From Variovorax sp. RA8 (GTDB lineage Bacteria > Pseudomonadota > Gammaproteobacteria > Burkholderiales > Burkholderiaceae_C), in contig NZ_LR594662.1 of assembly GCF_901827175.1 (NCBI RefSeq), forward strand, positions 496,001 through 560,000: 64,000 nucleotides of DNA, read 5' to 3'. Both the position numbers and the translations under genes were made by a program. The notes beneath the pieces were generated by a model, which did not search any database, was not told where the DNA came from, and worked only from the letters and a program-made list of their open reading frames with translations. The number at the start of each line of letters is the position of its first letter. Within the stretch, counting starts at the first letter, position 1. This document shows positions 1 to 64,000 of the stretch, one piece after another.

Positions 1-245
1 ACCACCACCTGGTGGCCAAGGCCGACAAGGCCGTGACGAACAAGGACAAGAAGCCGATCAAGACCTGGTCGCGCCGCTCGATGGTTCTGCCCGAGTTCAT
101 CGGCCTGACCATCGCCGTGCACAACGGCAAGCAGCACGTGCCTGTCTACATCACCGACCAAATGGTCGGCCACAAGCTCGGCGAATTTGCGCTCACGCGC
201 ACGTTCAAGGGGCACCCCGCGGACAAGAAAGTCCAGAAGAAGTAA
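1..245 (+). CDS. rpsS: 30S ribosomal protein S19, 3' part
   Basis: The start of this gene lies before the window; the reading frame is open from base 3 and gives the last 80 residues of S19. S19 binds 16S rRNA in the head of the small subunit together with S13. The visible sequence holds the core RRS motif, the conserved [12 protein letters not shown] stretch and the basic tail ending in KVQKK, which is the normal C-terminus. rplV follows after 9 bases, as expected in the S10 operon. A GTG at base 12 is internal and is not the real start. Confidence 0.97.
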
Positions 246-254
246 GGAACGACC

Positions 255-587
255 ATGTCTGAAACACGTGCAGTCCTCCGCGGCGTCCGCCTTTCGGTCG
301 ATAAGGGCCGTCTGGTCGCCGATCTGATCCGCGGCAAGAAGGTCGATCAGGCGCTCAACATCCTGCAGTTCACGCAGAAGAAGGCCGCCGTGATCGTGAA
401 GAAGGTGCTCGAGTCGGCCATCGCCAATGCCGAGCACAACGACGGTGCCGACATCGACGAGCTGAAGGTCAAGACCATCTACGTCGAGCAGGGCGCCACG
501 CTCAAGCGCTTCACCGCACGCGCCAAGGGCCGCGGCAACCGCATCAGCAAGCCCACGTGCCACGTGTACGTGACGGTGGGCAACTAA
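255..587 (+). CDS. rplV: 50S ribosomal protein L22
   Basis: This 110-residue protein has the normal length of L22, which binds 23S rRNA domains and lines the peptide exit tunnel. The family pattern is clear: [10 protein letters not shown] near the N-terminus, the central [13 protein letters not shown] helix, and the C-terminal hairpin region RAKGRGNRI that reaches into the tunnel. The ATG start is preceded by AAGGAAC at a good distance. It sits between rpsS and rpsC in the usual S10 operon order. Confidence 0.98.
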
Positions 588-602
588 CAGGCTGGAACAT
601 AT

Positions 603-1514
603 ATGGGACAGAAAATCCACCCGACCGGCTTCCGCCTTGCGGTCAGCCGTAACTGGTCCAGCCGCTGGTACGCGAGCAACCGCGACTTCGCGGGCATGCT
701 GGCCGAAGACATCAAGGTGCGCGAGTACCTAAAGAAGAAGCTCAAGAACGCGTCCGTGTCGCGCGTGATGATCGAGCGCCCCGCCAAGAACGCCCGCATC
801 ACGATCTACTCGGCACGTCCGGGCGTCGTGATCGGCAAGAAGGGCGAGGACATCGAGAACCTGAAGCGCGAGCTCGGCAAGCAGCTGGGCGTCCCGGTCG
901 CCGTGAACATCGAGGAAGTGCGCAAGCCCGAGATCGATGCACAGCTGATCGCCGACAGCATCACGCAGCAGCTCGAAAAGCGGATCATGTTCCGCCGCGC
1001 CATGAAGCGCGCCATGCAGAACGCCATGCGTCTGGGTGCCCAGGGCATCAAGATCATGTCGGCCGGCCGCCTGAACGGCATCGAGATCGCCCGCACCGAG
1101 TGGTACCGCGAAGGCCGTGTGCCGCTGCACACGCTGCGTGCCGACATCGACTACGGCACCTCGGAAGCCAAGACCACCTACGGCGTCATCGGCGTCAAGG
1201 TCTGGGTCTACAAGGGTGACACGCTCGGCCGCAACGACCTGCCGGCCGCCGAGACCCCGCGTCCCGAAGAAGAGCGCCGCCCGCGTGGCCCCCGCCGTGA
1301 TGGCCGCCCCGGCGGCGACCGCCCGGGCTCGGACCGTCGCGGCCCCCGTGCCGGTGCCCGCGGCCCGATCGGCGGCAACGTCGCCCCGGCAGACGGCAGC
1401 GACAAGCCCGCAGAAGCTACCGGTGCACAACCGGGTGCAGACTCGAAACCCGCCGTTAAGCGCGTCCGCAAAGCCGCGCCCGCTGCAGCAGCGGACGGTG
1501 CCAAGAACGAGTGA
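603..1514 (+). CDS. rpsC: 30S ribosomal protein S3 with long C-terminal extension
   Basis: S3 binds the head of the 30S subunit at the mRNA entry site and has helicase-related activity. The KH domain is visible with its GxxG loop in VIGKKGED (about residues 76-83), and the C-terminal S3 domain runs to about residue 210 ([10 protein letters not shown]). The protein is 303 residues, about 70 longer than the E. coli protein. The extra part is low-complexity: first rich in Arg, Pro and Gly, then rich in Ala, Lys and Pro. Long basic S3 tails are, as I recall, usual in Comamonadaceae, so I read this as a lineage trait. It is followed by rplP after 28 bases. Confidence 0.97.
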
Positions 1515-1542
1515 TCGTTCTTAGAACTACGGAGTAAGAAAC

Positions 1543-1959
1543 ATGCTGCAACCTGCACGCAGAAAGTTCCGCAAGGAACAAAAGGGCCGCAACACCGGCA
1601 TCGCGACCCGCGGCAACGCGGTGTCCTTCGGTGATTTCGGCCTCAAGTCGATCGACCGTGGCCGCCTGACGGCACGCCAGATCGAAGCCGCCCGTCGCGC
1701 GATCTCGCGCCACGTCAAGCGGGGCGGTCGCATCTGGATTCGCGTGTTCCCCGACAAGCCGATCTCCACGAAGCCCGCCGAAGTGCGGATGGGTAACGGC
1801 AAGGGCAACCCCGAGTACTACGTGGCCGAAATCCAGCCCGGCAAGGTGATCTACGAGATCGTCGGCGTGCCCGAAGAGCTCGCCCGCGAAGCGTTCCGCC
1901 TGGCTGCCGCCAAGCTGCCGCTGCGCACCACCTTCGTCGCGCGCCAGCTCGGCGCCTGA
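1543..1959 (+). CDS. rplP: 50S ribosomal protein L16
   Basis: L16 is 138 residues here, the usual length, and helps organise the A-site side of the large subunit. The N-terminus [17 protein letters not shown], the central [14 protein letters not shown] and the C-terminal [14 protein letters not shown] are all characteristic. A weak purine-rich ribosome binding site (GGAGTAAG) precedes the ATG. The gene lies 28 bases after rpsC and 15 bases before rpmC, as in the standard operon. Confidence 0.98.
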
Positions 1960-1974
1960 TCGAGGAGAACACTG

Positions 1975-2220
1975 ATGGCAACACGTAAGAAGAAGGACGC
2001 GGCGGCTTCGGCCAAGGTGTCGAAGGCCGCAGCGCTGCGCGACAAGGACGTCGCCGCGCTGCAGACCGAGATCAAGGATCTGCAGAAGGCCCATTTTGGC
2101 CTGCGCATGCAGAAGGCTACTCAACAGCTGTCGAACACGGCCACGCTGCGCGTCACGCGTCGCGACATCGCGCGTGCCAAGACCATTCTTGCGCAGAAGC
2201 AGCAAGAATCCGCCAAGTAA
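1975..2220 (+). CDS. rpmC: 50S ribosomal protein L29 with N-terminal extension
   Basis: The core from about residue 15 onward is L29, a two-helix protein near the peptide exit that contacts trigger factor and SRP. Conserved signatures are [11 protein letters not shown] and [16 protein letters not shown]. The protein is 81 residues, whereas L29 is normally about 63-65. The first 14 residues are Lys/Ala-rich and are preceded by a strong ribosome binding site (GAGGAGA) at the ATG of base 1975. A GTG at 2017 falls exactly where the usual L29 N-terminus would begin but has no ribosome binding site, so the longer form is preferred. Confidence 0.93.
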
Positions 2221-2229
2221 GGAGTGACC

Positions 2230-2499
2230 ATGACGGAAGCTAAAAAATCCCTCAAGCGCACCCTGATCGGCAAGGTGGTCAGCGACAAGCGTGAAAAGAC
2301 CGTGACGGTGCTCGTCGAGCGCCGTGTGAAGCACCCGATCTACGACAAGATCGTGATCCGCTCGAGCAAGTACCACGCCCATGACGAAAAGGGCGAGTAC
2401 AAGATGGGCGACCTGATCGAGATCACCGAGAGCCGGCCGATCTCCAAGTCGAAGAACTGGGTGGTGACCCGCTTGGTCGAGAAGGCTGTGCTGGTCTGA
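2230..2499 (+). CDS. rpsQ: 30S ribosomal protein S17
   Basis: S17 is an OB-fold protein that binds 16S rRNA early in 30S assembly. At 89 residues it has normal length, and the family motifs [35 protein letters not shown] and [13 protein letters not shown] are present. The ATG at 2230 is chosen over an in-frame GTG at 2224 because the ribosome binding site TAAGGAG ends at 2224. It is the last gene of the operon here and is followed at once by a terminator; rplN, which often comes next in other bacteria, is absent. Confidence 0.97.
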
Positions 2500-2528
2500 T
2501 CCCAGCGGCGACGCAGTCAAGACAAAAG

Positions 2529-2558
2529 CGGCCCACAATGTGGGCCGTTTTTCTTTTT
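2529..2558 (+). terminator. Rho-independent terminator of the S10 operon
   Basis: An 8-bp perfect stem, CGGCCCAC with GTGGGCCG, has a 3-base loop and is followed by TTTTTCTTTTT. It lies 29 bases after rpsQ and only 15 bases before the next start codon. This is a textbook intrinsic terminator and marks the end of the ribosomal transcript. Confidence 0.93.
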
Positions 2559-2572
2559 CAGGAGCACATTCC

Positions 2573-3079
2573 ATGATCCAAGTCGGGGACACCCTTCCTT
2601 CCGCCACCCTGCAGGAGTATTCCGAGGTCGAAGGCGAAGGCTGCAGCATCGGACCCAACCCGGTCGAAGTGAGCAAGGCCGCGGCAGGCAAGACGATCGC
2701 GATCTTCGGCCTACCCGGTGCCTTCACGCCGACTTGCTCGGCCAAGCACGTGCCCGGATATGTGCAGAACCACGAAGCGCTCAAGGCCGCGGGCGTGGAC
2801 GAGATCTGGTGCGTGAGCGTCAACGACGCCTTCGTGATGGGCGCCTGGGCGCGCGACCAGAAGACAGGCACCAAGGTACGCATGCTGGCCGACGGCAGCG
2901 GCGTGTTCGCGAACGCGACCGGACTCACGCTGGACCTCACGGCGCGCGGCATGGGGGTCCGCAGCAACCGCTATTCGATGCTGGTGAAGGATGGCAAGGT
3001 CGCCGCGCTCAACGTCGAGGCGCCCGGCAAGTTCGAGGTCAGCGACGCCGAGACGCTGCTCAAGCAGGCGCGCGGCTGA
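2573..3079 (+). CDS. peroxiredoxin, Prx5 type
   Basis: This 168-residue protein reduces peroxides through a cysteine thiol, probably in the cytoplasm. The peroxidatic cysteine is C55 in PGAFTPTCSAKH, the Prx5/AHP1 signature; the downstream KVRMLADGSGVFANATGL and RSNRYSMLVKDGKV segments also match Prx5. The ATG at 2573 has AGGAG eight bases upstream; an in-frame ATG at 2540 lies inside the terminator stem and is rejected. Whether C24 acts as a resolving cysteine is not clear. The reducing partner (glutathione-glutaredoxin or thioredoxin) cannot be read from the sequence. It is transcribed independently of the ribosomal genes. Confidence 0.93.
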   Translation: MIQVGDTLPSATLQEYSEVEGEGCSIGPNPVEVSKAAAGKTIAIFGLPGAFTPTCSAKHVPGYVQNHEALKAAGVDEIWCVSVNDAFVMGAWARDQKTGTKVRMLADGSGVFANATGLTLDLTARGMGVRSNRYSMLVKDGKVAALNVEAPGKFEVSDAETLLKQARG

Positions 3080-3091
3080 GCGCTCACGTGC

Positions 3092-3682
3092 TCAGAGCTC
3101 CACCTTGAGGTAGTGCGCCCCGGCGATGGGGTTGTGATAGTAAGGCGGAACCTCGACGAAGCCCAGGTCTTCGTAGAGGGCTCGGGCCGACTCCATGTCG
3201 TCCAACGTGTCCAGCAGTACGCAGGCGTAGCCTGCGCCGCGTGCCGCGTCCAGGATGGCCTCGGCCATCTGGCGGCCGAGCCCGAGGCCGCGGAACGCCG
3301 GGCGCACGTAGAGCCGTTTCATCTCGGCGGCGTTGGGATAGTCGGCGGTGTCCAGCGGGCGCAGCGCGCAGCAGCCGGCCACGTAGGCCATGCCGCCCTG
3401 TGCGCGCCGGATCCTGGGTACATCGATCTGCCGAGAGGTCGCGCCGTCTCCTTCAGCGTCCACGAGGGCCAGCAGCAGCGCGCCGCGCGGCTCGGCGTAG
3501 TCCCCGGGCAGCGTGGCCAGCTCCTCCTCGAAATTCTGAAAGCACAGGTCGATGTCCAGCGAGGCCGCATAGTCCCTGAAGATCGCTTGAGTGGCCTCGA
3601 ACTCGTGCGGCTCGTCGGGCGTCACCAGCACGATGTCGGGTGTGCCTTCCAGCGGTAGCGGGCGGGAGATGGAAAAGCTCAT
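3092..3682 (-). CDS. GNAT family N-acetyltransferase
   Basis: The 196-residue product has the GNAT fold. The acetyl-CoA binding motif is visible as RLYVRPAFRGLGLGRQMAEAIL (about residues 125-145 region), followed by the helix and C-terminal segment ESARALYEDLGFVEVPPYYHNP typical of this group. The ATG at 3682 overlaps the stop of the upstream cytochrome b gene by 4 bases (ATGA), so the two are translationally coupled. Reading upstream of 3682 continues open but only as a shadow of the cytochrome gene. The acetylated substrate is unknown. Confidence 0.88.
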   Translation of the reverse strand: MSFSISRPLPLEGTPDIVLVTPDEPHEFEATQAIFRDYAASLDIDLCFQNFEEELATLPGDYAEPRGALLLALVDAEGDGATSRQIDVPRIRRAQGGMAYVAGCCALRPLDTADYPNAAEMKRLYVRPAFRGLGLGRQMAEAILDAARGAGYACVLLDTLDDMESARALYEDLGFVEVPPYYHNPIAGAHYLKVEL

Positions 3683-4392
3683 GCTCGAAGCGACGCGATC
3701 CACGCCGCGAAGGCGGCGCAGGCCGCGAACACCGCCAGCGCCAGCAAGCGGGACGCGGCGTCGTCGCGGCTGGGCGCTGCGCTGCCGTCCGCGACCCGCT
3801 TGTCGCCGGAGATCATCGGCCGTACCAGCCGATGGCGCTTGACCGCCACATAGAAGAGCACCGCCAGCACGTGCAGGCTCACCAACGCGATCGCGATCCA
3901 CTTGCCGAACGTGGTGTGCCAGGCCGTGGCGAGGCTCACCGTCGCGCCCGAGACGAAGCGCGTGAGCGGCCCCGACGCCATGACCTCGTCGTCAGCCACC
4001 AGGCCGGTCGCCACCTGCAGTGCCAGGATTGCCAGCAGGGCGAAAACGGAGAGCGCGCCGAGCGGCGTGTGCCCGATGAGGTGGTCCGGATGCGCGCGTC
4101 CGCGCAGGTAGTCCATGATCGACCCAGGCGAATAGGCGAAGGCGGCGAAGCGCGACCAGCGCCCACCGATGAAGCCCCAGATCACCCGAAACAGCAGCAG
4201 CGAAAGCACGGCGTAGCCGACTCGGAAGTGCCACTCCATGACCCCGCCGAGGCCGGTCGCGAGCTGGCCGATCACCGCCGCCGCGAGCGCCCAGTGGAAC
4301 ATGCGCGTAGGCAGGTCCCACACACGGGTGCGGGCGGCGCTGGCGTCGTCCAGGCTCGCGGGGCGCGTAGAGGACTCAAGGGCTGGCGGCAT
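3679..4392 (-). CDS. cytochrome b561-type membrane protein
   Basis: The 237-residue product is an integral membrane di-haem cytochrome b of the PF01292 (b561 / Ni-hydrogenase cytochrome b) type. Several hydrophobic helices are visible, and candidate haem-ligand histidines occur in TRMFHWALAAA, VMEWHFRVGYA, TAWHTTFGKW and SLHVLAVLFY. It should pass electrons between the quinone pool and a c-type cytochrome. It is divergent from a cytochrome c' gene (start 4551), a pairing that I recall as common in proteobacteria, which suggests they are partners. The start at 4392 is chosen by family length; an upstream in-frame ATG at 4437 adds 15 non-conserved residues. Confidence 0.9.
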   Translation of the reverse strand: MPPALESSTRPASLDDASAARTRVWDLPTRMFHWALAAAVIGQLATGLGGVMEWHFRVGYAVLSLLLFRVIWGFIGGRWSRFAAFAYSPGSIMDYLRGRAHPDHLIGHTPLGALSVFALLAILALQVATGLVADDEVMASGPLTRFVSGATVSLATAWHTTFGKWIAIALVSLHVLAVLFYVAVKRHRLVRPMISGDKRVADGSAAPSRDDAASRLLALAVFAACAAFAAWIASLRA

Positions 4393-4550
4393 CGAGGGGC
4401 GGCTGGGCGCGAAGCGTCGGAAGGCGCAGATTAGCAAAGTCGGAGCCAGCGCGCCTACGGGTTGTCGCTATGCACGGACCCTCATCACACGCCCCTAAAC
4501 TGGCGCGCGCCGCCGGTCCCGCGGCGCTGCCCCAACAAGTAGGAACCACG

Positions 4551-4997
4551 ATGAATCGACTTGCCTCGTTCGCCCTTGCTGCGGCCGGTGCCGCGCTGTC
4601 CCTGCCGGCCATCGCCCAGTTCGCCAAGACCGAAGACGCCATCAAGTATCGCCAGAGCGCGATGTTCATCCAGAACCATCACATGAGCCGCCTGGGCGCC
4701 ATGGCCAGCGGCCGCGCGCCCTATGACGCCGCGAGTGCCACATCGAACGCCGAGGTAGTGGCGCAGATCTCGAAGCTGCCGTGGATCGGCTTCGCCGCCG
4801 GCACGGAGGGCGGCAAGGCCAAACCGGAGATCTGGAAAGAGCAGGCGAAATTCAAGGAGCTCAGCGACAAGCTGGTGAGCGAGACCGAAAAGCTCCTCGT
4901 TGCTTCGAAGGCCGGCAACCTGGACGCACTCAAGGCCGCAGTCTCGGCCGTCGGCGAGACCTGCAAGTCCTGCCACGACACCTTCCGAAGCAAATGA
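4551..4997 (+). CDS. cytochrome c'
   Basis: This is a periplasmic four-helix-bundle cytochrome c of 148 residues. Residues 1-23 form a signal peptide with AIA-Q as the likely cleavage site. The haem attachment site CKSCH lies near the C-terminus (C138, C141, H142), as is diagnostic for class II cytochromes c such as cytochrome c', which bind NO or protect from it. The ATG at 4551 has a GTAGGAA ribosome binding site; an upstream ATG at 4470 would bury the signal peptide. It is divergent from the cytochrome b561 gene. Confidence 0.93.
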   Translation: MNRLASFALAAAGAALSLPAIAQFAKTEDAIKYRQSAMFIQNHHMSRLGAMASGRAPYDAASATSNAEVVAQISKLPWIGFAAGTEGGKAKPEIWKEQAKFKELSDKLVSETEKLLVASKAGNLDALKAAVSAVGETCKSCHDTFRSK

Positions 4998-5004
4998 AAG
5001 CAAA

Positions 5005-5028
5005 GGGCGCTGTCGAATGACACCGCCC
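5005..5028 (-). terminator. terminator for the TlpA-like gene
   Basis: A 10-bp stem with one mismatch and a 4-base loop lies between two convergent genes. Read on the minus strand the stem is followed by TTTGCTTTCATTT, a T-rich tail, so it should end the transcript of the gene at 5038-5535. On the plus strand the downstream bases are GC-rich, so it is unlikely to act for cytochrome c'. Confidence 0.6.
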
Positions 5029-5037
5029 GCCGTCGGA

Positions 5038-5535
5038 CTACGCTTCGGCGAGCAATTTCTCGATCAGCCGGTGCAGCTCGGCGAAGTCGGGCTCGCCCAC
5101 ATAGCGTTTCACGATCTCGCCGCGCTTGTTGACGATATAGGTGGTGGGCGTCAGCTTCACGTCGCCCCAGGCCTGGGCCACCGCGCCGGTGTTGTCGATC
5201 GCAACCTTGAAAGGCAGCTTGCGCGTCTGGGCGAAATTCACGACGTAGCTAGGCGGGTCGTAGCTCATCGCCACTGCCAAGGTGTCGTAGCCCCGGTCCT
5301 TGTACTTGTCGTAGGTGGCGATCACCTTGGGCATCTCGGCAACGCAGGTGACGCAGCTGGTGGCCCAGAAATTGACGAGGGTGACCTTGCCCTTCAGGTC
5401 CTCCGTGCTCTTCTTGCTGCCGTCGAGCAGCACGAAGGTCGATGCCGGCGCCGCCGCGACACCCGTATCCAGGTACACACCGACGCCGGCAATCAGGGCG
5501 ATCGCGACGGCAACGGCGGGGACGAGCTTTTTCAT
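5038..5535 (-). CDS. TlpA/ResA-like thioredoxin-fold protein
   Basis: This 165-residue protein has an N-terminal hydrophobic segment (about residues 4-29) that is a signal anchor or signal peptide, followed by a thioredoxin fold. The active site is CVTC (C61, C64) in NFWATSCVTCVAEMP, and the cis-proline segment is LTPTTYIV. Such proteins act in the periplasm in disulfide reduction, often in cytochrome c maturation or redox stress. The neighbouring cytochrome c' fits that role but does not prove it. The start ATG at 5535 precedes the basic MKK of the signal segment. Confidence 0.9.
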   Translation of the reverse strand: MKKLVPAVAVAIALIAGVGVYLDTGVAAAPASTFVLLDGSKKSTEDLKGKVTLVNFWATSCVTCVAEMPKVIATYDKYKDRGYDTLAVAMSYDPPSYVVNFAQTRKLPFKVAIDNTGAVAQAWGDVKLTPTTYIVNKRGEIVKRYVGEPDFAELHRLIEKLLAEA

Positions 5536-5644
5536 GGGCACAGGATAAAGGGGCGAGTGCGATTTTAGTTCCGCCGGCGGTGCCGCGCCCGCGCGAGGGC
5601 ACCTTTGTTGGTCACCCGGAGGCGGCTCGATAATCAGCCTCCCG

Positions 5645-6187
5645 ATGCCCATACCGCTCCGTTCCCGATTGGCGCCCCTTGTCCTTCTCGCCGCTGCCCT
5701 CGGCGCCTGCAGCCCGGTCTTCAATTGGCGCGAGGTCCCGATCGCAGATGACGGCCTGGTCGCGCTGCTGCCTTGCAAGCCCGACCGCGCGACCCGCAAC
5801 CTGCCGCTGGGCGGCAGCGCATCGATCGCCGTGGACATGACCGGCTGCGAGGCTGGCGGTGCCACCTTTGCCGTGGCCCATGCCACGGCCGAGGACGCGG
5901 TCCAGGCCGAAAGCTGGATGCGCGCCTGGCGCAGCGCCACCCGCAACCAGCTGGCCGGCGCGGCGATCGCCGAAGCGCCTGCCACGCTGCCTCGGGCCGC
6001 GGCCTCTCCGGCGCCCGTGCGCCTCGAGGTCCGGCAACAGGGCGCCGGAGACCCCGCGCCCGCCCAGATGCTCTGGTTCGCCCAGCAACGCAGCGGCAAG
6101 ACGGCGCTTTACCAGGCGACCGTGCTCGGCCGGCCTGCGTCGGCCGACGCGCCCGCGGTCTTTTTCGAAGGGCTGCGGCTTCCATGA
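5645..6187 (+). CDS. putative lipoprotein, unknown function
   Basis: The 180-residue product starts with a lipoprotein signal peptide ending in the lipobox LGAC (cysteine at about residue 21). The rest shows no family I recognise; it has a hydrophilic, Ala-rich body with a few cysteines (LLPCKPDRA, MTGCEAGG) and ends FFEGLRLP. Its stop codon TGA (6185-6187) is the first part of a dispersed repeat, and the downstream MFS gene starts at 6184 within the same ATGA. The gene is therefore the first of a tightly coupled run ending with ptsI. Function cannot be inferred beyond an envelope location. Confidence 0.82.
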   Translation: MPIPLRSRLAPLVLLAAALGACSPVFNWREVPIADDGLVALLPCKPDRATRNLPLGGSASIAVDMTGCEAGGATFAVAHATAEDAVQAESWMRAWRSATRNQLAGAAIAEAPATLPRAAASPAPVRLEVRQQGAGDPAPAQMLWFAQQRSGKTALYQATVLGRPASADAPAVFFEGLRLP

Positions 6188-7668
6188 GCCGCACGGCCGC
6201 TCCGAAGGCGAATGGCACCGCAGCCGAAGGTGGAGGTGCTTCAGGAGGCCGCACGGCCGCTCCGAAGGCGAATGGCACCGCAGCCGAAGGTGGAGGTGCT
6301 TCAGGAGGCCGCACGGCCGCTCCGAAGGCGAATGGCACCGCAGCCGAAGGTGGAGGTGCTCCACGAGGCCGCACGGCCGCTCCGAAGGCGAACAGCACCG
6401 CAGCCGACGGCGGAGGTACGCCAGGGAGCAGCCTCTTCCTCGGGCGCCGCCGCAGTGCCGCGGTCTTCCTGGCCTTCGCCTTCGCCTACTTCCTTTCCAC
6501 GCTGATCCGCGCCATCACCGCCACCCTGTCGCCTACGCTGACGGCGGATTTCCAGCTGCACGCGCGCGACCTCGGCCTGTTGGCCGGCGGCTATTTCCTG
6601 GGCTTCGCCATCACCCAGCTGCCCATGGGGACCTGGCTCGACCGCCACGGCCCCAAGCGCGTCATCGTGTGCTTCCTGTCGACGGCCGTCGCCGGCTGCC
6701 TGCTCTTCTCGGCCGCGACGCAATTCTCGGTGTTGATGGCCGCGCGCGTGCTCACCGGCGTGGGCGTCAGCGCCTGCCTGATGGCGCCGTTGACCGCCTA
6801 CAGGCGCTGGTTCGACCCCGCCTTGCAGCTGCGGGCCAACTCCTGGATGTTGATGGTCGGTTCGCTGGGCCTGGTCGGCGCCACGCTGCCCGTGCACTGG
6901 CTGATGCCGCTCTGGGGCTGGCGGCCGCTGTTCTGGCTGGTGGCGGCCGGCCTGCTGGTCGCCATGCTCTTGATCGCCTGGGCCGCGCCGGCCTGGCGCC
7001 AAGCCGGCGGCGAACCCCTGGGGATGACCCAGGACGGCGGGTATTCCGATGTGTGGCGCGACCCCTTCTTCCGCAAGCTGGCCCCGATCGGCTTCTTCAA
7101 CTACGGCGGCTTCGTCGCCATGCTGACGCTCTGGGTCGTTCCCTGGCTCACCCAGGTGGCCGGTTACGCGCCCGGAGAGGCGGCCGATGCGCTTTTCCAG
7201 ATCAGCATCGCGATGCTGGCAGCCTACTGGCTGTGGGGTGTCGCCAACCCCTGGTTCGCGCGCCGCGGAATCGCCGCCGACCGGCTGATCGGCTGGGGCC
7301 TGCCGCTCAGCATGCTGGCGCTGGGCGCCATCCTGGTGCTCGGGCCGGCCGCGGGTACCCTGGCGTGGATGGTCTTCCTCTGCAGCTCCACCGTCGTGGC
7401 CGTGGCCCAGCCGGCCGTCGCGATGGCGCTGCCCCCGGCGCTGGCGGGCCGGGCACTGTCGGCGTACAACCTGATGGTGTTTCTGGGTGTTTTCGTGATC
7501 CAGTGGTGCGTCGGCCTGCTGATCGACCTGCTCGGGCGGGCCGGCTTCGATGCGCCGGGCGCCTTCCGCGGCGCGCTGGGACTGTTCCTGGGATGCTGCT
7601 TGTTATCTTATTTCTACTTCCTTTGGGCGCCCCCGCATAATCGACGAACCCGCCTTCGCCCCGCATGA
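6184..7668 (+). CDS. MFS transporter with repeat-encoded N-terminal tail
   Basis: The 494-residue product is a major facilitator transporter. After an 80-residue hydrophilic tail, membrane helices begin at about residue 90 (AVFLAFAFAYFLSTLI). The loop between helices 2 and 3 contains the MFS motif-A-like TWLDRHGPKRVI. The tail is four copies of a 20-residue unit ([20 protein letters not shown] and variants) encoded by a 60-bp tandem array. No Met, GTG or TTG with a plausible ribosome site lies between the array and helix 1, so the tail should be translated. The substrate is unknown. The start overlaps the lipoprotein stop (ATGA), and its own stop overlaps the start of the EIIA gene in the same way. 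Confidence 0.88.
   Translation: MSRTAAPKANGTAAEGGGASGGRTAAPKANGTAAEGGGASGGRTAAPKANGTAAEGGGAPRGRTAAPKANSTAADGGGTPGSSLFLGRRRSAAVFLAFAFAYFLSTLIRAITATLSPTLTADFQLHARDLGLLAGGYFLGFAITQLPMGTWLDRHGPKRVIVCFLSTAVAGCLLFSAATQFSVLMAARVLTGVGVSACLMAPLTAYRRWFDPALQLRANSWMLMVGSLGLVGATLPVHWLMPLWGWRPLFWLVAAGLLVAMLLIAWAAPAWRQAGGEPLGMTQDGGYSDVWRDPFFRKLAPIGFFNYGGFVAMLTLWVVPWLTQVAGYAPGEAADALFQISIAMLAAYWLWGVANPWFARRGIAADRLIGWGLPLSMLALGAILVLGPAAGTLAWMVFLCSSTVVAVAQPAVAMALPPALAGRALSAYNLMVFLGVFVIQWCVGLLIDLLGRAGFDAPGAFRGALGLFLGCCLLSYFYFLWAPPHNRRTRLRPA
6188..6427 (+). repeat. tandem array, four 60-bp units of a dispersed repeat
   Basis: Four head-to-tail units of exactly 60 bp each start with GCCGCACGGCCGCTCCGAAG. Units 1-3 are identical over nearly all of their length; unit 4 carries a handful of changes. 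Because 60 is a multiple of three, the array keeps the reading frame and is read as 20-residue repeats at the start of the MFS gene. Single copies of the same element lie at 52512 and 56434. The near-identity of units 1-3 indicates recent expansion. Confidence 0.95.
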
Positions 7669-8120
7669 ACAGCATCTTCATCATTGCCCACTCGCCGCTC
7701 GCCCAGGCGCTGCGGCAGTGCGCGCTGCATGTGTTCCCCGACAGCGAGCCCTCGATCGCGGCGCTCGACGTGCTGCCCAACGTGTCGCCCGACGAAACCC
7801 TGGCGGCGGCGCGCATCACCCTGGCCCAACTGGAGCGCACGCCCCGCTCGCAGGTGCTGGTGCTGGCCGACGTGTTCGGCGCCACCCCCTGCAACGTGGC
7901 GCAGAAGCTGGTCGATGGCGTGCGCTCGCGCCTGGTGGCCGGCGTCAACCTGCCGATGCTGTTGCGTGCCGTAAGCTATCGCAACGAGCCGCTCGAGACG
8001 TTGGTGCAGCGTGCTCTCACCGGTGGCACCGCGGGGGTGATGCAGGTGGCGGTGGCGGCACCCCAGAATCAGGCAAGAAGAAAGCACAGTGATCAAGACA
8101 TCCGTGACCATCAGCAATAA
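7665..8120 (+). CDS. PTS EIIA component, mannose family
   Basis: This 151-residue protein is a cytoplasmic EIIA of the mannose/fructose superfamily. The phosphorylated histidine is H9 in IFIIAHSPLAQAL, and LVLADVFGATPCNVA is the second conserved segment. It takes phosphate from HPr encoded just downstream. No EIIB, EIIC or EIID gene is nearby, so it probably serves regulation rather than sugar uptake, as proposed for the incomplete PTS of betaproteobacteria. Its 3' end overlaps the ptsH start by 32 bases, which makes the last ten residues frame-locked with ptsH and non-conserved. Confidence 0.92.
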   Translation: MNSIFIIAHSPLAQALRQCALHVFPDSEPSIAALDVLPNVSPDETLAAARITLAQLERTPRSQVLVLADVFGATPCNVAQKLVDGVRSRLVAGVNLPMLLRAVSYRNEPLETLVQRALTGGTAGVMQVAVAAPQNQARRKHSDQDIRDHQQ

Positions 8121-8358
8121 GCTGGGTCTGCACGCGCGGGCCTCGGCCAAACTCACCAAGCTCGCGGGCAGCTATCCCTGCGAGGTCTGGCTGGCACGCG
8201 GTGATCGCCGGGTGAATGCCAAGAGCATCATGGGCGTGATGATGCTGGCCGCAGGCATCGGGGTGACAGTGGAGATCGAGACCGACGGCGAGCGGGAGCA
8301 GGAAGCGATGGATGCCATCGTCGCATTGATGAACGACAAGTTCGGAGAAGGCGAATGA
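8089..8358 (+). CDS. ptsH: phosphocarrier protein HPr
   Basis: HPr relays phosphate from enzyme I to EIIA. The 89-residue product has normal length, with the active H15 in NKLGLHARAS and the regulatory-type S46 in NAKSIMGVMML. The presence of the serine segment suggests that HPr kinase could act on it, as in other betaproteobacteria with hprK, though hprK is not in this window. The start is GTG, with AAGAAG upstream inside the EIIA gene. Its stop overlaps the ptsI start (ATGA). Confidence 0.96.
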   Translation: MIKTSVTISNKLGLHARASAKLTKLAGSYPCEVWLARGDRRVNAKSIMGVMMLAAGIGVTVEIETDGEREQEAMDAIVALMNDKFGEGE

Positions 8359-10166
8359 CTTTTGCCGTCCATGGGCTGCCCGTGGCCCGTGGCATTGCGA
8401 TCGGACGCGCCGTGCTCGTGGTCTCGAGCCGGCTCGACGTCGCCCACTACTTCATCAAGCCGGAAGAGGTCGAAACGGAGATCGACCGCGTGCGCATCGC
8501 GCGCAACGCCGTCGCCGAGGAGCTGCAGAAGCTGCAGGCCAGCGTCGCCCTGATGGGCCCCAACGACGCGCCGCATGAGCTCGCCGCGCTGCTCGAGGTG
8601 CACCTGATGCTGCTGCAGGACGAGGTGCTGACCGGCGGCGTCAAGCACTGGATCGTCGAGCGTCTCTACAACGCCGAGTGGGCGCTGACCACCCAGCTGG
8701 AGGTGGTCGCGCGCCAGTTCGACGAGATGGAGGACGAGTACCTGCGCGAGCGCAAGGCCGACCTCGAGCAGGTGGTGGAGCGCCTGCTGCACCGCATGAA
8801 AGGCACGGCCGCGGTGCTGGCGCCCACGCCGCCGCGGCGCAAGCGCACCGCCGAGGACGAGGACAGCGACCCCACTGCCCGCGACGCCATCGACGCCCCC
8901 CTGGTGCTGATCGCCCACGACCTCTCGCCGGCCGACATGCTGCAGTTCAAGAAGAGCGTGTTCGCCGGCTTCGTCACCGACGTCGGCGGGCGGACCTCGC
9001 ACACCGCGATCGTCGCGCGCAGCATGGACATCCCGGCCGTGGTCGGCGCGCGCAGCGCCAGCCAGCTGGTGCGGCAGGACGACTGGGTCATCATCGACGG
9101 CGATGCCGGCGTGGTGATCGTCGATCCCTCTCCCATCATCCTGGCCGAATACGGCTTCAAGCAGCGCCAGGGCGACCTGGAGCGCGGCCGGCTGGCGCGC
9201 CTGCGCCACAAGCCGGCCGTCACGCTCGATGGCCAGAAGGTCGACCTGCTGGCCAACATCGAGATGCCCGAGGACACGCTGGGTGCCGTCAAGGCCGGCG
9301 CGGTCGGCGTCGGCCTGTTCCGCAGCGAGTTCCTCTTCATGGGCCGCGAGGCCCAGCGCATGACCCGCCTGCCCGACGAGGAAGAGCAATACCAGGCCTA
9401 CCGGCGCGCCATCGAGGGCATGCAGGGCATGCCGGTCACCATCCGCACCATCGACGTCGGCGCCGACAAGCCGCTCGACGGAAAGATGGTGCGCGACGAC
9501 GAGTCCCACCTCAACCCGGCGCTCGGCCTGCGCGCGATCCGCTGGAGCCTGGCCGATCCTGCGATGTTCCTGACCCAGATCCGCGCCATCCTGCGCGCGG
9601 CCGCGCATGGCGAGATCCACCTCTTGATCCCCATGCTCGCGCACGTCAGCGAGATCCGCCAGACGCTGGCGCTGATCGACTTCGCGCGCGCCGAGCTCGA
9701 CAACCGCGGCATGGTGCATGGCAAGGTCAAGCTGGGCGCGATGATCGAAGTGCCGGCCGCAGCGCTCACGCTCAAGATCTTCCTCAAGCATTTCGATTTC
9801 CTTTCGATCGGCACCAACGACCTGATCCAGTACACCCTGGCCATCGACCGCGCCGATGAATCGGTGGCCCATCTTTACGACCCTGCCCATCCGGCCGTGC
9901 TGCGCCTCGTGGCCGAGACGATCGCCGAGTGCAGGCGCCAGGGCAAGGGCGTCAGCGTTTGCGGCGAGATGGCCGGCGACGTCGCCTTCACGCGCCTGCT
10001 GCTGGGCATGGGCCTGCGCAGCTTCTCGATGCACCCCTCGCAGATCCTGGCGGTCAAGCAGGAGGTGCTGCGCGCTGACACGAGCAAGCTGCAGGCGTGG
10101 ACGCAGCAGGTGCTCGAGGCCGACGATCCGGCCAGCCTGATGACGCCTGCGGCCGCGCCGCAATAA
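8355..10166 (+). CDS. ptsI: PTS enzyme I (phosphoenolpyruvate-protein phosphotransferase)
   Basis: Enzyme I starts the phosphate relay by phosphorylating itself from phosphoenolpyruvate and passing the phosphate to HPr. The 603-residue length is near the family norm (about 575-590). The active histidine is H216 in GGRTSHTAIVARSM. The C-terminal PEP-binding barrel shows LFRSEFLFM, DVGADKPLDG, LSIGTNDLIQYTLA and SVCGEMAGD. A small charged insert (about residues 158-178, RRKRTAEDEDSDP) is unlike the E. coli enzyme. It is the last gene of the EIIA-HPr-EI run. Confidence 0.97.
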   Translation: MTFAVHGLPVARGIAIGRAVLVVSSRLDVAHYFIKPEEVETEIDRVRIARNAVAEELQKLQASVALMGPNDAPHELAALLEVHLMLLQDEVLTGGVKHWIVERLYNAEWALTTQLEVVARQFDEMEDEYLRERKADLEQVVERLLHRMKGTAAVLAPTPPRRKRTAEDEDSDPTARDAIDAPLVLIAHDLSPADMLQFKKSVFAGFVTDVGGRTSHTAIVARSMDIPAVVGARSASQLVRQDDWVIIDGDAGVVIVDPSPIILAEYGFKQRQGDLERGRLARLRHKPAVTLDGQKVDLLANIEMPEDTLGAVKAGAVGVGLFRSEFLFMGREAQRMTRLPDEEEQYQAYRRAIEGMQGMPVTIRTIDVGADKPLDGKMVRDDESHLNPALGLRAIRWSLADPAMFLTQIRAILRAAAHGEIHLLIPMLAHVSEIRQTLALIDFARAELDNRGMVHGKVKLGAMIEVPAAALTLKIFLKHFDFLSIGTNDLIQYTLAIDRADESVAHLYDPAHPAVLRLVAETIAECRRQGKGVSVCGEMAGDVAFTRLLLGMGLRSFSMHPSQILAVKQEVLRADTSKLQAWTQQVLEADDPASLMTPAAAPQ

Positions 10167-10267
10167 AACGAAACACGCCGAAACGGCCGCGAAAGGACTT
10201 CGTGACGGCCGGATCGCACCATCGAGTCTCCCTGATCGATCCCGATCGCACTGGAAGGAAGACTCTC

Positions 10268-10732
10268 ATGAAACCCTGGTTCAAACGCTCCCTCTTTGGT
10301 TTTGCCGGCGCGGCGCTGGTCGCCGGCAGCCTCGCCGGCTGCTCCGGCCATCGTCACGGCTGGGGCGGCGGCTCCGAGCAGGACCGCGCCGAGTTTCGCG
10401 CCCGCATGGTCGAGCGCGTGGGCAGCAAGCTGGAGCTCGATGCCACGCAGAAGCAGAAGCTCGAAGTGCTGGCCGAGAAGATCCAGGCCCAGCGCCAGGC
10501 GCTGCGCGGCGGCGGCGATCCGCGCGCGGAATTCCGCGCCCTGTTCGCCGGCGCCAAGCTCGACCAGGAGCGCGCGAAGAAGCTGGTCGCGGACAAGACG
10601 GCGGCAGTCCAGGCCGGCAGCCCCGAGGTGATTGCGGCAGCAGCTGACTTCTTCGACAACCTGAATCCCACGCAGCAGCAGAAGGTGCGCGAGTTCATGG
10701 AGCGTGGCCGCCGCTGGGGCCACCGTGGCTGA
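10268..10732 (+). CDS. Spy/CpxP-like periplasmic lipoprotein
   Basis: The 154-residue product starts with a lipoprotein signal peptide and the lipobox LAGC (cysteine at about residue 25). A His/Gly-rich stretch follows, then a helical region with LDATQKQKLEVLAEKI and a second LNPTQQQKVREFMERG, the paired LTxxQ-type motifs of the Spy/CpxP family of envelope chaperones. A CpxR-CpxA-like pair lies a little downstream, matching the usual genomic link of such proteins with envelope-stress sensing. The ATG at 10268 has a GGAAGGAAG ribosome binding site. Confidence 0.87.
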   Translation: MKPWFKRSLFGFAGAALVAGSLAGCSGHRHGWGGGSEQDRAEFRARMVERVGSKLELDATQKQKLEVLAEKIQAQRQALRGGGDPRAEFRALFAGAKLDQERAKKLVADKTAAVQAGSPEVIAAAADFFDNLNPTQQQKVREFMERGRRWGHRG

Positions 10733-11198
10733 TCTTTCCGCAGCGCGGATTCCGCCCGCGAGGGTCTCGAACCCGCCGTGGGCGCGGCCGGTGCCGGACA
10801 CCCGGAACGCTCTGCCTGGCGCCGCGCAGGGCGGCGTACGCATCCTGCTACGGCTCGAAGGCCTGGCCGTGCTCGCGGCGGCCGTGGCCGCCTATGTGGA
10901 CCTGGGCGCGAGCTGGGGCGCCTTCGCCATGCTGTTCCTGCTGCCCGACCTGAGCTTCCTCGGCTACCTCGCCGGCTCGCGCGTGGGTGCCTCCGCGTAC
11001 AACATGGCGCACTCCTACATCGGTCCGGTCGCCTTGCTGGGGCTGGGCCTGGTCGGCGACATGCCGGCCGCCGTGGCGCTCGGGCTGATCTGGAGCGCGC
11101 ACATCGGACTGGACCACGCCTTGGGCTACGGCCTCAAGTACGGGAGCGAGTTCGGTGTCACCCACCTCGGCCGCGTCGGCCCCACCGACCCATGGTGA
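10725..11198 (+). CDS. DUF4260 family membrane protein
   Basis: The 157-residue product has a polar N-terminus of about 40 residues followed by hydrophobic helices. The segments RLEGLAVLAAA, LFLLPDLSFLGYLAGSRVGA and YNMAHSYIGP, and the end with GLDHALGYGLKY, match my recollection of DUF4260. Function is unknown. A GTG at 10725 overlaps the stop of the Spy-like gene and is taken as the start; GTG at 10704 is also in frame. It may be co-transcribed with the Spy-like gene and the two-component system. Confidence 0.75.
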   Translation: MADLSAARIPPARVSNPPWARPVPDTRNALPGAAQGGVRILLRLEGLAVLAAAVAAYVDLGASWGAFAMLFLLPDLSFLGYLAGSRVGASAYNMAHSYIGPVALLGLGLVGDMPAAVALGLIWSAHIGLDHALGYGLKYGSEFGVTHLGRVGPTDPW

Positions 11199-11313
11199 GC
11201 ATCACGCCGCATGATGGAATCCGCCGGCCACCCCCGGGGCTGGCCTTCGCGCTGCGATGGCGGCCGGCCTGATCACCAGCCTGCTGTTCGCCGGTAGGCA
11301 CAATCGCCATCGC

Positions 11314-12000
11314 ATGCCCCGCATCCTGCTGATCGACGACGACGAGCACCTGGCCGCGCCGCTGGCGAGCTACTTTGCGCGCTTCGACTGCGTGCTGGAG
11401 AGCGCGCAGCGCCCCAGCGATGGCCTGGCCAAGCTGCGGGCCCAGGCCTACGACTGCGCCATCCTCGACGTCATGCTGCCCGAGATGGACGGCTTCGCCC
11501 TGTGCCGCGAGATCCGCAAGGAGAGCGACATCCCGATCGTGATGCTGACCGCGCGCGGCGACGTCATGGACCGCGTGGTCGGCCTCGAGCTCGGCGCCGA
11601 CGACTACCTGCCCAAGCCCTTCGAGCCGCGCGAGCTGGTCGCGCGGGTGCAGACCATCCTGCGCCGCCAGCGCGCCATGCCGGCCGCGGCGCCCGCGCAG
11701 CGCCGGGTCTTCGAGGGCCTGTCGATCGACCTCGACCGCCGCGAGGTGCTGCGCCAGGGCGAGCGCGTGGAGCTGACCGGCACCGAGTTCGAGCTGCTCG
11801 CCCTCTTGGCCGACCCGCCCGGCAAGGTCTGGAGCCGCGACGACATCCTGAACCGGCTGCGCGGCCACGAAGCCGAGCTCTACACCCGCGCCGTCGACAT
11901 CGTGGTGAGCCGCCTGCGCAAGAAGCTGGAGCCGCTCGACTGCATCAAGACCCTGCGCAACGCGGGCTACATGCTCGCGGTCGGCAAGAGCGATCCGTGA
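11314..12000 (+). CDS. CpxR-like response regulator, OmpR family
   Basis: This 228-residue DNA-binding response regulator has a receiver domain with acidic residues D8-D10 and the phosphorylated D52 in AILDVMLPEMDG, the conserved LTARGD and KPFEPRELVARV. A winged-helix domain of the OmpR/PhoB class follows from about residue 130 (LTGTEFELLALLADPPGKVWSR, then VDIVVSRLRKKLEP). The adjacent sensor kinase overlaps its stop codon. With the Spy/CpxP-like gene upstream, a role in envelope-stress control is likely. Confidence 0.93.
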   Translation: MPRILLIDDDEHLAAPLASYFARFDCVLESAQRPSDGLAKLRAQAYDCAILDVMLPEMDGFALCREIRKESDIPIVMLTARGDVMDRVVGLELGADDYLPKPFEPRELVARVQTILRRQRAMPAAAPAQRRVFEGLSIDLDRREVLRQGERVELTGTEFELLALLADPPGKVWSRDDILNRLRGHEAELYTRAVDIVVSRLRKKLEPLDCIKTLRNAGYMLAVGKSDP

Positions 12001-13292
12001 ACCGGCGCCCGCATTCGCCCCGGCACTGGCGAAGCCGCTGGCGGCATTCGCTGCGCCTGCGGCTGATCACCGTCTTCGTGCTGCTCGCCATGGCGATGGC
12101 GGCGGTGTTCCTGGGCGGCATGCAGCGCGCCTTCTCCAACGGCTGGCGCGAGGCGGCGCAGCCGCTGGTCGGCGACTACATGGACCGGCTGGTGGCCGAG
12201 CTCGGCACGCCGCCCGACGTGGCACGCGCGCAGGCCCTGGTCACGCGGCTGCCGATCTCGATCCGCATCGAGGGTCCGGCGGTCAACTGGGACTCGCATC
12301 CGCAGCGCCGCTGGCGCAACTTCGGCCCGGGCAGGGGCGACTGGCTCACGCGCAGCACCGCCGACGGCCATCGCATCAGCTTCGGGCTGGGCACACTGCC
12401 GTGGCAGCGCGAGCCGCATGGCATCGGCTGGATCACGCTGGCGCTGCTGCTCGCCCTGATCGCGATCGCGTACGCCTATGTGCGCAGGCTCCTGCGGCCG
12501 CTGGACGACATCCGCGACGGCGCCGAGCGCTTCGGCCGCGGCGCCTTCGACCAGCCGATCCCGCTGCGCCGGCGCGACGAGCTGGGCGACCTGGCGCAGC
12601 GCATCAACACCATGGCCCACGACATCCAGGGGATGCTGGACGCCAAGCGCGCGTTGCTGCTCGCGCTGAGCCACGAGCTGCGCTCGCCGCTCACGCGAGC
12701 GCGCCTGAATGCCGAGCTGCTGCCGGCCACGCCCGAGGGCGAGACCGAGCGCGCCGCGCTCCTGCGCGACCTGGCCGAGATGCGCGACCTGATCAGCGAC
12801 CTGCTCGAGAGCGAGCGCCTCGCGAGCCCGCATGTGGCGCTGCAGCGCGAGCCGGTCGACCTGGCGGCGCTGGTGCACGATGTGGTGGCCGAGCATCCCG
12901 AGGGCGGCCGCGTCGTGCTCGACATCGCCGAAGGCCTGCCGGCGGTGGCGGTGGACCGCCTGCGCATCCGCGTGCTGGTGCGCAACCTGCTCGAGAACGC
13001 GTTGCGCTACGGCGTCGACGCGTCCCAGCCGCCGCGCATCGCGCTGCGCGCTGCGGGGCAGGGCGGCATCGCGCTGGAGGTGCGCGACTTCGGCCCCGGC
13101 GTCGATGCCGCGCAGCTGGAGCACCTGACCGAGCCCTTCTACCGCACCGACAGTGCACGCCAGCGCGCCACCGGCGGGGTCGGGCTGGGCATGTACCTCT
13201 GCCGCCTGGTGGCCGAGGCGCATGGCGGCACGCTCACGGTGCGCAACGCCCAGCCGGGCCTGGCGGTCAGCGCCGTGCTGCCCGGCGCTTGA
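11997..13292 (+). CDS. CpxA-like sensor histidine kinase
   Basis: The 431-residue membrane kinase has a first membrane helix at about residues 20-42, a periplasmic sensor region, and a second helix at about residues 140-162. A HAMP segment (RRLLRPLDDIRDGAERFGRG) and a HisKA domain with phosphorylated H226 in ALSHELRSPLTRAR follow. The ATP-binding domain shows NLLENALRYG, VRDFGPGV and GVGLGMYLC. The GTG start overlaps the TGA of the response regulator gene (GTGA), so the two are coupled. The sensed signal is unknown; CpxA-type envelope stress is the best guess. Confidence 0.92.
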   Translation: MNRRPHSPRHWRSRWRHSLRLRLITVFVLLAMAMAAVFLGGMQRAFSNGWREAAQPLVGDYMDRLVAELGTPPDVARAQALVTRLPISIRIEGPAVNWDSHPQRRWRNFGPGRGDWLTRSTADGHRISFGLGTLPWQREPHGIGWITLALLLALIAIAYAYVRRLLRPLDDIRDGAERFGRGAFDQPIPLRRRDELGDLAQRINTMAHDIQGMLDAKRALLLALSHELRSPLTRARLNAELLPATPEGETERAALLRDLAEMRDLISDLLESERLASPHVALQREPVDLAALVHDVVAEHPEGGRVVLDIAEGLPAVAVDRLRIRVLVRNLLENALRYGVDASQPPRIALRAAGQGGIALEVRDFGPGVDAAQLEHLTEPFYRTDSARQRATGGVGLGMYLCRLVAEAHGGTLTVRNAQPGLAVSAVLPGA

Positions 13293-13383
13293 ACGAACTC
13301 GATCCCTGTCGCCTGTGCTACCGGCGTGCCTTCCGGGCGGGGCTACGATCCTTCCCCCGTACACCCAGGCAGGAGACAAACCC

Positions 13384-14427
13384 ATGAGCAGCACCCTCAG
13401 CAATCGCCAGGTCCGCCTCGCCAAGCGCCCCGAAGGCGCGGCCACACGCGACAACTGGCAGTTCACCACCGAGCCGGTCGGCGAACCGGCCGAGGGCGGC
13501 GTCCTGGTCAAGACCCTGTCGCTCTCGCTCGATCCCGCCATGCGCGGCTGGATGAACGAGGGCAAGAGCTACATCCCGCCGGTCGAAATCGGCGCCGTCA
13601 TGCGCGCCGGCGGCGTCGGCCGCGTGATCGCCTCGCGCAACCCGGCCTTCGCGGTTGGCGACACGGTGTACGGCACGCTGGGCGTGCAGGAATACATCCT
13701 GATCCCGCAGGAAGAGGTCAAGCGCGCTGGGCTCACCAAGATCGACCTGCGCGCCGGCTCCATCACGCAATGGCTCAACGTCCTGGGCATGCCGGGCATG
13801 ACCGGCTACTTCGGCCTGATGGACATCGGCCAGCCGAAGCCCGGCGAGACGGTCGTGGTCTCGGGCGCCGCCGGCGCCGTTGGCCAGACGGTGGGCCAGC
13901 TCGCGAAGATCAAGGGCTGCCGTGCGGTCGGCATCGCCGGCGGCCCGGAGAAATGCGACTGGGTGGTCAAGGAGCTCGGCTTCGACGCCTGCATCGACTA
14001 CAAGGCCGGTCCCTCCGCCGTGCGCGACGGCCTGAAGGCGCACTGCCCCAAGGGCATCGACATCTACTTCGACAACGTCGGCGGCGAGATCCTCGATGCC
14101 GCGCTGGCCCGGCTGGCGCGCGGCGCACGCATCATCATCTGCGGCGCCATCAGCCAGTACAACAACGCCAACAGCGCTCCGGCGCAGGGTCCGAAGAACT
14201 ACCTGAGCCTCCTGGTGAACCGCGCGCGCATGCAGGGCATGGTGGTGTTCGACTATGCCGACCGCTACCACGTTGCCGTGGCCGAGCTGGCGACCTATCT
14301 GAAGGACGGCCGCATGAAGAGCCGCGAGGATGTGGTCGAGGGCATCGACACCTTCCCTGAGGCGCTCGCGCGGCTGTTCACGGGGCAGAACTTCGGCAAG
14401 CTGGTGTTGCAGGTGGCGAAGGACTGA
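13384..14427 (+). CDS. NADP-dependent MDR oxidoreductase, CurA / PTGR type
   Basis: The 347-residue product is a zinc-independent medium-chain dehydrogenase/reductase of the leukotriene B4 dehydrogenase and curcumin reductase (CurA) group. Marks are LSLDPAMRGWMNE near the N-terminus, GMPGMTGYFGLMDIG and the nucleotide-binding VVSGAAGAVGQTVGQLAKIKGC. No cysteine/histidine zinc site is seen. It should reduce the double bond of an alpha,beta-unsaturated ketone or aldehyde using NADPH. The ATG is preceded by AGGAGACAAACCC. It stands alone between cpxA and a convergent exporter gene. Confidence 0.9.
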   Translation: MSSTLSNRQVRLAKRPEGAATRDNWQFTTEPVGEPAEGGVLVKTLSLSLDPAMRGWMNEGKSYIPPVEIGAVMRAGGVGRVIASRNPAFAVGDTVYGTLGVQEYILIPQEEVKRAGLTKIDLRAGSITQWLNVLGMPGMTGYFGLMDIGQPKPGETVVVSGAAGAVGQTVGQLAKIKGCRAVGIAGGPEKCDWVVKELGFDACIDYKAGPSAVRDGLKAHCPKGIDIYFDNVGGEILDAALARLARGARIIICGAISQYNNANSAPAQGPKNYLSLLVNRARMQGMVVFDYADRYHVAVAELATYLKDGRMKSREDVVEGIDTFPEALARLFTGQNFGKLVLQVAKD

Positions 14428-14445
14428 TCGAAAGCGGGTGTCGGG

Positions 14446-15300
14446 TCATCGAGCCCGTACCCGCGACCCCATCACCGCCGCCGACAGGATCAGGAACGCC
14501 GCCAGCGCAATGGTCCAGCTCAGCGGCCGCTGCGTGACCACCATCAGCAGCGCCGTCGAGGCCAGCGGCGTGATGTAGCTCAGGATGCCGATCTGCCGCG
14601 CGTCGCCGCGCTTGAGCGCCATGTCCCAGAGAAAGAAGGCCGCGCCCAGCGGGCCCAGGCCGCACAGCGCGACCAGCAGCCAGTCGCGCGCTGACAGCGA
14701 CGCCTGCGGTTCCAGCAGTGCATGGCAGACGAGCGCGAGCACACCCGATACCAGGCCGAACAAACCGATGGCCGCGGTCGGGAAGGCGGCCACGCGCTTC
14801 GTCCACAGCGAATAGCTGGCCCAGATGAAGGCCGAGCCCAGTGCGGGCAGGAAGCCCCAGTACGAGGCAACCGTAGTCGCCGGCCCGGCGTTGCGCGCGC
14901 CGAGGATCGCGATCGCGGCGCCCGCGAAGCCCAGCAGTGCTGCCACCAGATGCAGCGGGCGCAGCGACAGCCCCGGCAGCAGCGCCGGCGCCAGCACGAC
15001 CATGAAGAGCGGCCACAGGTAGTTCACCAGGTTCGCCTCGACGGGCGGTGCGTGGCGCAGCGCAATGAAGAGCAGGAAGTGGAAGCCGAACAGGCCGTAG
15101 ATGCCCAGCGCGAGCGTGCGCGCCGGCACGGCCCAGGCCTGGCGGTTGCGCAGCACCACCGGCCAGCTCATCACGCTGCCGATCATCAGCGCGAGCCCGG
15201 TCAGGAGAAAGGGGGGCAGGTGGGAGAGCGATGTGCCCAGCGAGGCGAGCGTGCCCCAGAGGGCGATGGCGGCGAGGGCGTACAGCGTGGCGGCGGACAT
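14446..15300 (-). CDS. EamA/DMT family exporter
   Basis: The 284-residue product has about ten hydrophobic helices in two EamA repeats, for example LYALAAIALWGTLASLG at the N-terminus and FIWASYSLWTKRV at the start of the second half. The family exports small metabolites such as amino acids; the substrate here is unknown. The ATG at 15300 is chosen because an upstream ATG at 15345 adds only non-hydrophobic residues. The upstream neighbour on the same strand is an AraC regulator that may control it. Confidence 0.88.
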   Translation of the reverse strand: MSAATLYALAAIALWGTLASLGTSLSHLPPFLLTGLALMIGSVMSWPVVLRNRQAWAVPARTLALGIYGLFGFHFLLFIALRHAPPVEANLVNYLWPLFMVVLAPALLPGLSLRPLHLVAALLGFAGAAIAILGARNAGPATTVASYWGFLPALGSAFIWASYSLWTKRVAAFPTAAIGLFGLVSGVLALVCHALLEPQASLSARDWLLVALCGLGPLGAAFFLWDMALKRGDARQIGILSYITPLASTALLMVVTQRPLSWTIALAAFLILSAAVMGSRVRAR

Positions 15301-15364
15301 GCGCCCGAGCTTAAGCGGCGCGCTCGTCGCGCAACGACGGCGCATCGTCGGGGAACGACGGTCT

Positions 15365-16063
15365 TCAGTTCCTTCGAAGGGCCGCGGTGAGTGCTGACGG
15401 CGAGCGGTAGCCGGTGCGGCGGGCCGCCTCGGCGACGCTCATGCCGCCCATGCGCAACTGCCTGGCTTGCAACAGCCGCTGGCTTCGCAGCCATTGCATG
15501 GCCCCCATGCCCTGCTCGTCGCGGCAGCGCTGGGCGAACTGGCTGGGGCTCAGGCACGCGACCGCCGCGAGGTCGGCGACGCTCAAGGGCTGGTGCCAGC
15601 GCGCTTGTGCCCACGCGGCAAGTGCCGGCCAGTCGATAGCGCGCCGGCGGCCGTTCGGAACCTGAGGCCCCCAGGCCTCCAGCAGCAGCGCCGGTGCGTG
15701 ATGCAGCGCGGCCGCGGGTGGCGAAGCCTGCGTCACGCACAGCGCGAGAAAGCGCGCCAGCGACAGGAGCTGCGGCGCCATCGGCGTGCGTCCCGCGCAC
15801 TGGGCCCACAGGTCCTGGGTGGTGTCGAGGACGAGGCATCGGCTGCCGGTGCGCGACTCGAAGTCGTGGCGCTCCCCGGGCGTCACCACCCAGCCCTCGC
15901 CCGCGCCGACGCGGCGGCCGCGCCCCTCGACCTCCAGTTCCAGCACGCCGTCCATTCCGACCAGCACCTGGAAGTGCTCATGCACATGGCTGCCGCGCGA
16001 GGCCCCGTAGCGCCGCAGCGAAAGGGCGTGCGAGGGCAATGGGGTGGTGTCGTGCGATGGCAT
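15365..16063 (-). CDS. AraC family transcriptional regulator
   Basis: The 232-residue protein has an N-terminal cupin-like sensor region (HVHEHFQVLVGMDGVLELEV and VTPGERHDFES) and a C-terminal pair of helix-turn-helix motifs (LSVADLAAVACLSPSQFAQRCRDEQG, then VAEAARRTGYRSPSALTAALRR). Such proteins usually activate a nearby operon when they bind a small ligand. The nearest candidate target is the EamA exporter 65 bases downstream on the same strand. It is short for the family but both functional parts are present. Confidence 0.9.
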   Translation of the reverse strand: MPSHDTTPLPSHALSLRRYGASRGSHVHEHFQVLVGMDGVLELEVEGRGRRVGAGEGWVVTPGERHDFESRTGSRCLVLDTTQDLWAQCAGRTPMAPQLLSLARFLALCVTQASPPAAALHHAPALLLEAWGPQVPNGRRRAIDWPALAAWAQARWHQPLSVADLAAVACLSPSQFAQRCRDEQGMGAMQWLRSQRLLQARQLRMGGMSVAEAARRTGYRSPSALTAALRRN

Positions 16064-16088
16064 GGGATGGCGCCGATTGTCCTCCCGC

Positions 16089-16820
16089 TCAGCCGGCCGA
16101 GCGCTGCAGCCGCATGGTGAGCGAGAAGCGGTCCGCCGGATGGAGGGTGACCGTGACGTCGATCGTGTCGCCCTCGGCGTCGAGGTAGCGGCGCACGACC
16201 TGCATGGCTGCCGAGCCCGTGTCCACGCCCAGCTGCCGCGCCATCGCCGCGGGCACTTCCACCGCCTGCAACTGCTGCACGATCTCGACCACGCGCCGGC
16301 CGTAGCGCTGCTCGATCAAGGTGCTGACCAGCGTCTCCGGCGAGTCGCGAACGAGTTCCACCAGCTCGGTGTAGGCCGGGTCCATGTACAGGTCGGTCCA
16401 GCAGATCGGGAGCCCGAGCTGCTCCTCGTCCATCCGCAGGCTGGAAATGCGCAGCCAGGCCGTTCCCTCCGCGCAGCCGAGCAGGCGCGCCAGGGCACCC
16501 TTGGCTTGCAGCGTCTCGACCTCGCGCACTACACGGACGTGCGTCGCACCGAACTGCACCACGTCCTCGACCGAGGCCAGCGATTGCTGGAAGCCGACCT
16601 GCGGCGTTGCCGATTCCACGCGCGTGCCGACGTTCTTGCGGCGTGACACCAGGCCCAGCTGCTGCAGCTCCTGCAGGGCGGCGCGCACGGTATGCCGGCT
16701 GGTCTTGTAGTGATCGCGCAGCTCCAGCTCTGTCGGCAGGAGCGTGCCGACGGGGTAGTGGCCCGAGGTGATGCCTTCCTTGAGGTGCAGGGCGATATCG
16801 GAAAAGCGGGGCTTGATCAT
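16089..16820 (-). CDS. GntR family repressor, HutC type with UTRA domain
   Basis: The 243-residue regulator has an N-terminal winged helix (IALHLKEGITSGHYPVGTLLPTELELRDHY and RHTVRAALQELQQLGLV) and a C-terminal UTRA ligand-binding domain. The C-terminal end DTIDVTVTLHPADRFSLTMRL is typical of UTRA. It is divergent from a lyase, Bug receptor and fumarase cluster, with two operator-like sites in between, so it very likely represses that cluster until a substrate or intermediate binds. The ATG at 16820 begins MIKPRFSD; the frame stays open upstream only across the operators. Confidence 0.93.
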   Translation of the reverse strand: MIKPRFSDIALHLKEGITSGHYPVGTLLPTELELRDHYKTSRHTVRAALQELQQLGLVSRRKNVGTRVESATPQVGFQQSLASVEDVVQFGATHVRVVREVETLQAKGALARLLGCAEGTAWLRISSLRMDEEQLGLPICWTDLYMDPAYTELVELVRDSPETLVSTLIEQRYGRRVVEIVQQLQAVEVPAAMARQLGVDTGSAAMQVVRRYLDAEGDTIDVTVTLHPADRFSLTMRLQRSAG

Positions 16821-16851
16821 CGTGAACGCGATTTTGAGGCTCAGGGTTAGT

Positions 16852-16880
16852 ACTGACGCGAGAATATGTTCGGACATATT
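16852..16880 (+). promoter_or_regulatory. candidate promoter of the lyase cluster
   Basis: CTGACG at 16852-16857 and CATATT at 16875-16880 are separated by 17 bases and are fair matches to -35 and -10 elements. The -10 element falls inside the upstream operator, which would make repression by steric block direct. The match is modest and the assignment is an inference. Confidence 0.35.
16864..16879. promoter_or_regulatory. operator 1, probable GntR binding site
   Basis: ATATGTTCGGACATAT is a 16-base near-palindrome. Its exact reverse complement occurs at 16888-16903, with centres 24 bases apart. The arms ATATGT and ACATAT are perfect inverted repeats around a 4-base centre. Its place between the GntR gene and the lyase gene points to the GntR regulator as ligand. 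Confidence 0.82.
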
Positions 16881-16887
16881 ACATTCA

Positions 16888-16903
16888 ATATGTCCGAACA
16901 TAT
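16888..16903. promoter_or_regulatory. operator 2, probable GntR binding site
   Basis: ATATGTCCGAACATAT is the exact reverse complement of operator 1, placed on the same face of the helix within about two turns. It runs into the ATG at 16902, so it covers the likely transcription start or first codons of the lyase gene. Two such sites suggest cooperative repression. Confidence 0.82.
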
Positions 16904-16913
16904 GAGTGCTCCC

Positions 16914-18290
16914 ATGTCCTCCACCTCCATTCCGATGGCCAGCACGGTCGTCGATTCGATCCTGTTCCGCGACGCCTTCGGCACTGCGAAGATGCGCGCG
17001 CTGTTTTCCGACCGTGCCCTGATCCAGCGCTACATCGACGTCGAGGTCGCGCTGGCGAAGGCCGAAGCGCGCGTCGGCGTGATCCCGCGCGAGGCGGCCG
17101 AGACGATCGCGCGCGAATCCACCATCGCGCGCATCGACTTCGACCATATGCGCGAAGAGACCGACATCGTCGGCTACCCGATCCTGCCGCTCGTGCACCA
17201 GCTGGTGGCAATGTGCGGCGAGGCGGGGCGCTACGTGCACTGGGGCGCGACCACGCAGGACATCATGGACAGCGCGGTGGCGCTGCAGGTGCGCGACGCG
17301 CTCGACGGCATCGACGCCGATATCCGCGAGCTGCGCGCCATCCTGGCCGGCCTCGCGAAGAAATACCGCGACACGCCGATGGCCGGCCGCACCCACCTGC
17401 AGCAGGCCCTGCCCGTGACCTTCGGCTACAAGGCGGCGATCTGGCTGGCGATGTTCGATCGCCACCAGCAGCGCCTGGCCGAATTGCGCCCGCGCGTCGC
17501 GGTGGTCGAGTTCGCCGGTGCCGCGGGCACGCTGGCTTCGCTCGGCGATAAGGGCTTCGAGGTGCAGCAGGCGATGGCCGAGGAGCTCGGCCTGGGCGTG
17601 CCGGCCACCACCTGGCACGTGGCGCGCGACGGCTTCGCCGAGGCGGTGAACCTGCTGGCGCTGGTGACCGGCTCGCTCGGGAAGATTGCACTCGACATCA
17701 TGATCATGGCGTCCACCGAATTCGCCGAGGTCTACGAGCCCTTCGTGAAAGGTCGCGGCGCGAGCAGCACGATGCCGCAGAAGCGCAACCCCATCTCCAG
17801 CGAGCTGATGCTGGCCGCGTCCAAGGCGGTGCGGCAGCACGCCGGCCTGATGGTCGACGCGATGGTGCAGGACTTCGAGCGCGCCACCGGACCCTGGCAT
17901 GCCGAGTGGATCGCGATTCCCGAGAGCTTCATCCTCACGGCGGGCGCGCTGCACCAGGCCAAGTTCGCGCTGGGCGGCCTGATCGTCGATACCGAGCGCA
18001 TGAAGCACAACCTGGGCATCAGCCGCGGCCTGATCGTGGCCGAGGCGGTGATGATGGGCCTGGCGCCGCACACCGGCCGCCAGCAGGCGCACGACCTGGT
18101 CTACGACGCCTGCCGCCGTGTCAACGAGCAGGGCGGCACGCTGGGCGAGGCGCTGGCCGCGCTGCCCGAAGTCACCCGGCACCTCGACCGCGCCGCGATC
18201 GACCGCCTGACCGACCCCGCCAACTATCTCGGCCTTGCGCCGCAGATGGTCGATCGTGCGCTCGCGCTTTCGGCGAAGGCGCAGCACTGA
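16914..18290 (+). CDS. lyase of the fumarase/aspartase superfamily, PcaB/PurB-like
   Basis: The product (458 residues from 16914) belongs to the superfamily that includes adenylosuccinate lyase, argininosuccinate lyase and 3-carboxy-muconate cycloisomerase. The signature loop is SSTMPQKRNP, and the other conserved regions appear as HWGATTQDIMDSA and AGRTHLQQALPVTFGYK. Most members cleave a C-N or C-O bond and release fumarate. A fumarase gene two places downstream would then convert fumarate to malate. The start is uncertain: ATGs at 16866, 16890 and 16902 are in frame but lie in or at the operators, and no clear ribosome binding site is visible. The exact substrate cannot be read. Confidence 0.87.
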   Translation: MSSTSIPMASTVVDSILFRDAFGTAKMRALFSDRALIQRYIDVEVALAKAEARVGVIPREAAETIARESTIARIDFDHMREETDIVGYPILPLVHQLVAMCGEAGRYVHWGATTQDIMDSAVALQVRDALDGIDADIRELRAILAGLAKKYRDTPMAGRTHLQQALPVTFGYKAAIWLAMFDRHQQRLAELRPRVAVVEFAGAAGTLASLGDKGFEVQQAMAEELGLGVPATTWHVARDGFAEAVNLLALVTGSLGKIALDIMIMASTEFAEVYEPFVKGRGASSTMPQKRNPISSELMLAASKAVRQHAGLMVDAMVQDFERATGPWHAEWIAIPESFILTAGALHQAKFALGGLIVDTERMKHNLGISRGLIVAEAVMMGLAPHTGRQQAHDLVYDACRRVNEQGGTLGEALAALPEVTRHLDRAAIDRLTDPANYLGLAPQMVDRALALSAKAQH

Positions 18291-18334
18291 ACTTCCCCGA
18301 TCCCATTCTTCATTCCATTCCAGGAGACATGAGC

Positions 18335-19312
18335 ATGCGTTTCATCAAGACCCTTCTTTGCACATTCGCGGCCGCCGCTGCCGTCGGTGCCGCGCAGGCC
18401 CAGGCCTACCCGACCAAGCCGATCACGTGGATCGTGCCCTTCGCCGCGGGCGGCCCCACCGATGCGCTCGCGCGCAGCATCGCCGAGCGCGTGGCGCGCG
18501 AGCTCGGCCAGCCGATCGTGATCGACAACTCGGCCGGAGCGGGCGGCACCATCGGTGCAGCCAAGGCTGCGCGCGCGACGCCGGACGGCTACACCATGCT
18601 GGTCGGCCACATGGGCTACATGGGCGCCGCGCCGGCCCTCTACAAGAAGCTCAGCTACGACCCGGTGAAGGACTTCGAGCCCGTCTTCCGCTTCCCCGAC
18701 ACGCCGCTGGTGCTGATGGTGCGCAAGGAGCATCCGGCAAAGGACATCCAGGGGCTGATCGACTTCGGCAAGAAGAACCCCGACAAGCTCTTCATCAGCA
18801 ACGCCGGCGTGGGCTCCAGCTCCCACCTGATCGCCGCGCTGGTCGCGAGCGCCGCGAACATCAAGGTGACGCTGGTGCCGTACAAGGGCGCGGGCCCGGC
18901 CCTGGTGGACGTGATCGGTGGCCAGGTCGACGGCATCTTCGACCAGACCAACACCGCGCTGCCGCAGATCACCGAGTCCAAGGTGCGTGCGCTGGCCGTG
19001 ACCTCGAAGGTGCGCTTGCCGCAACTGAAGGACGTGCCGACGATGGCCGAGACGGTGCTGCCCGGCTTCGAGGCCTCGACCTGGTACGGCATCTACGCGC
19101 CCAAGGGAACGCCCAAGGCGGCGCTCGAGAAGGTCCAGCAGGCCTACCTGAAGGCCATGACGGACAAGGCCTTCACCGACAAAATGGCGAGCCAGGCAAT
19201 CCAGATGCTGCCGGCCGAGCAGTACACGGGCGCTGCGCTGGGCAAGCACACGGAGGCGGAAGTCGCGCGCTGGAAAGCGGTCGCGGCCAAGACCCACATC
19301 TCGCTGGACTGA
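18335..19312 (+). CDS. tripartite tricarboxylate transporter receptor (Bug family)
   Basis: The 325-residue product is a periplasmic solute-binding protein of the TctC/Bug family. It has a signal peptide (residues 1-22, ending AQAQA) and the conserved YPTKPITWIVPFAAGGPTD, DNSAGAGGTIGA and LVPYKGAGPALVDVIGGQVD regions. Bug proteins bind carboxylates and related acids. No TctA or TctB membrane genes are present nearby, so it must share membrane subunits encoded elsewhere or act as a sensor. The ATG at 18335 has AGGAG eight bases upstream; ATG at 18329 is too close to it. Confidence 0.94.
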   Translation: MRFIKTLLCTFAAAAAVGAAQAQAYPTKPITWIVPFAAGGPTDALARSIAERVARELGQPIVIDNSAGAGGTIGAAKAARATPDGYTMLVGHMGYMGAAPALYKKLSYDPVKDFEPVFRFPDTPLVLMVRKEHPAKDIQGLIDFGKKNPDKLFISNAGVGSSSHLIAALVASAANIKVTLVPYKGAGPALVDVIGGQVDGIFDQTNTALPQITESKVRALAVTSKVRLPQLKDVPTMAETVLPGFEASTWYGIYAPKGTPKAALEKVQQAYLKAMTDKAFTDKMASQAIQMLPAEQYTGAALGKHTEAEVARWKAVAAKTHISLD

Positions 19313-19317
19313 AGCCC

Positions 19318-20712
19318 ATGATCGCCATGCGCGTGGAGCCCGACGCCTTCGGGCCGGTCGAGATCCCGGCCGATCGCTACTGGGGGGCACAGACGCAGCG
19401 CGCGCTGGGCGTCTTCGAGATCGGCGAGGAGCGCTTCCCCGCCTGCCTGATCCGCGCCTTCGGCTTGCAGAAGATGGCGGCCGCGCGGGCCAACCTGCGC
19501 TGCGGCGCGCTCGATGCCGCGCTGGCGCAGAAGATCGTCGCCGCCGCCGAAGAGCTGCGCGCCGGTCGCTTCGACGACCACTTCCCGCTCAGCATCTGGC
19601 AAACGGGTTCGGGCACGCAGACCAACATGAATGCGAACGAGGTGATCGCGAACCGCGCCAACGAGCTGCTCGGCCAGCCGCTGGGCACGCGTGCGCCGGT
19701 GCACCCCAACGACCACGTCAACGCATCGCAATCGTCCAACGACAGCTTCCCGACCGTGATGCACCTCGCGGCGCAGCAGGAACTCGCGCAGCGCCTGCGA
19801 CCTGCGCTGCTGCTGCTGCGCCAGCGGCTGGAGGAGCGCGCCGCCGCCTTCGCCGGGGTGCTGAAGATCGCGCGCACGCACCTGATGGATGCGGTGCCAA
19901 TGACCATGGGCCAGGCCTTCGATGCCTTCGCCCGGCAGATCGACCACGGCATCGACCGCATCGACGGCACGCTGCCGCGCCTGTGCCTGCTGCCGCAGGG
20001 CGGCACCGCGGCCGGCACCGGGCTGAATGCGCCGCCGGGCTTCGATGCCGCCTTCTGCGAAGAGTTGAGTGCGTTGACCGGCACGGCCTTCGCGCCAAAT
20101 CCCAGCAAGTTCGAAGGAATGGCGGCGCACGACACGCTGGTCGAGGTCTCGGGCGCACTCAACGTAGTGGCCACCTCGCTGGTCAAGATCGCCAACGACA
20201 TCCGCCTGCTCGGCTCGGGGCCCCGGTGCGGACTGGGCGAACTGGTCATCCCGGATGACGGCCTGACCAGCTCGATCATGCCGGGCAAGCGCAATCCGAC
20301 CATTGCCGAAGTGGTGGTGCAGGCGAGCCTGCAGGTGATGGGCAATCACGTCACCATCACCATGGCCGGCGCCTCCGGCAACTTCGAGCTCAACGTCGCC
20401 AAGCCGGTGCTGATCCACAACCTGCTGCAGTCGATCCGCGTGCTGGCCGACAGCGCGCGCGTGTTCGCCGAGCGGATGGTGAAGGACATTGAGGTCGACC
20501 GGCCGCGACTTGCGGCGCAGGTCGACAACGCGCTGCTGCTGGTCACCGCGCTCAATCCGGTGCTGGGCTACGACCGGGTCGCGCAGATCACGAAGACCGC
20601 CCTGGAGCGGAATACGAGCCCGCGGGATGCCGCCGTCGCCCTGGGCTTCCTGAGCGCCGCGGACTACGACCGCCTCGTCGACCCGAGGGCGATGGCGGGC
20701 TTGGCTGGCTAG
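19318..20712 (+). CDS. class II fumarate hydratase-like protein
   Basis: The 464-residue protein aligns in pattern with FumC: RYWGAQTQRALGVFEIG, GSGTQTNMNANEVI, HPNDHVNASQSSND, and the C-terminal GNFELNVAKPVLIHNLLQS. It should interconvert fumarate and malate in the cytoplasm. The signature loop reads TSSIMPGKRNPT rather than the usual GSSIMPGKVNPT, so it may be a specialised paralogue. It starts 5 bases after the Bug gene and is likely co-transcribed with the lyase. Its stop TAG is shared with the stop of the convergent permease gene at CTAG (20709-20712). Confidence 0.9.
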   Translation: MIAMRVEPDAFGPVEIPADRYWGAQTQRALGVFEIGEERFPACLIRAFGLQKMAAARANLRCGALDAALAQKIVAAAEELRAGRFDDHFPLSIWQTGSGTQTNMNANEVIANRANELLGQPLGTRAPVHPNDHVNASQSSNDSFPTVMHLAAQQELAQRLRPALLLLRQRLEERAAAFAGVLKIARTHLMDAVPMTMGQAFDAFARQIDHGIDRIDGTLPRLCLLPQGGTAAGTGLNAPPGFDAAFCEELSALTGTAFAPNPSKFEGMAAHDTLVEVSGALNVVATSLVKIANDIRLLGSGPRCGLGELVIPDDGLTSSIMPGKRNPTIAEVVVQASLQVMGNHVTITMAGASGNFELNVAKPVLIHNLLQSIRVLADSARVFAERMVKDIEVDRPRLAAQVDNALLLVTALNPVLGYDRVAQITKTALERNTSPRDAAVALGFLSAADYDRLVDPRAMAGLAG

Positions 20713-21836
20713 AGCCTGAGGAGCAGGGCCGAGGCCGCGCACACCAGCAGGAAGGGGATGCTGATGCGATGGAATTCGCGCAGCCCGTGCTCCACCTTCG
20801 CCAGCCGCAGCGCGATCAGGTTGGCCAGCGATCCCAGCACGCAGCCGAAGCCGCCCACGCTGACGCCGGCGGCGAGCGCGGGCAGGTCGTGCACGTAGCG
20901 GTCGAGCAGGATGGTGGCCGGCACATTGCTGATGAACTGCGAGACGCCGATGGCGGCCAGGTAGGCGCGCCAGCCCTCGCCGATCGGCCATTGCTGCAGC
21001 AGCGCGGCGACGGTCGGCAGCTCGGCCAGCTGGCGCAGATCCACGAACATCAGCGCGATGATCGCGAGCAGCGCCCAGTCGATGCCCAGCAGCACGCGCG
21101 GGCGCAGCAGCAGGAAGGCGCCGAACACCAGCCCGAGCCCGGCGCCCAGCCAACCCTGGTCGAGCGCGATCACGAAGGCGATGAAGAGCAGGGCCGACAG
21201 CGCCAGCAGGCGCGGCTGCACGGGCGCGGCATCGCGCGCGGGCTTGAGCTGGATCTCCACGCGCGGCACCAGGAAGCGCACCGCGACGAAGAGCCAGAAC
21301 AGCATCACGGCCACGGTCGGCGCCATCATGCCCATGAAGCCGAGGAAGCTCTCGCCCGAGCGGTGCCAGAGGTACAGGTTCTGGGGATTGCCGATCGGCG
21401 TGAGGGCAGAGCCTGCGTTGACGGCCAGCGCCTCCAGCACCACCAGCCGCGCCAGCGGCAGGTGGGCCTGCGCCGCCAGCACCCTTGTGAGCGGCACCAG
21501 CAGGAACAGGCTCACGTCGTTGGTGACCAGCGCAGAGAGCCCTGCGGCGGTCGCGACGAGGAAGAAGACCAGGTGGCGCAGTTCGGTGGTACGCGCGAGC
21601 AGTCGCGCGGCGACGGACTGCAGCATGCCGCTGCGCTCGACACCCTGCGTGATGGCCAGCAGGCCCGCCAGGGCGCCCAGCGTCTGCCAGTCGACCAGCT
21701 TCAGGTAGTCCAGCGGCGCGCGCGGGCGCACGACGGCGAAGACCACGGCCACCGCCAGCAGCACCCACAGAAGGCCGTGGCCGCCGCCGCCATGCTCGGC
21801 CGCGGTGTCCTCGGCTTCAGCGGGCGTCGCGCTCAC
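20709..21836 (-). CDS. SLC13/ArsB-like anion permease
   Basis: The 375-residue membrane protein has about ten hydrophobic helices. The segment VTNDVSLFLLVPLT and, in the second half, VSQFISNVPATILL are the two similar motifs of the ion transporter superfamily that includes CitM, SLC13, NhaD and ArsB. NAGSALTPIGNPQNLYLW also fits. The substrate is unknown; a carboxylate or another anion is possible. The GTG at 21836 is chosen as the start and overlaps the 3' end of the upstream acyl-CoA synthetase gene by 20 bases. No ATG lies in frame near the N-terminus. Confidence 0.83.
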   Translation of the reverse strand: MSATPAEAEDTAAEHGGGGHGLLWVLLAVAVVFAVVRPRAPLDYLKLVDWQTLGALAGLLAITQGVERSGMLQSVAARLLARTTELRHLVFFLVATAAGLSALVTNDVSLFLLVPLTRVLAAQAHLPLARLVVLEALAVNAGSALTPIGNPQNLYLWHRSGESFLGFMGMMAPTVAVMLFWLFVAVRFLVPRVEIQLKPARDAAPVQPRLLALSALLFIAFVIALDQGWLGAGLGLVFGAFLLLRPRVLLGIDWALLAIIALMFVDLRQLAELPTVAALLQQWPIGEGWRAYLAAIGVSQFISNVPATILLDRYVHDLPALAAGVSVGGFGCVLGSLANLIALRLAKVEHGLREFHRISIPFLLVCAASALLLRL

Positions 21837-23361
21837 GCAGCTCGCGCTTGAGCACCTTGCCGATTGCGCTGCGCGGGAGCTCGTCGACCAGGTGCAGGCG
21901 CGCGAGCCGCTGCGTCTTGCCGAGCTGGGCATTGGCCCATTGCAGCAGCGCCTCGCCCGGCGTTTCGTCGCCGGCACGGCGCACCACGAAGGCCACGGGC
22001 GTTTCCCCCCATTGCTCGGAGGGCATGCCGACCACGGCGGCCTCGGCCACTGCCGCGTGGCCGCGCAGCACGGCTTCAAGGTCGCTCGGGTAGATGTTGA
22101 AGCCGCCGCTGATGATCATGTCCTTCTTGCGATCGAAGAGGGTGAGGAAGCCCTCCTCGTCGAAGCGGCCGATGTCGCCGGTGCGGATGAAGCGCTTGCC
22201 CGCCGGATCGAACCACTCGGCCTCGCGCGTCTTCTCGGGCTGGCGGTGGTAGCCGACCATCATGCCGGCTGAATGGCCTACCACCTCGCCCGCCTCGCCG
22301 CGCGCGACCTCGCGGCCCGTTTCGTCGATCAGGCGGATGTCGCTGCCCTCCGCCGGCTGGCCGACGGTGTGCAGCTTGCCGGGGTGCAGGTGCGCTTCCA
22401 GGATGCAGGTGCCGCCGCCCTCGGTCATGCCGTAGAACTCGACCAGGCCGCCGGGCCAGCGCTTGAGCACGTCGGCCTTGAGTGCCGCGCCGAACGGCGC
22501 GCTCGTGCTGAACTTGAAGCGGAAGCTGGTGAGGTCGCAGGTGTCGAAGTCCGGATGCGCCATCAGGCGCTGGTACTGCACCGGCACCAGCATCGTGTGC
22601 GTCACGCGGTGCTGCTCGGCGAGCTTCAGGTAGCCGGCGGCATCGAACTTCGGCATCAACACCACGCTACCGCCGTAGGCCAGGGTCGGAAAGAAGACCA
22701 CCAGGGTGGTGTTGGAGTACAGCGGCGTCGACAGCAGGGTCACGGTGTCTGGGCCGTAGCCGTACTTCGCGCCGCGCTGCACATGGGCCCAGCGCATGCC
22801 GTGGCCCTGCACGATGCCCTTGGGCTCGCCGGTGGTGCCCGAGGAATAGATGATGTTGAAGGGCGAGGACGGCTGCAGTTCGACCGCCTGCGGACGCGCT
22901 CCCGGCGGCGCCAGCCAGGCTTCGAAGGCCTGCCCGGCTGCGGAGCCGTCGAGCGCGATGCGAGGGGTGGCGTCCTTCGCCGCTGCGCCGATCACCTCGG
23001 CCGCCGCGGCATCGAGGAAGAGGATGTGCGCCTGCGCGTCCTCGATCATCCTTGCAAGGCTGGCGGGCGTGGAGCCGGGCGCCAGCGGCGCGACCGCGAT
23101 GCCGGCGCGCAACGCGCCGAGGAACAGTGCCGCGTAGTGCGTGCTCGAGGCAGCGCAGATCGCGATGGCGTCTCCCGCGCGCAGGCCGTCGCGCTGCAGG
23201 CTCGCGGCCACGCGGTCCATCAGCGCATCGAGCGCGCCGTAGTCAAGCGTGCATTGGGAATCGGCGAGCGCGGTTCGGGACGGGGCTTCCTGCGCATGCA
23301 GGTGGATCAAATCGGCGATGACGCCGAACTCGCGTGCCATCGCGGCGTCGAGCGCGCTCAT
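21817..23361 (-). CDS. acyl-CoA synthetase (AMP-forming)
   Basis: The 514-residue protein is a class I adenylate-forming enzyme. It shows the P-loop-like IIYSSGTTGEPKGIV, the EFYGMTEGGG motif, the hinge TGDIGRFDEEGFLTLFDRKKD and the C-terminal catalytic lysine region PRSAIGKVLKREL. It should activate a carboxylic acid through an acyl-AMP and transfer it to CoA. Which acid is not visible. The ATG at 23361 lies 13 bases after the lipA stop on the same strand, so lipoate genes and this gene may share a transcript; whether lipoate or octanoate is relevant is speculation. Confidence 0.92.
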   Translation of the reverse strand: MSALDAAMAREFGVIADLIHLHAQEAPSRTALADSQCTLDYGALDALMDRVAASLQRDGLRAGDAIAICAASSTHYAALFLGALRAGIAVAPLAPGSTPASLARMIEDAQAHILFLDAAAAEVIGAAAKDATPRIALDGSAAGQAFEAWLAPPGARPQAVELQPSSPFNIIYSSGTTGEPKGIVQGHGMRWAHVQRGAKYGYGPDTVTLLSTPLYSNTTLVVFFPTLAYGGSVVLMPKFDAAGYLKLAEQHRVTHTMLVPVQYQRLMAHPDFDTCDLTSFRFKFSTSAPFGAALKADVLKRWPGGLVEFYGMTEGGGTCILEAHLHPGKLHTVGQPAEGSDIRLIDETGREVARGEAGEVVGHSAGMMVGYHRQPEKTREAEWFDPAGKRFIRTGDIGRFDEEGFLTLFDRKKDMIISGGFNIYPSDLEAVLRGHAAVAEAAVVGMPSEQWGETPVAFVVRRAGDETPGEALLQWANAQLGKTQRLARLHLVDELPRSAIGKVLKRELRERDAR

Positions 23362-23374
23362 CGGCGGGCTTCCG

Positions 23375-24355
23375 TCAGACCCCGGCGGCGTGCGCCTGCT
23401 GATCGGCGTGGTAGCTGCTGCGCACCATTGCGCCGACCGCAGCATGGCTGAAGCCCATCCTGTAGGCCTCTTCCTCGAACATCTTGAAGGTGTCGGGATG
23501 CACGTAGCGGCGCACCGGCAGATGGCTGCTGCTGGGGGCGAGGTACTGGCCGATGGTCAGCATGTCGATGTCGTGCGCGCGCATGTCGCGCATGACCTGC
23601 AGGATCTCCTCGTCGCTCTCGCCGAGGCCCACCATGATGCCGCTCTTGGTCGGTACGGTCGGATGCAGCGCCTTGAACTTCTTCAGCAGGTTGAGGCTGA
23701 ACTGGTAGTCGCTGCCCGGACGCGCTTCCTTGTAGAGGCGCGGCGCGGTCTCGAGGTTGTGGTTCATCACGTCCGGCGGCGCTGCCTTGAGGATCTCGAG
23801 CGCGCGGTCGTCGCGGCCGCGAAAGTCGGGCACCAGGATCTCGATCTGCGTCTGCGGCGAGAGCTCGCGGATGCTGCGGATGCAGTCCACGAAGTGCTGG
23901 CTGCCGCCGTCGCGCAGGTCGTCGCGGTCCACGCTGGTGATCACCACGTACTTGAGCCGCAGCTTCGCAATGGTCCTGGCGAGGTTGAGCGGCTCGTCCT
24001 TGTCCAGCGGGTCGGGCCGGCCGTGGCCCACGTCGCAGAAGGGGCAGCGCCGCGTGCACTTGTCGCCCATGATCATGAAGGTGGCCGTGCCCTTGCCGAA
24101 GCACTCGCCGATGTTCGGGCAGGAGGCCTCCTCGCAGACCGTGTGCAGATTGCTCTCGCGCAGGATCTGCTTGATCTCGTAGAAGCGCGTGGTGGGGCTG
24201 CCGGCCTTGACGCGGATCCACTCGGGCTTTTTGAGCACCTCGCCCTGCACCACCTTCACCGGTATGCGCGAGAGCTTGGCCGCGGCCTTCTGCTTGGCCA
24301 GCGGGTTGTAGGTGGCGGGGCCTTGGGCGTCGCGGACGACTTCGGGGGTGCTCAT
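23375..24355 (-). CDS. lipA: lipoyl synthase
   Basis: Lipoyl synthase is a radical SAM enzyme that inserts two sulfur atoms into protein-bound octanoyl groups. At 326 residues it has normal length. The auxiliary cluster ligands are C74, C79 and C85 in [12 protein letters not shown], and the radical SAM cluster ligands are C100, C104 and C107 in CTRRCPFC. The C-terminal RSSYHAD contains the conserved serine that holds the auxiliary cluster. It lies 16 bases downstream of lipB on the same strand. Confidence 0.98.
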
Positions 24356-24371
24356 GGTGCGTGGGCGGGGT

Positions 24372-25046
24372 TCAGGGCGCGAGATGGATGGCGAGCTTGC
24401 TGGCCAGCACCTGCGCGGCTTCGACCCAGGTTGTTTGAACGCCGATTGTAGAAAGGTCGACCGTCTGCAGGCCTGCGTAGCCGCAAGGGTTGATGCGCGA
24501 GAAGGGTTCCAGGTCCATCGCGACGTTGAGCGCGACGCCGTGGTAGGTGCAGTGGCGGGTGATCTTGATGCCGAGGGCGGCGATCTTGCCCAAGCCCCGG
24601 AACGGATCGGCGGGATGCGCCGGGCCGGTCAGGGCCGCGTGCGAGAAGGGGTCGTCGAGTCGCACGTAGATGCCCGGCGCGCCGCCGACGCGATGCCCGG
24701 TCACCCCGAAGTGCATCAGCGTCCGGATCACCGACTCCTCGATGCGATACACGTACTCCTTGACGTAGTAGCCTGCGCGCCGCAGGTCGATCAGCGGATA
24801 GGCCACCACCTGCCCCGGCCCGTGGTAGGTTACCTGTCCGCCGCGGTCTGTCTGCACCACGGGGATCTCGCCGGGGTTCAGCACATGGTCGGCCTTGCCG
24901 GCCAGGCCTTGCGTGTAGACCGGCGCGTGCTCGCAGACCCACAGCAGGTCGCCCGATTCAGGCGTGCGCCCCTGCGTGAGGCGCTGCATCGCCGCGTAGG
25001 TGGGCGCATAGTCGACCTGGCCCAGCCAGTCGACCTCGAGCGTCAC
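24372..25046 (-). CDS. lipB: octanoyl-[acyl-carrier-protein]:protein octanoyltransferase
   Basis: LipB moves octanoyl groups from acyl carrier protein to lipoyl domains, the step before lipA. The 224-residue protein carries [18 protein letters not shown] and the catalytic cysteine in [15 protein letters not shown]; the conserved lysine is within GIKITRH. The GTG start overlaps the stop of the upstream fusion gene (GTGA), so the YbeD-fusion gene, lipB and lipA are coupled. Length is close to the family norm. Confidence 0.97.
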
Positions 25047-26224
25047 AGCACCACCTTGACCATCGGGTGCGCGGTCAGCGCGCGGTAGATTTCGTCCAGT
25101 TGCTCGCGGCTGGTGGCGGTCACGGTAATAGTCACGCCGAGGTAGTTGCCGGCCTTGCTGTTGCGCAGCTCGACGGTGGCGGCGTCGAAGCTCGGGTCGA
25201 ACTGCTCGGCGATCCGTGTGATCGCGTGCACGAAGCCGTCGGCCTTGGCGCCCATCACCTTGATCGGAAACTTCGAGGGGTACTCGATCAGAGACTCCTT
25301 GCGTGCGTCGACCGGGTCGCCGGAGGGGGTCTCGTGACCCCGTGCGCTGCGTTCCTTCGCGCGCCGGTAGCCGGCATCGATGGCCTGGAAGACAGGACCC
25401 GGGCGCCCCGTGCCGATGGCCTGTCCGTCGAGCGTGACGACCGGCAGCACCTCCTTGCTGGCGGAGGACAGCAGCAGCTCGTCGGCGCCGAAGACCTCGT
25501 CGCGCGCGATGCGGCGCAGCGAGAAGGGGATGCCGGCCTCGGCGCAGATGTGCTCGATCAGGCCGTACCGGATGCCCGCGAGCACCAGCTCGTCCTTGGG
25601 CGGCCCGCTCACCGCGCCGTCCTTCACGACCCAGACGTTGCTCGACGAGGCTTCGCTCAGCCAATCGCCGCGGAACATGATGGTCTCGGCCGCGCCGGCC
25701 TCCACGCTGATCTGGCGCGCCAGCACCGCGCCCAGCAGGCTGGTGCTCTTGATGTGCGCCTTCTGCCAGCGGAAGTCTTGCGCGCTGACGCAGGGCACGC
25801 CCGTGGCGCGCACCGCATCGGACACCGGCTTCATCGGGTTCAGCATCACGAACACGGTGGGCGCCAGGCCCTGGGGCATCGCATGCTCGCGCGGCGCGAC
25901 GCCGCGCGTGACCTGGATGTAGAGGGCCTGCACGCCCGCGCGCTGGTCGGCGGGGCTGGCCTCGACCAGGCGCATCACGATTGCACGCCACGCTTCATGG
26001 GTGAGCGGGTTGGCGATGCGCAACTCGGCCAGCGAGCGGTCCAGCCGCGCCATGTGCTCCTCGAAGCAGAAAGGCACGCCGCTGTAGACCGGTACCACTT
26101 CGTAGACGCCGTCGCCGAAGATGAAGCCGCGGTCGAGCACGCTGATCTTCGCGTCGCGCAGCGGCGTGTAGGCGCCATCGAGATAGCAGAGAGAATCGGG
26201 AAGGGCTTCGGCGATCGGGTGCAT
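25043..26224 (-). CDS. D-amino-acid transaminase fused to YbeD/DUF493 domain
   Basis: The 393-residue product has two parts. Residues 1 to about 290 are a class IV aminotransferase of the D-alanine transaminase group: [33 protein letters not shown], the PLP lysine in [14 protein letters not shown], and [10 protein letters not shown]. Residues about 300-393 are a complete YbeD/DUF493 domain ([16 protein letters not shown], then [20 protein letters not shown]). YbeD normally sits as a separate gene next to lipB. No stop and no usable start codon lie between the two parts, so the fusion appears real. The first domain should supply D-amino acids for peptidoglycan; the role of YbeD is unknown. Confidence 0.9.
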
Positions 26225-26342
26225 GAGGAATTATGGTGGGGGCGGCGCCGCGCTTTCCAATGCCGACCCGGGCGCCCGCATGGCCGGCAAGGGCGTTGCC
26301 AAACCTGACGGGAAGCTGGCGGGGGGGCTGTGGGTTTCTACT

Positions 26343-26348
26343 TATAAT
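26343..26348 (+). promoter_or_regulatory. candidate -10 element of the atp operon
   Basis: A perfect TATAAT lies 48 bases before the atpI start in the 171-base gap between the divergent transaminase gene and atpI. The bases 17 upstream are a G-rich run (GGGGGGG at 26321-26327) with no good -35 match, so only the -10 is proposed. The remaining gap shows no other clear element. Confidence 0.45.
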
Positions 26349-26395
26349 CAGCGGCTTTGTAGAAATTCTGGGTCGTCATCCGGGCTTCATTCAAG

Positions 26396-26887
26396 ATGAA
26401 AACAATCGCCCGCGATGTGGATGTCCGTGAGGACGGGCAAGACCCGGAAGCCGACTTCAAGCCGCTGACTGCCGAGGAGGCCCAGCGGTTGCGCGAGCGA
26501 AAGCCGTTGATCTCGCCATGGCGCGTGATTGCGGTCCAGGTCGCGGCGGGGCTGCTGGTGGCGTTGGCCGCCTGGGGCTTGTCGGGGAGGCAGAATTTGG
26601 GGTGGTCCGCCGGATACGGCGCACTCGCGGTGGTGATTCCTTCCGCGGTGTTCGCAAGAGGACTGACCGGGAGGTTTTCTTCGCTGAATGCGGGCACCGC
26701 GGTGCTCGGATTCTTCTTGTGGGAAATGGTCAAGCTGGTCTTGTCGGTGGCGATGCTGCTCGCCGCCCCGAGACTGATAGTGGCGCTGAGCTGGCCGGCG
26801 ATGCTGGTGGGCTTGGTGGTGACAATGAAGGCGGCGTGGGTGGCGGTGATGCTGGCGCCCAAACGCCCAAAACTTAAAGACGAGTAA
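26396..26887 (+). CDS. atpI: ATP synthase subunit I
   Basis: The 163-residue protein is the small membrane protein that precedes the F1Fo ATP synthase genes and assists assembly of the c-ring. It has a polar N-terminus of about 40 residues and four hydrophobic helices (VIAVQVAAGLLVALAAWGL; GALAVVIPSAVFARGL; FFLWEMVKLVLSVAMLL; WPAMLVGLVVTMKAAWVAVML). The identification rests on size, topology and position 3 bases before atpB. Sequence is poorly conserved in this family. Confidence 0.88.
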   Translation: MKTIARDVDVREDGQDPEADFKPLTAEEAQRLRERKPLISPWRVIAVQVAAGLLVALAAWGLSGRQNLGWSAGYGALAVVIPSAVFARGLTGRFSSLNAGTAVLGFFLWEMVKLVLSVAMLLAAPRLIVALSWPAMLVGLVVTMKAAWVAVMLAPKRPKLKDE

Positions 26888-26890
26888 CGG

Positions 26891-28086
<1,196 letters not shown>

Positions 28087-28173
28087 TCGAGCGCAAGCTT
28101 CTCGTCGAAACCGCGCGTGCTTCTTTTTCATGAAGGACGGCGCTGGATTTCAATCTCAAAGAGAGGGTGAAAA

Positions 28174-28644
28174 GTGAGCATTACCGGTACCCTGATCGTC
28201 CAGATGATCGTGTTCCTGATCCTGGTCGGGTTCACGATGAAGTTCGTGTGGCCGCCGATCGCCAAGGCGCTGGATGACCGTGCCCAGAAGATCGCGGAAG
28301 GCCTGGCTGCGGCCGACAAGGCCAAGGTCGCGCTGTCCGAGGCGGACAAGCGGGTGGAAGTCGAGCTGGGCAAGGCGCGCAACGAGTCCGCGCAACGCCT
28401 GGCCGATGCCGAACGTCGTGCGCAGGCCATCGTTGAAGAGGCCAAGGCCCGCGCCACGGAAGAAGGCAACAAGATCGTGGCGGCCGCCCGCGCCGAAGCC
28501 GAGCAACAGGCCGTGAAGGCGCGCGAGGCGCTGCGCGAGCAGGTGGCCGTGCTGGCCGTCAAGGGCGCCGAGCAGATCCTGCGCAAGGAAGTGAATCCGG
28601 CCGTACACGCCGATCTGCTTTCGCGTCTGCAGACCGAACTCTGA
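28174..28644 (+). CDS. atpF: ATP synthase subunit b
   Basis: Subunit b is the peripheral stalk of the enzyme. The 156-residue protein has one N-terminal membrane helix ([23 protein letters not shown]) and a long charged coiled coil rich in Ala, Glu, Lys and Arg. It starts with GTG, with AGAGGGTGAAAA upstream. It lies 87 bases after atpE, the largest gap in the operon after that before atpE, and 9 bases before atpH. Confidence 0.97.
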
Positions 28645-28653
28645 AACGACGCC

Positions 28654-29184
28654 ATGGCTGAACTCGCCACCATTGCACGCCCCTATGCCGAAGCGCTGTT
28701 CAAGGCGTCTTCGTCGGATCTTGCCGGCGCCGGCGCTTGGCTCGAGAGAGTGGCGGCCATCGCCGCCAATCCCGAGCTGCAGCAGTTCGCCGACAACCCC
28801 AAGGCCACGCCCGAGCAGGTGCTGGGCGTGATTGCCGGCGCCAACGGTGCCGCGCTCCCCCCCGCCGCCAACAACTTCCTGATGGCCCTGCTCGAAAACG
28901 GCCGCTTCACGGCGCTACCGGAGATCGCCAGGCAGTTCCGGGCGTTGGCGAATGCACAGAGCGGCTCGTCCGATGCGGTGGTGTTCAGCGCCTTCCCCAT
29001 CGACGCCGCGGCGCTCAACGGCGTGGCCACCGCGCTCGAGAAGCGCTTCGGCCGCAAGCTGCAGCTCACCGTCGAACAGGATCCGTCCCTGATCGGCGGC
29101 ATCCGCGTGGTGGTGGGTGACGAGGTGCTCGACACCTCCGTCAAGGCGCGCCTCGAACAAATGAAAGTTGCGCTGGCAGCCTGA
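28654..29184 (+). CDS. atpH: ATP synthase subunit delta
   Basis: Subunit delta links the peripheral stalk to the top of F1. At 176 residues it is of normal length. The N-terminal [15 protein letters not shown] and the C-terminal [33 protein letters not shown] are the family hallmarks. It lies between atpF and atpA in standard order. Confidence 0.97.
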
Positions 29185-29220
29185 GGCCGCCAGCCCCCTT
29201 AACGAAAGAAGGAAAGAGTC

Positions 29221-30774
<1,554 letters not shown>

Positions 30775-30795
30775 TCGACCCAAGGAGTAGTCTCA

Positions 30796-33133
<2,338 letters not shown>

Positions 33134-33154
33134 AGCGGCTGCATAGGAATCCAG

Positions 33155-33574
33155 ATGGCAAACACCATTCACGTCGACGTGGTCAGCGCCGAGGAGTCCA
33201 TCTTCTCGGGCGAGGCCAAGTTCGTCGCGCTGCCGGGTGAAGCCGGCGAGCTCGGCATCTATCCGCGCCATACGCCGCTGATCACGCGCATCCGCCCGGG
33301 TGCCGTGCGCATCGAGACGGCCGACGGCGGCGAGGAATTCGTCTTCGTGGCCGGCGGCATCCTGGAAGTGCAGCCCCATATCGTCACCGTACTGTCCGAC
33401 ACCGCGATCCGCGGCAAGGACCTCGACGAGGAGAAGGCGAAAAAGTCCAAGGCCGCCGCAGAGGAAGCGCTGAAAAACGCCAAGAGCGACATCGACATCG
33501 CGCTGGCCCAGTCGGAGCTGGCCGTGATGGCCGCCCAGATCGCCGCCTTGCGCAAGTACCGCCAAAAGAAATAG
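33155..33574 (+). CDS. atpC: ATP synthase subunit epsilon
   Basis: Subunit epsilon couples rotation to catalysis and can inhibit hydrolysis. The 139-residue protein has the N-terminal beta-sandwich ([30 protein letters not shown]) and a C-terminal helical hairpin with [17 protein letters not shown]. It is the last gene of the operon and is followed by a hairpin. Confidence 0.98.
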
Positions 33575-33628
33575 CCGGGGCAGCGCCAGCGGCCCGGCAA
33601 AGCCGGTTCCGCGGAGTGCCAACTGCGC

Positions 33629-33658
33629 CAAGGCCGCCTTCGGGCGGCCTTGTGCTTT
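33629..33658 (+). terminator. terminator of the atp operon
   Basis: A perfect 10-bp stem (CAAGGCCGCC with GGCGGCCTTG) closes on a TTCG tetraloop 54 bases after atpC. The tail TGCTTTG is only weakly T-rich, so termination may be partial. Position at the end of a nine-gene operon supports the call. Confidence 0.72.
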
Positions 33659-33673
33659 GAGCTGCGCCCTTAC

Positions 33674-33710
33674 TTCGGTCTTGATCAGGCCGAAGTTCAA
33701 TCTTGTTCGG
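33674..33710. promoter_or_regulatory. candidate operator of the ROK regulator
   Basis: TTCGG (33674), CCGAA (33690) and TTCGG (33706) alternate in orientation with a constant 16-base step in the 136-base gap before the ROK gene. Overlapping inverted repeats of this sort can be an autoregulatory operator. The rest of the gap from 33575 holds only the atp terminator. Confidence 0.35.
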
Positions 33711-33790
33711 CTGAAGCCCAGCGCCTAGTATTCGCCTTCGGTTGGGGCCCCCTGCTGCCTCGGCCGAAGACGAATAACGGAGACAGACGC

Positions 33791-34993
33791 GTGGCACCCT
33801 GGAACGGCCTCACCGCCGACGAGATGGCGCTGCTGGAAACGACCTTCTGGTCGGCCGGCGGCTCGCGTCATGCCATGGCGGAGCGGCTCGGCTTCTCCAA
33901 GAGCAAGGCCAACGCGCTGATCGCCGGGCTGGTCGACCAGGGCCTGCTGGCCGAGGCGGGCCTGCAGCGCTCCTCGGGCGGGCGCCGCGCCGAGAACCTC
34001 CAGTTGCACGAGGGCCTGGGCGTGCTGGTCGGCGTAGACATCGGCGCCACCAGCCTTGACGTCGCCGTGCTTCGGCCCGACCTGAGTGTGTTGGCCCAGC
34101 ATGCAGAGGCGGCCGACGTGCGCGAAGGCCCCGGCGCCGTCCTGGCCCGGGTCTGCGTGCTGATGCGCGAGCTGCTCGGCCGCTGCGGCTTCGGACCGAA
34201 GCAGGTGATCGGCATCGGCATCGGTGTGCCTGGCCCCGTCAACTTCGAGATCGGCCAGCTCGTGAACCCGCCGCTGATGCCCGCCTGGGACAGCTTCTCG
34301 ATCCGCGACTATCTGCGCGAGGACTACTCAGCCCCGGTCTTCGTCGACAACGACGTGAACCTGATGGCGCTCGGCGAGCTCTGGCGCCTGAAACGCTCGC
34401 TGTCCAACTTCCTCGTCATCAAGATCGGCACCGGCATCGGCTGCGGTATCGTCTGCCACGGCGAGGTGTACCGCGGCGCGGCCGGCTCGGCGGGCGACGT
34501 GGGCCACATCTGCGTCGACCAGGAAGGTCCGCTGTGCCATTGCGGCAACCTGGGCTGCGTCGAGGCGATGGCGGCCGGCCCGGCCATCACACGCATGGCC
34601 GTGCACGCGGCGGAAGCGGGGGAAAGCCGCGCGCTGGCCGAGCGGCTGCGCGCGCAGGGCCGCATCGACGCGGTCGACGTGGGCCAGGCCAGCCGCGCCG
34701 GCGACGCGGCCGCCAATGCCATCGTGCAGCGGGCGGGCCAACTGATCGGGCAGATGCTGGCCTCCATCGTCAACTTCTTCAATCCCTCGCATGTGTTCAT
34801 CGGCGGCGGCATCACCCGCATCGGGCCGCTGTTCCTGGCGGCGCTTCGCCAGAGCGTCTACCACCGCTCGCTGGCGCTCTCGACGCGGCACCTGGAGATC
34901 CAGTACACGCCGCTGGGTGCCCAGGCCGGGCTGGTCGGCGCGGGCGTGCTGGCGATGCACGAGACGCTCAAGGTCAGAGGGGTGGCGCCATGA
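33791..34993 (+). CDS. ROK family transcriptional regulator
   Basis: The 400-residue protein has an N-terminal helix-turn-helix (GSRHAMAERLGFSKSKANALIAGLVDQGLL) and a sugar-kinase-like ROK domain. The ROK signature with zinc ligands is CHCGNLGCVE, and GVDIGATSLDVAV is the phosphate-binding motif. Members such as Mlc, NagC and XylR repress sugar genes and respond to a sugar or sugar phosphate. It starts with GTG eight bases after GGAG, and its stop overlaps the start of the ABC ATPase gene (ATGA). It is the likely regulator of the transport cluster. Confidence 0.93.
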   Translation: MAPWNGLTADEMALLETTFWSAGGSRHAMAERLGFSKSKANALIAGLVDQGLLAEAGLQRSSGGRRAENLQLHEGLGVLVGVDIGATSLDVAVLRPDLSVLAQHAEAADVREGPGAVLARVCVLMRELLGRCGFGPKQVIGIGIGVPGPVNFEIGQLVNPPLMPAWDSFSIRDYLREDYSAPVFVDNDVNLMALGELWRLKRSLSNFLVIKIGTGIGCGIVCHGEVYRGAAGSAGDVGHICVDQEGPLCHCGNLGCVEAMAAGPAITRMAVHAAEAGESRALAERLRAQGRIDAVDVGQASRAGDAAANAIVQRAGQLIGQMLASIVNFFNPSHVFIGGGITRIGPLFLAALRQSVYHRSLALSTRHLEIQYTPLGAQAGLVGAGVLAMHETLKVRGVAP

Positions 34994-36510
34994 CGCAGCA
35001 GCACTCGCCCAAGCGCAGCGTCGCCGTCGAGTTCGAGCAGGTGGTGAAGGCCTTCGGGCCGGTGCAGGTGCTGCACGGCGTGAGCTTTTCGCTCGAGCCC
35101 GGGCGCGTCTATGGCCTGCTGGGCGAGAACGGCGCCGGCAAGTCCACGCTGATGAAGATCCTGGCCGGCTACGAGCCGATCACGGGTGGTACGGTGCGCG
35201 TCAACGGCGAGCCGCAGCAGTTCGCCAGCTCGCGCGAGGCCGAGGCGCTGGGGATCGTGCTGATCCACCAGGAGTTCAACCTGGCCGAGGAACTGAGCGT
35301 GGCGCAGAACATCTTTCTCGGCCACGAAAAGAAGAAGGGCTGGCTGCTCGACGACGCCGCCATGGAGCGCGACGCCGCGGCAGCGCTCGCGCAGGTGGGG
35401 CTGAAGGTCGACCCACGCACCAAGGTACGCCGCTTGATCGTGGCCGAGAAGCAGCTGGTCGAGATCGCCAAGGCGGTCTCGCGCCATGCCCGCCTGCTGG
35501 TGATGGACGAGCCCACCGCCACGCTCACGCCCGGCGAGACCGAGCGGCTGTTCCGCCTCATCGCGCAGCTGCGCGACGACGGCGTGACCATTGTCTACAT
35601 CTCGCACAAGCTCGACGAGGTCGAGCGTGTGACCGACGAGGTGATCGTGATGCGCGACGGCCGCTTCGTCACGCGCGCCCCTACCGCGGAACTCACGCGC
35701 CACCAGATGGCCAACCTGATGGTGGGCCGCGAACTGGCCGACCTCTACCCGCCGCGCGATCCGGTCGCGGCGGAGCCGGCGCCGGCCTTGCGGGTGCGCG
35801 ATTTCAGCGTGCCCGGCTGGGCCGACAAGGCCAGCTTCGAGGTCCGCCCCGGTGAGATCCTCGGCTTCGCCGGCCTGGTGGGCGCCGGTCGCACGGAGCT
35901 TTTCGAGGGCCTGATGGGCCTTCGACCCGGAAGCGGCCAGGTCGAGATCGGCGGCAAGCCCGTGCTGTTGCGCAACCCGCGCGATGCCGCGCGCCATGGC
36001 CTCACCTACCTCAGCGAGGACCGCAAGGGCAAGGGCCTGCATGTGCACCTGGGCCTGCGCCAGAACCTCACGCTGATGGCGCTGGAGCGCTATGCCCGGC
36101 CCTGGCTCAAGCCCGAGGCCGAGCGCGCGGCGCTCGCCGCGGCGGTGAAGGACTTCGGCATCCGCACCGGCGACCTCGACGCGCGCGCCTCCTCGCTCTC
36201 GGGCGGCAACCAGCAGAAGCTCGCGCTGGCCAAGGTGCTGCAGCCGAAGCCCAGGGTGGTGGTGCTCGACGAGCCCACGCGCGGCGTCGACGTCGGCGCC
36301 AAGCGCGACATCTATTTCTTGATCCAGCGGCTGGCTCGCGAGGGGCTGGCCGTGATCGTCGTCTCTTCCGAGCTGATGGAGCTGATCGGCCTGTGCCACC
36401 GCGTCGCGGTGATGCGTGCAGGCCGGCTCGTCGCCACGCTGGACGCGAACCAACTGACCGAAGAGGAACTCATCGCCCATGCCACCGGAACCGCAGCAAG
36501 CCACGCCTGA
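34990..36510 (+). CDS. sugar ABC transporter ATPase, double ABC domain
   Basis: The 506-residue protein is a duplicated ABC ATPase like RbsA, XylG and MglA. The first domain has Walker [10 protein letters not shown] and Walker [12 protein letters not shown], with a degenerate signature. The second has [15 protein letters not shown] and [13 protein letters not shown]; as in the family its Walker A (GLVGAGRTE) is degenerate. It powers sugar import with the permease that overlaps its 3' end by 32 bases. Confidence 0.96.
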
Positions 36511-37504
36511 AGCCGCGGGCGCCATGCACCGCAGCGAATCCAAGCCGCGCTGGACCGAGCACCTGCACGGCCTCGGCCCCGTCATCGGCCTGGTACTGCT
36601 GTGCATCGCCGGCACGCTGCTCAACGGCGACTTCGCCACCGTCGACAACGCCATGAACGTGCTCACCCGCACCGCCTTCATCGGCATCATCGCCGTAGGC
36701 ATGTGTTTCGTGATCATCTCGGGCGGCATCGATCTCTCGGTGGGCTCGATGGCCGCGCTGATTGCGGGCTGCGTGATCATGTTCATCAACGCGATGGGGC
36801 CGGCACTCGGCTCGCCGCTGCTGGCAGTGGTGCTGGGCGCCGTGCTCGCGGTGGGGCTCGGCGCGGTCTTCGGGCTGGCGCACGGACTGCTGATCACCAA
36901 GGGGCGCATCGAGCCCTTCATCGTCACGCTCGGAACGCTGGGCATCTTCCGCGCCTATTTGACCTACTTCGCCGACGGTGGCGCGCTCACGCTGGACAAC
37001 GAGCTGTCCGACCTCTATGCGCCGGTCTATTACGCGAGCCTGCTCGGCATTCCCGTGCCTGTGTGGGTGTTCCTGGTCGTCGCGGTGATCGGCGGCCTGA
37101 TCCTCAACCGTACCGCCTATGGCCGCTACGTGCAGGCCATCGGGTCGAACGAGCAGGTCGCGCGCTACGCCGCCGTGGGTGTCGACGGCGTGAAGATCCT
37201 CACCTACATGCTGCTGGGCGTCTGCGTGGGCATCGCGACGCTGCTCTACGTGCCGCGGCTGGGTTCGGCCTCGCCCACCACGGGCCTCCTGTGGGAGCTG
37301 GAGGCGATCGCGGCAGTGATCGTCGGCGGCACCGCGCTCAAGGGCGGCGCGGGCAGCATCACCGGCACCGTGATCGGCGCCATCCTGCTCTCGGTCATCA
37401 GCAACATCCTCAACCTCACGAGCATCATCAGCGTGTACCTCAATGCCGCGGTGCAGGGCTTCGTGATCATCGTGGTCGCCTTCCTTCAGCGCGGGCGCCG
37501 CTAA
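36479..37504 (+). CDS. sugar ABC transporter permease, RbsC type
   Basis: The 341-residue membrane protein belongs to the BPD_transp_2 family (RbsC, XylH, MglC). It has multiple hydrophobic helices and the marks [33 protein letters not shown] and [27 protein letters not shown]. The start ATG at 36479 has GAGGAAC upstream inside the ATPase gene; ATG at 36524 is an alternative. It pairs with the ATPase before it and the binding protein after it. Confidence 0.95.
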
Positions 37505-37565
37505 ACCCTTCCCGAGAAGTCAAAGAATTTTTCCGACGACAGTTTTTTCAACAAGGAGACAGCAA

Positions 37566-38528
37566 ATGAATCCCATCACCCGACGCCTCGCACTCACCGC
37601 GGTTGCCGCCGCCGCGCTTGCCGCCGGTCCGGTCCTGGCCGCCGAGAAGGTGAGCCTCGGCGTCTCGATCCCGGCCGCGACGCACAGCTTCATGGGCGGC
37701 ATCAACTACTGGGCCAACCAGGCGAAGAAGGACCTGGAGAAGGAGCACAAGGATCTCAAGATCACGATCAAGACGGCGGCCAACGCGCCCGAGCAGGCCA
37801 ACCAGCTGCAGGACCTCTCGACGGTGACCAAGATCAACGCCCTGGTGATCTTCCCCTTCGAATCCGCCGCGCTCACCAAGCCGGTGGCCCAGGTCAAGGC
37901 CAAGGGCACCTACGTCACGGTGGTCGACCGCGGCCTGACAGACACCAGCGCGCAGGACGCCTACGTGGCCGGCGACAACACCGCCTTCGGCAAGATCCCG
38001 GCGGAGTACATCGCCAAGAAGCTGGGCGGCAAGGGCGACATCGTCGCGCTGCGCGGCATCGCCACCACGCTGGACAACGAGCGCATGGACGCCTTCAACG
38101 GCGTGCTGAAGAACTACCCCGACATCAAGCTGCTGGACGCCAAATACGCCAACTGGAACCGCGACGATGCCTTCAAGGTCACGCAGGACTACCTGACGCG
38201 CTTCAAGAAGATCGACGCCATCTGGGCGGCCGACGACGACATGGCCGTCGGCGTTCTCAAGGCCATCGAGCAGGCCAAGCGCGATGACATCAAGGTCATC
38301 TTCGGCGGTGCCGGTGCAAAGGGCATGGTCAAGACCATCCTCGACGGCAAGGACCCGCGCATCCAGGCCGACGTCAGCTACTCGCCCAAGTTCATCTACG
38401 ACGCCATCAAGCTCACGGCCGAGGCGCGCCTCAAGGGCGAGAAGTTGCCGGCGACGACGATCATTCCCTCGGTGCTGATCACCAAGGAAAACGCCAAGGA
38501 GTTCTATCACCCCAACTCTCCCTTCTGA
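37566..38528 (+). CDS. sugar ABC transporter substrate-binding protein
   Basis: The 320-residue periplasmic protein starts with a twin-arginine-like signal peptide ([21 protein letters not shown]). The rest is a type I periplasmic binding fold similar to Rbs[43 protein letters not shown] and [17 protein letters not shown]. The ligand is a sugar or polyol that cannot be named from sequence; the oxidoreductase just downstream makes a polyol such as an inositol one option. An AAGGAGACAGCAA ribosome site precedes the ATG. Confidence 0.94.
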
Positions 38529-38535
38529 GGCCCCG

Positions 38536-39693
38536 ATGCCGGCGATACGCAAGCTGCGCTACGCCATGGTCGGCGGCGGGCGCGATGCCTTCATCGGCGC
38601 GGTGCACCGCAAGGCGATCGCGCTCGACGGGCAGGCCGAGCTGGTGGCCGGTGCGCTGTCGTCCAGCGCGGAGAAGGCGAAGGCCTCCGGGCGCGAGCTC
38701 TGGCTGGCCGACGACCGCAACCACGGCAACTGGCGAGCCCTGCTCGACGACGAGTTGAAGCGCCCCGAGGAAGAGCGCATCGACTTCGTCTCCATCGTCA
38801 CGCCCAACCACCTGCACTTCCCCGTGGCGCAGGCCTTTGTCGAGGCCGGCTTCCACGTGGTCTGCGACAAGCCGCTGGTACACACCGGCGCCCAGGCCGA
38901 TGCGCTGGTCGCGGCCGTGGCGCGGCAGGGCACTGTGTTCGCCGTGACCTACAACTACACCGGCTACCCGATGGTGCGCGAGGCGCGCGAGATGGCAAGG
39001 AACGGCCGGCTTGGCGAGATCCGCAAGGTGGTCGTCGAATACAACCAGGGCTGGCTCGCAACCCAGCTCGAGAAGGAAGGCAACAAGCAGGCGGCCTGGC
39101 GCAGCGACCCCGCGAAGAGCGGCGCGGCCGGCGCCATCGGTGACATCGGCTCGCATGCCGAGAACCTGGTCGCCACCGTGACGGGGCTCGAGATCGAAAG
39201 CCTCTGCGCCGACCTGAGCGCGCTGGTGCCGGGCCGCGCGCTCGACGACGACGGCAGCGTGCTGCTGCGCTTCCGCGGCGGGGCGCGCGGTGTGCTGATC
39301 GCATCGCAGGTCAACACCGGGCTGGAAAACGACCTGCGCCTGCGCGTCTCGGGCACGCTCGGCACGCTCGTCTGGCGTCAGGAGCAGCCCAGCGAGCTGC
39401 TGCACCTGCCCCACGACGGCCCGCGCCGCGTGCTGACGCGCGGCGCGCCATGGCTGGGCGAGTCGGCGCGGCGCGCGAGCCGGCTGCCCAGCGGGCATCC
39501 CGAGGGCTTCATCGAGGCCTTCGCCAACGTGTACGGCGGCGTCGTGGCCGATATTCGCGCGCGGCTCGCCGGCCGACAGGCCGATGCGCTGGAGGCCGAC
39601 TACCCGCGGGTGGAGGACGGCGCGCGCGGCGTGCGCTTCATCGAGCGCGTGGTAGCGTCGGCCGGGAGCGAGGTGAAGTGGACGGCGTGGTGA
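38536..39693 (+). CDS. Gfo/Idh/MocA family oxidoreductase
   Basis: The 385-residue protein has the N-terminal Rossmann fold ([21 protein letters not shown]), the EKP-type motif as CDKPLVHT, and the C-terminal substrate domain with [10 protein letters not shown]. Members oxidise sugars or polyols with NAD(P). It starts 7 bases after the binding protein gene and is probably the first catabolic step for the imported sugar. Its last 56 bases overlap the 3' end of the convergent deoxyribosyltransferase gene. Confidence 0.92.
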
Positions 39694-40243
39694 GCTGCGG
39701 ATCTGCAGGAAGCACCACCATCGCCAACCGCGCGAGGGCTGCTTCGGCCGTCGCCTCGATCGCCACGGAGCAGGCCAACATCAGGTTCAGCCGTTGGCCC
39801 AAGCCTTCCACCGTCACGCCGCTGTCGCGCTCACGCATGACGCCGCGTGCGTCCTGCGTGCATGCCATGGCCGCGCAGACCCGGCTCGCATAACTGCCCG
39901 CCGGCACGCCGTAGGCCACCACCGGCTTGCCCAGCGCCACCGCGAAGCCGACCTCGAACACGGTGCCAGAGTCCGGCTCGAGGCCGCGGAAGTCCATCAA
40001 GTTGGCAATCACGCCGTCGGCCTGCCGGATGAGGGCGATGTTGCCCTCGTAGATGCGGCGCGCCCGCTCGTCGTCGCTGCCCGCGAAGTCCGCGCCGAGG
40101 CCGCCGTCCGAGGGCTCGACGCCCTCCAGGCCCAGGTGCTCGCACGCGGCCTTCAGGTCCTGGTAGATCCTTTCGCAGTCATGAAAGAAGATGTCCGGCC
40201 CGGCGAGGTAGACGCGAGGCCGGGGAGGTCGGGGCTGTTGCAT
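39638..40243 (-). CDS. nucleoside 2-deoxyribosyltransferase
   Basis: The 201-residue protein belongs to PF05014. Conserved marks are [13 protein letters not shown] at the N-terminus, [18 protein letters not shown] and the segment with the catalytic glutamate, [22 protein letters not shown]. It cleaves or exchanges bases of deoxynucleosides in salvage. Family members are often about 150-160 residues; the extra C-terminal tail of about 35 residues lies over the convergent oxidoreductase gene and is low in conservation. The ATG at 40243 is chosen because it starts just before the fold. Confidence 0.88.
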
Positions 40244-40304
40244 GGTCGCGTTCTTGGTCGCCGGGTCTCCACGGGGGCAGGCCTTGCATTGTCCGGCACG
40301 CGAA

Positions 40305-40318
40305 GGCGCACGTGCGCC
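40305..40318. promoter_or_regulatory. perfect 14-base palindrome in an intergenic gap
   Basis: GGCGCACGTGCGCC is a perfect inverted repeat in the 222-base gap between two divergent genes (40243 and 40466). It may be an operator. Nothing else in this gap stands out except the GGGGAGAGG ribosome site of the gene at 40466. Confidence 0.35.
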
Positions 40319-40465
40319 GAGGTTTCGTAGGCCCGGTCCCACAGCAGTAACGTCCCTGCACTGCCGAGCCGGGGCCGCAGCCGAAACCAGCATTCAGCAT
40401 CCGCACGTGGTCGCTGCCGCACCCGTGGCGCGCACGGACGGTGCTTCGATGTGAAGGGGAGAGGT

Positions 40466-41062
40466 ATGGACACCGAGAGCATGCAAGCCCTGTGGATACT
40501 GGGGATCATCGTGGTTCTTGCCTTGGTCGCGCTGGCCGCTTATTTGTTCTACCGAAGACGCCAGTCGGGCCTGCTCGCGGCACGCTTCGGCGACGAGTAC
40601 GACCACGCCGTGAAGCAACATGGAAGCCGGGCCAAGGCAGAAGCCGAGCTCCGGCAGCGCGCGGCGCGGGTCGGGCAACTGCACATCGTCCCGCTGGCTC
40701 CGGGCGAAGCGGCGCGCTTCAGCAGTGCGTGGAACAGGGTGCAGGCCGAGTTCGTCGACAACCCGGCCGGCGCTGTGACGCAGGCGGACCAACTGGTACG
40801 CGAGCTGATGCAGAAGCGCGGCTACCCGATGGGCGACTTCGAGCATCGCGCGGCCGACATCTCGGTGGACCATCCGGCAGTGGTGAGGAATTACCGCGCG
40901 GCGCAGGCCATCCACGCGCGCACCCTGAGCGGCGAGGTCGAGACCGAGGAGCTGCGCAAGGCCGTGGTGCACTTCCGTGCGCTGTTCGATGAGCTGCTCG
41001 AAGTCCGGGTGGAAGACCCCCCGCGGCGGATGCCCGCGAGACCGGTGGAGGCACGATCATGA
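40466..41062 (+). CDS. membrane-anchored protein of unknown function
   Basis: The 198-residue product has one hydrophobic helix (about residues 9-30, LWILGIIVVLALVALAAYLFY) followed by basic residues, so the rest probably lies in the cytoplasm. The soluble part contains FGDEYDHAVKQHGSRAKAEAELRQRAARV and a conserved-looking FSSAWNRVQAEFVDNPAGAV-QADQLVREL. The latter recurs in the next gene. A strong GGGGAGAGG ribosome site precedes the ATG. The family is familiar from related genomes as hypothetical, but I cannot name a function. Confidence 0.8.
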   Translation: MDTESMQALWILGIIVVLALVALAAYLFYRRRQSGLLAARFGDEYDHAVKQHGSRAKAEAELRQRAARVGQLHIVPLAPGEAARFSSAWNRVQAEFVDNPAGAVTQADQLVRELMQKRGYPMGDFEHRAADISVDHPAVVRNYRAAQAIHARTLSGEVETEELRKAVVHFRALFDELLEVRVEDPPRRMPARPVEARS

Positions 41063-41547
41063 TCTTCGATACCAGGCGGAACGAGCGGAACGAGCGGAAC
41101 GATCGGGCCGTTGCGGCCCGGCCCACGCAGGACCGGGGCCCTGATGCCGGCGTCGTCGCGCCGGATGACCTCGAGCGGCCGGTCGCACAGCAGCCACAGC
41201 AACCGGAGCAATCACAGGCATCACTGGTGCCACAGCGGCCTCATACGGCGCAGGCTGATGTCGCCGACGAGTCGCTGGCCCCGCTCTTCACGCTCGAGGC
41301 AGCTCGGGACTTCCGTGCCAGCTGGGATGCCGTGCAGATCGGCTTCGTCGACGACCCGCAGCAGGCCGTGCGCCAGGCCGACGAGCTGGTTCGGCAGATG
41401 CTGCAAAACCTGTCGCAGACCTTCTCGGACGAGCGGGCGGGGCTGGACGGCGGCGGCGACGCGGTGGCCGACGCCGCCTCGACAGAGAAGTTGCGCGTGG
41501 CGCTGCGTCGCTATCGTGCCTTCATGCAACGGCTGCTTTCGCTGTGA
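41059..41547 (+). CDS. soluble partner protein of unknown function
   Basis: The 162-residue product has a disordered Arg/Asn/Gln/Pro-rich N-terminal half, including RNERNERND from a 9-base tandem repeat. Its second half contains FRASWDAVQIGFVDDPQQAV-QADELVRQML, clearly related to the matching region of the preceding gene. The start overlaps the preceding stop (ATGA), so the two are coupled. It lacks a membrane helix. The pair may form a complex; function is unknown. Confidence 0.78.
   Translation: MIFDTRRNERNERNDRAVAARPTQDRGPDAGVVAPDDLERPVAQQPQQPEQSQASLVPQRPHTAQADVADESLAPLFTLEAARDFRASWDAVQIGFVDDPQQAVRQADELVRQMLQNLSQTFSDERAGLDGGGDAVADAASTEKLRVALRRYRAFMQRLLSL
41077..41103 (+). repeat. 9-base tandem repeat, three units
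   Basis: CGGAACGAG is repeated three times (the last unit ends CGAT) inside the coding region of the gene at 41059. It encodes the tripeptide repeat RNE. Copy-number change would alter protein length without a frameshift. Confidence 0.85.
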
Positions 41548-41560
41548 GCCGGAGAGCGTG

Positions 41561-41752
41561 ATGGCGCAAAAAAGAACCGAAGCGGACTCGCCGCCGCGCG
41601 ACATGGGCAAAGTTCCCGGCCACACGCCCTTCCTGCGGCAGCGCGTCGGGCCTGTCGCGCCGAAGCGGCGCTCTTCCGAAGGCGCCAGCACCGGGCGCAG
41701 CGCGAAATCGACGGCCGGCGGCGCCGCCGGCCAGCTGACCGCGAAGGAATGA
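41561..41752 (+). CDS. small basic protein, unknown function
   Basis: The 63-residue product begins MAQKRTEADSPPRDMGKVPGHTPFLRQ and is polar and basic, with no membrane helix or signal. GGAG lies seven bases before the ATG, and the gene follows the previous one after 13 bases, so it is probably the third gene of the same transcript. No family is recognised. Confidence 0.6.
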   Translation: MAQKRTEADSPPRDMGKVPGHTPFLRQRVGPVAPKRRSSEGASTGRSAKSTAGGAAGQLTAKE

Positions 41753-41960
41753 TCGCGACACGGGTGTCGTGAAGGCGTTCCAGCGCGCGCCGTGTGACGC
41801 CGCCGACAGACAATGCGGCGCCGCGCGCAGCTCGCCATGTACGTCGGCGCGTTCCTACGGGCGGCGGCGGCCTGTCCGATCCCGGCCGTCGGTGTACTCC
41901 GCTCGCCACGCCACGGCCAGGCTGCGTACTGTGGGATTCCCACCTTGAAAGGAGCGCGAC

Positions 41961-42203
41961 ATGAACGAGCCCCAAGAGCCCAAGAGCCCCGACATCCAGG
42001 GCGAAGGCAACTACGAAGCCACCCGGCGCTACGACAAGGCCACCACGGACTTCGTCAAATCAGGCAAGGTCGACGAAGCGGCGCGCAATGCCCGTCCGCA
42101 GAGCGAGGCCGAAGCCGAAGAGATGCGCAAGGCCGAGCAGGAAGGCAAGTCGCATGCGAAGGGCGAGGATCCGGCCTTGCGCAAGGGTGGCGCCTCGAAG
42201 TAA
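41961..42203 (+). CDS. small acidic hydrophilic protein, unknown function
   Basis: The 80-residue product begins MNEPQEPKSPDIQGEGNYEA and contains RYDKATTDFVKSGKVDEAARNA; it is highly charged with no hydrophobic core, like small stress-induced proteins. AAAGGAG precedes the ATG at a good distance. It stands 208 bases after the previous gene; that gap shows a CGACACGGGTGTCG palindrome at 41756-41769 and no gene. I recall similar proteins in related genomes only as hypothetical. Confidence 0.75.
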   Translation: MNEPQEPKSPDIQGEGNYEATRRYDKATTDFVKSGKVDEAARNARPQSEAEAEEMRKAEQEGKSHAKGEDPALRKGGASK

Positions 42204-42277
42204 GGCAGAGCCATGCGCGGAAGGGCCGGGTTTGCAGGCCGCGGGCGGCGTCCGCCGCGTGAGGCCACAATCCGGCC

Positions 42278-44356
42278 ATGACCGAGCACGAGTTCCTCAA
42301 TCCCTACACCCACGGCTTCGCACGCCTGGCCGTCGCGGTGCCGCGCAACCGGGTGGCCGACCCGGTGTTCAATACCGCCGAGACCCTGCGCCTGTACCGC
42401 GAGGCGGCGGATGACGGCGCCGTCCTGGTTGCCTTCCCGGAACTGGGACTCTCGGCCTACACCTGCGACGACCTGTTCCACCAGGCCGCGCTGCTGGATG
42501 CCTGCGAACATGCCCTGCTGGAGGTTGCCGCCGCCTCCCGCGACATCGGCGCGGTGGCCGTGGTGGGATTGCCGCTGCGCGTGGACCACCGCCTCTTCAA
42601 CTGCGCCGCAGTGGTGGCCGAAGGCCGGGTGCTCGGCGTGCTGCCCAAGACCTACCTGCCGAACTACGGCGAGTTCTACGAAGGCCGCCAGTTCAACGGC
42701 GCCGACACCGCGTTGGCGACCGAACTGGTGCTCGGCGGCCAGCGCATTCCCTTCGGCGCCGACCTGCTGTTCCAGTCGCGCCAGCTGCCGCTCTTCAAGC
42801 TGCACGTGGAGATCTGCGAGGACGTGTGGGTGCCGATCCCGCCTTCCAGCTACGCGGCGCTCGCGGGCGCGACGGTGCTGGTCAATCTCTCGGCCTCCAA
42901 CATCACGATCGGCAAATCGGACTACCGGCACCGCCTGGTCAGCCTGCAGTCGGCGCGCTGCCTGGCGGCCTATCTCTACACCTCGGCCGGCATCGGCGAG
43001 TCGACCACCGACCTGGCCTGGGACGGGCAGGCGCTGATCTACGAAAGCGGCGACATGCTGGCCGAGAGCGAGCGCTTCCGCAACAGCTCGCACTTCGTGG
43101 CGGCCGACGTGGACCTTGAGCGGGTCTCGCGCGAGCGCATGCGGCAGAACAGCTTCGGCACCTCGGTCCACAAGCACAAGGAGGCGCTCGCGGGCTGGCG
43201 CACCGTCGAGTTCAAATTGCCCGTCCCTGCGCAGGTGCCGCACGGCCTGCTGCGCCAGGTGGCGCGCTTCCCGTACGTGCCCTCGGACGCGGCCACACGC
43301 GATGCGCGCTGCAGCGAGGTCTTCAACATCCAGGTGCAGTCCCTGGTGCAGCGCATCGAGGCGGCCCGCATCGACAAGCTGGTGATCGGCGTTTCCGGCG
43401 GCCTCGACTCCACCCATGCGCTGCTGGTGTGCGCGCAGGCGATGGACCGGCTGGGCAAGCCGCGCTCCGATATCCTGGGCTTCACCATGCCCGGCTTCGC
43501 GACCACCGGCCGCACGCTGGCGCAGGCGCACCGGCTGATGGCCAGCATCGGCTGCACCGCGCGCGAGATCGACATCCGCCCCAGCTGCCGCCAGATGCTG
43601 GAGGACCTGGGCCATCCCTTCGCGCGGGGCGAGCCACAGTACGACATCGCCTTCGAGAACGTGCAGGCCGGCGAGCGCACCAGCCATCTGTTCCGGCTTG
43701 CCAACTTCCATGGCGGCATCGTGGTGGGCACCGGCGACCTGAGCGAGCTCGCGCTCGGCTGGTGCACCTACGGTGTAGGCGACCACATGTCGCATTACAA
43801 CGTGAACGCGAGCGTGCCCAAGACGCTGATCAAGCATCTGGTGCATTGGGTCGAGACCACGAAGCTGCTGGGCGACGAGGGCAGTGGCGTGCTGCGCGAC
43901 ATCCTCGAGACCGAGGTCAGCCCGGAGCTGATCCCGACGGCCAATGCACCCGCGACCGGCGAAGGCATCGAGGCCCAGCCCGGCCAGCGCACCGAGGACA
44001 CCATCGGTCCCTACGAGTTGCAGGACTTCCATCTCTACTACACGCTGCGCTACGGCTTCAGGCCGAGCAAGGTCGCCTTCCTGGCGCACGCGGCCTGGGG
44101 CGACCGCGAACGCGGACGCTGGCCCGACGAACTGCAGAAGGAGCGCAACGAGTACGGGCTGGCCGACATCAAGCGTCACCTGGGCACCTTCCTCTACCGC
44201 TTCTTCAAGACCAGCCAGTTCAAGCGCTCCTGCGTGCCCAACGCGCCCAAGGTGGGCTCCGGCGGCTCGCTCTCCCCGCGCGGCGACTGGCGGGCGCCCA
44301 GCGATTCGGAGGCCGAGGTGTGGCTGGAGGACCTGAAGCGCGTGCCGGCGCCCTGA
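42278..44356 (+). CDS. nadE: glutamine-dependent NAD(+) synthetase
   Basis: The 692-residue protein makes NAD from deamido-NAD with ammonia from glutamine. The N-terminal amidase domain (about residues 15-280) has the catalytic triad of the nitrilase fold: E55 in [10 protein letters not shown], the lysine in [16 protein letters not shown], and the cysteine in [10 protein letters not shown]. The C-terminal synthetase domain (about residues 340-660) has the ATP pyrophosphatase loop [12 protein letters not shown]. Length fits the long two-domain form. It is transcribed alone, with a convergent gene 26 bases downstream. Confidence 0.97.
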
Positions 44357-44382
44357 GCCGGCTCAGGGGCCGCGCGCTCCCG

Positions 44383-47300
44383 TCACGCAGCCGCGCCGCG
44401 GCGCCACAGCCGCAAGGCGATGAACGTCAGGAACATGGGCCACAGCATCCAGTTGACCATCTGCATCGCCGTGCTGAAGCTTTCGGGCGAGATCCATTTC
44501 ACCTTGACCGCGTGTCGGGTGCACACCAGTTTCGGCAATGTCTCGAAGCCTGGAAGGCAGGCCGTCAAGCCGGCGTCGTCGTTGGGGCTCCAGTCATCGT
44601 TGGTCGTCAGGCTGAGGATGGGCACATGGTTGTTGACCACCACGCCGAGCACGTGGCCGAGGCGCCAGGCCGAGCGTGCCTCGGCAAGGCGCGCAGGCTC
44701 GTCGGCGGCGGACACGTGGCGCCACTTGCCGGCCAGGGCGGCGTTCGAAGGCTCGAAGTTCTCGGCGGCCACGTAGAAGGGCAAGGCGGCCATGACGAAG
44801 GCCAGCCATACCACCGCCACCTGCAACACGCGCGTTCCGTAGCCCAGCAGCGCGCCGTAGGCATGATCGATGCCGCCGTTGATGCGCGCCATGGCGCCCT
44901 CCCAGCCGGCACCGCTCACGATCCCTTGCCCCGCGCGGCCAACGGCCAGCACCGCGAACAGGCCCCAGCACCACAGCGGCACTGCGCCGGCCTGGTCCAC
45001 CAGCAAGAGGGCCGCCCACAGCGCGCCGATGCCGCCGGCGCCCCAGAGGAGCGAGCGGTAGAGCGCGCGTCCGTTGGTGTCCTGGCTCGGCGGCAGCGCG
45101 TCTGCTGCGCTCCTGCGGCGCATCTTGCGATAGATCGCATCGGCGTTGTCATCGTCCCCGCGCTTGCGCAGGTTGGCTTCGACCGACTGCCACATGCTGG
45201 CGGGCGAGTCCTGCAGCAGCCCTGCCAGCCTGTCCACGTCCGGCGTGTCCTGCGCATCGCCCGCGAGCGGCACATCCCAGACCTTGGTTTCCAGGCCGAT
45301 CAGGTCCATGCGTGCCTGCGGCCGGCCGGTGTGCTGCGAGGGCGGGATGCTCAGTGTCTCGATCCGGCTGCGTGACAGCAGGATGTGGGGCGCATGCCCC
45401 TCGTCGCCCTGCGGCCGGTCGGTCGACAGGACGACGTGGTTGAACCGGCCGAAGGAGAGATCGGTGCGCCCGTGCACGCACAGCGCCGAGCTCAGGGTCG
45501 AGCTCGGGTCTTCGTCGTCCCGTGCCCAGGCTTTGAGCCTGCCCCTCACGGAGAGATGCGGGGCGTTCAGGTCGCCGGCCACCGAGAGGCCGTCGAGGAT
45601 GACGTCGTTCTCCGCCTGCAGCATCCGGCCCTCGAGCTGACGGCAGAAAGCCCGGCCGATCAGATCCTCGTGGAGCAGCCCGCCGGACGGCCGGGCCGAG
45701 CGGCGCATGCGGCGTGCCAGCTGGTGATCGCCCTCCAGGCTTTCATGGTGGCTGAGGCGGGAGCCGAAGCTCACGTCGCCGATGACCTTGGAATCGCTGA
45801 GGTCGATGGTGCCGCTCACCTTGGTGAAGGAGAGCAGGCAATCGCCGTGGATCGTGCACTTCAGCAGCTTCAGGTCGCCGACGATGGACGCGGAGAAGTC
45901 CCAGGGGTCCGGCGCGCCGTCCGGCACGCCCTCCATGTCGCGCAGGCCGCCGATGCGCCACAGCACGAAGTCGCCCATGATCGTGCAGCCATTGAACAGC
46001 ACGCCGCGGCCGCCTCGCATGGCCGGGAGTGCCGGCCCGCGAACCTGCAGGTATCGCAACACGGCGAAACCGTGGATCTGGCTCATGTTGGCCGTGAGGC
46101 CGCCGAGCCGGGTCGGAATGATGTCCCCACGCCTCCCTTCGCTGAACTCGGGCATCAGCGCCAGGTTGGCGAGCTCGGTCTTGAACAGGAGGAGCGTTCC
46201 CTGGACCGACACGCCTCCAAGGCGCAGGGCGCCCTTGCAGCGCAGGGCGGTCAGGTTCACATCGCCTTCGATCTTGCAGAGCAAGCTGGGGGGAACGCGG
46301 GAGGGCCTCGTGTTCTCGCACCATGTGTGATGGGGGTTCGCCATCACCGTCCCATCGATGGCGGCGTGGCTCAGATCCAGGCCGAGGCCCAGCCAGGTGC
46401 CCGTCAGGTTGAAATTGCCTCGAACGATGAGACCAGGCGCCACGATGCCGCGGTCGACGACGACGGGCCAGGTGGAATACGAAGGCCTTGCCAGGTTCTT
46501 CGAATCCATTGCCGCCTCGTTCCAGGCGACCGGGCCGTCGAGCAGAACCGAGCCTTCGATGCGGGCCATCGTCAGGTCGAGCTGGTACAACCGGGCGCCG
46601 ACGATCAGCACGTCTCCCTGCGTCGTGGCGCCCTTCAGCGTCAGATAGCCGAAGACAGGAATGGACGCTTCGTCGCGCTGGTCCTCGGAAAGCCTGTTCC
46701 AGAACTGGTGTTCGAGCGTGCCGCTCCAACCCTCCGCGCCGAAGGGACCGCACACGAAACGCCCGCCGAGCTGCGCCCCCTCCATGTTCAGGTCGAGCGC
46801 AGTGTGGGTACCCGACTTGCCGATGCCGCCGCGGATGGAAACGTCGCCTTCGATGCGGGCGCCCATGGCATCCACGCCCCCCACCCGCGAGGGCACCTTG
46901 CGGCCCAGGAGCGGATCGCAGCCGAGCAGCAATCGGCCGCCGATGCGCGTGCCGCGCAGTCGTATGCCGGGTGTCCTCCAATCGCTGCGCGTTTTTTCCA
47001 CGACGGCGCGCAGATCGAGGTCGCCGTCGATGTGCATGCCGGACAGCTCCAATGCGCTCCCGGCCGCGCGCAGCGCCGAACGGCCGATCAGGGTCGAGCG
47101 CAGGTTCGCATTGCCCTTGACGATGGCGCCGCGCAGCCGCGCCCCCTGGAGAAAGACCGAGCCCTCCAGGTTCAGCGAGCCTTCGATCTCGGCGTCCTGC
47201 AGAAGCAGTTCGTCTTCGAACACGCAGTAGGAGAGGTCCAGCGATCCCCTGATGCGAAGCTCTCGAAGATCCACCCGGCCCTTGAAGACGACGCCGAAGG

Positions 47301-48987
47301 CGCATCGCGATCGCTCGAGATCCTGGTAGCCGCGCAGCTCGACCATGTCGCGCACCACCAGCCTGGGATCGGCGGGCCCGCAGGGCAGGCCGAAGCTGTC
47401 CTTGTCCTTGAACAGGCGCACGAATTCTGCCGCGCCGACGGCGGCGTCGGCGGACTCCGCGGAGGGCGGTCCGGCCGGCGGCAGGCGCTTCAAGAGCGGG
47501 TGCGAGGTCGCGAACGCGCCACTGAGGTCGCCACGGCGGCCGGGTTCGTGGGCGAAGGTGACCTGGAAGCGCCGATCGGGATCGAAGGTCTGGGGCAGGA
47601 CGGGCAGGATCGGGATGACCTCATGGTCGTCGCGCATCTCCACCTTGACCTCGGTCTTTCCGTCCGAGAGCAACTCGAACACGCAGAGAAACAGGTCGCG
47701 TCCGAACAGCAGCAATGCGGAAAAGAAGTGGGACATCGCGGGAGGTCCCGCGTCCTTCTCCCCGCGCTTGCGCTCGTCCTTCGCCACGTCGAGCTTCCAG
47801 ATGCCCAGGACTTCACTGGATGCGGCGCGCAGCAGTCCAGTGTCGCCATCGGGCGCTTCACCCGGCCCTTCGATCCAGCGAAGGTCCTCCTGCTTGCAGA
47901 TGATGGGGAATGCGAAGCGCCTGGCGCCGTCGTAGAGAAAGCTGCAGAAGAAATCCACGTACGCTGCTGCGGCGGAGGCATCCCGCAGCACCGCTTGGAG
48001 ATTCCCGTGCGCGAGCTCCACCTTGTTGAATCGGTGAACGGGCCGCGAGTCGGGGCCCAGCGAAGCCGCAATGCCATGCTTCGCGTCGATCACGAGGCAC
48101 GCCGTGCGGGTGGGGAGGGCGCGGTAGTCGGTGATCTCGTAGAGATGAACGTCCTCGCCGTAGAAAGGAAGCGGCCGACGGCGCACCTCGATGGCCTGCG
48201 TGCGCGGTTCTGCGTCCGCTGCGTCGCCCTGCAGCACGGTGCAGCCTTTGACATGGCCTGCGCCACCGGGCAGTGCGAAGTTCACGGCCTGTTCGTCGAA
48301 GAAGCGCCGCAGGTCGGAGTCTGGCGCCAGATCGACCCGCTCGATGGTCTTCTTCCTCCATCGATCGAGGTCGGCGATCGGCTTTCGATCGGCCGCGCGC
48401 TCCAGGAAGAGGCCGCTTTCCCGGCATTTCCCGAAGACCTTCTCGTGCCATTTCTCCAGCCGTTCGGCAAAGCTCTCCTGGGGGGCGGCTCCGGGGGGCG
48501 GCGATCGCGATGGCGGCGCGTCCTCGCCGGAGCTGCCCGGCGCCGGGTCGGCCAAGGGCTCCAGCGAACACAGCTTGCCGAGCTGGACGCCGCCCTCCTG
48601 CGTGACGCCGACCCGCTGCCATCGCAGGCGAGCAGGCGTCGTTTCCTCGCCCTTTTCGATCCACGCGAACATGTATTCCCGTTGCGTGCCGGCCTCGGCG
48701 TCTCGCTGCCGCGACCACGCGGCGATGGGCAGGCCGGGGAACATGCAGGTAGCGATCGTCTCGCCGTCGAGCGCCTGGCCGCGCGCGTCGGTGGTGCAGT
48801 TCGGGACCCGGCGCGCCAGTTGAGGTGGGAGTTGGCAGCGCACATAGCTGAACTCCGCCGGCATCCCCAGGTGCTCGGCGCCGTCCCGGCCTGCGTCTCG
48901 CGCGTCCAGGCCATGGACCAGGCGCAGCACGTCTCGACGGCGCCATTTCTGCCACTTTCCACCTGCCAAACCATCGCGCTGCGTCAT
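44383..48987 (-). CDS. giant beta-helix-like membrane protein, unknown function
   Basis: The 1534-residue product is not a family I can name. Residues 1 to about 530 form a soluble region with many Trp, Cys and charged residues and no signal peptide. From about 535 to 1240 the sequence repeats an irregular unit of about 20 residues of the form L-x-G-x-L-x-L-x-x-x-x-I-x-G, for example LRELRIRGSLDLSYCVFED and AEIEGSLNLEGSVF, which suggests a right-handed beta-helix related to pentapeptide or bactofilin-like folds. The last 220 residues hold four membrane helices, with a loop of about 100 residues between helices 3 and 4. The ATG at 48987 is preferred to an upstream TTG at 49065, but no strong ribosome site is seen. 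It stands alone between convergent nadE and a divergent DUF3617 gene. Confidence 0.85.
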   Translation of the reverse strand: MTQRDGLAGGKWQKWRRRDVLRLVHGLDARDAGRDGAEHLGMPAEFSYVRCQLPPQLARRVPNCTTDARGQALDGETIATCMFPGLPIAAWSRQRDAEAGTQREYMFAWIEKGEETTPARLRWQRVGVTQEGGVQLGKLCSLEPLADPAPGSSGEDAPPSRSPPPGAAPQESFAERLEKWHEKVFGKCRESGLFLERAADRKPIADLDRWRKKTIERVDLAPDSDLRRFFDEQAVNFALPGGAGHVKGCTVLQGDAADAEPRTQAIEVRRRPLPFYGEDVHLYEITDYRALPTRTACLVIDAKHGIAASLGPDSRPVHRFNKVELAHGNLQAVLRDASAAAAYVDFFCSFLYDGARRFAFPIICKQEDLRWIEGPGEAPDGDTGLLRAASSEVLGIWKLDVAKDERKRGEKDAGPPAMSHFFSALLLFGRDLFLCVFELLSDGKTEVKVEMRDDHEVIPILPVLPQTFDPDRRFQVTFAHEPGRRGDLSGAFATSHPLLKRLPPAGPPSAESADAAVGAAEFVRLFKDKDSFGLPCGPADPRLVVRDMVELRGYQDLERSRCAFGVVFKGRVDLRELRIRGSLDLSYCVFEDELLLQDAEIEGSLNLEGSVFLQGARLRGAIVKGNANLRSTLIGRSALRAAGSALELSGMHIDGDLDLRAVVEKTRSDWRTPGIRLRGTRIGGRLLLGCDPLLGRKVPSRVGGVDAMGARIEGDVSIRGGIGKSGTHTALDLNMEGAQLGGRFVCGPFGAEGWSGTLEHQFWNRLSEDQRDEASIPVFGYLTLKGATTQGDVLIVGARLYQLDLTMARIEGSVLLDGPVAWNEAAMDSKNLARPSYSTWPVVVDRGIVAPGLIVRGNFNLTGTWLGLGLDLSHAAIDGTVMANPHHTWCENTRPSRVPPSLLCKIEGDVNLTALRCKGALRLGGVSVQGTLLLFKTELANLALMPEFSEGRRGDIIPTRLGGLTANMSQIHGFAVLRYLQVRGPALPAMRGGRGVLFNGCTIMGDFVLWRIGGLRDMEGVPDGAPDPWDFSASIVGDLKLLKCTIHGDCLLSFTKVSGTIDLSDSKVIGDVSFGSRLSHHESLEGDHQLARRMRRSARPSGGLLHEDLIGRAFCRQLEGRMLQAENDVILDGLSVAGDLNAPHLSVRGRLKAWARDDEDPSSTLSSALCVHGRTDLSFGRFNHVVLSTDRPQGDEGHAPHILLSRSRIETLSIPPSQHTGRPQARMDLIGLETKVWDVPLAGDAQDTPDVDRLAGLLQDSPASMWQSVEANLRKRGDDDNADAIYRKMRRRSAADALPPSQDTNGRALYRSLLWGAGGIGALWAALLLVDQAGAVPLWCWGLFAVLAVGRAGQGIVSGAGWEGAMARINGGIDHAYGALLGYGTRVLQVAVVWLAFVMAALPFYVAAENFEPSNAALAGKWRHVSAADEPARLAEARSAWRLGHVLGVVVNNHVPILSLTTNDDWSPNDDAGLTACLPGFETLPKLVCTRHAVKVKWISPESFSTAMQMVNWMLWPMFLTFIALRLWRRGAAA

Positions 48988-49159
48988 GCGACCCCCGGAG
49001 ATGCACCGGGCTGGGCACCGGCGGCCGGGGCCAGTGTCATGGATTCGGTTGTTCGTTGCAAACAAAATGATGCATTCGGGAAGGCCTGGCCGGATGGGCT
49101 ATTTCCCGGCCACCCTTTCGCAGGTAAAACGCCGCGAATCGTTCACAGCCTGCTTCGCC

Positions 49160-49717
49160 ATGCACCATCCCTTTCCTTCGAGGTCGCTCGTGGCCCGCGC
49201 CGCCCGCACCGGTTGTTCCATCCTTCTCGCGTGCGGTGCCTGTGCCGCCATGCCGGCGGGTGCGGCGATGGACTACCCCGCGCGCAAGCCCGGGCTCTGG
49301 GAGATGACGATCCAGGCCGACGGCGGCGCCAAGGCGCCCGCGATGAGCACCCAGCAATGCATCGACGCCGCCACCGACAAGGCAATGCGCGAGATGGGCA
49401 ATGGCGCGGACCGGCAGGACTGCTCGAAGCAGGACATGCGCAACGAAGCCGGCCGCATGGTGATCGACTCCGTTTGCAAGATCGGCACCAGCACCGCCAC
49501 CACGCACGCCGTGGTGACGGGTGACTTCGGCAGCGCCTACCGAATGGAAAGCCGATCGACCTACAGCCCGCCCATGATGGGTCGCAGCGAAGGCACGGCC
49601 GTCATCGAGGCCAAGTGGGTCGGGCCCTGCAAGGCAGGCCAGAAGCCGGGCGACATCGTGCTGCCCAACGGCATGAAGATGAACCTGCTCGAGATGCCTG
49701 CCGCGCGCGGCAAGTAG
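49160..49717 (+). CDS. DUF3617 domain periplasmic protein
   Basis: The 185-residue product has an N-terminal signal-like segment (about residues 18-35, CSILLACGACAAMPAGAA) and then a domain beginning KPGLWEMTIQADGG, with paired cysteines in STQQCIDAATD, RQDCSKQDM and SVCKIG. The pattern GLWE, a cysteine-containing middle, and DFGSAYRMESRSTYSPPMMG match DUF3617. Function is unknown; an envelope location is likely. The start is uncertain; the ATG at 49160 is the first before the signal segment. Confidence 0.82.
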   Translation: MHHPFPSRSLVARAARTGCSILLACGACAAMPAGAAMDYPARKPGLWEMTIQADGGAKAPAMSTQQCIDAATDKAMREMGNGADRQDCSKQDMRNEAGRMVIDSVCKIGTSTATTHAVVTGDFGSAYRMESRSTYSPPMMGRSEGTAVIEAKWVGPCKAGQKPGDIVLPNGMKMNLLEMPAARGK

Positions 49718-49792
49718 GCGGCGAAAGCCCGGCATCGCGCGCGACGCGGGCCTACACGCGCGCCGGGCGAGGCCGGGCTAGCATGGCCCGCC

Positions 49793-50848
49793 ATGCCCCC
49801 CCAAGACCTCGTCGTTGCGCGTCCCGAAGGCCTGTACTGCCCGCCCGGCGACTTCTACATCGACCCGTGGCGGCCGGTGAACCGCGCGGTCATCACCCAC
49901 GCGCATTCCGATCACGCGCGCGTGGGCCATGGCCAGTACCTCGCGCACGAAGACAGCGCCGGCACCCTGCGCGCTCGCCTCGGCGACATCACCCTGCAGA
50001 CGCTTCCCTACGGCGCGGCGATCGACCACCGCGGCGTGCGCCTGTCGCTGCATCCGGCCGGGCACGTGCTGGGCTCGGCGCAGGTGCGGCTCGAGCATGG
50101 GGGCCGCGTGTGGGTGGCCTCCGGCGACTACAAGACCGAGTCCGACGGCACCTGCACGCCCTTCGAGCCGGTGCCCTGCGACACCTTCATCACCGAGTCC
50201 ACTTTCGGCCTGCCGATCTACCGGTGGCCGGCGCAGGCCGCGCTCTTCGCGGAGATCGACGACTGGTGGCGTGCCAACGCGAAGCATGGGCGCGCCTCGG
50301 TACTGCTGTGCTATGCCTTCGGCAAGGCGCAGCGCATCCTGCACGGCGTGGACGCGAGCATCGGGCCGATCGTGGTGCATGGCGCGGTGGAGCCGCTGAA
50401 CGCGGTCTACCGCGCGGCGGGCGTGGCGCTGCCATCCACGCTGCGCGTGACGGACCCCGGCGTGGACGCAGCGCTGCTCAAGCGCGCGCTGGTGCTGGCG
50501 CCGCCATCGGCTGCCGGCACGCCATGGATGCGGCGTTTCGGCCAGTACTCGGATGCCTTCGCCAGCGGCTGGATGCAGCTGCGCGGAACGCGCAGGCGGC
50601 GCGGCGTGGACCGGGGCTTCGTGATGTCGGACCACGCGGATTGGCCGGGCCTGCAGCAGGCCATCGCGGGCACAGGGGCCGAGCGGGTGTTCGTGACGCA
50701 TGGGAATGTGGCGGTCATGGTCCGCTGGCTGGGCGAGAACGGGGTGGATGCCCGGTCCTTCCACACCGAGTACGGCGACGAGGACATGGAAGGCGACGCG
50801 AGTGCGGGGAGCCCCATCCCAGGCGAAGGAGAAACAGCCGAGCCATGA
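49793..50848 (+). CDS. ligase-associated DNA exonuclease (metallo-beta-lactamase fold)
   Basis: The 351-residue protein has the metallo-beta-lactamase metal site THAHSDH (H36, H38, D40, H41), with HPAGHVLGSAQV and the C-terminal beta-CASP-like SDHADWPGL and VTHGN. It belongs to the exonuclease family that is encoded beside bacterial ATP-dependent ligases. It should trim DNA ends in repair. Its stop overlaps the ligase start (ATGA), making a direct translational link. Confidence 0.93.
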   Translation: MPPQDLVVARPEGLYCPPGDFYIDPWRPVNRAVITHAHSDHARVGHGQYLAHEDSAGTLRARLGDITLQTLPYGAAIDHRGVRLSLHPAGHVLGSAQVRLEHGGRVWVASGDYKTESDGTCTPFEPVPCDTFITESTFGLPIYRWPAQAALFAEIDDWWRANAKHGRASVLLCYAFGKAQRILHGVDASIGPIVVHGAVEPLNAVYRAAGVALPSTLRVTDPGVDAALLKRALVLAPPSAAGTPWMRRFGQYSDAFASGWMQLRGTRRRRGVDRGFVMSDHADWPGLQQAIAGTGAERVFVTHGNVAVMVRWLGENGVDARSFHTEYGDEDMEGDASAGSPIPGEGETAEP

Positions 50849-52515
50849 AGCAGTTCGCCGCGCTGTACCGCGAGCTCGATGCGAGCACCTCCAACCTCGT
50901 GAAGCAGGCGGCGCTGCAGCGCTACCTCCAGGCCGCCGACCCCGAGGACGCCGCCTGGGCCGTGTACTTCCTGGCGGGCGGCCGGCCGCGGCAACTGGTG
51001 CCGACCAAGCTGCTGCGGCTGCTGGCACAGCAGGCCGCCGGCCTGCCGGAGTGGCTGTTCGACGAGAGCTACGAGGCGGTGGGCGACCTGGCCGAGACCC
51101 TCTCGCTGCTGCTGCCGCCCCCCACCGAGGCGCACGACCTGGGCCTCGCGACGTGGATCGAGCAGCACTTGCTGCCCTTGCGCGGGATGCCCCCCGAACC
51201 GCTCGCCGATGCCCTGCGCGCCCAGTGGCGACAGTTGGCGCCGGAGGAGCGCCTCGTCTACTTCAAGCTCATCACCGGCGCCTTCCGCGTCGGCGTCTCG
51301 CGCCTGCAGGTCACGCAGGTGCTGGCGGCGATGAGCGGGCTCGACCCCAAGCAAGTCGCGCAGCGGCTGATGGGCTACACCCACATCGCGGGCCGGCCGG
51401 GCGCGGCCGACTTCGCGGCGCTGATCGCGCCCGAGAGCGGGAACGAGCAGGACCGCCAGGCGAGCGGGCAGCCTTACCCCTTCTTCCTCGCGCATCCCTT
51501 CGCACTGCCGCTCGATCAGTTCGATGCGGTGCTGGGCCCGCCCTCGCAGTGGCTCATCGAATGGAAGTGGGACGGCATCCGCGCGCAACTGGTGCGGCGC
51601 GCCGGCCAGGTATGCCTGTGGTCGCGCGGCGAGGAGCTGGTGACGGACCGCTTTCCCGAGCTGGCCGACATGGGCCGAGCGCTGCCTGACGGCGCGGTGC
51701 TCGATGGCGAGATCGTGGTCTGGCACCGGGACTCGACCGCGCCTCACGGCGAGGGCCGCGTGCAGCCCTTTGCCGAGTTGCAGAAGCGCATCGGCCGCAA
51801 GACGCTGACGCCGAAGCTGTTGCGCGAAATCCCCGTGGTGCTGCTGGCCTACGACCTGCTCGAGTGGGAAGGCCGCGACCTGCGGGCGATGCCGCAGCAG
51901 GAGCGGCGCGTGCTGCTCGACGACCTCGTCGCGACGGCGCAGCACCCCGCTCTGATCGCGAGCCCGATGCTGCACGGCGAGAGCTGGCAGGATCTCGCGC
52001 GCCAGCGCGAATCGGCACGGGCGATGGGCGTGGAAGGCATGATGCTCAAGCAGCGCCACGCGGCCTACGGCGTCGGCCGCACCAAGGACGTGGGCTTGTG
52101 GTGGAAGTGGAAGATCGACCCGCTCTCGGTGGACGCCGTGCTGGTCTACGCGCAGCGCGGACATGGGCGGCGCGCGAGCCTGTACAGCGACTACACCTTC
52201 GCGGTGTGGGATGCGCCGCCCGAGGTCGAGGGGCGCAAGCTCGTGCCCTTCGCCAAGGCCTATTCCGGGCTGAGCGATGCCGAGATGGGACGCGTCGACG
52301 CGATCATCCGGCGCACCACCATCGAGAGCTTCGGGCCGGTCAGGAGCGTGAAGCCCACGCTGGTCTTCGAGCTTGGTTTCGAGGGCATCGCGCGCAGCGC
52401 CCGGCACAAGAGCGGCATCGCAGTGCGCTTTCCGCGCATGCTGCGCTGGCGCGAGGACAAGCCGGTGGAGGAGGCGGATACCTTGCAGACGCTGGCGGCG
52501 CTGCTGCCGCCATGA
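50845..52515 (+). CDS. ATP-dependent DNA ligase
   Basis: The 556-residue ligase seals nicks using ATP. An N-terminal helical domain (residues 1 to about 200) precedes the nucleotidyltransferase domain with the adenylated lysine K241 in [12 protein letters not shown], the LDGEIVVW motif and the GVEGMMLK motif. The OB domain ends with the conserved [18 protein letters not shown] region and a basic tail. It is the LigB/LigC-like family linked to the exonuclease and helicase next to it, not LigD. Its stop codon TGA is part of a dispersed repeat. Confidence 0.95.
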
Positions 52516-52572
52516 GCCGCACGGCCGCTCCGAAGGCGAATCGCCCGCAGCCGAAGGCGAAGGTCCTCCAGT
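52512..52572 (+). repeat. dispersed repeat copy between ligase and helicase
   Basis: About 60 bases match the units of the array at 6188 nearly end to end, beginning ATGAGCCGCACGGCCGC with a few changes and one missing base. The TGA at 52513-52515 is the ligase stop. An ATG at 52512 opens a 20-residue frame ([13 protein letters not shown] and on) that ends at 52574, just 5 bases before the helicase ATG. Confidence 0.92.
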
Positions 52573-52579
52573 GAACCCC

Positions 52580-55126
52580 ATGAGCCGACTGGACGATTGG
52601 TTCGCGTCGCGCGGCTGGGAAGCCTTCGACTTTCAACGCAGCGTCTGGCAAGCCCTCGCCGAAGGCCGCTCCGGCCTGCTCCACGCCACCACGGGCGCGG
52701 GCAAGACTTACGCCGTCTGGCTCGGCGCGCTGCACGCCTTCGCGACGAAGGCAGCGGGCAAGACGCCGCCGCCGCTGACCGTGCTGTGGTTGACGCCGAT
52801 GCGCGCCCTGGCCGCCGATACCTTGCGCGCGCTGCAGCAGGCTCTCGATGCCCTGCAGCCCGACTGGAGCGCAGCCGCCCGCAGCGGCGACACCTCCTCG
52901 GCCGAGCGCAGCGCGCAGAACCTGCGTCTGCCGACGGTGTTGGTCACCACGCCCGAGAGCCTCTCGCTGCAGCTTGCGCGCGCCGATGCCAGGGAGGTGC
53001 TGGGCTCGCTGCGCCTGGTCGTCATCGACGAATGGCACGAGCTGCTGGGCAACAAGCGCGGCGTGCAGGTGCAGCTCGCGCTGGCACGGTTGCGTCGCTG
53101 GAATGCCGGCCTCTGCACCTGGGGCATGTCGGCCACGCTCGGCAATCTGCAGGACGCCATGCGCACGCTGCTGGCCGGCGGCGACGGCGTCTTGGTGCAG
53201 GGTGACGTGCCCAAGCAGCTGCTCATCGACTCGCTGCTGCCTGGGCGCGCCGAGCGCTTTCCGTGGGGCGGGCACCTGGGGCTCACCATGCTGCCGCAAG
53301 TCATCGGGGAAATCGCCGCCAGCGCGAGCACGCTGGTCTTCACCAACACGCGCTCCCAATCCGAGATCTGGTACCAGGCCCTGCTCGAGGCGCGGCCCGA
53401 ATGGGCGGGGCAGATCGCACTGCACCACGGCTCGCTGGACCGCGCGGTACGCGAATGGGTGGAGCTGGGCCTGAAGTCGGGCGCGCTCAAGGCCGTGGTG
53501 TGCACCTCCAGCCTGGACCTCGGCGTGGACTTCCTGCCGGTCGAGCGCGTGCTGCAGATCGGCTCGGCCAAAGGCGTGGCGCGGCTGTTGCAGCGCGCGG
53601 GACGCTCGGGCCATGCGCCCGGGCGTCCATCGCGCATCACCCTCGTGCCCACGCACAGCATCGAGATCGTGGAGGGCGCCGCCGCGCGCGAAGCCGTGGC
53701 GCAGGGCCGCATCGAGGAGCGCCGGTCGCCGGCGCAGCCGCTGGACGTGCTGGTGCAGCACCTGGTCACGGTCGCGCTCGGCGGCGGCTTCGTGCCCGAC
53801 GATCTCTATGCGGAGGTGCGCTCCACGGTGGCCTACGCCGGGCTGTCCCGCGAGAGCTGGCAGTGGTGCCTGGACTTCGTGGCTCAGGGCGGGCCCTCGC
53901 TCGTGGCCTACCCCGACTACCGCCGCGCGGTGCCCGACGCCGAGGGGGTGTGGCGCGTGCCCGATACGCGTCTGGCGCGCCGGCACCGCATGAACATTGG
54001 CACCATCGTCAGCGACGCCAGCATGGCCGTGCAGTACCTGCGTGGGGCCAGGATCGGCAGCGTGGAGGAAAGCTTCGTCGCCCGCATGAAGCCGGGGGAC
54101 TGCTTCCTCTTCGGCGGCCGGCTCCTGGAGCTGGTGCGAGTGCACGACATGACGGCCTGGGTGCGGCGCGCTAGCGGCCGCAAGCCCTCCGTGCCGCGCT
54201 GGAACGGTGGGCGCATGCCGCTGACCAGCACCCTGGCCGATGCCGTTGTGCGGCAGCTGGCGCTGGCCGATGCCGGCTGCTACGACACCCCGGAGTTGCA
54301 ATCCGTTCGGCCGCTGCTCGAGATCCAGCAGCGCTGGTCGGCGCTGCCGACGCCGGACACCCTGCTGGCCGAGTTGCTGAAGACGCGCGAGGGCTGGCAT
54401 CTCTTCCTCTATCCGTTTGCGGGGCGGCTGGTGCACCTGGGCCTGGCCAGCCTGCTCGCCTGGCGCATCGCACAGCACCAGCCGCGCACCTTCTCGATCG
54501 CGGTGAACGACTACGGCTTCGAGCTGCTCTGCGCGGCCGACCCTGACTGGCCGGCGCTGCTGCCGCAGGTGCTGGCCCCGGTGGACGAGACGCAACTGCT
54601 GCACGAGGTGCTCGCCTCCCTCAACGCCACCGAGCTGGCGCGCCGGCGCTTCCGCGAGATCGCGCGCGTCTCCGGCCTGATCTTCCAGGGCTATCCCGGC
54701 GAGCGGCGCAGCAGCCGGCAGCTGCAGGCCTCCTCCTCGCTGTTCTACGAGGTGTTCCGCAAGTACGACCCTGCCAACCGGTTGTTGCAGCAGGCCGAGG
54801 AGGAACTGCTCGCGCAGGAGCTGGAGATCGGGCGGCTGAGCGCCGTCCTCGCGCGCATGGCCTCGCAGCGGCTCATGGTACAGACGCCGCAGCGGCCCAC
54901 CCCCTTCGCCTTTCCGCTGATGGTGGAGCTGTTTCGCGAGAAGCTGTCGAACGAGAGCGCGGCTGAGCGCATCGCGCGCATGGTCGCGCAGCTGGAGCGG
55001 GCCGCGGGCGGCGGCGCCGAGCCGGCCGACCCTGACCGCGTGCGCAGGACACTGGCCTTCGAGAGGCCCGTGGAGGAAGGTCAGGCCGGGCGCGGAAAAG
55101 TCCCGGAAGGACCGGGGGCGGCGTGA
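52580..55126 (+). CDS. Lhr-type DEXH helicase, ligase-associated
   Basis: The 848-residue protein is a superfamily 2 helicase of the Lhr-Core type. The N-terminal RecA domain has [21 protein letters not shown], Walker [17 protein letters not shown] and the DEXH box [11 protein letters not shown]. The second RecA domain has [24 protein letters not shown] and [11 protein letters not shown] winged-helix and C-terminal Lhr region follow. It should unwind DNA or RNA-DNA in repair. The ATG at 52580 lacks a clear ribosome site; GTG at 52571 is in frame. Coupling through the short frame in the repeat is possible. Confidence 0.93.
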
Positions 55127-55172
55127 CAATTCGCAAGATTCCGATGCGCGAGCTTCTGTAAAACTCGAACTC

Positions 55173-55841
55173 GTGCATGCCGCTTCCCCCTCCTGCCGGC
55201 TCGACGTTGCCGGCCAATCCCTCGAGCTCCTTCCAGAGCGAGCCCTCTGGTGGCCGGCCGGCGAAATGCTGTTCGTGGCCGATCTCCACCTGGGCAAGGC
55301 GGCCAGCTTCAGGGCGCTCGGGCAACCGGTGCCGCACGGCACGACGGCGCAGAACCTCGCCCGGCTCGACCGCCTGATCGAGCAGTACCGGCCGCGCGAG
55401 TTCGTCGTGCTCGGCGATTTCCTGCATGACGCACAGGCGCGCACGCCGCAGTTGCTGGCGAGCCTCCAGACCTGGCGCGAACAGCACGCGCAGCTTCGCT
55501 GCACGCTGGTGCGCGGCAACCACGACAGCCATGCCGGCGACCCGCCGGCCGCGCTGCGCTTCGAGAGCGTCGACGAGCCCTACCTGACCGGCCCCTTCGC
55601 CGCCTCTCACCACCCCCGGCCTCATCCGACGCACTTCGTGCTCGGCGGTCACCTCCATCCGGTCTGCAAGCTGCAGGGCAGCGGACGCGACAGCCTGCGC
55701 ATGCCCTGCTTCGTGCGCGAGGAACGGCGGCTGATCCTGCCTGCCTTCGGCGAGTTCACTGGTGGTTGGCTGATGGAGGCCATGCCGGGCCGCTGTTTCT
55801 ATGGCATCGGCGGCGATGCCGTGTGGCCGTTGCCGATCTGA
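55173..55841 (+). CDS. pdeM: ligase-associated metallophosphoesterase (PdeM/MPE)
   Basis: The 222-residue protein is a calcineurin-type phosphoesterase. Metal-binding motifs are FVADLHLGK, VLGDFLHD, VRGNHDSH and GGHLHPVC, in the right order. In other bacteria this family is encoded with Lhr-Core, ATP-dependent ligase and the MBL exonuclease, and the set acts in DNA repair. The start is GTG at 55173. It follows the helicase after 46 bases and is the last gene of the cassette. Confidence 0.92.
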   Translation: MHAASPSCRLDVAGQSLELLPERALWWPAGEMLFVADLHLGKAASFRALGQPVPHGTTAQNLARLDRLIEQYRPREFVVLGDFLHDAQARTPQLLASLQTWREQHAQLRCTLVRGNHDSHAGDPPAALRFESVDEPYLTGPFAASHHPRPHPTHFVLGGHLHPVCKLQGSGRDSLRMPCFVREERRLILPAFGEFTGGWLMEAMPGRCFYGIGGDAVWPLPI

Positions 55842-55853
55842 CGACTCCCATTC

Positions 55854-56436
55854 ATGGCACAAGCACCCAAGCCTCCCCACCGCAGCGACCTGCGCGAACA
55901 TGCTGTCGAGCTGATGATGCAAGCCGCTCCCCTGGCCGGCATGAGCCGCGCCGAGGCGGAAGTCGTGGTCGACGCCATGAAGCCGGTGCATGTGCTGGCC
56001 GACACGCTGCTGTTCGAGGAGGGTGACGCGGCCGACAGCGACTACCTGGTGCTGGTGCTGGAAGGCCAGTTGCGGGCCGTGAACAGCTCCGGCATCCCTG
56101 ACGGCGAAGTCGTGATCACGGTTCGGCGCCGGCAGCCTGCTGGGCGAGATGGGGGTGATCGACGGCGGACCGCGCTCCGCCAGCTGCACGGCGCTGACGG
56201 ACGTCAAGCTGGGCGTGCTCCCGCGCGCTTCGCTGCTGGGCATGATCGAAAGCCATCCGATGGTGGCGGCCCGGATGATGCTGGGCATCTCCACGATCCT
56301 CGCTGGGCGCCTGCGCGAAGGCAACCGGCGCTTGCGTACGCTGTCGCAGGTGTCGCGCGCGCTGCAGCTGGAGCTGGACGCAGTCCATGCGGTCAACCGG
56401 CGGCTGCTGGAGGAGCAGGCCGGGCGCGGCGGCTGA
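55854..56436 (+). pseudogene. cyclic-nucleotide-binding domain protein, frameshifted
   Basis: Two frames share one domain. From the ATG at 55854 the first frame reads to VLEGQLRAVNSSGIPDGEVVITV, a cyclic-nucleotide-binding beta-roll, and then loses sense near 56120. The next frame takes up with FGAGSLLGEMGVIDGGPRSASCTAL, which is the phosphate-binding cassette region of the same fold, and runs to the TGA at 56434-56436. One extra base or two missing bases near 56115-56126 would explain it. Joined, the product would be about 194 residues with a helical tail and no DNA-binding domain. A sequencing error is possible; an internal ATG at 56149 could make only the second half. Confidence 0.82.
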
Positions 56437-56471
56437 GCCGCACGGCCGCTGCGAAGGCGAAGTCAGTGCCG
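56434..56471 (+). repeat. third copy of the dispersed repeat
   Basis: TGAGCCGCACGGCCGCTGCG and the next AAGGCGAAG match the element at 6188 and 52512 with one or two changes; similarity fades after about 38 bases. As in the other copies the TGA is the stop codon of the upstream gene. Confidence 0.85.
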
Positions 56472-56479
56472 CTAGCTCG

Positions 56480-57007
56480 CTACACCACGACCACCGGTTC
56501 GTCGGGCAGCTCGTTGCGGTCGGGCTCGCCCTCGGCCAGCGGGAAGTGCGCCACCAGCAGCGCCGAGACTTCTTCCAGCGCCTGCGTGAGCCCGTCCTCG
56601 AAGCGGCCCTCGCGGAAGGCGGAGGCCATCCGCCTGGCCATCGCCGCCCACTCGTCCGCGCTCACGTGGGCGTCGATCCCGCGGTCGGCCACGATCTCGA
56701 TCGCGTGCTCGGCCAGCAGCAGGTAGATCAGCACGCCGTTGTTGTGCGCGGTGTCCCACACGCGCAGCTTGCCGAACAGGGTGATGGCGCGCTCGCGCGC
56801 CGGCGCGGCGCGCCGGATGTACGACCAGGGCAGCCCGGCCTCGATGCAGATGCGCACCTCGCCGCGGTGCCGGCGCTCGCTGGCCGCGACCCGGGCCTTC
56901 AGACGTTCCAGCGCTTCGGGCGGCAGGACACGACGCACGTCGGCCCCGTCGACCCAGCGATGGCGCCACAGGCGCCGCAGCGTGGAGAGGAAGGATTGCG
57001 TGGCCAT
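56480..57007 (-). CDS. TPM domain protein
   Basis: The 175-residue product has a TPM-fold (YgcG-type, PF04536) with RHRGEVRICIEAGLPW, LRVWDTAHNNGVLIYLLLAEHAIEIVADRGI and a C-terminal helical region FREGRFEDGLTQALEEVSALL. No signal peptide is visible, unlike its neighbour. It starts 2 bases after the neighbouring TPM gene and with lemA forms one operon. This type of cluster is widespread, but its function is poorly known; links to membrane protein quality and cell-envelope stress have been proposed. Confidence 0.85.
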   Translation of the reverse strand: MATQSFLSTLRRLWRHRWVDGADVRRVLPPEALERLKARVAASERRHRGEVRICIEAGLPWSYIRRAAPARERAITLFGKLRVWDTAHNNGVLIYLLLAEHAIEIVADRGIDAHVSADEWAAMARRMASAFREGRFEDGLTQALEEVSALLVAHFPLAEGEPDRNELPDEPVVVV

Positions 57008-57009
57008 CG

Positions 57010-57954
57010 TTACCAGTCCCCCGAGGCGCCGCCGCCGCCGAAATCACCGCCCCCGCCGGAGCTGAAGCCGCCGCCGCCGGACGAGGAGCCGCCGCCCCAG
57101 CCTCCGCCACCCCCCAGGCCGCCGCCGAGCCCGCCGGCGCCCGGCCCCCAGCCGCCGCCGCGCCCTCCGCGCCGGCCGGCGCCCGCGCCGAAGGCGCTCG
57201 ACAGCAGCGTGAAAAGCAGCGCCGCGAGCCCCGCCAGCACGGCGATCACCAGGCTCGCGGTCAGCGCCATCACCACCACCCCCGTCACGCCGCCCAGCGC
57301 CACCGGCCCCAGCACCTTGCCGAGGATGGCGCGCGCGATCGGCGCGCCGATCAGCACGCCGAAGAACAGGAAGATGGCCAGGTCGCCCCAGTCGAAGCCC
57401 GGCTCCTCCTGCCCGCCGCCGAAGTCGCCGCTCCTGGCATCGACCTGCGGCAGCGGCTCGCCCTTGATGCGCGCGATCAGCTGGTCGGCCGCGGCGTCGA
57501 GTCCGCCCGCGAAGTCGTTCTCGCGGAAGCGCGGCTTCATCGCGAAATCGATGATGCGCGCCGCCGCGATGTCGGGCACCGCGCCTTCGAGCGTCTTCGC
57601 CACCTCGATGCGCATCTTGCGGTCGTTCTTGGCGACGACGACGAGGATGCCGTCGCCCACTTCCTTGCGGCCGATCTTCCAGGCGTTGCCCACGCGGTTG
57701 GCGTAGCTCGCAATGTCCTCGGGTGCCGTGGTCGCGACCATCAGCATCACGATCTGCGAGCCCTTCTCCTGCTCGAAGGCAGCCAGCTTGGCTTCGAGTG
57801 CCTGGCGCTGCGTGGCGTCCAGTGTCCCGGTCTGGTCGATCACCCGCGCGCCGAGTGGCGGAACCGGCAGCAGGTCCTGGGCCTGCGCGCCCGCGAGCGT
57901 GAAGGCCAGGAGGAAGAGAGCTGCCAGCGCGCGCCGGATGCGGGCGGCCGTCAT
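57010..57954 (-). CDS. TPM domain protein with Gly-rich C-terminus (YgcG-like)
   Basis: The 314-residue product has a signal peptide (about residues 1-25, ending GAQAQ), a TPM domain (RVIDQTGTLDATQRQALEAKL, GDGILVVVAKNDRKMRIEV, LDAAADQLIARIKGE) and then two or three hydrophobic helices. The tail of about 50 residues is almost all Gly, Ser and Trp, as in YgcG homologues, and would be exposed or membrane-associated. It starts 6 bases after lemA. Confidence 0.9.
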   Translation of the reverse strand: MTAARIRRALAALFLLAFTLAGAQAQDLLPVPPLGARVIDQTGTLDATQRQALEAKLAAFEQEKGSQIVMLMVATTAPEDIASYANRVGNAWKIGRKEVGDGILVVVAKNDRKMRIEVAKTLEGAVPDIAAARIIDFAMKPRFRENDFAGGLDAAADQLIARIKGEPLPQVDARSGDFGGGQEEPGFDWGDLAIFLFFGVLIGAPIARAILGKVLGPVALGGVTGVVVMALTASLVIAVLAGLAALLFTLLSSAFGAGAGRRGGRGGGWGPGAGGLGGGLGGGGGWGGGSSSGGGGFSSGGGGDFGGGGASGDW

Positions 57955-57960
57955 CGAGGC

Positions 57961-58572
57961 TTACTTCTTCGGCTGTTGCTGTTGGCCGAAATCGACCGTC
58001 GGCGGGGTGGAGATCTGGGCCTCGTTCTGCACGCTGAAGTTGGCCTTGGGGTCGTAGCTGAAGATCTTGGCGGTGATATTGGTCGGGAAGCTGCGCGCCA
58101 GCACGTTGTACTCCTGCACCGTCTGGATGTAGCGGTTGCGCGCCACCGTGATGCGGTTTTCTGTCCCCTCCAGCGTCACGCGCAGGTCGCGAAAGGCCTG
58201 GTTGGCCTTGAGGTTGGGGTACTGCTCGGCCACCACCATCAGGCGCGACAGGGCGCTGGAGAGCTCGCCCTGCGCCTGCTGGAAGCGGTTGAAGGCCTCG
58301 GGGTTGTTGAGCGTCTCGGGCGTGACCTGGATCGAGGTGGCCTTGGCCCGCGCCTCGATCACCTTGGTCAGCGTCTCCTGCTCGAAGTTGGCTTCGCCCT
58401 TGACCGTGGCCACGATGTTGGGCACGAGGTCGGCGCGGCGCTGGTACTGGTTGAGCACCTCGCTCCAGGCCGACTTGCTCGCCTCGTCGAGGCGCTGGAA
58501 GTCGTTGTAGCCGCAGCCTGCGAGCGACAGCGTTGCAAGAAGGATCAGGAGCCAGCGTTTCATGATCACCAT
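57961..58572 (-). CDS. lemA: LemA family lipoprotein
   Basis: The 203-residue product begins with a lipoprotein signal and the lipobox LAGC. LemA features follow: YNDFQRLDEASKSAWSEVLNQYQRRADLVPNIVATVKG, and EQYPNLKANQAFRDLRVTLEGTENRI. The protein is a helical bundle at the membrane. The ATG at 58572 is seven bases after GAAGAGG; a second ATG at 58563 gives a neater signal peptide. It heads the operon with two TPM genes. Confidence 0.93.
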   Translation of the reverse strand: MVIMKRWLLILLATLSLAGCGYNDFQRLDEASKSAWSEVLNQYQRRADLVPNIVATVKGEANFEQETLTKVIEARAKATSIQVTPETLNNPEAFNRFQQAQGELSSALSRLMVVAEQYPNLKANQAFRDLRVTLEGTENRITVARNRYIQTVQEYNVLARSFPTNITAKIFSYDPKANFSVQNEAQISTPPTVDFGQQQQPKK

Positions 58573-58622
58573 ATCGAAGCCTCTTCGTCGTTCGTGCGAA
58601 GTGGCAAAGGTAGCATAGGCCG

Positions 58623-59393
58623 ATGGCGGTCGATCCTCTCCAGGCATTGCAGGCCGCGAACCGCGGGGCGCCGCCCTTGCGCCGGGACGAGGGAACGCTG
58701 CTGATCGCCGGCGCCACGGGAGCGCTGGGCCAGGAGCTGGTGCGGCGGCTCGCGGGCCGGCATCGCTTCGAGCACACGCGCGTGCTGGCGCGCGAGCCCA
58801 TCCGCGACGGGCTGCGCGGCGTCGAGAGCGTGCTGGCGCCGGACGCTGACGTCGCACACTGGCCGCGCACCGCGGCCGACGCGGCGCTGGTCCTGTTCGA
58901 GCCGCCGCGCCTCTACTACGACCGCGAACGCGCGCTGTGGACGCCCGAGCCGGCGCAGCTGCCCGCGCTCGCGGCCTGGCTGAAGGCTTGCGGCGTGCGC
59001 ACGCTGGCCGTCGTGCAGCCGCACGACCAGGGCCGGCTGCCGGAGGCGCTCAAGCGCGGGCTGGCCAGCCTCGACGAGGAGGCGGTGGTGGCCGAGGGCT
59101 TCGAGCGCGTGATCATCGTGCGCACGGCGCGCATGCCCGCCGCGGCACGCTTCGCCAACCCGGCCGAGCGGCTGGCGGCCTGGATGCTGTCCGTCGCGCG
59201 CTTCATGGTGCCGGCCAGCGAGCAGCCGGTGCGCGCCGGCAAGGTGGCGGAGCTGGTCGACGTGGCGCTGCGCATCGCACCGCCCGGTGTGCACGTGGCC
59301 GCGCCCGAGCTGGTGTGGCAGGCCGCGCAGGGCCAGCTGCAGGCGGTGGCCGAGGGCTGGCTGCTCGGCGCGCGGGGGCGAGGTTCGCAATGA
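58623..59393 (+). CDS. NAD(P)-binding Rossmann-fold protein
   Basis: The 256-residue product has a nucleotide-binding loop in TLLIAGATGALGQELVRRL, in keeping with atypical short-chain or NmrA-like proteins. The typical catalytic YxxxK is not seen, and the rest is Ala/Arg-rich with a hydrophobic turn, so it may be a regulator or a weakly conserved dehydrogenase. It is divergent from lemA with 50 bases between them. The start ATG is the first in frame; no strong ribosome site is visible. Confidence 0.75.
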   Translation: MAVDPLQALQAANRGAPPLRRDEGTLLIAGATGALGQELVRRLAGRHRFEHTRVLAREPIRDGLRGVESVLAPDADVAHWPRTAADAALVLFEPPRLYYDRERALWTPEPAQLPALAAWLKACGVRTLAVVQPHDQGRLPEALKRGLASLDEEAVVAEGFERVIIVRTARMPAAARFANPAERLAAWMLSVARFMVPASEQPVRAGKVAELVDVALRIAPPGVHVAAPELVWQAAQGQLQAVAEGWLLGARGRGSQ

Positions 59394-59504
59394 GGAGGCG
59401 TGAACGAGCCCGCCACGTCGGGCTCATTCCGGCCTTCTGATGCGCGGGCGACCGATGCAGGTCGCGCGCCCGAGGCAAAATTGCCACTTCCAGCCGCAGC
59501 CACC

Positions 59505-59954
59505 ATGTCCAAGTCCAAACTCCGCGCCGCCGCCGTGGCCGGCACTGCCGACGATATCGAGGCGACCTTCTACGAGGCGCTGCAGCGCGGCGACATCGAT
59601 GCGCTGATGGCCTGCTGGGCCGATGAGGACGAGGTGTTCTGCGTGCATCCCGGCGGTCCGCGCCTGGTGGGCGCCAGCGCGATCCGGGCGGCCTTCGAGC
59701 AGATGTTCGCCAACGGCGCGATCCATGCCACGCCGGCCCACGTGCGCAGGGTGGAGTCGCTGGCGAGCGCGGTGCACAACGTGCTGGAGCGCATCGAGGT
59801 GCTGACGGCCGAGGGGCCGCGGCATGCCTTCGTGCTGGCCACCAACGTCTATCACAAGACCGCGCAGGGCTGGCGCATGGTGGCCCACCATGCGAGCCCG
59901 GGCATGGTTCATGCGCCCGACGAGGCGGACGAGATCCCGCAGGTTCTTCACTGA
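59505..59954 (+). CDS. SnoaL/DUF4440-like small protein
   Basis: The 149-residue product has the cone-shaped alpha+beta barrel pattern of the NTF2-like superfamily: DDIEATFYEALQRGDIDALMACWADEDEVFCVHPGGPRLVGASAI and the end VYHKTAQGWRMVAHHASPG. Members may be enzymes or ligand-binding proteins; no catalytic residue can be assigned. The ATG at 59505 begins MSKSKLRAA; upstream open frame is not conserved. Its stop overlaps the start of the hydrolase gene (TGATG). Confidence 0.85.
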   Translation: MSKSKLRAAAVAGTADDIEATFYEALQRGDIDALMACWADEDEVFCVHPGGPRLVGASAIRAAFEQMFANGAIHATPAHVRRVESLASAVHNVLERIEVLTAEGPRHAFVLATNVYHKTAQGWRMVAHHASPGMVHAPDEADEIPQVLH

Positions 59955-61006
59955 TGCAATACGTTGCGCCACGCTGGCTGCCCGGCGGCAACCTCCAGAC
60001 CATCTGGCCCGCGCTCTGGGCGCGGCGCGTCGAGGCGCCGCTGCCGGCCTACCGCCGCGAGCGCTGGACCACGCCGGACGGCGACTTCGTCGACGTCGAC
60101 TTCCTCGCGGCCGAAGGTGTCGCGCCGCGGCCGCTGCTGGTCCTGTTCCATGGGCTCGAGGGCTCCTCGAAGAGCCACTATGCCGAGGCCTTCGCGGCCG
60201 ATGCGCTGGCGCGCGGCTGGGACTACGCGGTGCCGCATTTCCGCGGCTGCAGCGGCGAGATCAACCTTGCACCGCGGGCTTACCACTCGGGGGACTTCGA
60301 GGAGGTGGGCTGGATCCTTGCGCGTTTGCGCGAGCGGCAGGCGGGCCGCGGGCGCAGCGCCGGGCCGTCCCCAGCAAGCGAGGGCTCCCTCGGGGGGCAG
60401 CGAGGACGCGAAGTGCCCGGCTTGGGGGCACCTATCCTCGCGGCCGGGGTCTCGCTGGGGGGCAACGCATTGCTGCGCTGGGTCGAGGAGGCCGGATCGG
60501 AAGCCTCGAAGTTCGTGAATGCGGCCGCCTCGATCAGCGCACCGCTGGACCTGGCGGCCGGCGGGGCAGCCATCGGGCAAGGCTTCAACCGGCTGGTCTA
60601 CACGCGCATGTTCCTGGCCAGCATGAAGCCCAAGGCGCTGGCCAAGCTGGCCCAGCATCCGGGCCTGTTCGACCGCGAGGCGTTGATGGCGGCCGCCGAC
60701 CTGCATGCCTTCGACAACGTGTTCACCGCGCCGCTGCATGGCTTTCGCGACACCGACGACTACTGGCGCCGCGCCTCGGCCAAGCCGCACCTGGGCGCGA
60801 TCCGAATCCCGGCGCTTGTCGTGAACGCGACCAACGATCCCTTCGTGCCGGCCGCCAGCCTGCCGCGCCCGGAGGAGGCGGGCCGCCATGTCACGCTGTG
60901 GCAGCCGGCCCATGGCGGCCATGTGGGCTTTCCGATGGGGCGGCCGCCGGGTCATGTGCGCGGCATGCCAGAGCGGGTCGGCGACTGGCTGGCGCAGCAC
61001 CTCTGA
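59954..61006 (+). CDS. alpha/beta hydrolase, YheT family, with in-frame insert
   Basis: The 350-residue protein belongs to the YheT esterase family: LPGGNLQTIWPAL near the N-terminus, LVLFHGLEGSSKSHYA, the nucleophile S167 in AAGVSLGGNALLRW, and the terminal histidine region HGGHVGFP. Just before the nucleophile a stretch of about 24 residues (SAGPSPASEGSLGGQRGRE and on) is unlike the family and matches a 72-base GC-rich repeat at 60361-60432. The frame is kept. The insert lies on the surface strand before the nucleophile elbow, so activity may or may not persist. It overlaps the preceding gene by one base. Confidence 0.9.
   Translation: MQYVAPRWLPGGNLQTIWPALWARRVEAPLPAYRRERWTTPDGDFVDVDFLAAEGVAPRPLLVLFHGLEGSSKSHYAEAFAADALARGWDYAVPHFRGCSGEINLAPRAYHSGDFEEVGWILARLRERQAGRGRSAGPSPASEGSLGGQRGREVPGLGAPILAAGVSLGGNALLRWVEEAGSEASKFVNAAASISAPLDLAAGGAAIGQGFNRLVYTRMFLASMKPKALAKLAQHPGLFDREALMAAADLHAFDNVFTAPLHGFRDTDDYWRRASAKPHLGAIRIPALVVNATNDPFVPAASLPRPEEAGRHVTLWQPAHGGHVGFPMGRPPGHVRGMPERVGDWLAQHL
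60361..60432 (+). repeat. GC-rich repeat inserted in a coding gene
   Basis: The 72 bases hold CTCCCTCGGGGGGCAGCGAG and further GACGCGAAGTGCCCGGC, followed by TTGGGGGCA. I recall this pattern as a frequent intergenic repeat in Comamonadaceae genomes. It contains short inverted repeats (CTCCCTCGGGGG). No second copy is in this window. Its length is a multiple of three. Confidence 0.7.
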
Positions 61007-61057
61007 CGCGGCTTCGTCCGATGGCGCCGGGGCACCATCCGCGCCAGAATCCGCGGC

Positions 61058-61597
61058 ATGGACGACATCGTCAAACAAGCGCTCGCCAAATGGCCCAACG
61101 TGCCGCACTGCTATGGCTGGCTCGGCCTCGACGCACGCGGCAACTGGTACATGCGCGACGACCGCACGCAGGCCGCGGGGCCGTTCCCGATCGCCAAGGG
61201 CTCGCTGCTCAAGCACGAGAAGCTGATCGACTTCATCCAGCGCAACTACGAGCATGACGAGCGCGGCCAGTGGTTCTTCCAGAATGGGCCGCAGCGCGTC
61301 TATGTGGAGCTCGAGGCCGCACCCTGGGTGTGGCGGATCGGCGAGGACTTTAGCGTGCGATCGCACGCCGGCGACCTGGTCGAGCCCTCGGCCTGCCTCG
61401 TCGACGAGCAGGGCCGGCTTTACCTGGCAGCGCCCTGCGGGCTGGGCCTCGTGCATACGCAGGACATGGGCTTCGCCGCCGAGGCGATCGAGCAGGGGCG
61501 CTGGGTGGCGGAGAACGTGCGTGCCGCGGACCTGCCGGGACGCTATGGGCATGTCATGAGCCCGGCGGCGGCCACGCCTGTCCAGGCAGCGCACTGA
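61058..61597 (+). CDS. conserved protein of unknown function
   Basis: The 179-residue product begins MDDIVKQALAKWPNVPHCYGWLG and continues with RGNWYMRDDRTQAAGPFP and GQWFFQNGPQRVYVELEAAPWVWR. It has no signal or membrane helix and is rich in Trp, Tyr and His, suggesting a folded enzyme-like or binding protein. I recall the family as conserved in Burkholderiales but of unknown function and cannot give a reliable domain name. A terminator follows at 61625. Confidence 0.85.
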   Translation: MDDIVKQALAKWPNVPHCYGWLGLDARGNWYMRDDRTQAAGPFPIAKGSLLKHEKLIDFIQRNYEHDERGQWFFQNGPQRVYVELEAAPWVWRIGEDFSVRSHAGDLVEPSACLVDEQGRLYLAAPCGLGLVHTQDMGFAAEAIEQGRWVAENVRAADLPGRYGHVMSPAAATPVQAAH

Positions 61598-61624
61598 AGA
61601 AGCCGAACGCCCGCACGCCCAAAA

Positions 61625-61652
61625 AAAAAGAGCCCGCATGCGGGCTCTTTTT
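61625..61652. terminator. bidirectional terminator
   Basis: A 12-bp perfect stem (AAAAAGAGCCCG with CGGGCTCTTTTT) with a 4-base loop lies between convergent genes. A-rich and T-rich flanks on the two sides give a T tail on either strand, so it can end both transcripts. Confidence 0.93.
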
Positions 61653-61672
61653 TGCGGGGTTCGAAGACCTGC

Positions 61673-62311
61673 TTACGGCTTGGCAGGTGCCGACGCCGGC
61701 GCCTCTGCCGCATTCGAGGCTGCGGCCTCCGGTGCGCCCGCCGCCGCCTGTGCGCCCGCGGCCGCCGGACGGTCGGGCACCGGGAACTTGGCGCCGCCGG
61801 CATTGGCCAGGTAGACCACCGCACGGCCGATCTCGACATCCTCGAAGTCGCCGCCGCCCTGGGGTGGCATGGCGCCCTTGCCCTTGAGTGCGTGTTCCAG
61901 CAACGTGGCGTAGCCCTGCCCGATACGCGGGCCCCAGGCCGCGGCGTCGTTGAGGTGCGGGGCGCCAGGGATGCCCGGGGCGCCGTGGCAGGCCACGCAT
62001 TGGGCCTTGAACACCGCCTCGCCGGTGGCCAGCGGCCGGTTGGCGTCGCGGATCTCGATCGAGCCGACTTTCTTGAGGCGCTCGGCGAGCTCGCGGTCTC
62101 GCGCTTCCTTCGTCACGCCGTAGAGAGCCATGCCCGACCCCTGCACCTCCCCCGAGGGGTGGTTGGCGGAGGTCACGTACGAGACCAGTCCGACAATGAT
62201 CAGGATCGGCGCGATGAAGGAGAAGAAGACTGCCAGCAGCAGTTGTTTGGGGTTCTTGATCGGGCCCGTGTGGGCATCTTCTGTGGCCTGGTAGTGCGCG
62301 TCGTCGCTCAT
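61673..62311 (-). CDS. membrane-anchored class I cytochrome c
   Basis: The 212-residue product has an N-terminal membrane anchor (about residues 24-46, LLLAVFFSFIAPILIIVGLVSYV) after a cytoplasmic tail and then a periplasmic haem domain with CVACH. The methionine ligand is likely in GKGAMPPQGG. The sequence resembles the c5-type cytochromes of betaproteobacteria. The C-terminal tail of about 35 residues is rich in Ala and Pro. It should shuttle electrons to a terminal oxidase. The ATG at 62311 is the only start before the anchor. Confidence 0.92.
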   Translation of the reverse strand: MSDDAHYQATEDAHTGPIKNPKQLLLAVFFSFIAPILIIVGLVSYVTSANHPSGEVQGSGMALYGVTKEARDRELAERLKKVGSIEIRDANRPLATGEAVFKAQCVACHGAPGIPGAPHLNDAAAWGPRIGQGYATLLEHALKGKGAMPPQGGGDFEDVEIGRAVVYLANAGGAKFPVPDRPAAAGAQAAAGAPEAAASNAAEAPASAPAKP

Positions 62312-62407
62312 TGGGTCCTCAGTGTGGGGGGGCTCGTCGGGCTTTTTGTAATCAACCGCGGATTATAGAGAGGCGCCCGAAGGCGCCCGTGACGGCCCCT
62401 CCGGGCC

Positions 62408-63829
62408 TCAGCGCGTGGCCCATCCGCCGCCCAGCGTCTTGTAGAGGACCACCTGGTTCTGCAGTTGCGCGAGCTGGATCTGCACCGCGGCCTGCTGCGC
62501 GCTGTAGAGCGAGCGCTGGGAGTCGAGCAGGTCGAGCGCGCTGGCGATGCCGTTGCGGTAGCGCAGGTCCGAGAGCCTGAAGCGCACCGATTCGGCTTCC
62601 GTCTGCGCCCGCAGGGCGCGCAACTGCTCGCCCAGGGTGGCGCGGCCGGCGAGCGCGTCGGCGACCTCGCGGAAGGCGGTCTGGATCGATTTCTCGTACT
62701 GCGCCACCGCGATGTCGCGGCCGGCCTTGGCCGAATCCAGCCCGGCCTGGTTGCGCCCGGCGTCGAAGATCGGCAGCGTCAGCTGCGGCGAGAAGGCCCA
62801 GGCCTTGGTGCCGCGTTCGAACAGGTTCGAGAACTCGCTGCTGGCGGTGCCGATCGAGGTGGTCAGCGCCACGCGCGGGAAGAAGGCCGCGCGCGCCGCG
62901 CCGATGTTGGCATTGGCCGCGATCAGCTGCTGCTCGGCGGCGCGGATGTCGGGCCGCTCGCTCAGCAGGTCGGAAGGCAGGCCCGCGGGCAGCTCCGCCA
63001 TCGGCGCGACCGCGCCCAGGCCGCGCGCGCCGCCTTCGGTGGCTTCCGGCGGCACCGGCGCGCCGAGCAGCAGGGCCAGCGCGTTCTCGTCCTGCATGCG
63101 CAGGCGCCGCTGCTCCGCGTAGGAGGCCCGCGCGGCCTCGGTCAGCGAATCGGCCAGGCGCAGGTCGATCTCGGAGACCACGCCGCTGTCGAAGCGCAGC
63201 CTGGTGAGCTTCTGCGACTCCTCGCGGGTGGCCAGCGTCTGGCGCGTGAGCGCCAGCAGCTCGTCGTCCGCGATCAACGTGAGCCAGCCGCTGGCCACCG
63301 CGCTGACCAGGCTGATCTGCGTGGCCTTGCGCGACTCCTCGGTGGCGAGGAACTGCGCCAGCGCCTGCTCCTTGAGGCTGGCGACGCGGCCGAAGAAGTC
63401 GAGCTCCCAGGCCGTGATGCCGAGGTTGACCGAATAGGTCGACGACACGCTGCCGCCCAGGCCCAATGCCTGCAGCGCGTTGGGACTGGACCGCGAGCCG
63501 CTGGCCGCCAGGTCGAGCGCCGGGAACTGCGCCGCGCGCTGGATCTGGAACTGGGCGCGGGCCTGCTCGATGTTGGCGACCGCCACGCGCAGGTCGCGGT
63601 TGTTGGCGAGCGCCGTCTCGATCAGCTTCGCCAGCCGAGGATCGGTGAAGTAGTCCTGCCAGGCCAGCGTCGAGACCGGCGACGCGCTGGTGGCGGCGGG
63701 CTGCGCGCCGGGATAGCTGGACGGCACCGGCGCCGCGGGGCGCTCGTAGGTCGGGATCAGCGAGCAGCCGGCCAGGAGCATGGCGGCTGCGCCGGCGAGG
63801 GCGGTCGAAGCGAAGTTCTTCTTAATCAT
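62408..63829 (-). CDS. outer membrane efflux channel, NodT/OprM family
   Basis: The 473-residue product is a lipoprotein channel of RND pumps. It has a signal with the lipobox LAGC, the start [19 protein letters not shown], and two TolC repeats ([21 protein letters not shown] and, later, [23 protein letters not shown]). The end [39 protein letters not shown] is typical. The ATG at 63829 is chosen over a TTG at 63847. It overlaps the end of the RND pump gene by 8 bases, so the two form one transcript. Confidence 0.95.
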
Positions 63830-64000
63830 GGGCGGGGCTTTCTTCAATGCCTGCGGCCTGGGCGTGGCGCCTGTCTACCTCGCGCTGGCGCTCGCTGCCC
63901 TTGAACAGGCTGCGCACCACCACGAAGAACACCGGCACGAAGATCACGGCGAGCGCCGTGCCGGTCACCATCCCGCCGATCACGCCGGTGCCGATCGCGC
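63822..64000 (-). CDS. RND multidrug efflux pump inner membrane protein, C-terminal end
   Basis: Only the last 58 residues are present; the gene continues beyond the window. They read [18 protein letters not shown], then [18 protein letters not shown], which is the last membrane helix and end of an AcrB/MexB-type HAE1 pump, with a short charged tail ending ESPAHD. The stop TAA at 63822-63824 overlaps the start region of the outer membrane channel gene. The periplasmic adaptor would be expected upstream of it, outside this window. Confidence 0.92.

What the first reader, a model, noticed from the sequence alone, without database searches (positions are those of the whole stretch)
6184..56471. 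Dispersed repeat that supplies stop codons at three unrelated gene ends
The element starting TGAGCCGCACGGCCGCTCCG occurs at 6185, 52513 and 56434. In all three the TGA is the stop codon of the upstream gene (a lipoprotein, a DNA ligase, a cyclic-nucleotide-binding gene), on the same strand. In two of the three the preceding base makes ATGA, so the repeat also offers a start codon in the +1 frame, giving the peptide start [11 protein letters not shown] mobile or recombining sequence that docks at gene ends and both closes one gene and opens another is unusual. The three copies are seen directly; the mechanism is inference.
Basis: partly seen in the sequence, partly recalled or inferred. Interest (0 to 1): 0.82.

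Follow-up and report, generated by a model that had tools for sequence, protein, structure and literature searches.

The report
Repeat that docks at stop-start overlaps
A roughly 60-base repeated DNA element has inserted itself, again and again, where one bacterial gene's stop codon overlaps the next gene's start codon, keeping the first gene's ending and giving the second gene a new start.

Summary
The 25-base core has 81 copies (up to 3 mismatches) in this 7.4-Mb genome; the copy at 6185 is the first of four tandem 60-bp units. Of 65 arrays parsed, 56 begin at ATGA or GTGA. Relatives without the repeat show the unfilled site: a 4-base stop/start overlap, RTGA, for 14 of 24 junctions examined. 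So the element does not supply the upstream stop. It lands just 3' of a stop that was already there and gives the downstream gene a Shine-Dalgarno-like tract and a second RTGA. The left ATG opens a frame that either ends at the right RTGA (mini-ORF) or runs in frame into the next gene; 173 of 176 measurable copies fit one of these. Two short hairpins show compensatory changes; the encoded peptide shows no purifying selection. This is the architecture described for mycobacterial MIRUs (PMC12548453, passage seen), here in Comamonadaceae and neighbouring Burkholderiales. A Betaproteobacterial repeat, BRE, was reported in 2011 without this docking rule (PMC3110155). I rate it a new variant of a known kind. 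The enzyme that moves it is unknown.

The parts
6184..6423 (+). Array of four tandem 60-bp units (6184, 6244, 6304, 6364). The left edge ATGA (6184-6187) holds the TGA stop of the lipoprotein-like ORF. All right-hand RTG codons are lost, so from the sequence the array can only be read as an N-terminal extension ([22 protein letters not shown]...) of the MFS gene.
   Evidence: G014 has one unit at the same place, G003 has none
5549..6187 (+). Upstream open frame (start codon not determined; lipobox-like signal judged by eye) ending in the TGA of ATGA
   Evidence: no Pfam match
6184..7665 (+). Open frame from the left ATG through all four units into an MFS transporter (494 codons)
   Evidence: PF07690 E 3.6e-36 at residues 99-438
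52512..52570 (+). Complete 59-bp element between left ATGA (52512-52515) and right GTGA (52571-52574). 20-codon mini-[23 protein letters not shown] whose stop overlaps the right GTGA
   Evidence: no element in G014
50713..52515 (+). Upstream ATP-dependent DNA ligase (3' part examined; start not determined), stop TGA 52513-52515 in the left ATGA
   Evidence: PF01068, PF04675, PF04679
52571..54070 (+). Downstream Lhr-like DEAD-box helicase (first 500 codons examined), start at the right-hand GTG or at the ATG 9 bases later
   Evidence: PF00270, PF00271, PF19306
56433..56461 (+). 5' fragment of the element behind CTGA, the stop of a cyclic-nucleotide-binding ORF; no right end; next ORF is convergent
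56116..56436 (+). Open frame with the C-terminal half of a cNMP-binding domain, stop TGA 56434-56436
   Evidence: PF00027 profile positions 44-89 of 89

Best explanation
A non-autonomous, MIRU-like mobile repeat. It inserts directly 3' of a TGA, mostly the RTGA tetranucleotide in which an upstream stop overlaps a downstream start. The left RTGA is the old target. The inserted piece carries a first hairpin, a frame open from the left ATG, a second small hairpin, a Shine-Dalgarno-like tract (GAAGG or GGAGG) and a second RTGA that restarts the downstream gene. The upstream protein is therefore unchanged. The downstream gene is reached by one of two routes. Lengths that are 2 mod 3 (for example 38, 59, 62) give a mini-ORF whose stop overlaps the new start. 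Lengths that are 0 mod 3 (for example 54, 60, 63, 72) give an in-frame N-terminal extension. Shown: position, unfilled sites, lengths, tandem arrays, hairpin covariation. Inferred: transposition by an unknown enzyme acting in trans, translation of the mini-ORF, and near-neutrality to the host as the reason copies survive mainly at these sites.
For: 81 copies in the own genome. 56 of 65 arrays begin ATGA or GTGA, 61 of 65 NTGA. Left edge closes a frame of 100+ codons in 51/65 versus 106/609 background; both edges at ORFs in 39/65 versus 70/609 by nearly the same rule. Unfilled sites: for 24 junctions in 4 related genomes (96 cells) 25 are clean 4-base RTGA overlaps, 9 near-clean, 11 lack the element with another junction, 23 carry an element (one doubtful), 28 not comparable; 14 of 24 junctions have at least one clean unfilled site. 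ftsW-murG (names): of 30 loci read from 61 genomes, 14 are unfilled ATGA, 3 carry this family (own included), 2 an 82-87-bp family, 6 a third insert of 76-79 bp, 5 a short spacer. leuC-leuD: unfilled ATGA in G007 and G075 at 88-90% flank identity, and in G015 and G016 at 72-86% (possible paralogues). Frame: lengths are 2 mod 3 in 103, 0 mod 3 in 70, 1 mod 3 in 3 of 176; two of the three are parser misplacements by eye. Hairpins: 94.5% of cells paired, 53 double-change cells versus a shuffle mean of 21.6, 0/500.
Against: No transposase was linked to it. The only candidate tested, a Y1_Tnp gene, is present in 58 of 61 genus genomes, one copy in 57 of them; an element lies 1.0-2.8 kb upstream of it in the five genomes looked at, not adjacent. 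Mini-ORF residues show no purifying selection (97 synonymous changes versus 96.3 expected). Folding energy is no better than shuffles in 4 of 4 copies (z +0.9 to +1.1). Four of 65 arrays have no NTGA at the left edge and 56 of 232 candidates have no measurable right end. Copies share descent, so frame and pairing counts are not independent. Eleven cells lack the element but have a junction other than a 4-base overlap. A related intergenic kind does not sit at RTGA.
Confidence: 0.77

Rival explanations
1. A host-adapted intercistronic regulatory cassette: the repeat is kept because the hairpin plus Shine-Dalgarno tract uncouples or boosts translation of the second gene, and it spreads mainly by gene conversion between junctions.
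For: Compensatory changes in both hairpins. An SD-like tract followed within 10 bases by NTGA in 176 of 232 candidates. The same junction is occupied in own, G014, G007 and G075 by diverged copies at recN-rapZ (L041) and at the junction of L066 (polyferredoxin-like and TorD-like genes).
Against: 14 of 24 junctions filled in the own genome are cleanly unfilled in at least one relative. Three different inserts use the same ftsW-murG ATGA. Gene conversion needs a copy already in place, so it does not explain first arrival.
Confidence: 0.15
2. Ordinary intergenic repeat with no target rule; stops and starts at its ends arise by chance or by selection against other sites.
For: Nine of 65 arrays begin with something other than ATGA or GTGA. 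A related intergenic kind in G109, G153, G193 and G178 does not sit at RTGA (8 of 20 loci read).
Against: If selection alone placed copies, harmless intergenic sites without TGA should be common; 61 of 65 left edges are NTGA. Clean unfilled RTGA sites in relatives.
Confidence: 0.04
3. Classical MITE with target-site duplication of RTGA and terminal inverted repeats, moved by a DDE transposase.
For: RTGA is present on both sides of most complete copies, as a 3-4-base duplication would give. At 10 of 14 scored junctions left, right and relatives agree.
Against: No terminal inverted repeats seen by eye. Left and right first bases differ in make-up: own in-frame copies left 25 A/6 G, right 12 A/18 G/1 T, Fisher p 0.0016 without the T. 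Where relatives have A, the right copy is G in L028, L035 and L041, and in L009 (there two of three relatives have A). The right RTGA is thus at least partly element-borne, unless A-to-G changes came later.
Confidence: 0.1

Closest known systems
MIRU, mycobacterial interspersed repetitive units (review PMC12548453: passages of sections 4 and 11 and a reference entry seen; Supply et al. 1997 itself not seen)
   Same: Short interspersed repeat, apparently mobile, inserting at start codons so that an ORF in the repeat is coupled to the next gene with -4 nt spacing; copy number varies (MIRU typing papers, listing).
   Different: Burkholderiales. Sequences were not compared. A large class here (length 0 mod 3) is fused in frame to the downstream gene. 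Two covarying hairpins are shown here.
BRE, Beta-proteobacterial repeat element (Hot et al. 2011, PMC3110155; passages and section 14 seen)
   Same: Repeats of ~90 bp with partial ~60 and ~40 bp forms, GC-rich, sometimes tandem, copy number variable between strains, found in several Comamonadaceae; some overlap ORF ends by a few bases.
   Different: The section read names no insertion rule and suggests no function. Its sequences are in a figure and in supplements that I could not read, so identity is untested.
REP/REPIN with RAYT transposase (recalled; only the abstract start of PMC3116915 seen)
   Same: Short hairpin-bearing non-autonomous repeats; a left tetranucleotide kept from the target is reminiscent of HUH systems (recalled).
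   Different: Sits at gene junctions in the sense direction; nearest copy is 1.0-2.8 kb from the Y1_Tnp gene in the five genomes looked at.
Rickettsia palindromic elements (recalled, no call)
   Same: Repeat that adds in-frame peptide to host proteins.
   Different: Those lie inside genes; this one sits at gene starts and keeps the upstream stop.

Membership tests
MIRU | Short interspersed repeat occurring singly and in tandem | tested here: met
   65 arrays from 80 units: 56 single, 5 double, 2 triple, 2 quadruple
MIRU | Inserted at start codons that overlap a stop (NTGA) | tested here: met
   Left edge NTGA in 61 of 65; 25 clean unfilled overlaps among 68 comparable cells in relatives
MIRU | Internal ORF coupled to the neighbour with -4 spacing | tested here: met
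   103 of 176 copies by length (2 mod 3; some end as TGATG or TAATG, -1 spacing); 70 are instead in-frame fusions. Translation not tested
MIRU | Sequence relationship to mycobacterial units | not tested
   No MIRU sequence was fetched
BRE | Multicopy in Comamonadaceae and other Betaproteobacteria | tested here: met
BRE | Sequence identity to the Bordetella element | not testable with these tools
   Sequences are in a figure and supplements that are not held
BRE | Full length ~90 bp with ~60 and ~40 bp partial forms | tested here: inconclusive
   Lengths of 37-41 and 50-72 and an 82-87-bp kin with a similar 5' module
REP/REPIN with RAYT | Cognate RAYT gene flanked directly by the repeat | tested here: not met
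   Nearest copy 2.8 kb (G000, G007, G014, G075) or 1.0 kb (G080) from the Y1_Tnp gene; inverted-repeat scan of three of the five regions shows no such array
DDE-type MITE | Perfect target-site duplication | tested here: inconclusive
   Right base differs from left at 4 of 14 scored junctions, agrees at 10; make-up of left and right differs
Rfam families | Match to a curated RNA family | tested here: not met
   0 matches in the window at gathering thresholds

The most novel reading that the evidence does not exclude
A class of mobile element in Burkholderiales, independent of MIRUs, that uses the stop/start overlap (RTGA) as an insertion site, keeps the target RTGA on its left and brings its own RTGA on its right. 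It is a translatable mobile linker that threads itself into operons without breaking either gene and from time to time becomes a new N-terminal part of a protein, as in the MFS gene at 6184. Several repeat families would then have converged on the same niche, as at ftsW-murG.
Probability: 0.4. Interest if true: 0.78.

Novelty: new variant of a known kind. Interest (0 to 1): 0.62.

Why it matters
[quoted passage not shown] An element that targets it can enter operons such as ftsW-murG and leuC-leuD without breaking a gene. Each insertion turns a tightly coupled gene pair into one with a new ribosome-binding site, a new mini-ORF or a new protein N-terminus. With unfilled sites known in close relatives, the effect on coupling can be measured junction by junction. 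The finding also offers an insertion rule for a kind of Betaproteobacterial repeat whose function was left open in 2011.

Tried and rejected
Repeat as source of the stop codon: rejected, relatives without it use the same TGA.

RAYT (Y1_Tnp, PF01797) as the mover: 58 of 61 genus genomes have it, 57 with one copy and one with two. In five genomes the nearest element is 1.0-2.8 kb upstream of the gene. Not supported; a role in trans is not excluded.

Autonomous parent copy: looked for 3' tails in the own genome (54 matches). Of ten tails without a listed core that were printed, eight belong to complete elements with a diverged core; two (L347, L348) show no core nearby. A transposase between such ends was not searched for.

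Selected peptide: not supported by substitutions. Stable RNA fold: four copies, none better than shuffles, although pairing covaries.

Plasmids: the 236-bp array had no match in 72,556 plasmid records, yet one copy lies on a record titled as a Variovorax plasmid (L118). Rfam: none in the window.

Of 32 prepared junctions 24 were searched; eight (block 2) were not. One 'element' cell (L007 in G007) is doubtful by eye. The slid control failed for five of six slides; the tool control replaces it. I first called L041 hprK-rapZ and L066 narH-narJ by eye (notes); one search shows recN-rapZ, and polyferredoxin-like with a TorD-like gene.

Literature: ten searches. Their listings showed no paper on a start/stop-docking repeat in Comamonadaceae; most subscription papers are not held.
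Full report
What is in the window. The 20-mer is at 6185 and 52513 exactly and at 56434 with one mismatch, far above chance. 6185 begins an array of four 60-bp units. Its left edge ATGA contains the stop of a lipoprotein-like open frame and opens a frame that stays open through all four units into an MFS transporter (494 codons). The 52512 copy is a single 59-bp element between an ATP-dependent DNA ligase and an Lhr-like helicase. It encodes a 20-codon mini-ORF whose stop overlaps the right-hand GTGA. The 56433 copy is a 5' fragment behind CTGA at the end of a cNMP-binding ORF and faces a convergent ORF.

Genome-wide. The 25-base core has 81 copies at up to 3 mismatches, 41 and 40 per strand, and none for the reversed pattern. 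I parsed 80 of the 81 (loci); the other was fetched later (L356). The 80 form 65 arrays: 56 single, 5 double, 2 triple, 2 quadruple. The left tetranucleotide is ATGA in 47, GTGA in 9, CTGA in 3, TTGA in 2 and other in 4. The left edge closes a frame of at least 100 codons (or one running off the fetched piece) in 51 of 65; one of these, L059, no longer has the TGA. Both edges abut long frames in 39 of 65 against 70 of 609; 2 of 65 have neither.

Unfilled sites. I joined the flanks of 24 junctions (of 32 prepared, of 65 arrays) and searched four related genomes. Of 96 cells, 28 had no flank pair. Of the other 68, 25 are clean 4-base RTGA overlaps, 9 are near-clean, 11 lack the element but have another junction, and 23 carry an element, one doubtful. 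Fourteen of 24 junctions have at least one clean unfilled site. For ftsW-murG (names; 61 genus genomes searched, the 30 loci given were read) 14 are unfilled ATGA overlaps, 3 carry this family (own, G014, G080), 2 an 82-87-bp family with a similar 5' module (two tandem units in G007), 6 a third insert of 76-79 bp and 5 a spacer of 2-32 bases. For leuC-leuD (30 loci, 8 parsed) G007 and G075 show the unfilled ATGA at 88-90% flank identity and G015 and G016 at 72-86%, which may be paralogues. For the window's own 6184 locus G003 lacks the repeat and ends the upstream gene at the same ATGA, G014 has one unit against four here, G007 has three diverged units with the MFS gene largely missing, and G075 has neither repeat nor MFS gene there. 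For 56433, G007 ends the gene at the same CTGA without the repeat, while G014 and G075 carry diverged copies. The stop therefore predates the repeat.

Which RTGA belongs to the element. At the 14 junctions with clean unfilled sites the left base agrees with at least one relative in each. The right base is G where relatives have A in L028, L035 and L041, and in L009, where two of three relatives have A; at the other ten it agrees. In own in-frame copies the left base is 25 A/6 G and the right base 12 A/18 G/1 T (Fisher p 0.0016 without the T). I infer that the left RTGA is the old target and the right one is, at least in part, carried by the element. Later A-to-G change is not excluded.

Reading frames. 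Among 232 candidates in the loci held at that point (own, named and unnamed relatives; the named ones were found by a pattern that demands RTGA), 176 have a measurable right end: 103 lengths are 2 mod 3, 70 are 0 mod 3 and 3 are 1 mod 3. By eye two of the three (L065, L106) are parser misplacements and the third (L017) is a CTGA copy. In the 2-mod-3 class the left ATG opens a mini-ORF that stops in the right RTGA, or one codon earlier as TGATG or TAATG. In the 0-mod-3 class it runs into the next gene. Among 49 distinct 60-bp units synonymous changes are as many as expected (97 versus 96.3; 0 stops versus 1.2 expected), so the peptide itself shows no constraint.

Structure. A 44-sequence alignment (18 own, 26 from the scan) supports two hairpins: 94.5% of cells paired, 53 double-change cells against a shuffle mean of 21.6, covariation score 0.254 against 0.084, 0 of 500 shuffles; slid versions fall to 34-44% paired. 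The pair 35-53 is broken in 19 of 44. A larger, overlapping set of 90, on which the fold was predicted, gives 98.1% paired and 75 double changes, shuffle maximum 27. Minimum free energies of four copies are not better than shuffles, so the hairpins are conserved but not unusually stable. They could act as RNA or as single-stranded DNA.

Range. The core at up to 3 mismatches, which includes a genus-wide variant (GCCGCCGGGCCGCTCCCAAGGCGAA), is in 24 of 61 genomes searched, all 24 among the 37 of the genus. A covariance model finds matches in 23 of 150 genomes of the order, own included, 24 of them in one genome of another genus of the family; at most 34 candidates a genome were scored, so counts are lower bounds. 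Of 20 such loci read, about ten have an RTGA at the left edge, eight belong to an intergenic kind that does not, and two look like chance.

Comparison and verdict. MIRUs are the closest kind by mechanism: the review states that they insert at start codons and couple by -4 spacing (PMC12548453, passage seen). BRE is the closest by host range and size (PMC3110155, section 14 read); its sequence could not be compared. The element is best filed as a Betaproteobacterial, MIRU-like, start/stop-docking repeat. Shown: position, unfilled sites, frame classes, covariation. Inferred: mobility in trans, translation of the mini-ORF, near-neutrality to the host. Unknown: the enzyme.

Noticed in passing
L189-L218 (ftsW-murG junction): Three different inserts (60-bp family, 82-87-bp hairpin family, 76-79-bp third kind) occupy the same ATGA in different genus members; the third kind ends in a near copy of the upstream gene's last bases.
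   Followed up: partly
L381, L383, L384, L385, L387 (G109), L390, L391, L394: Intergenic repeats with the same core; in several the flanking arms differ by locus yet stay complementary (for example GATTCGCC with GGCGAATC, TTTTTGCC with GGCAAAAA). The docked kind keeps the right arm GGCGAAT, while its left arm is two bases off and contains the TGA.
   Followed up: no
window 6184-6423: All four right-hand start codons of the array are lost, so the MFS protein has probably gained about 80 extra N-terminal residues from the repeat.
   Followed up: partly
window 55854-56436: The cNMP-binding domain is covered only in its second half by the ORF ending at 56434; the first half may lie in another frame (possible frameshift or sequencing error).
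   Followed up: no
L058, L037: The upstream gene appears to end in a type-B tail (GGAGGTTGCCTTATGA), as if a second element had landed in the right end of an older one.
   Followed up: no
L118: A copy on a record titled as a Variovorax plasmid (sp. WS11 pVarWS11_2), although the plasmid collection search with the window's array gave none.
   Followed up: no
L341-L345: In four of five genomes an element (diverged in some) lies at the same place 2.8 kb upstream of the single Y1_Tnp gene; in G080 one lies 1.0 kb upstream.
   Followed up: partly
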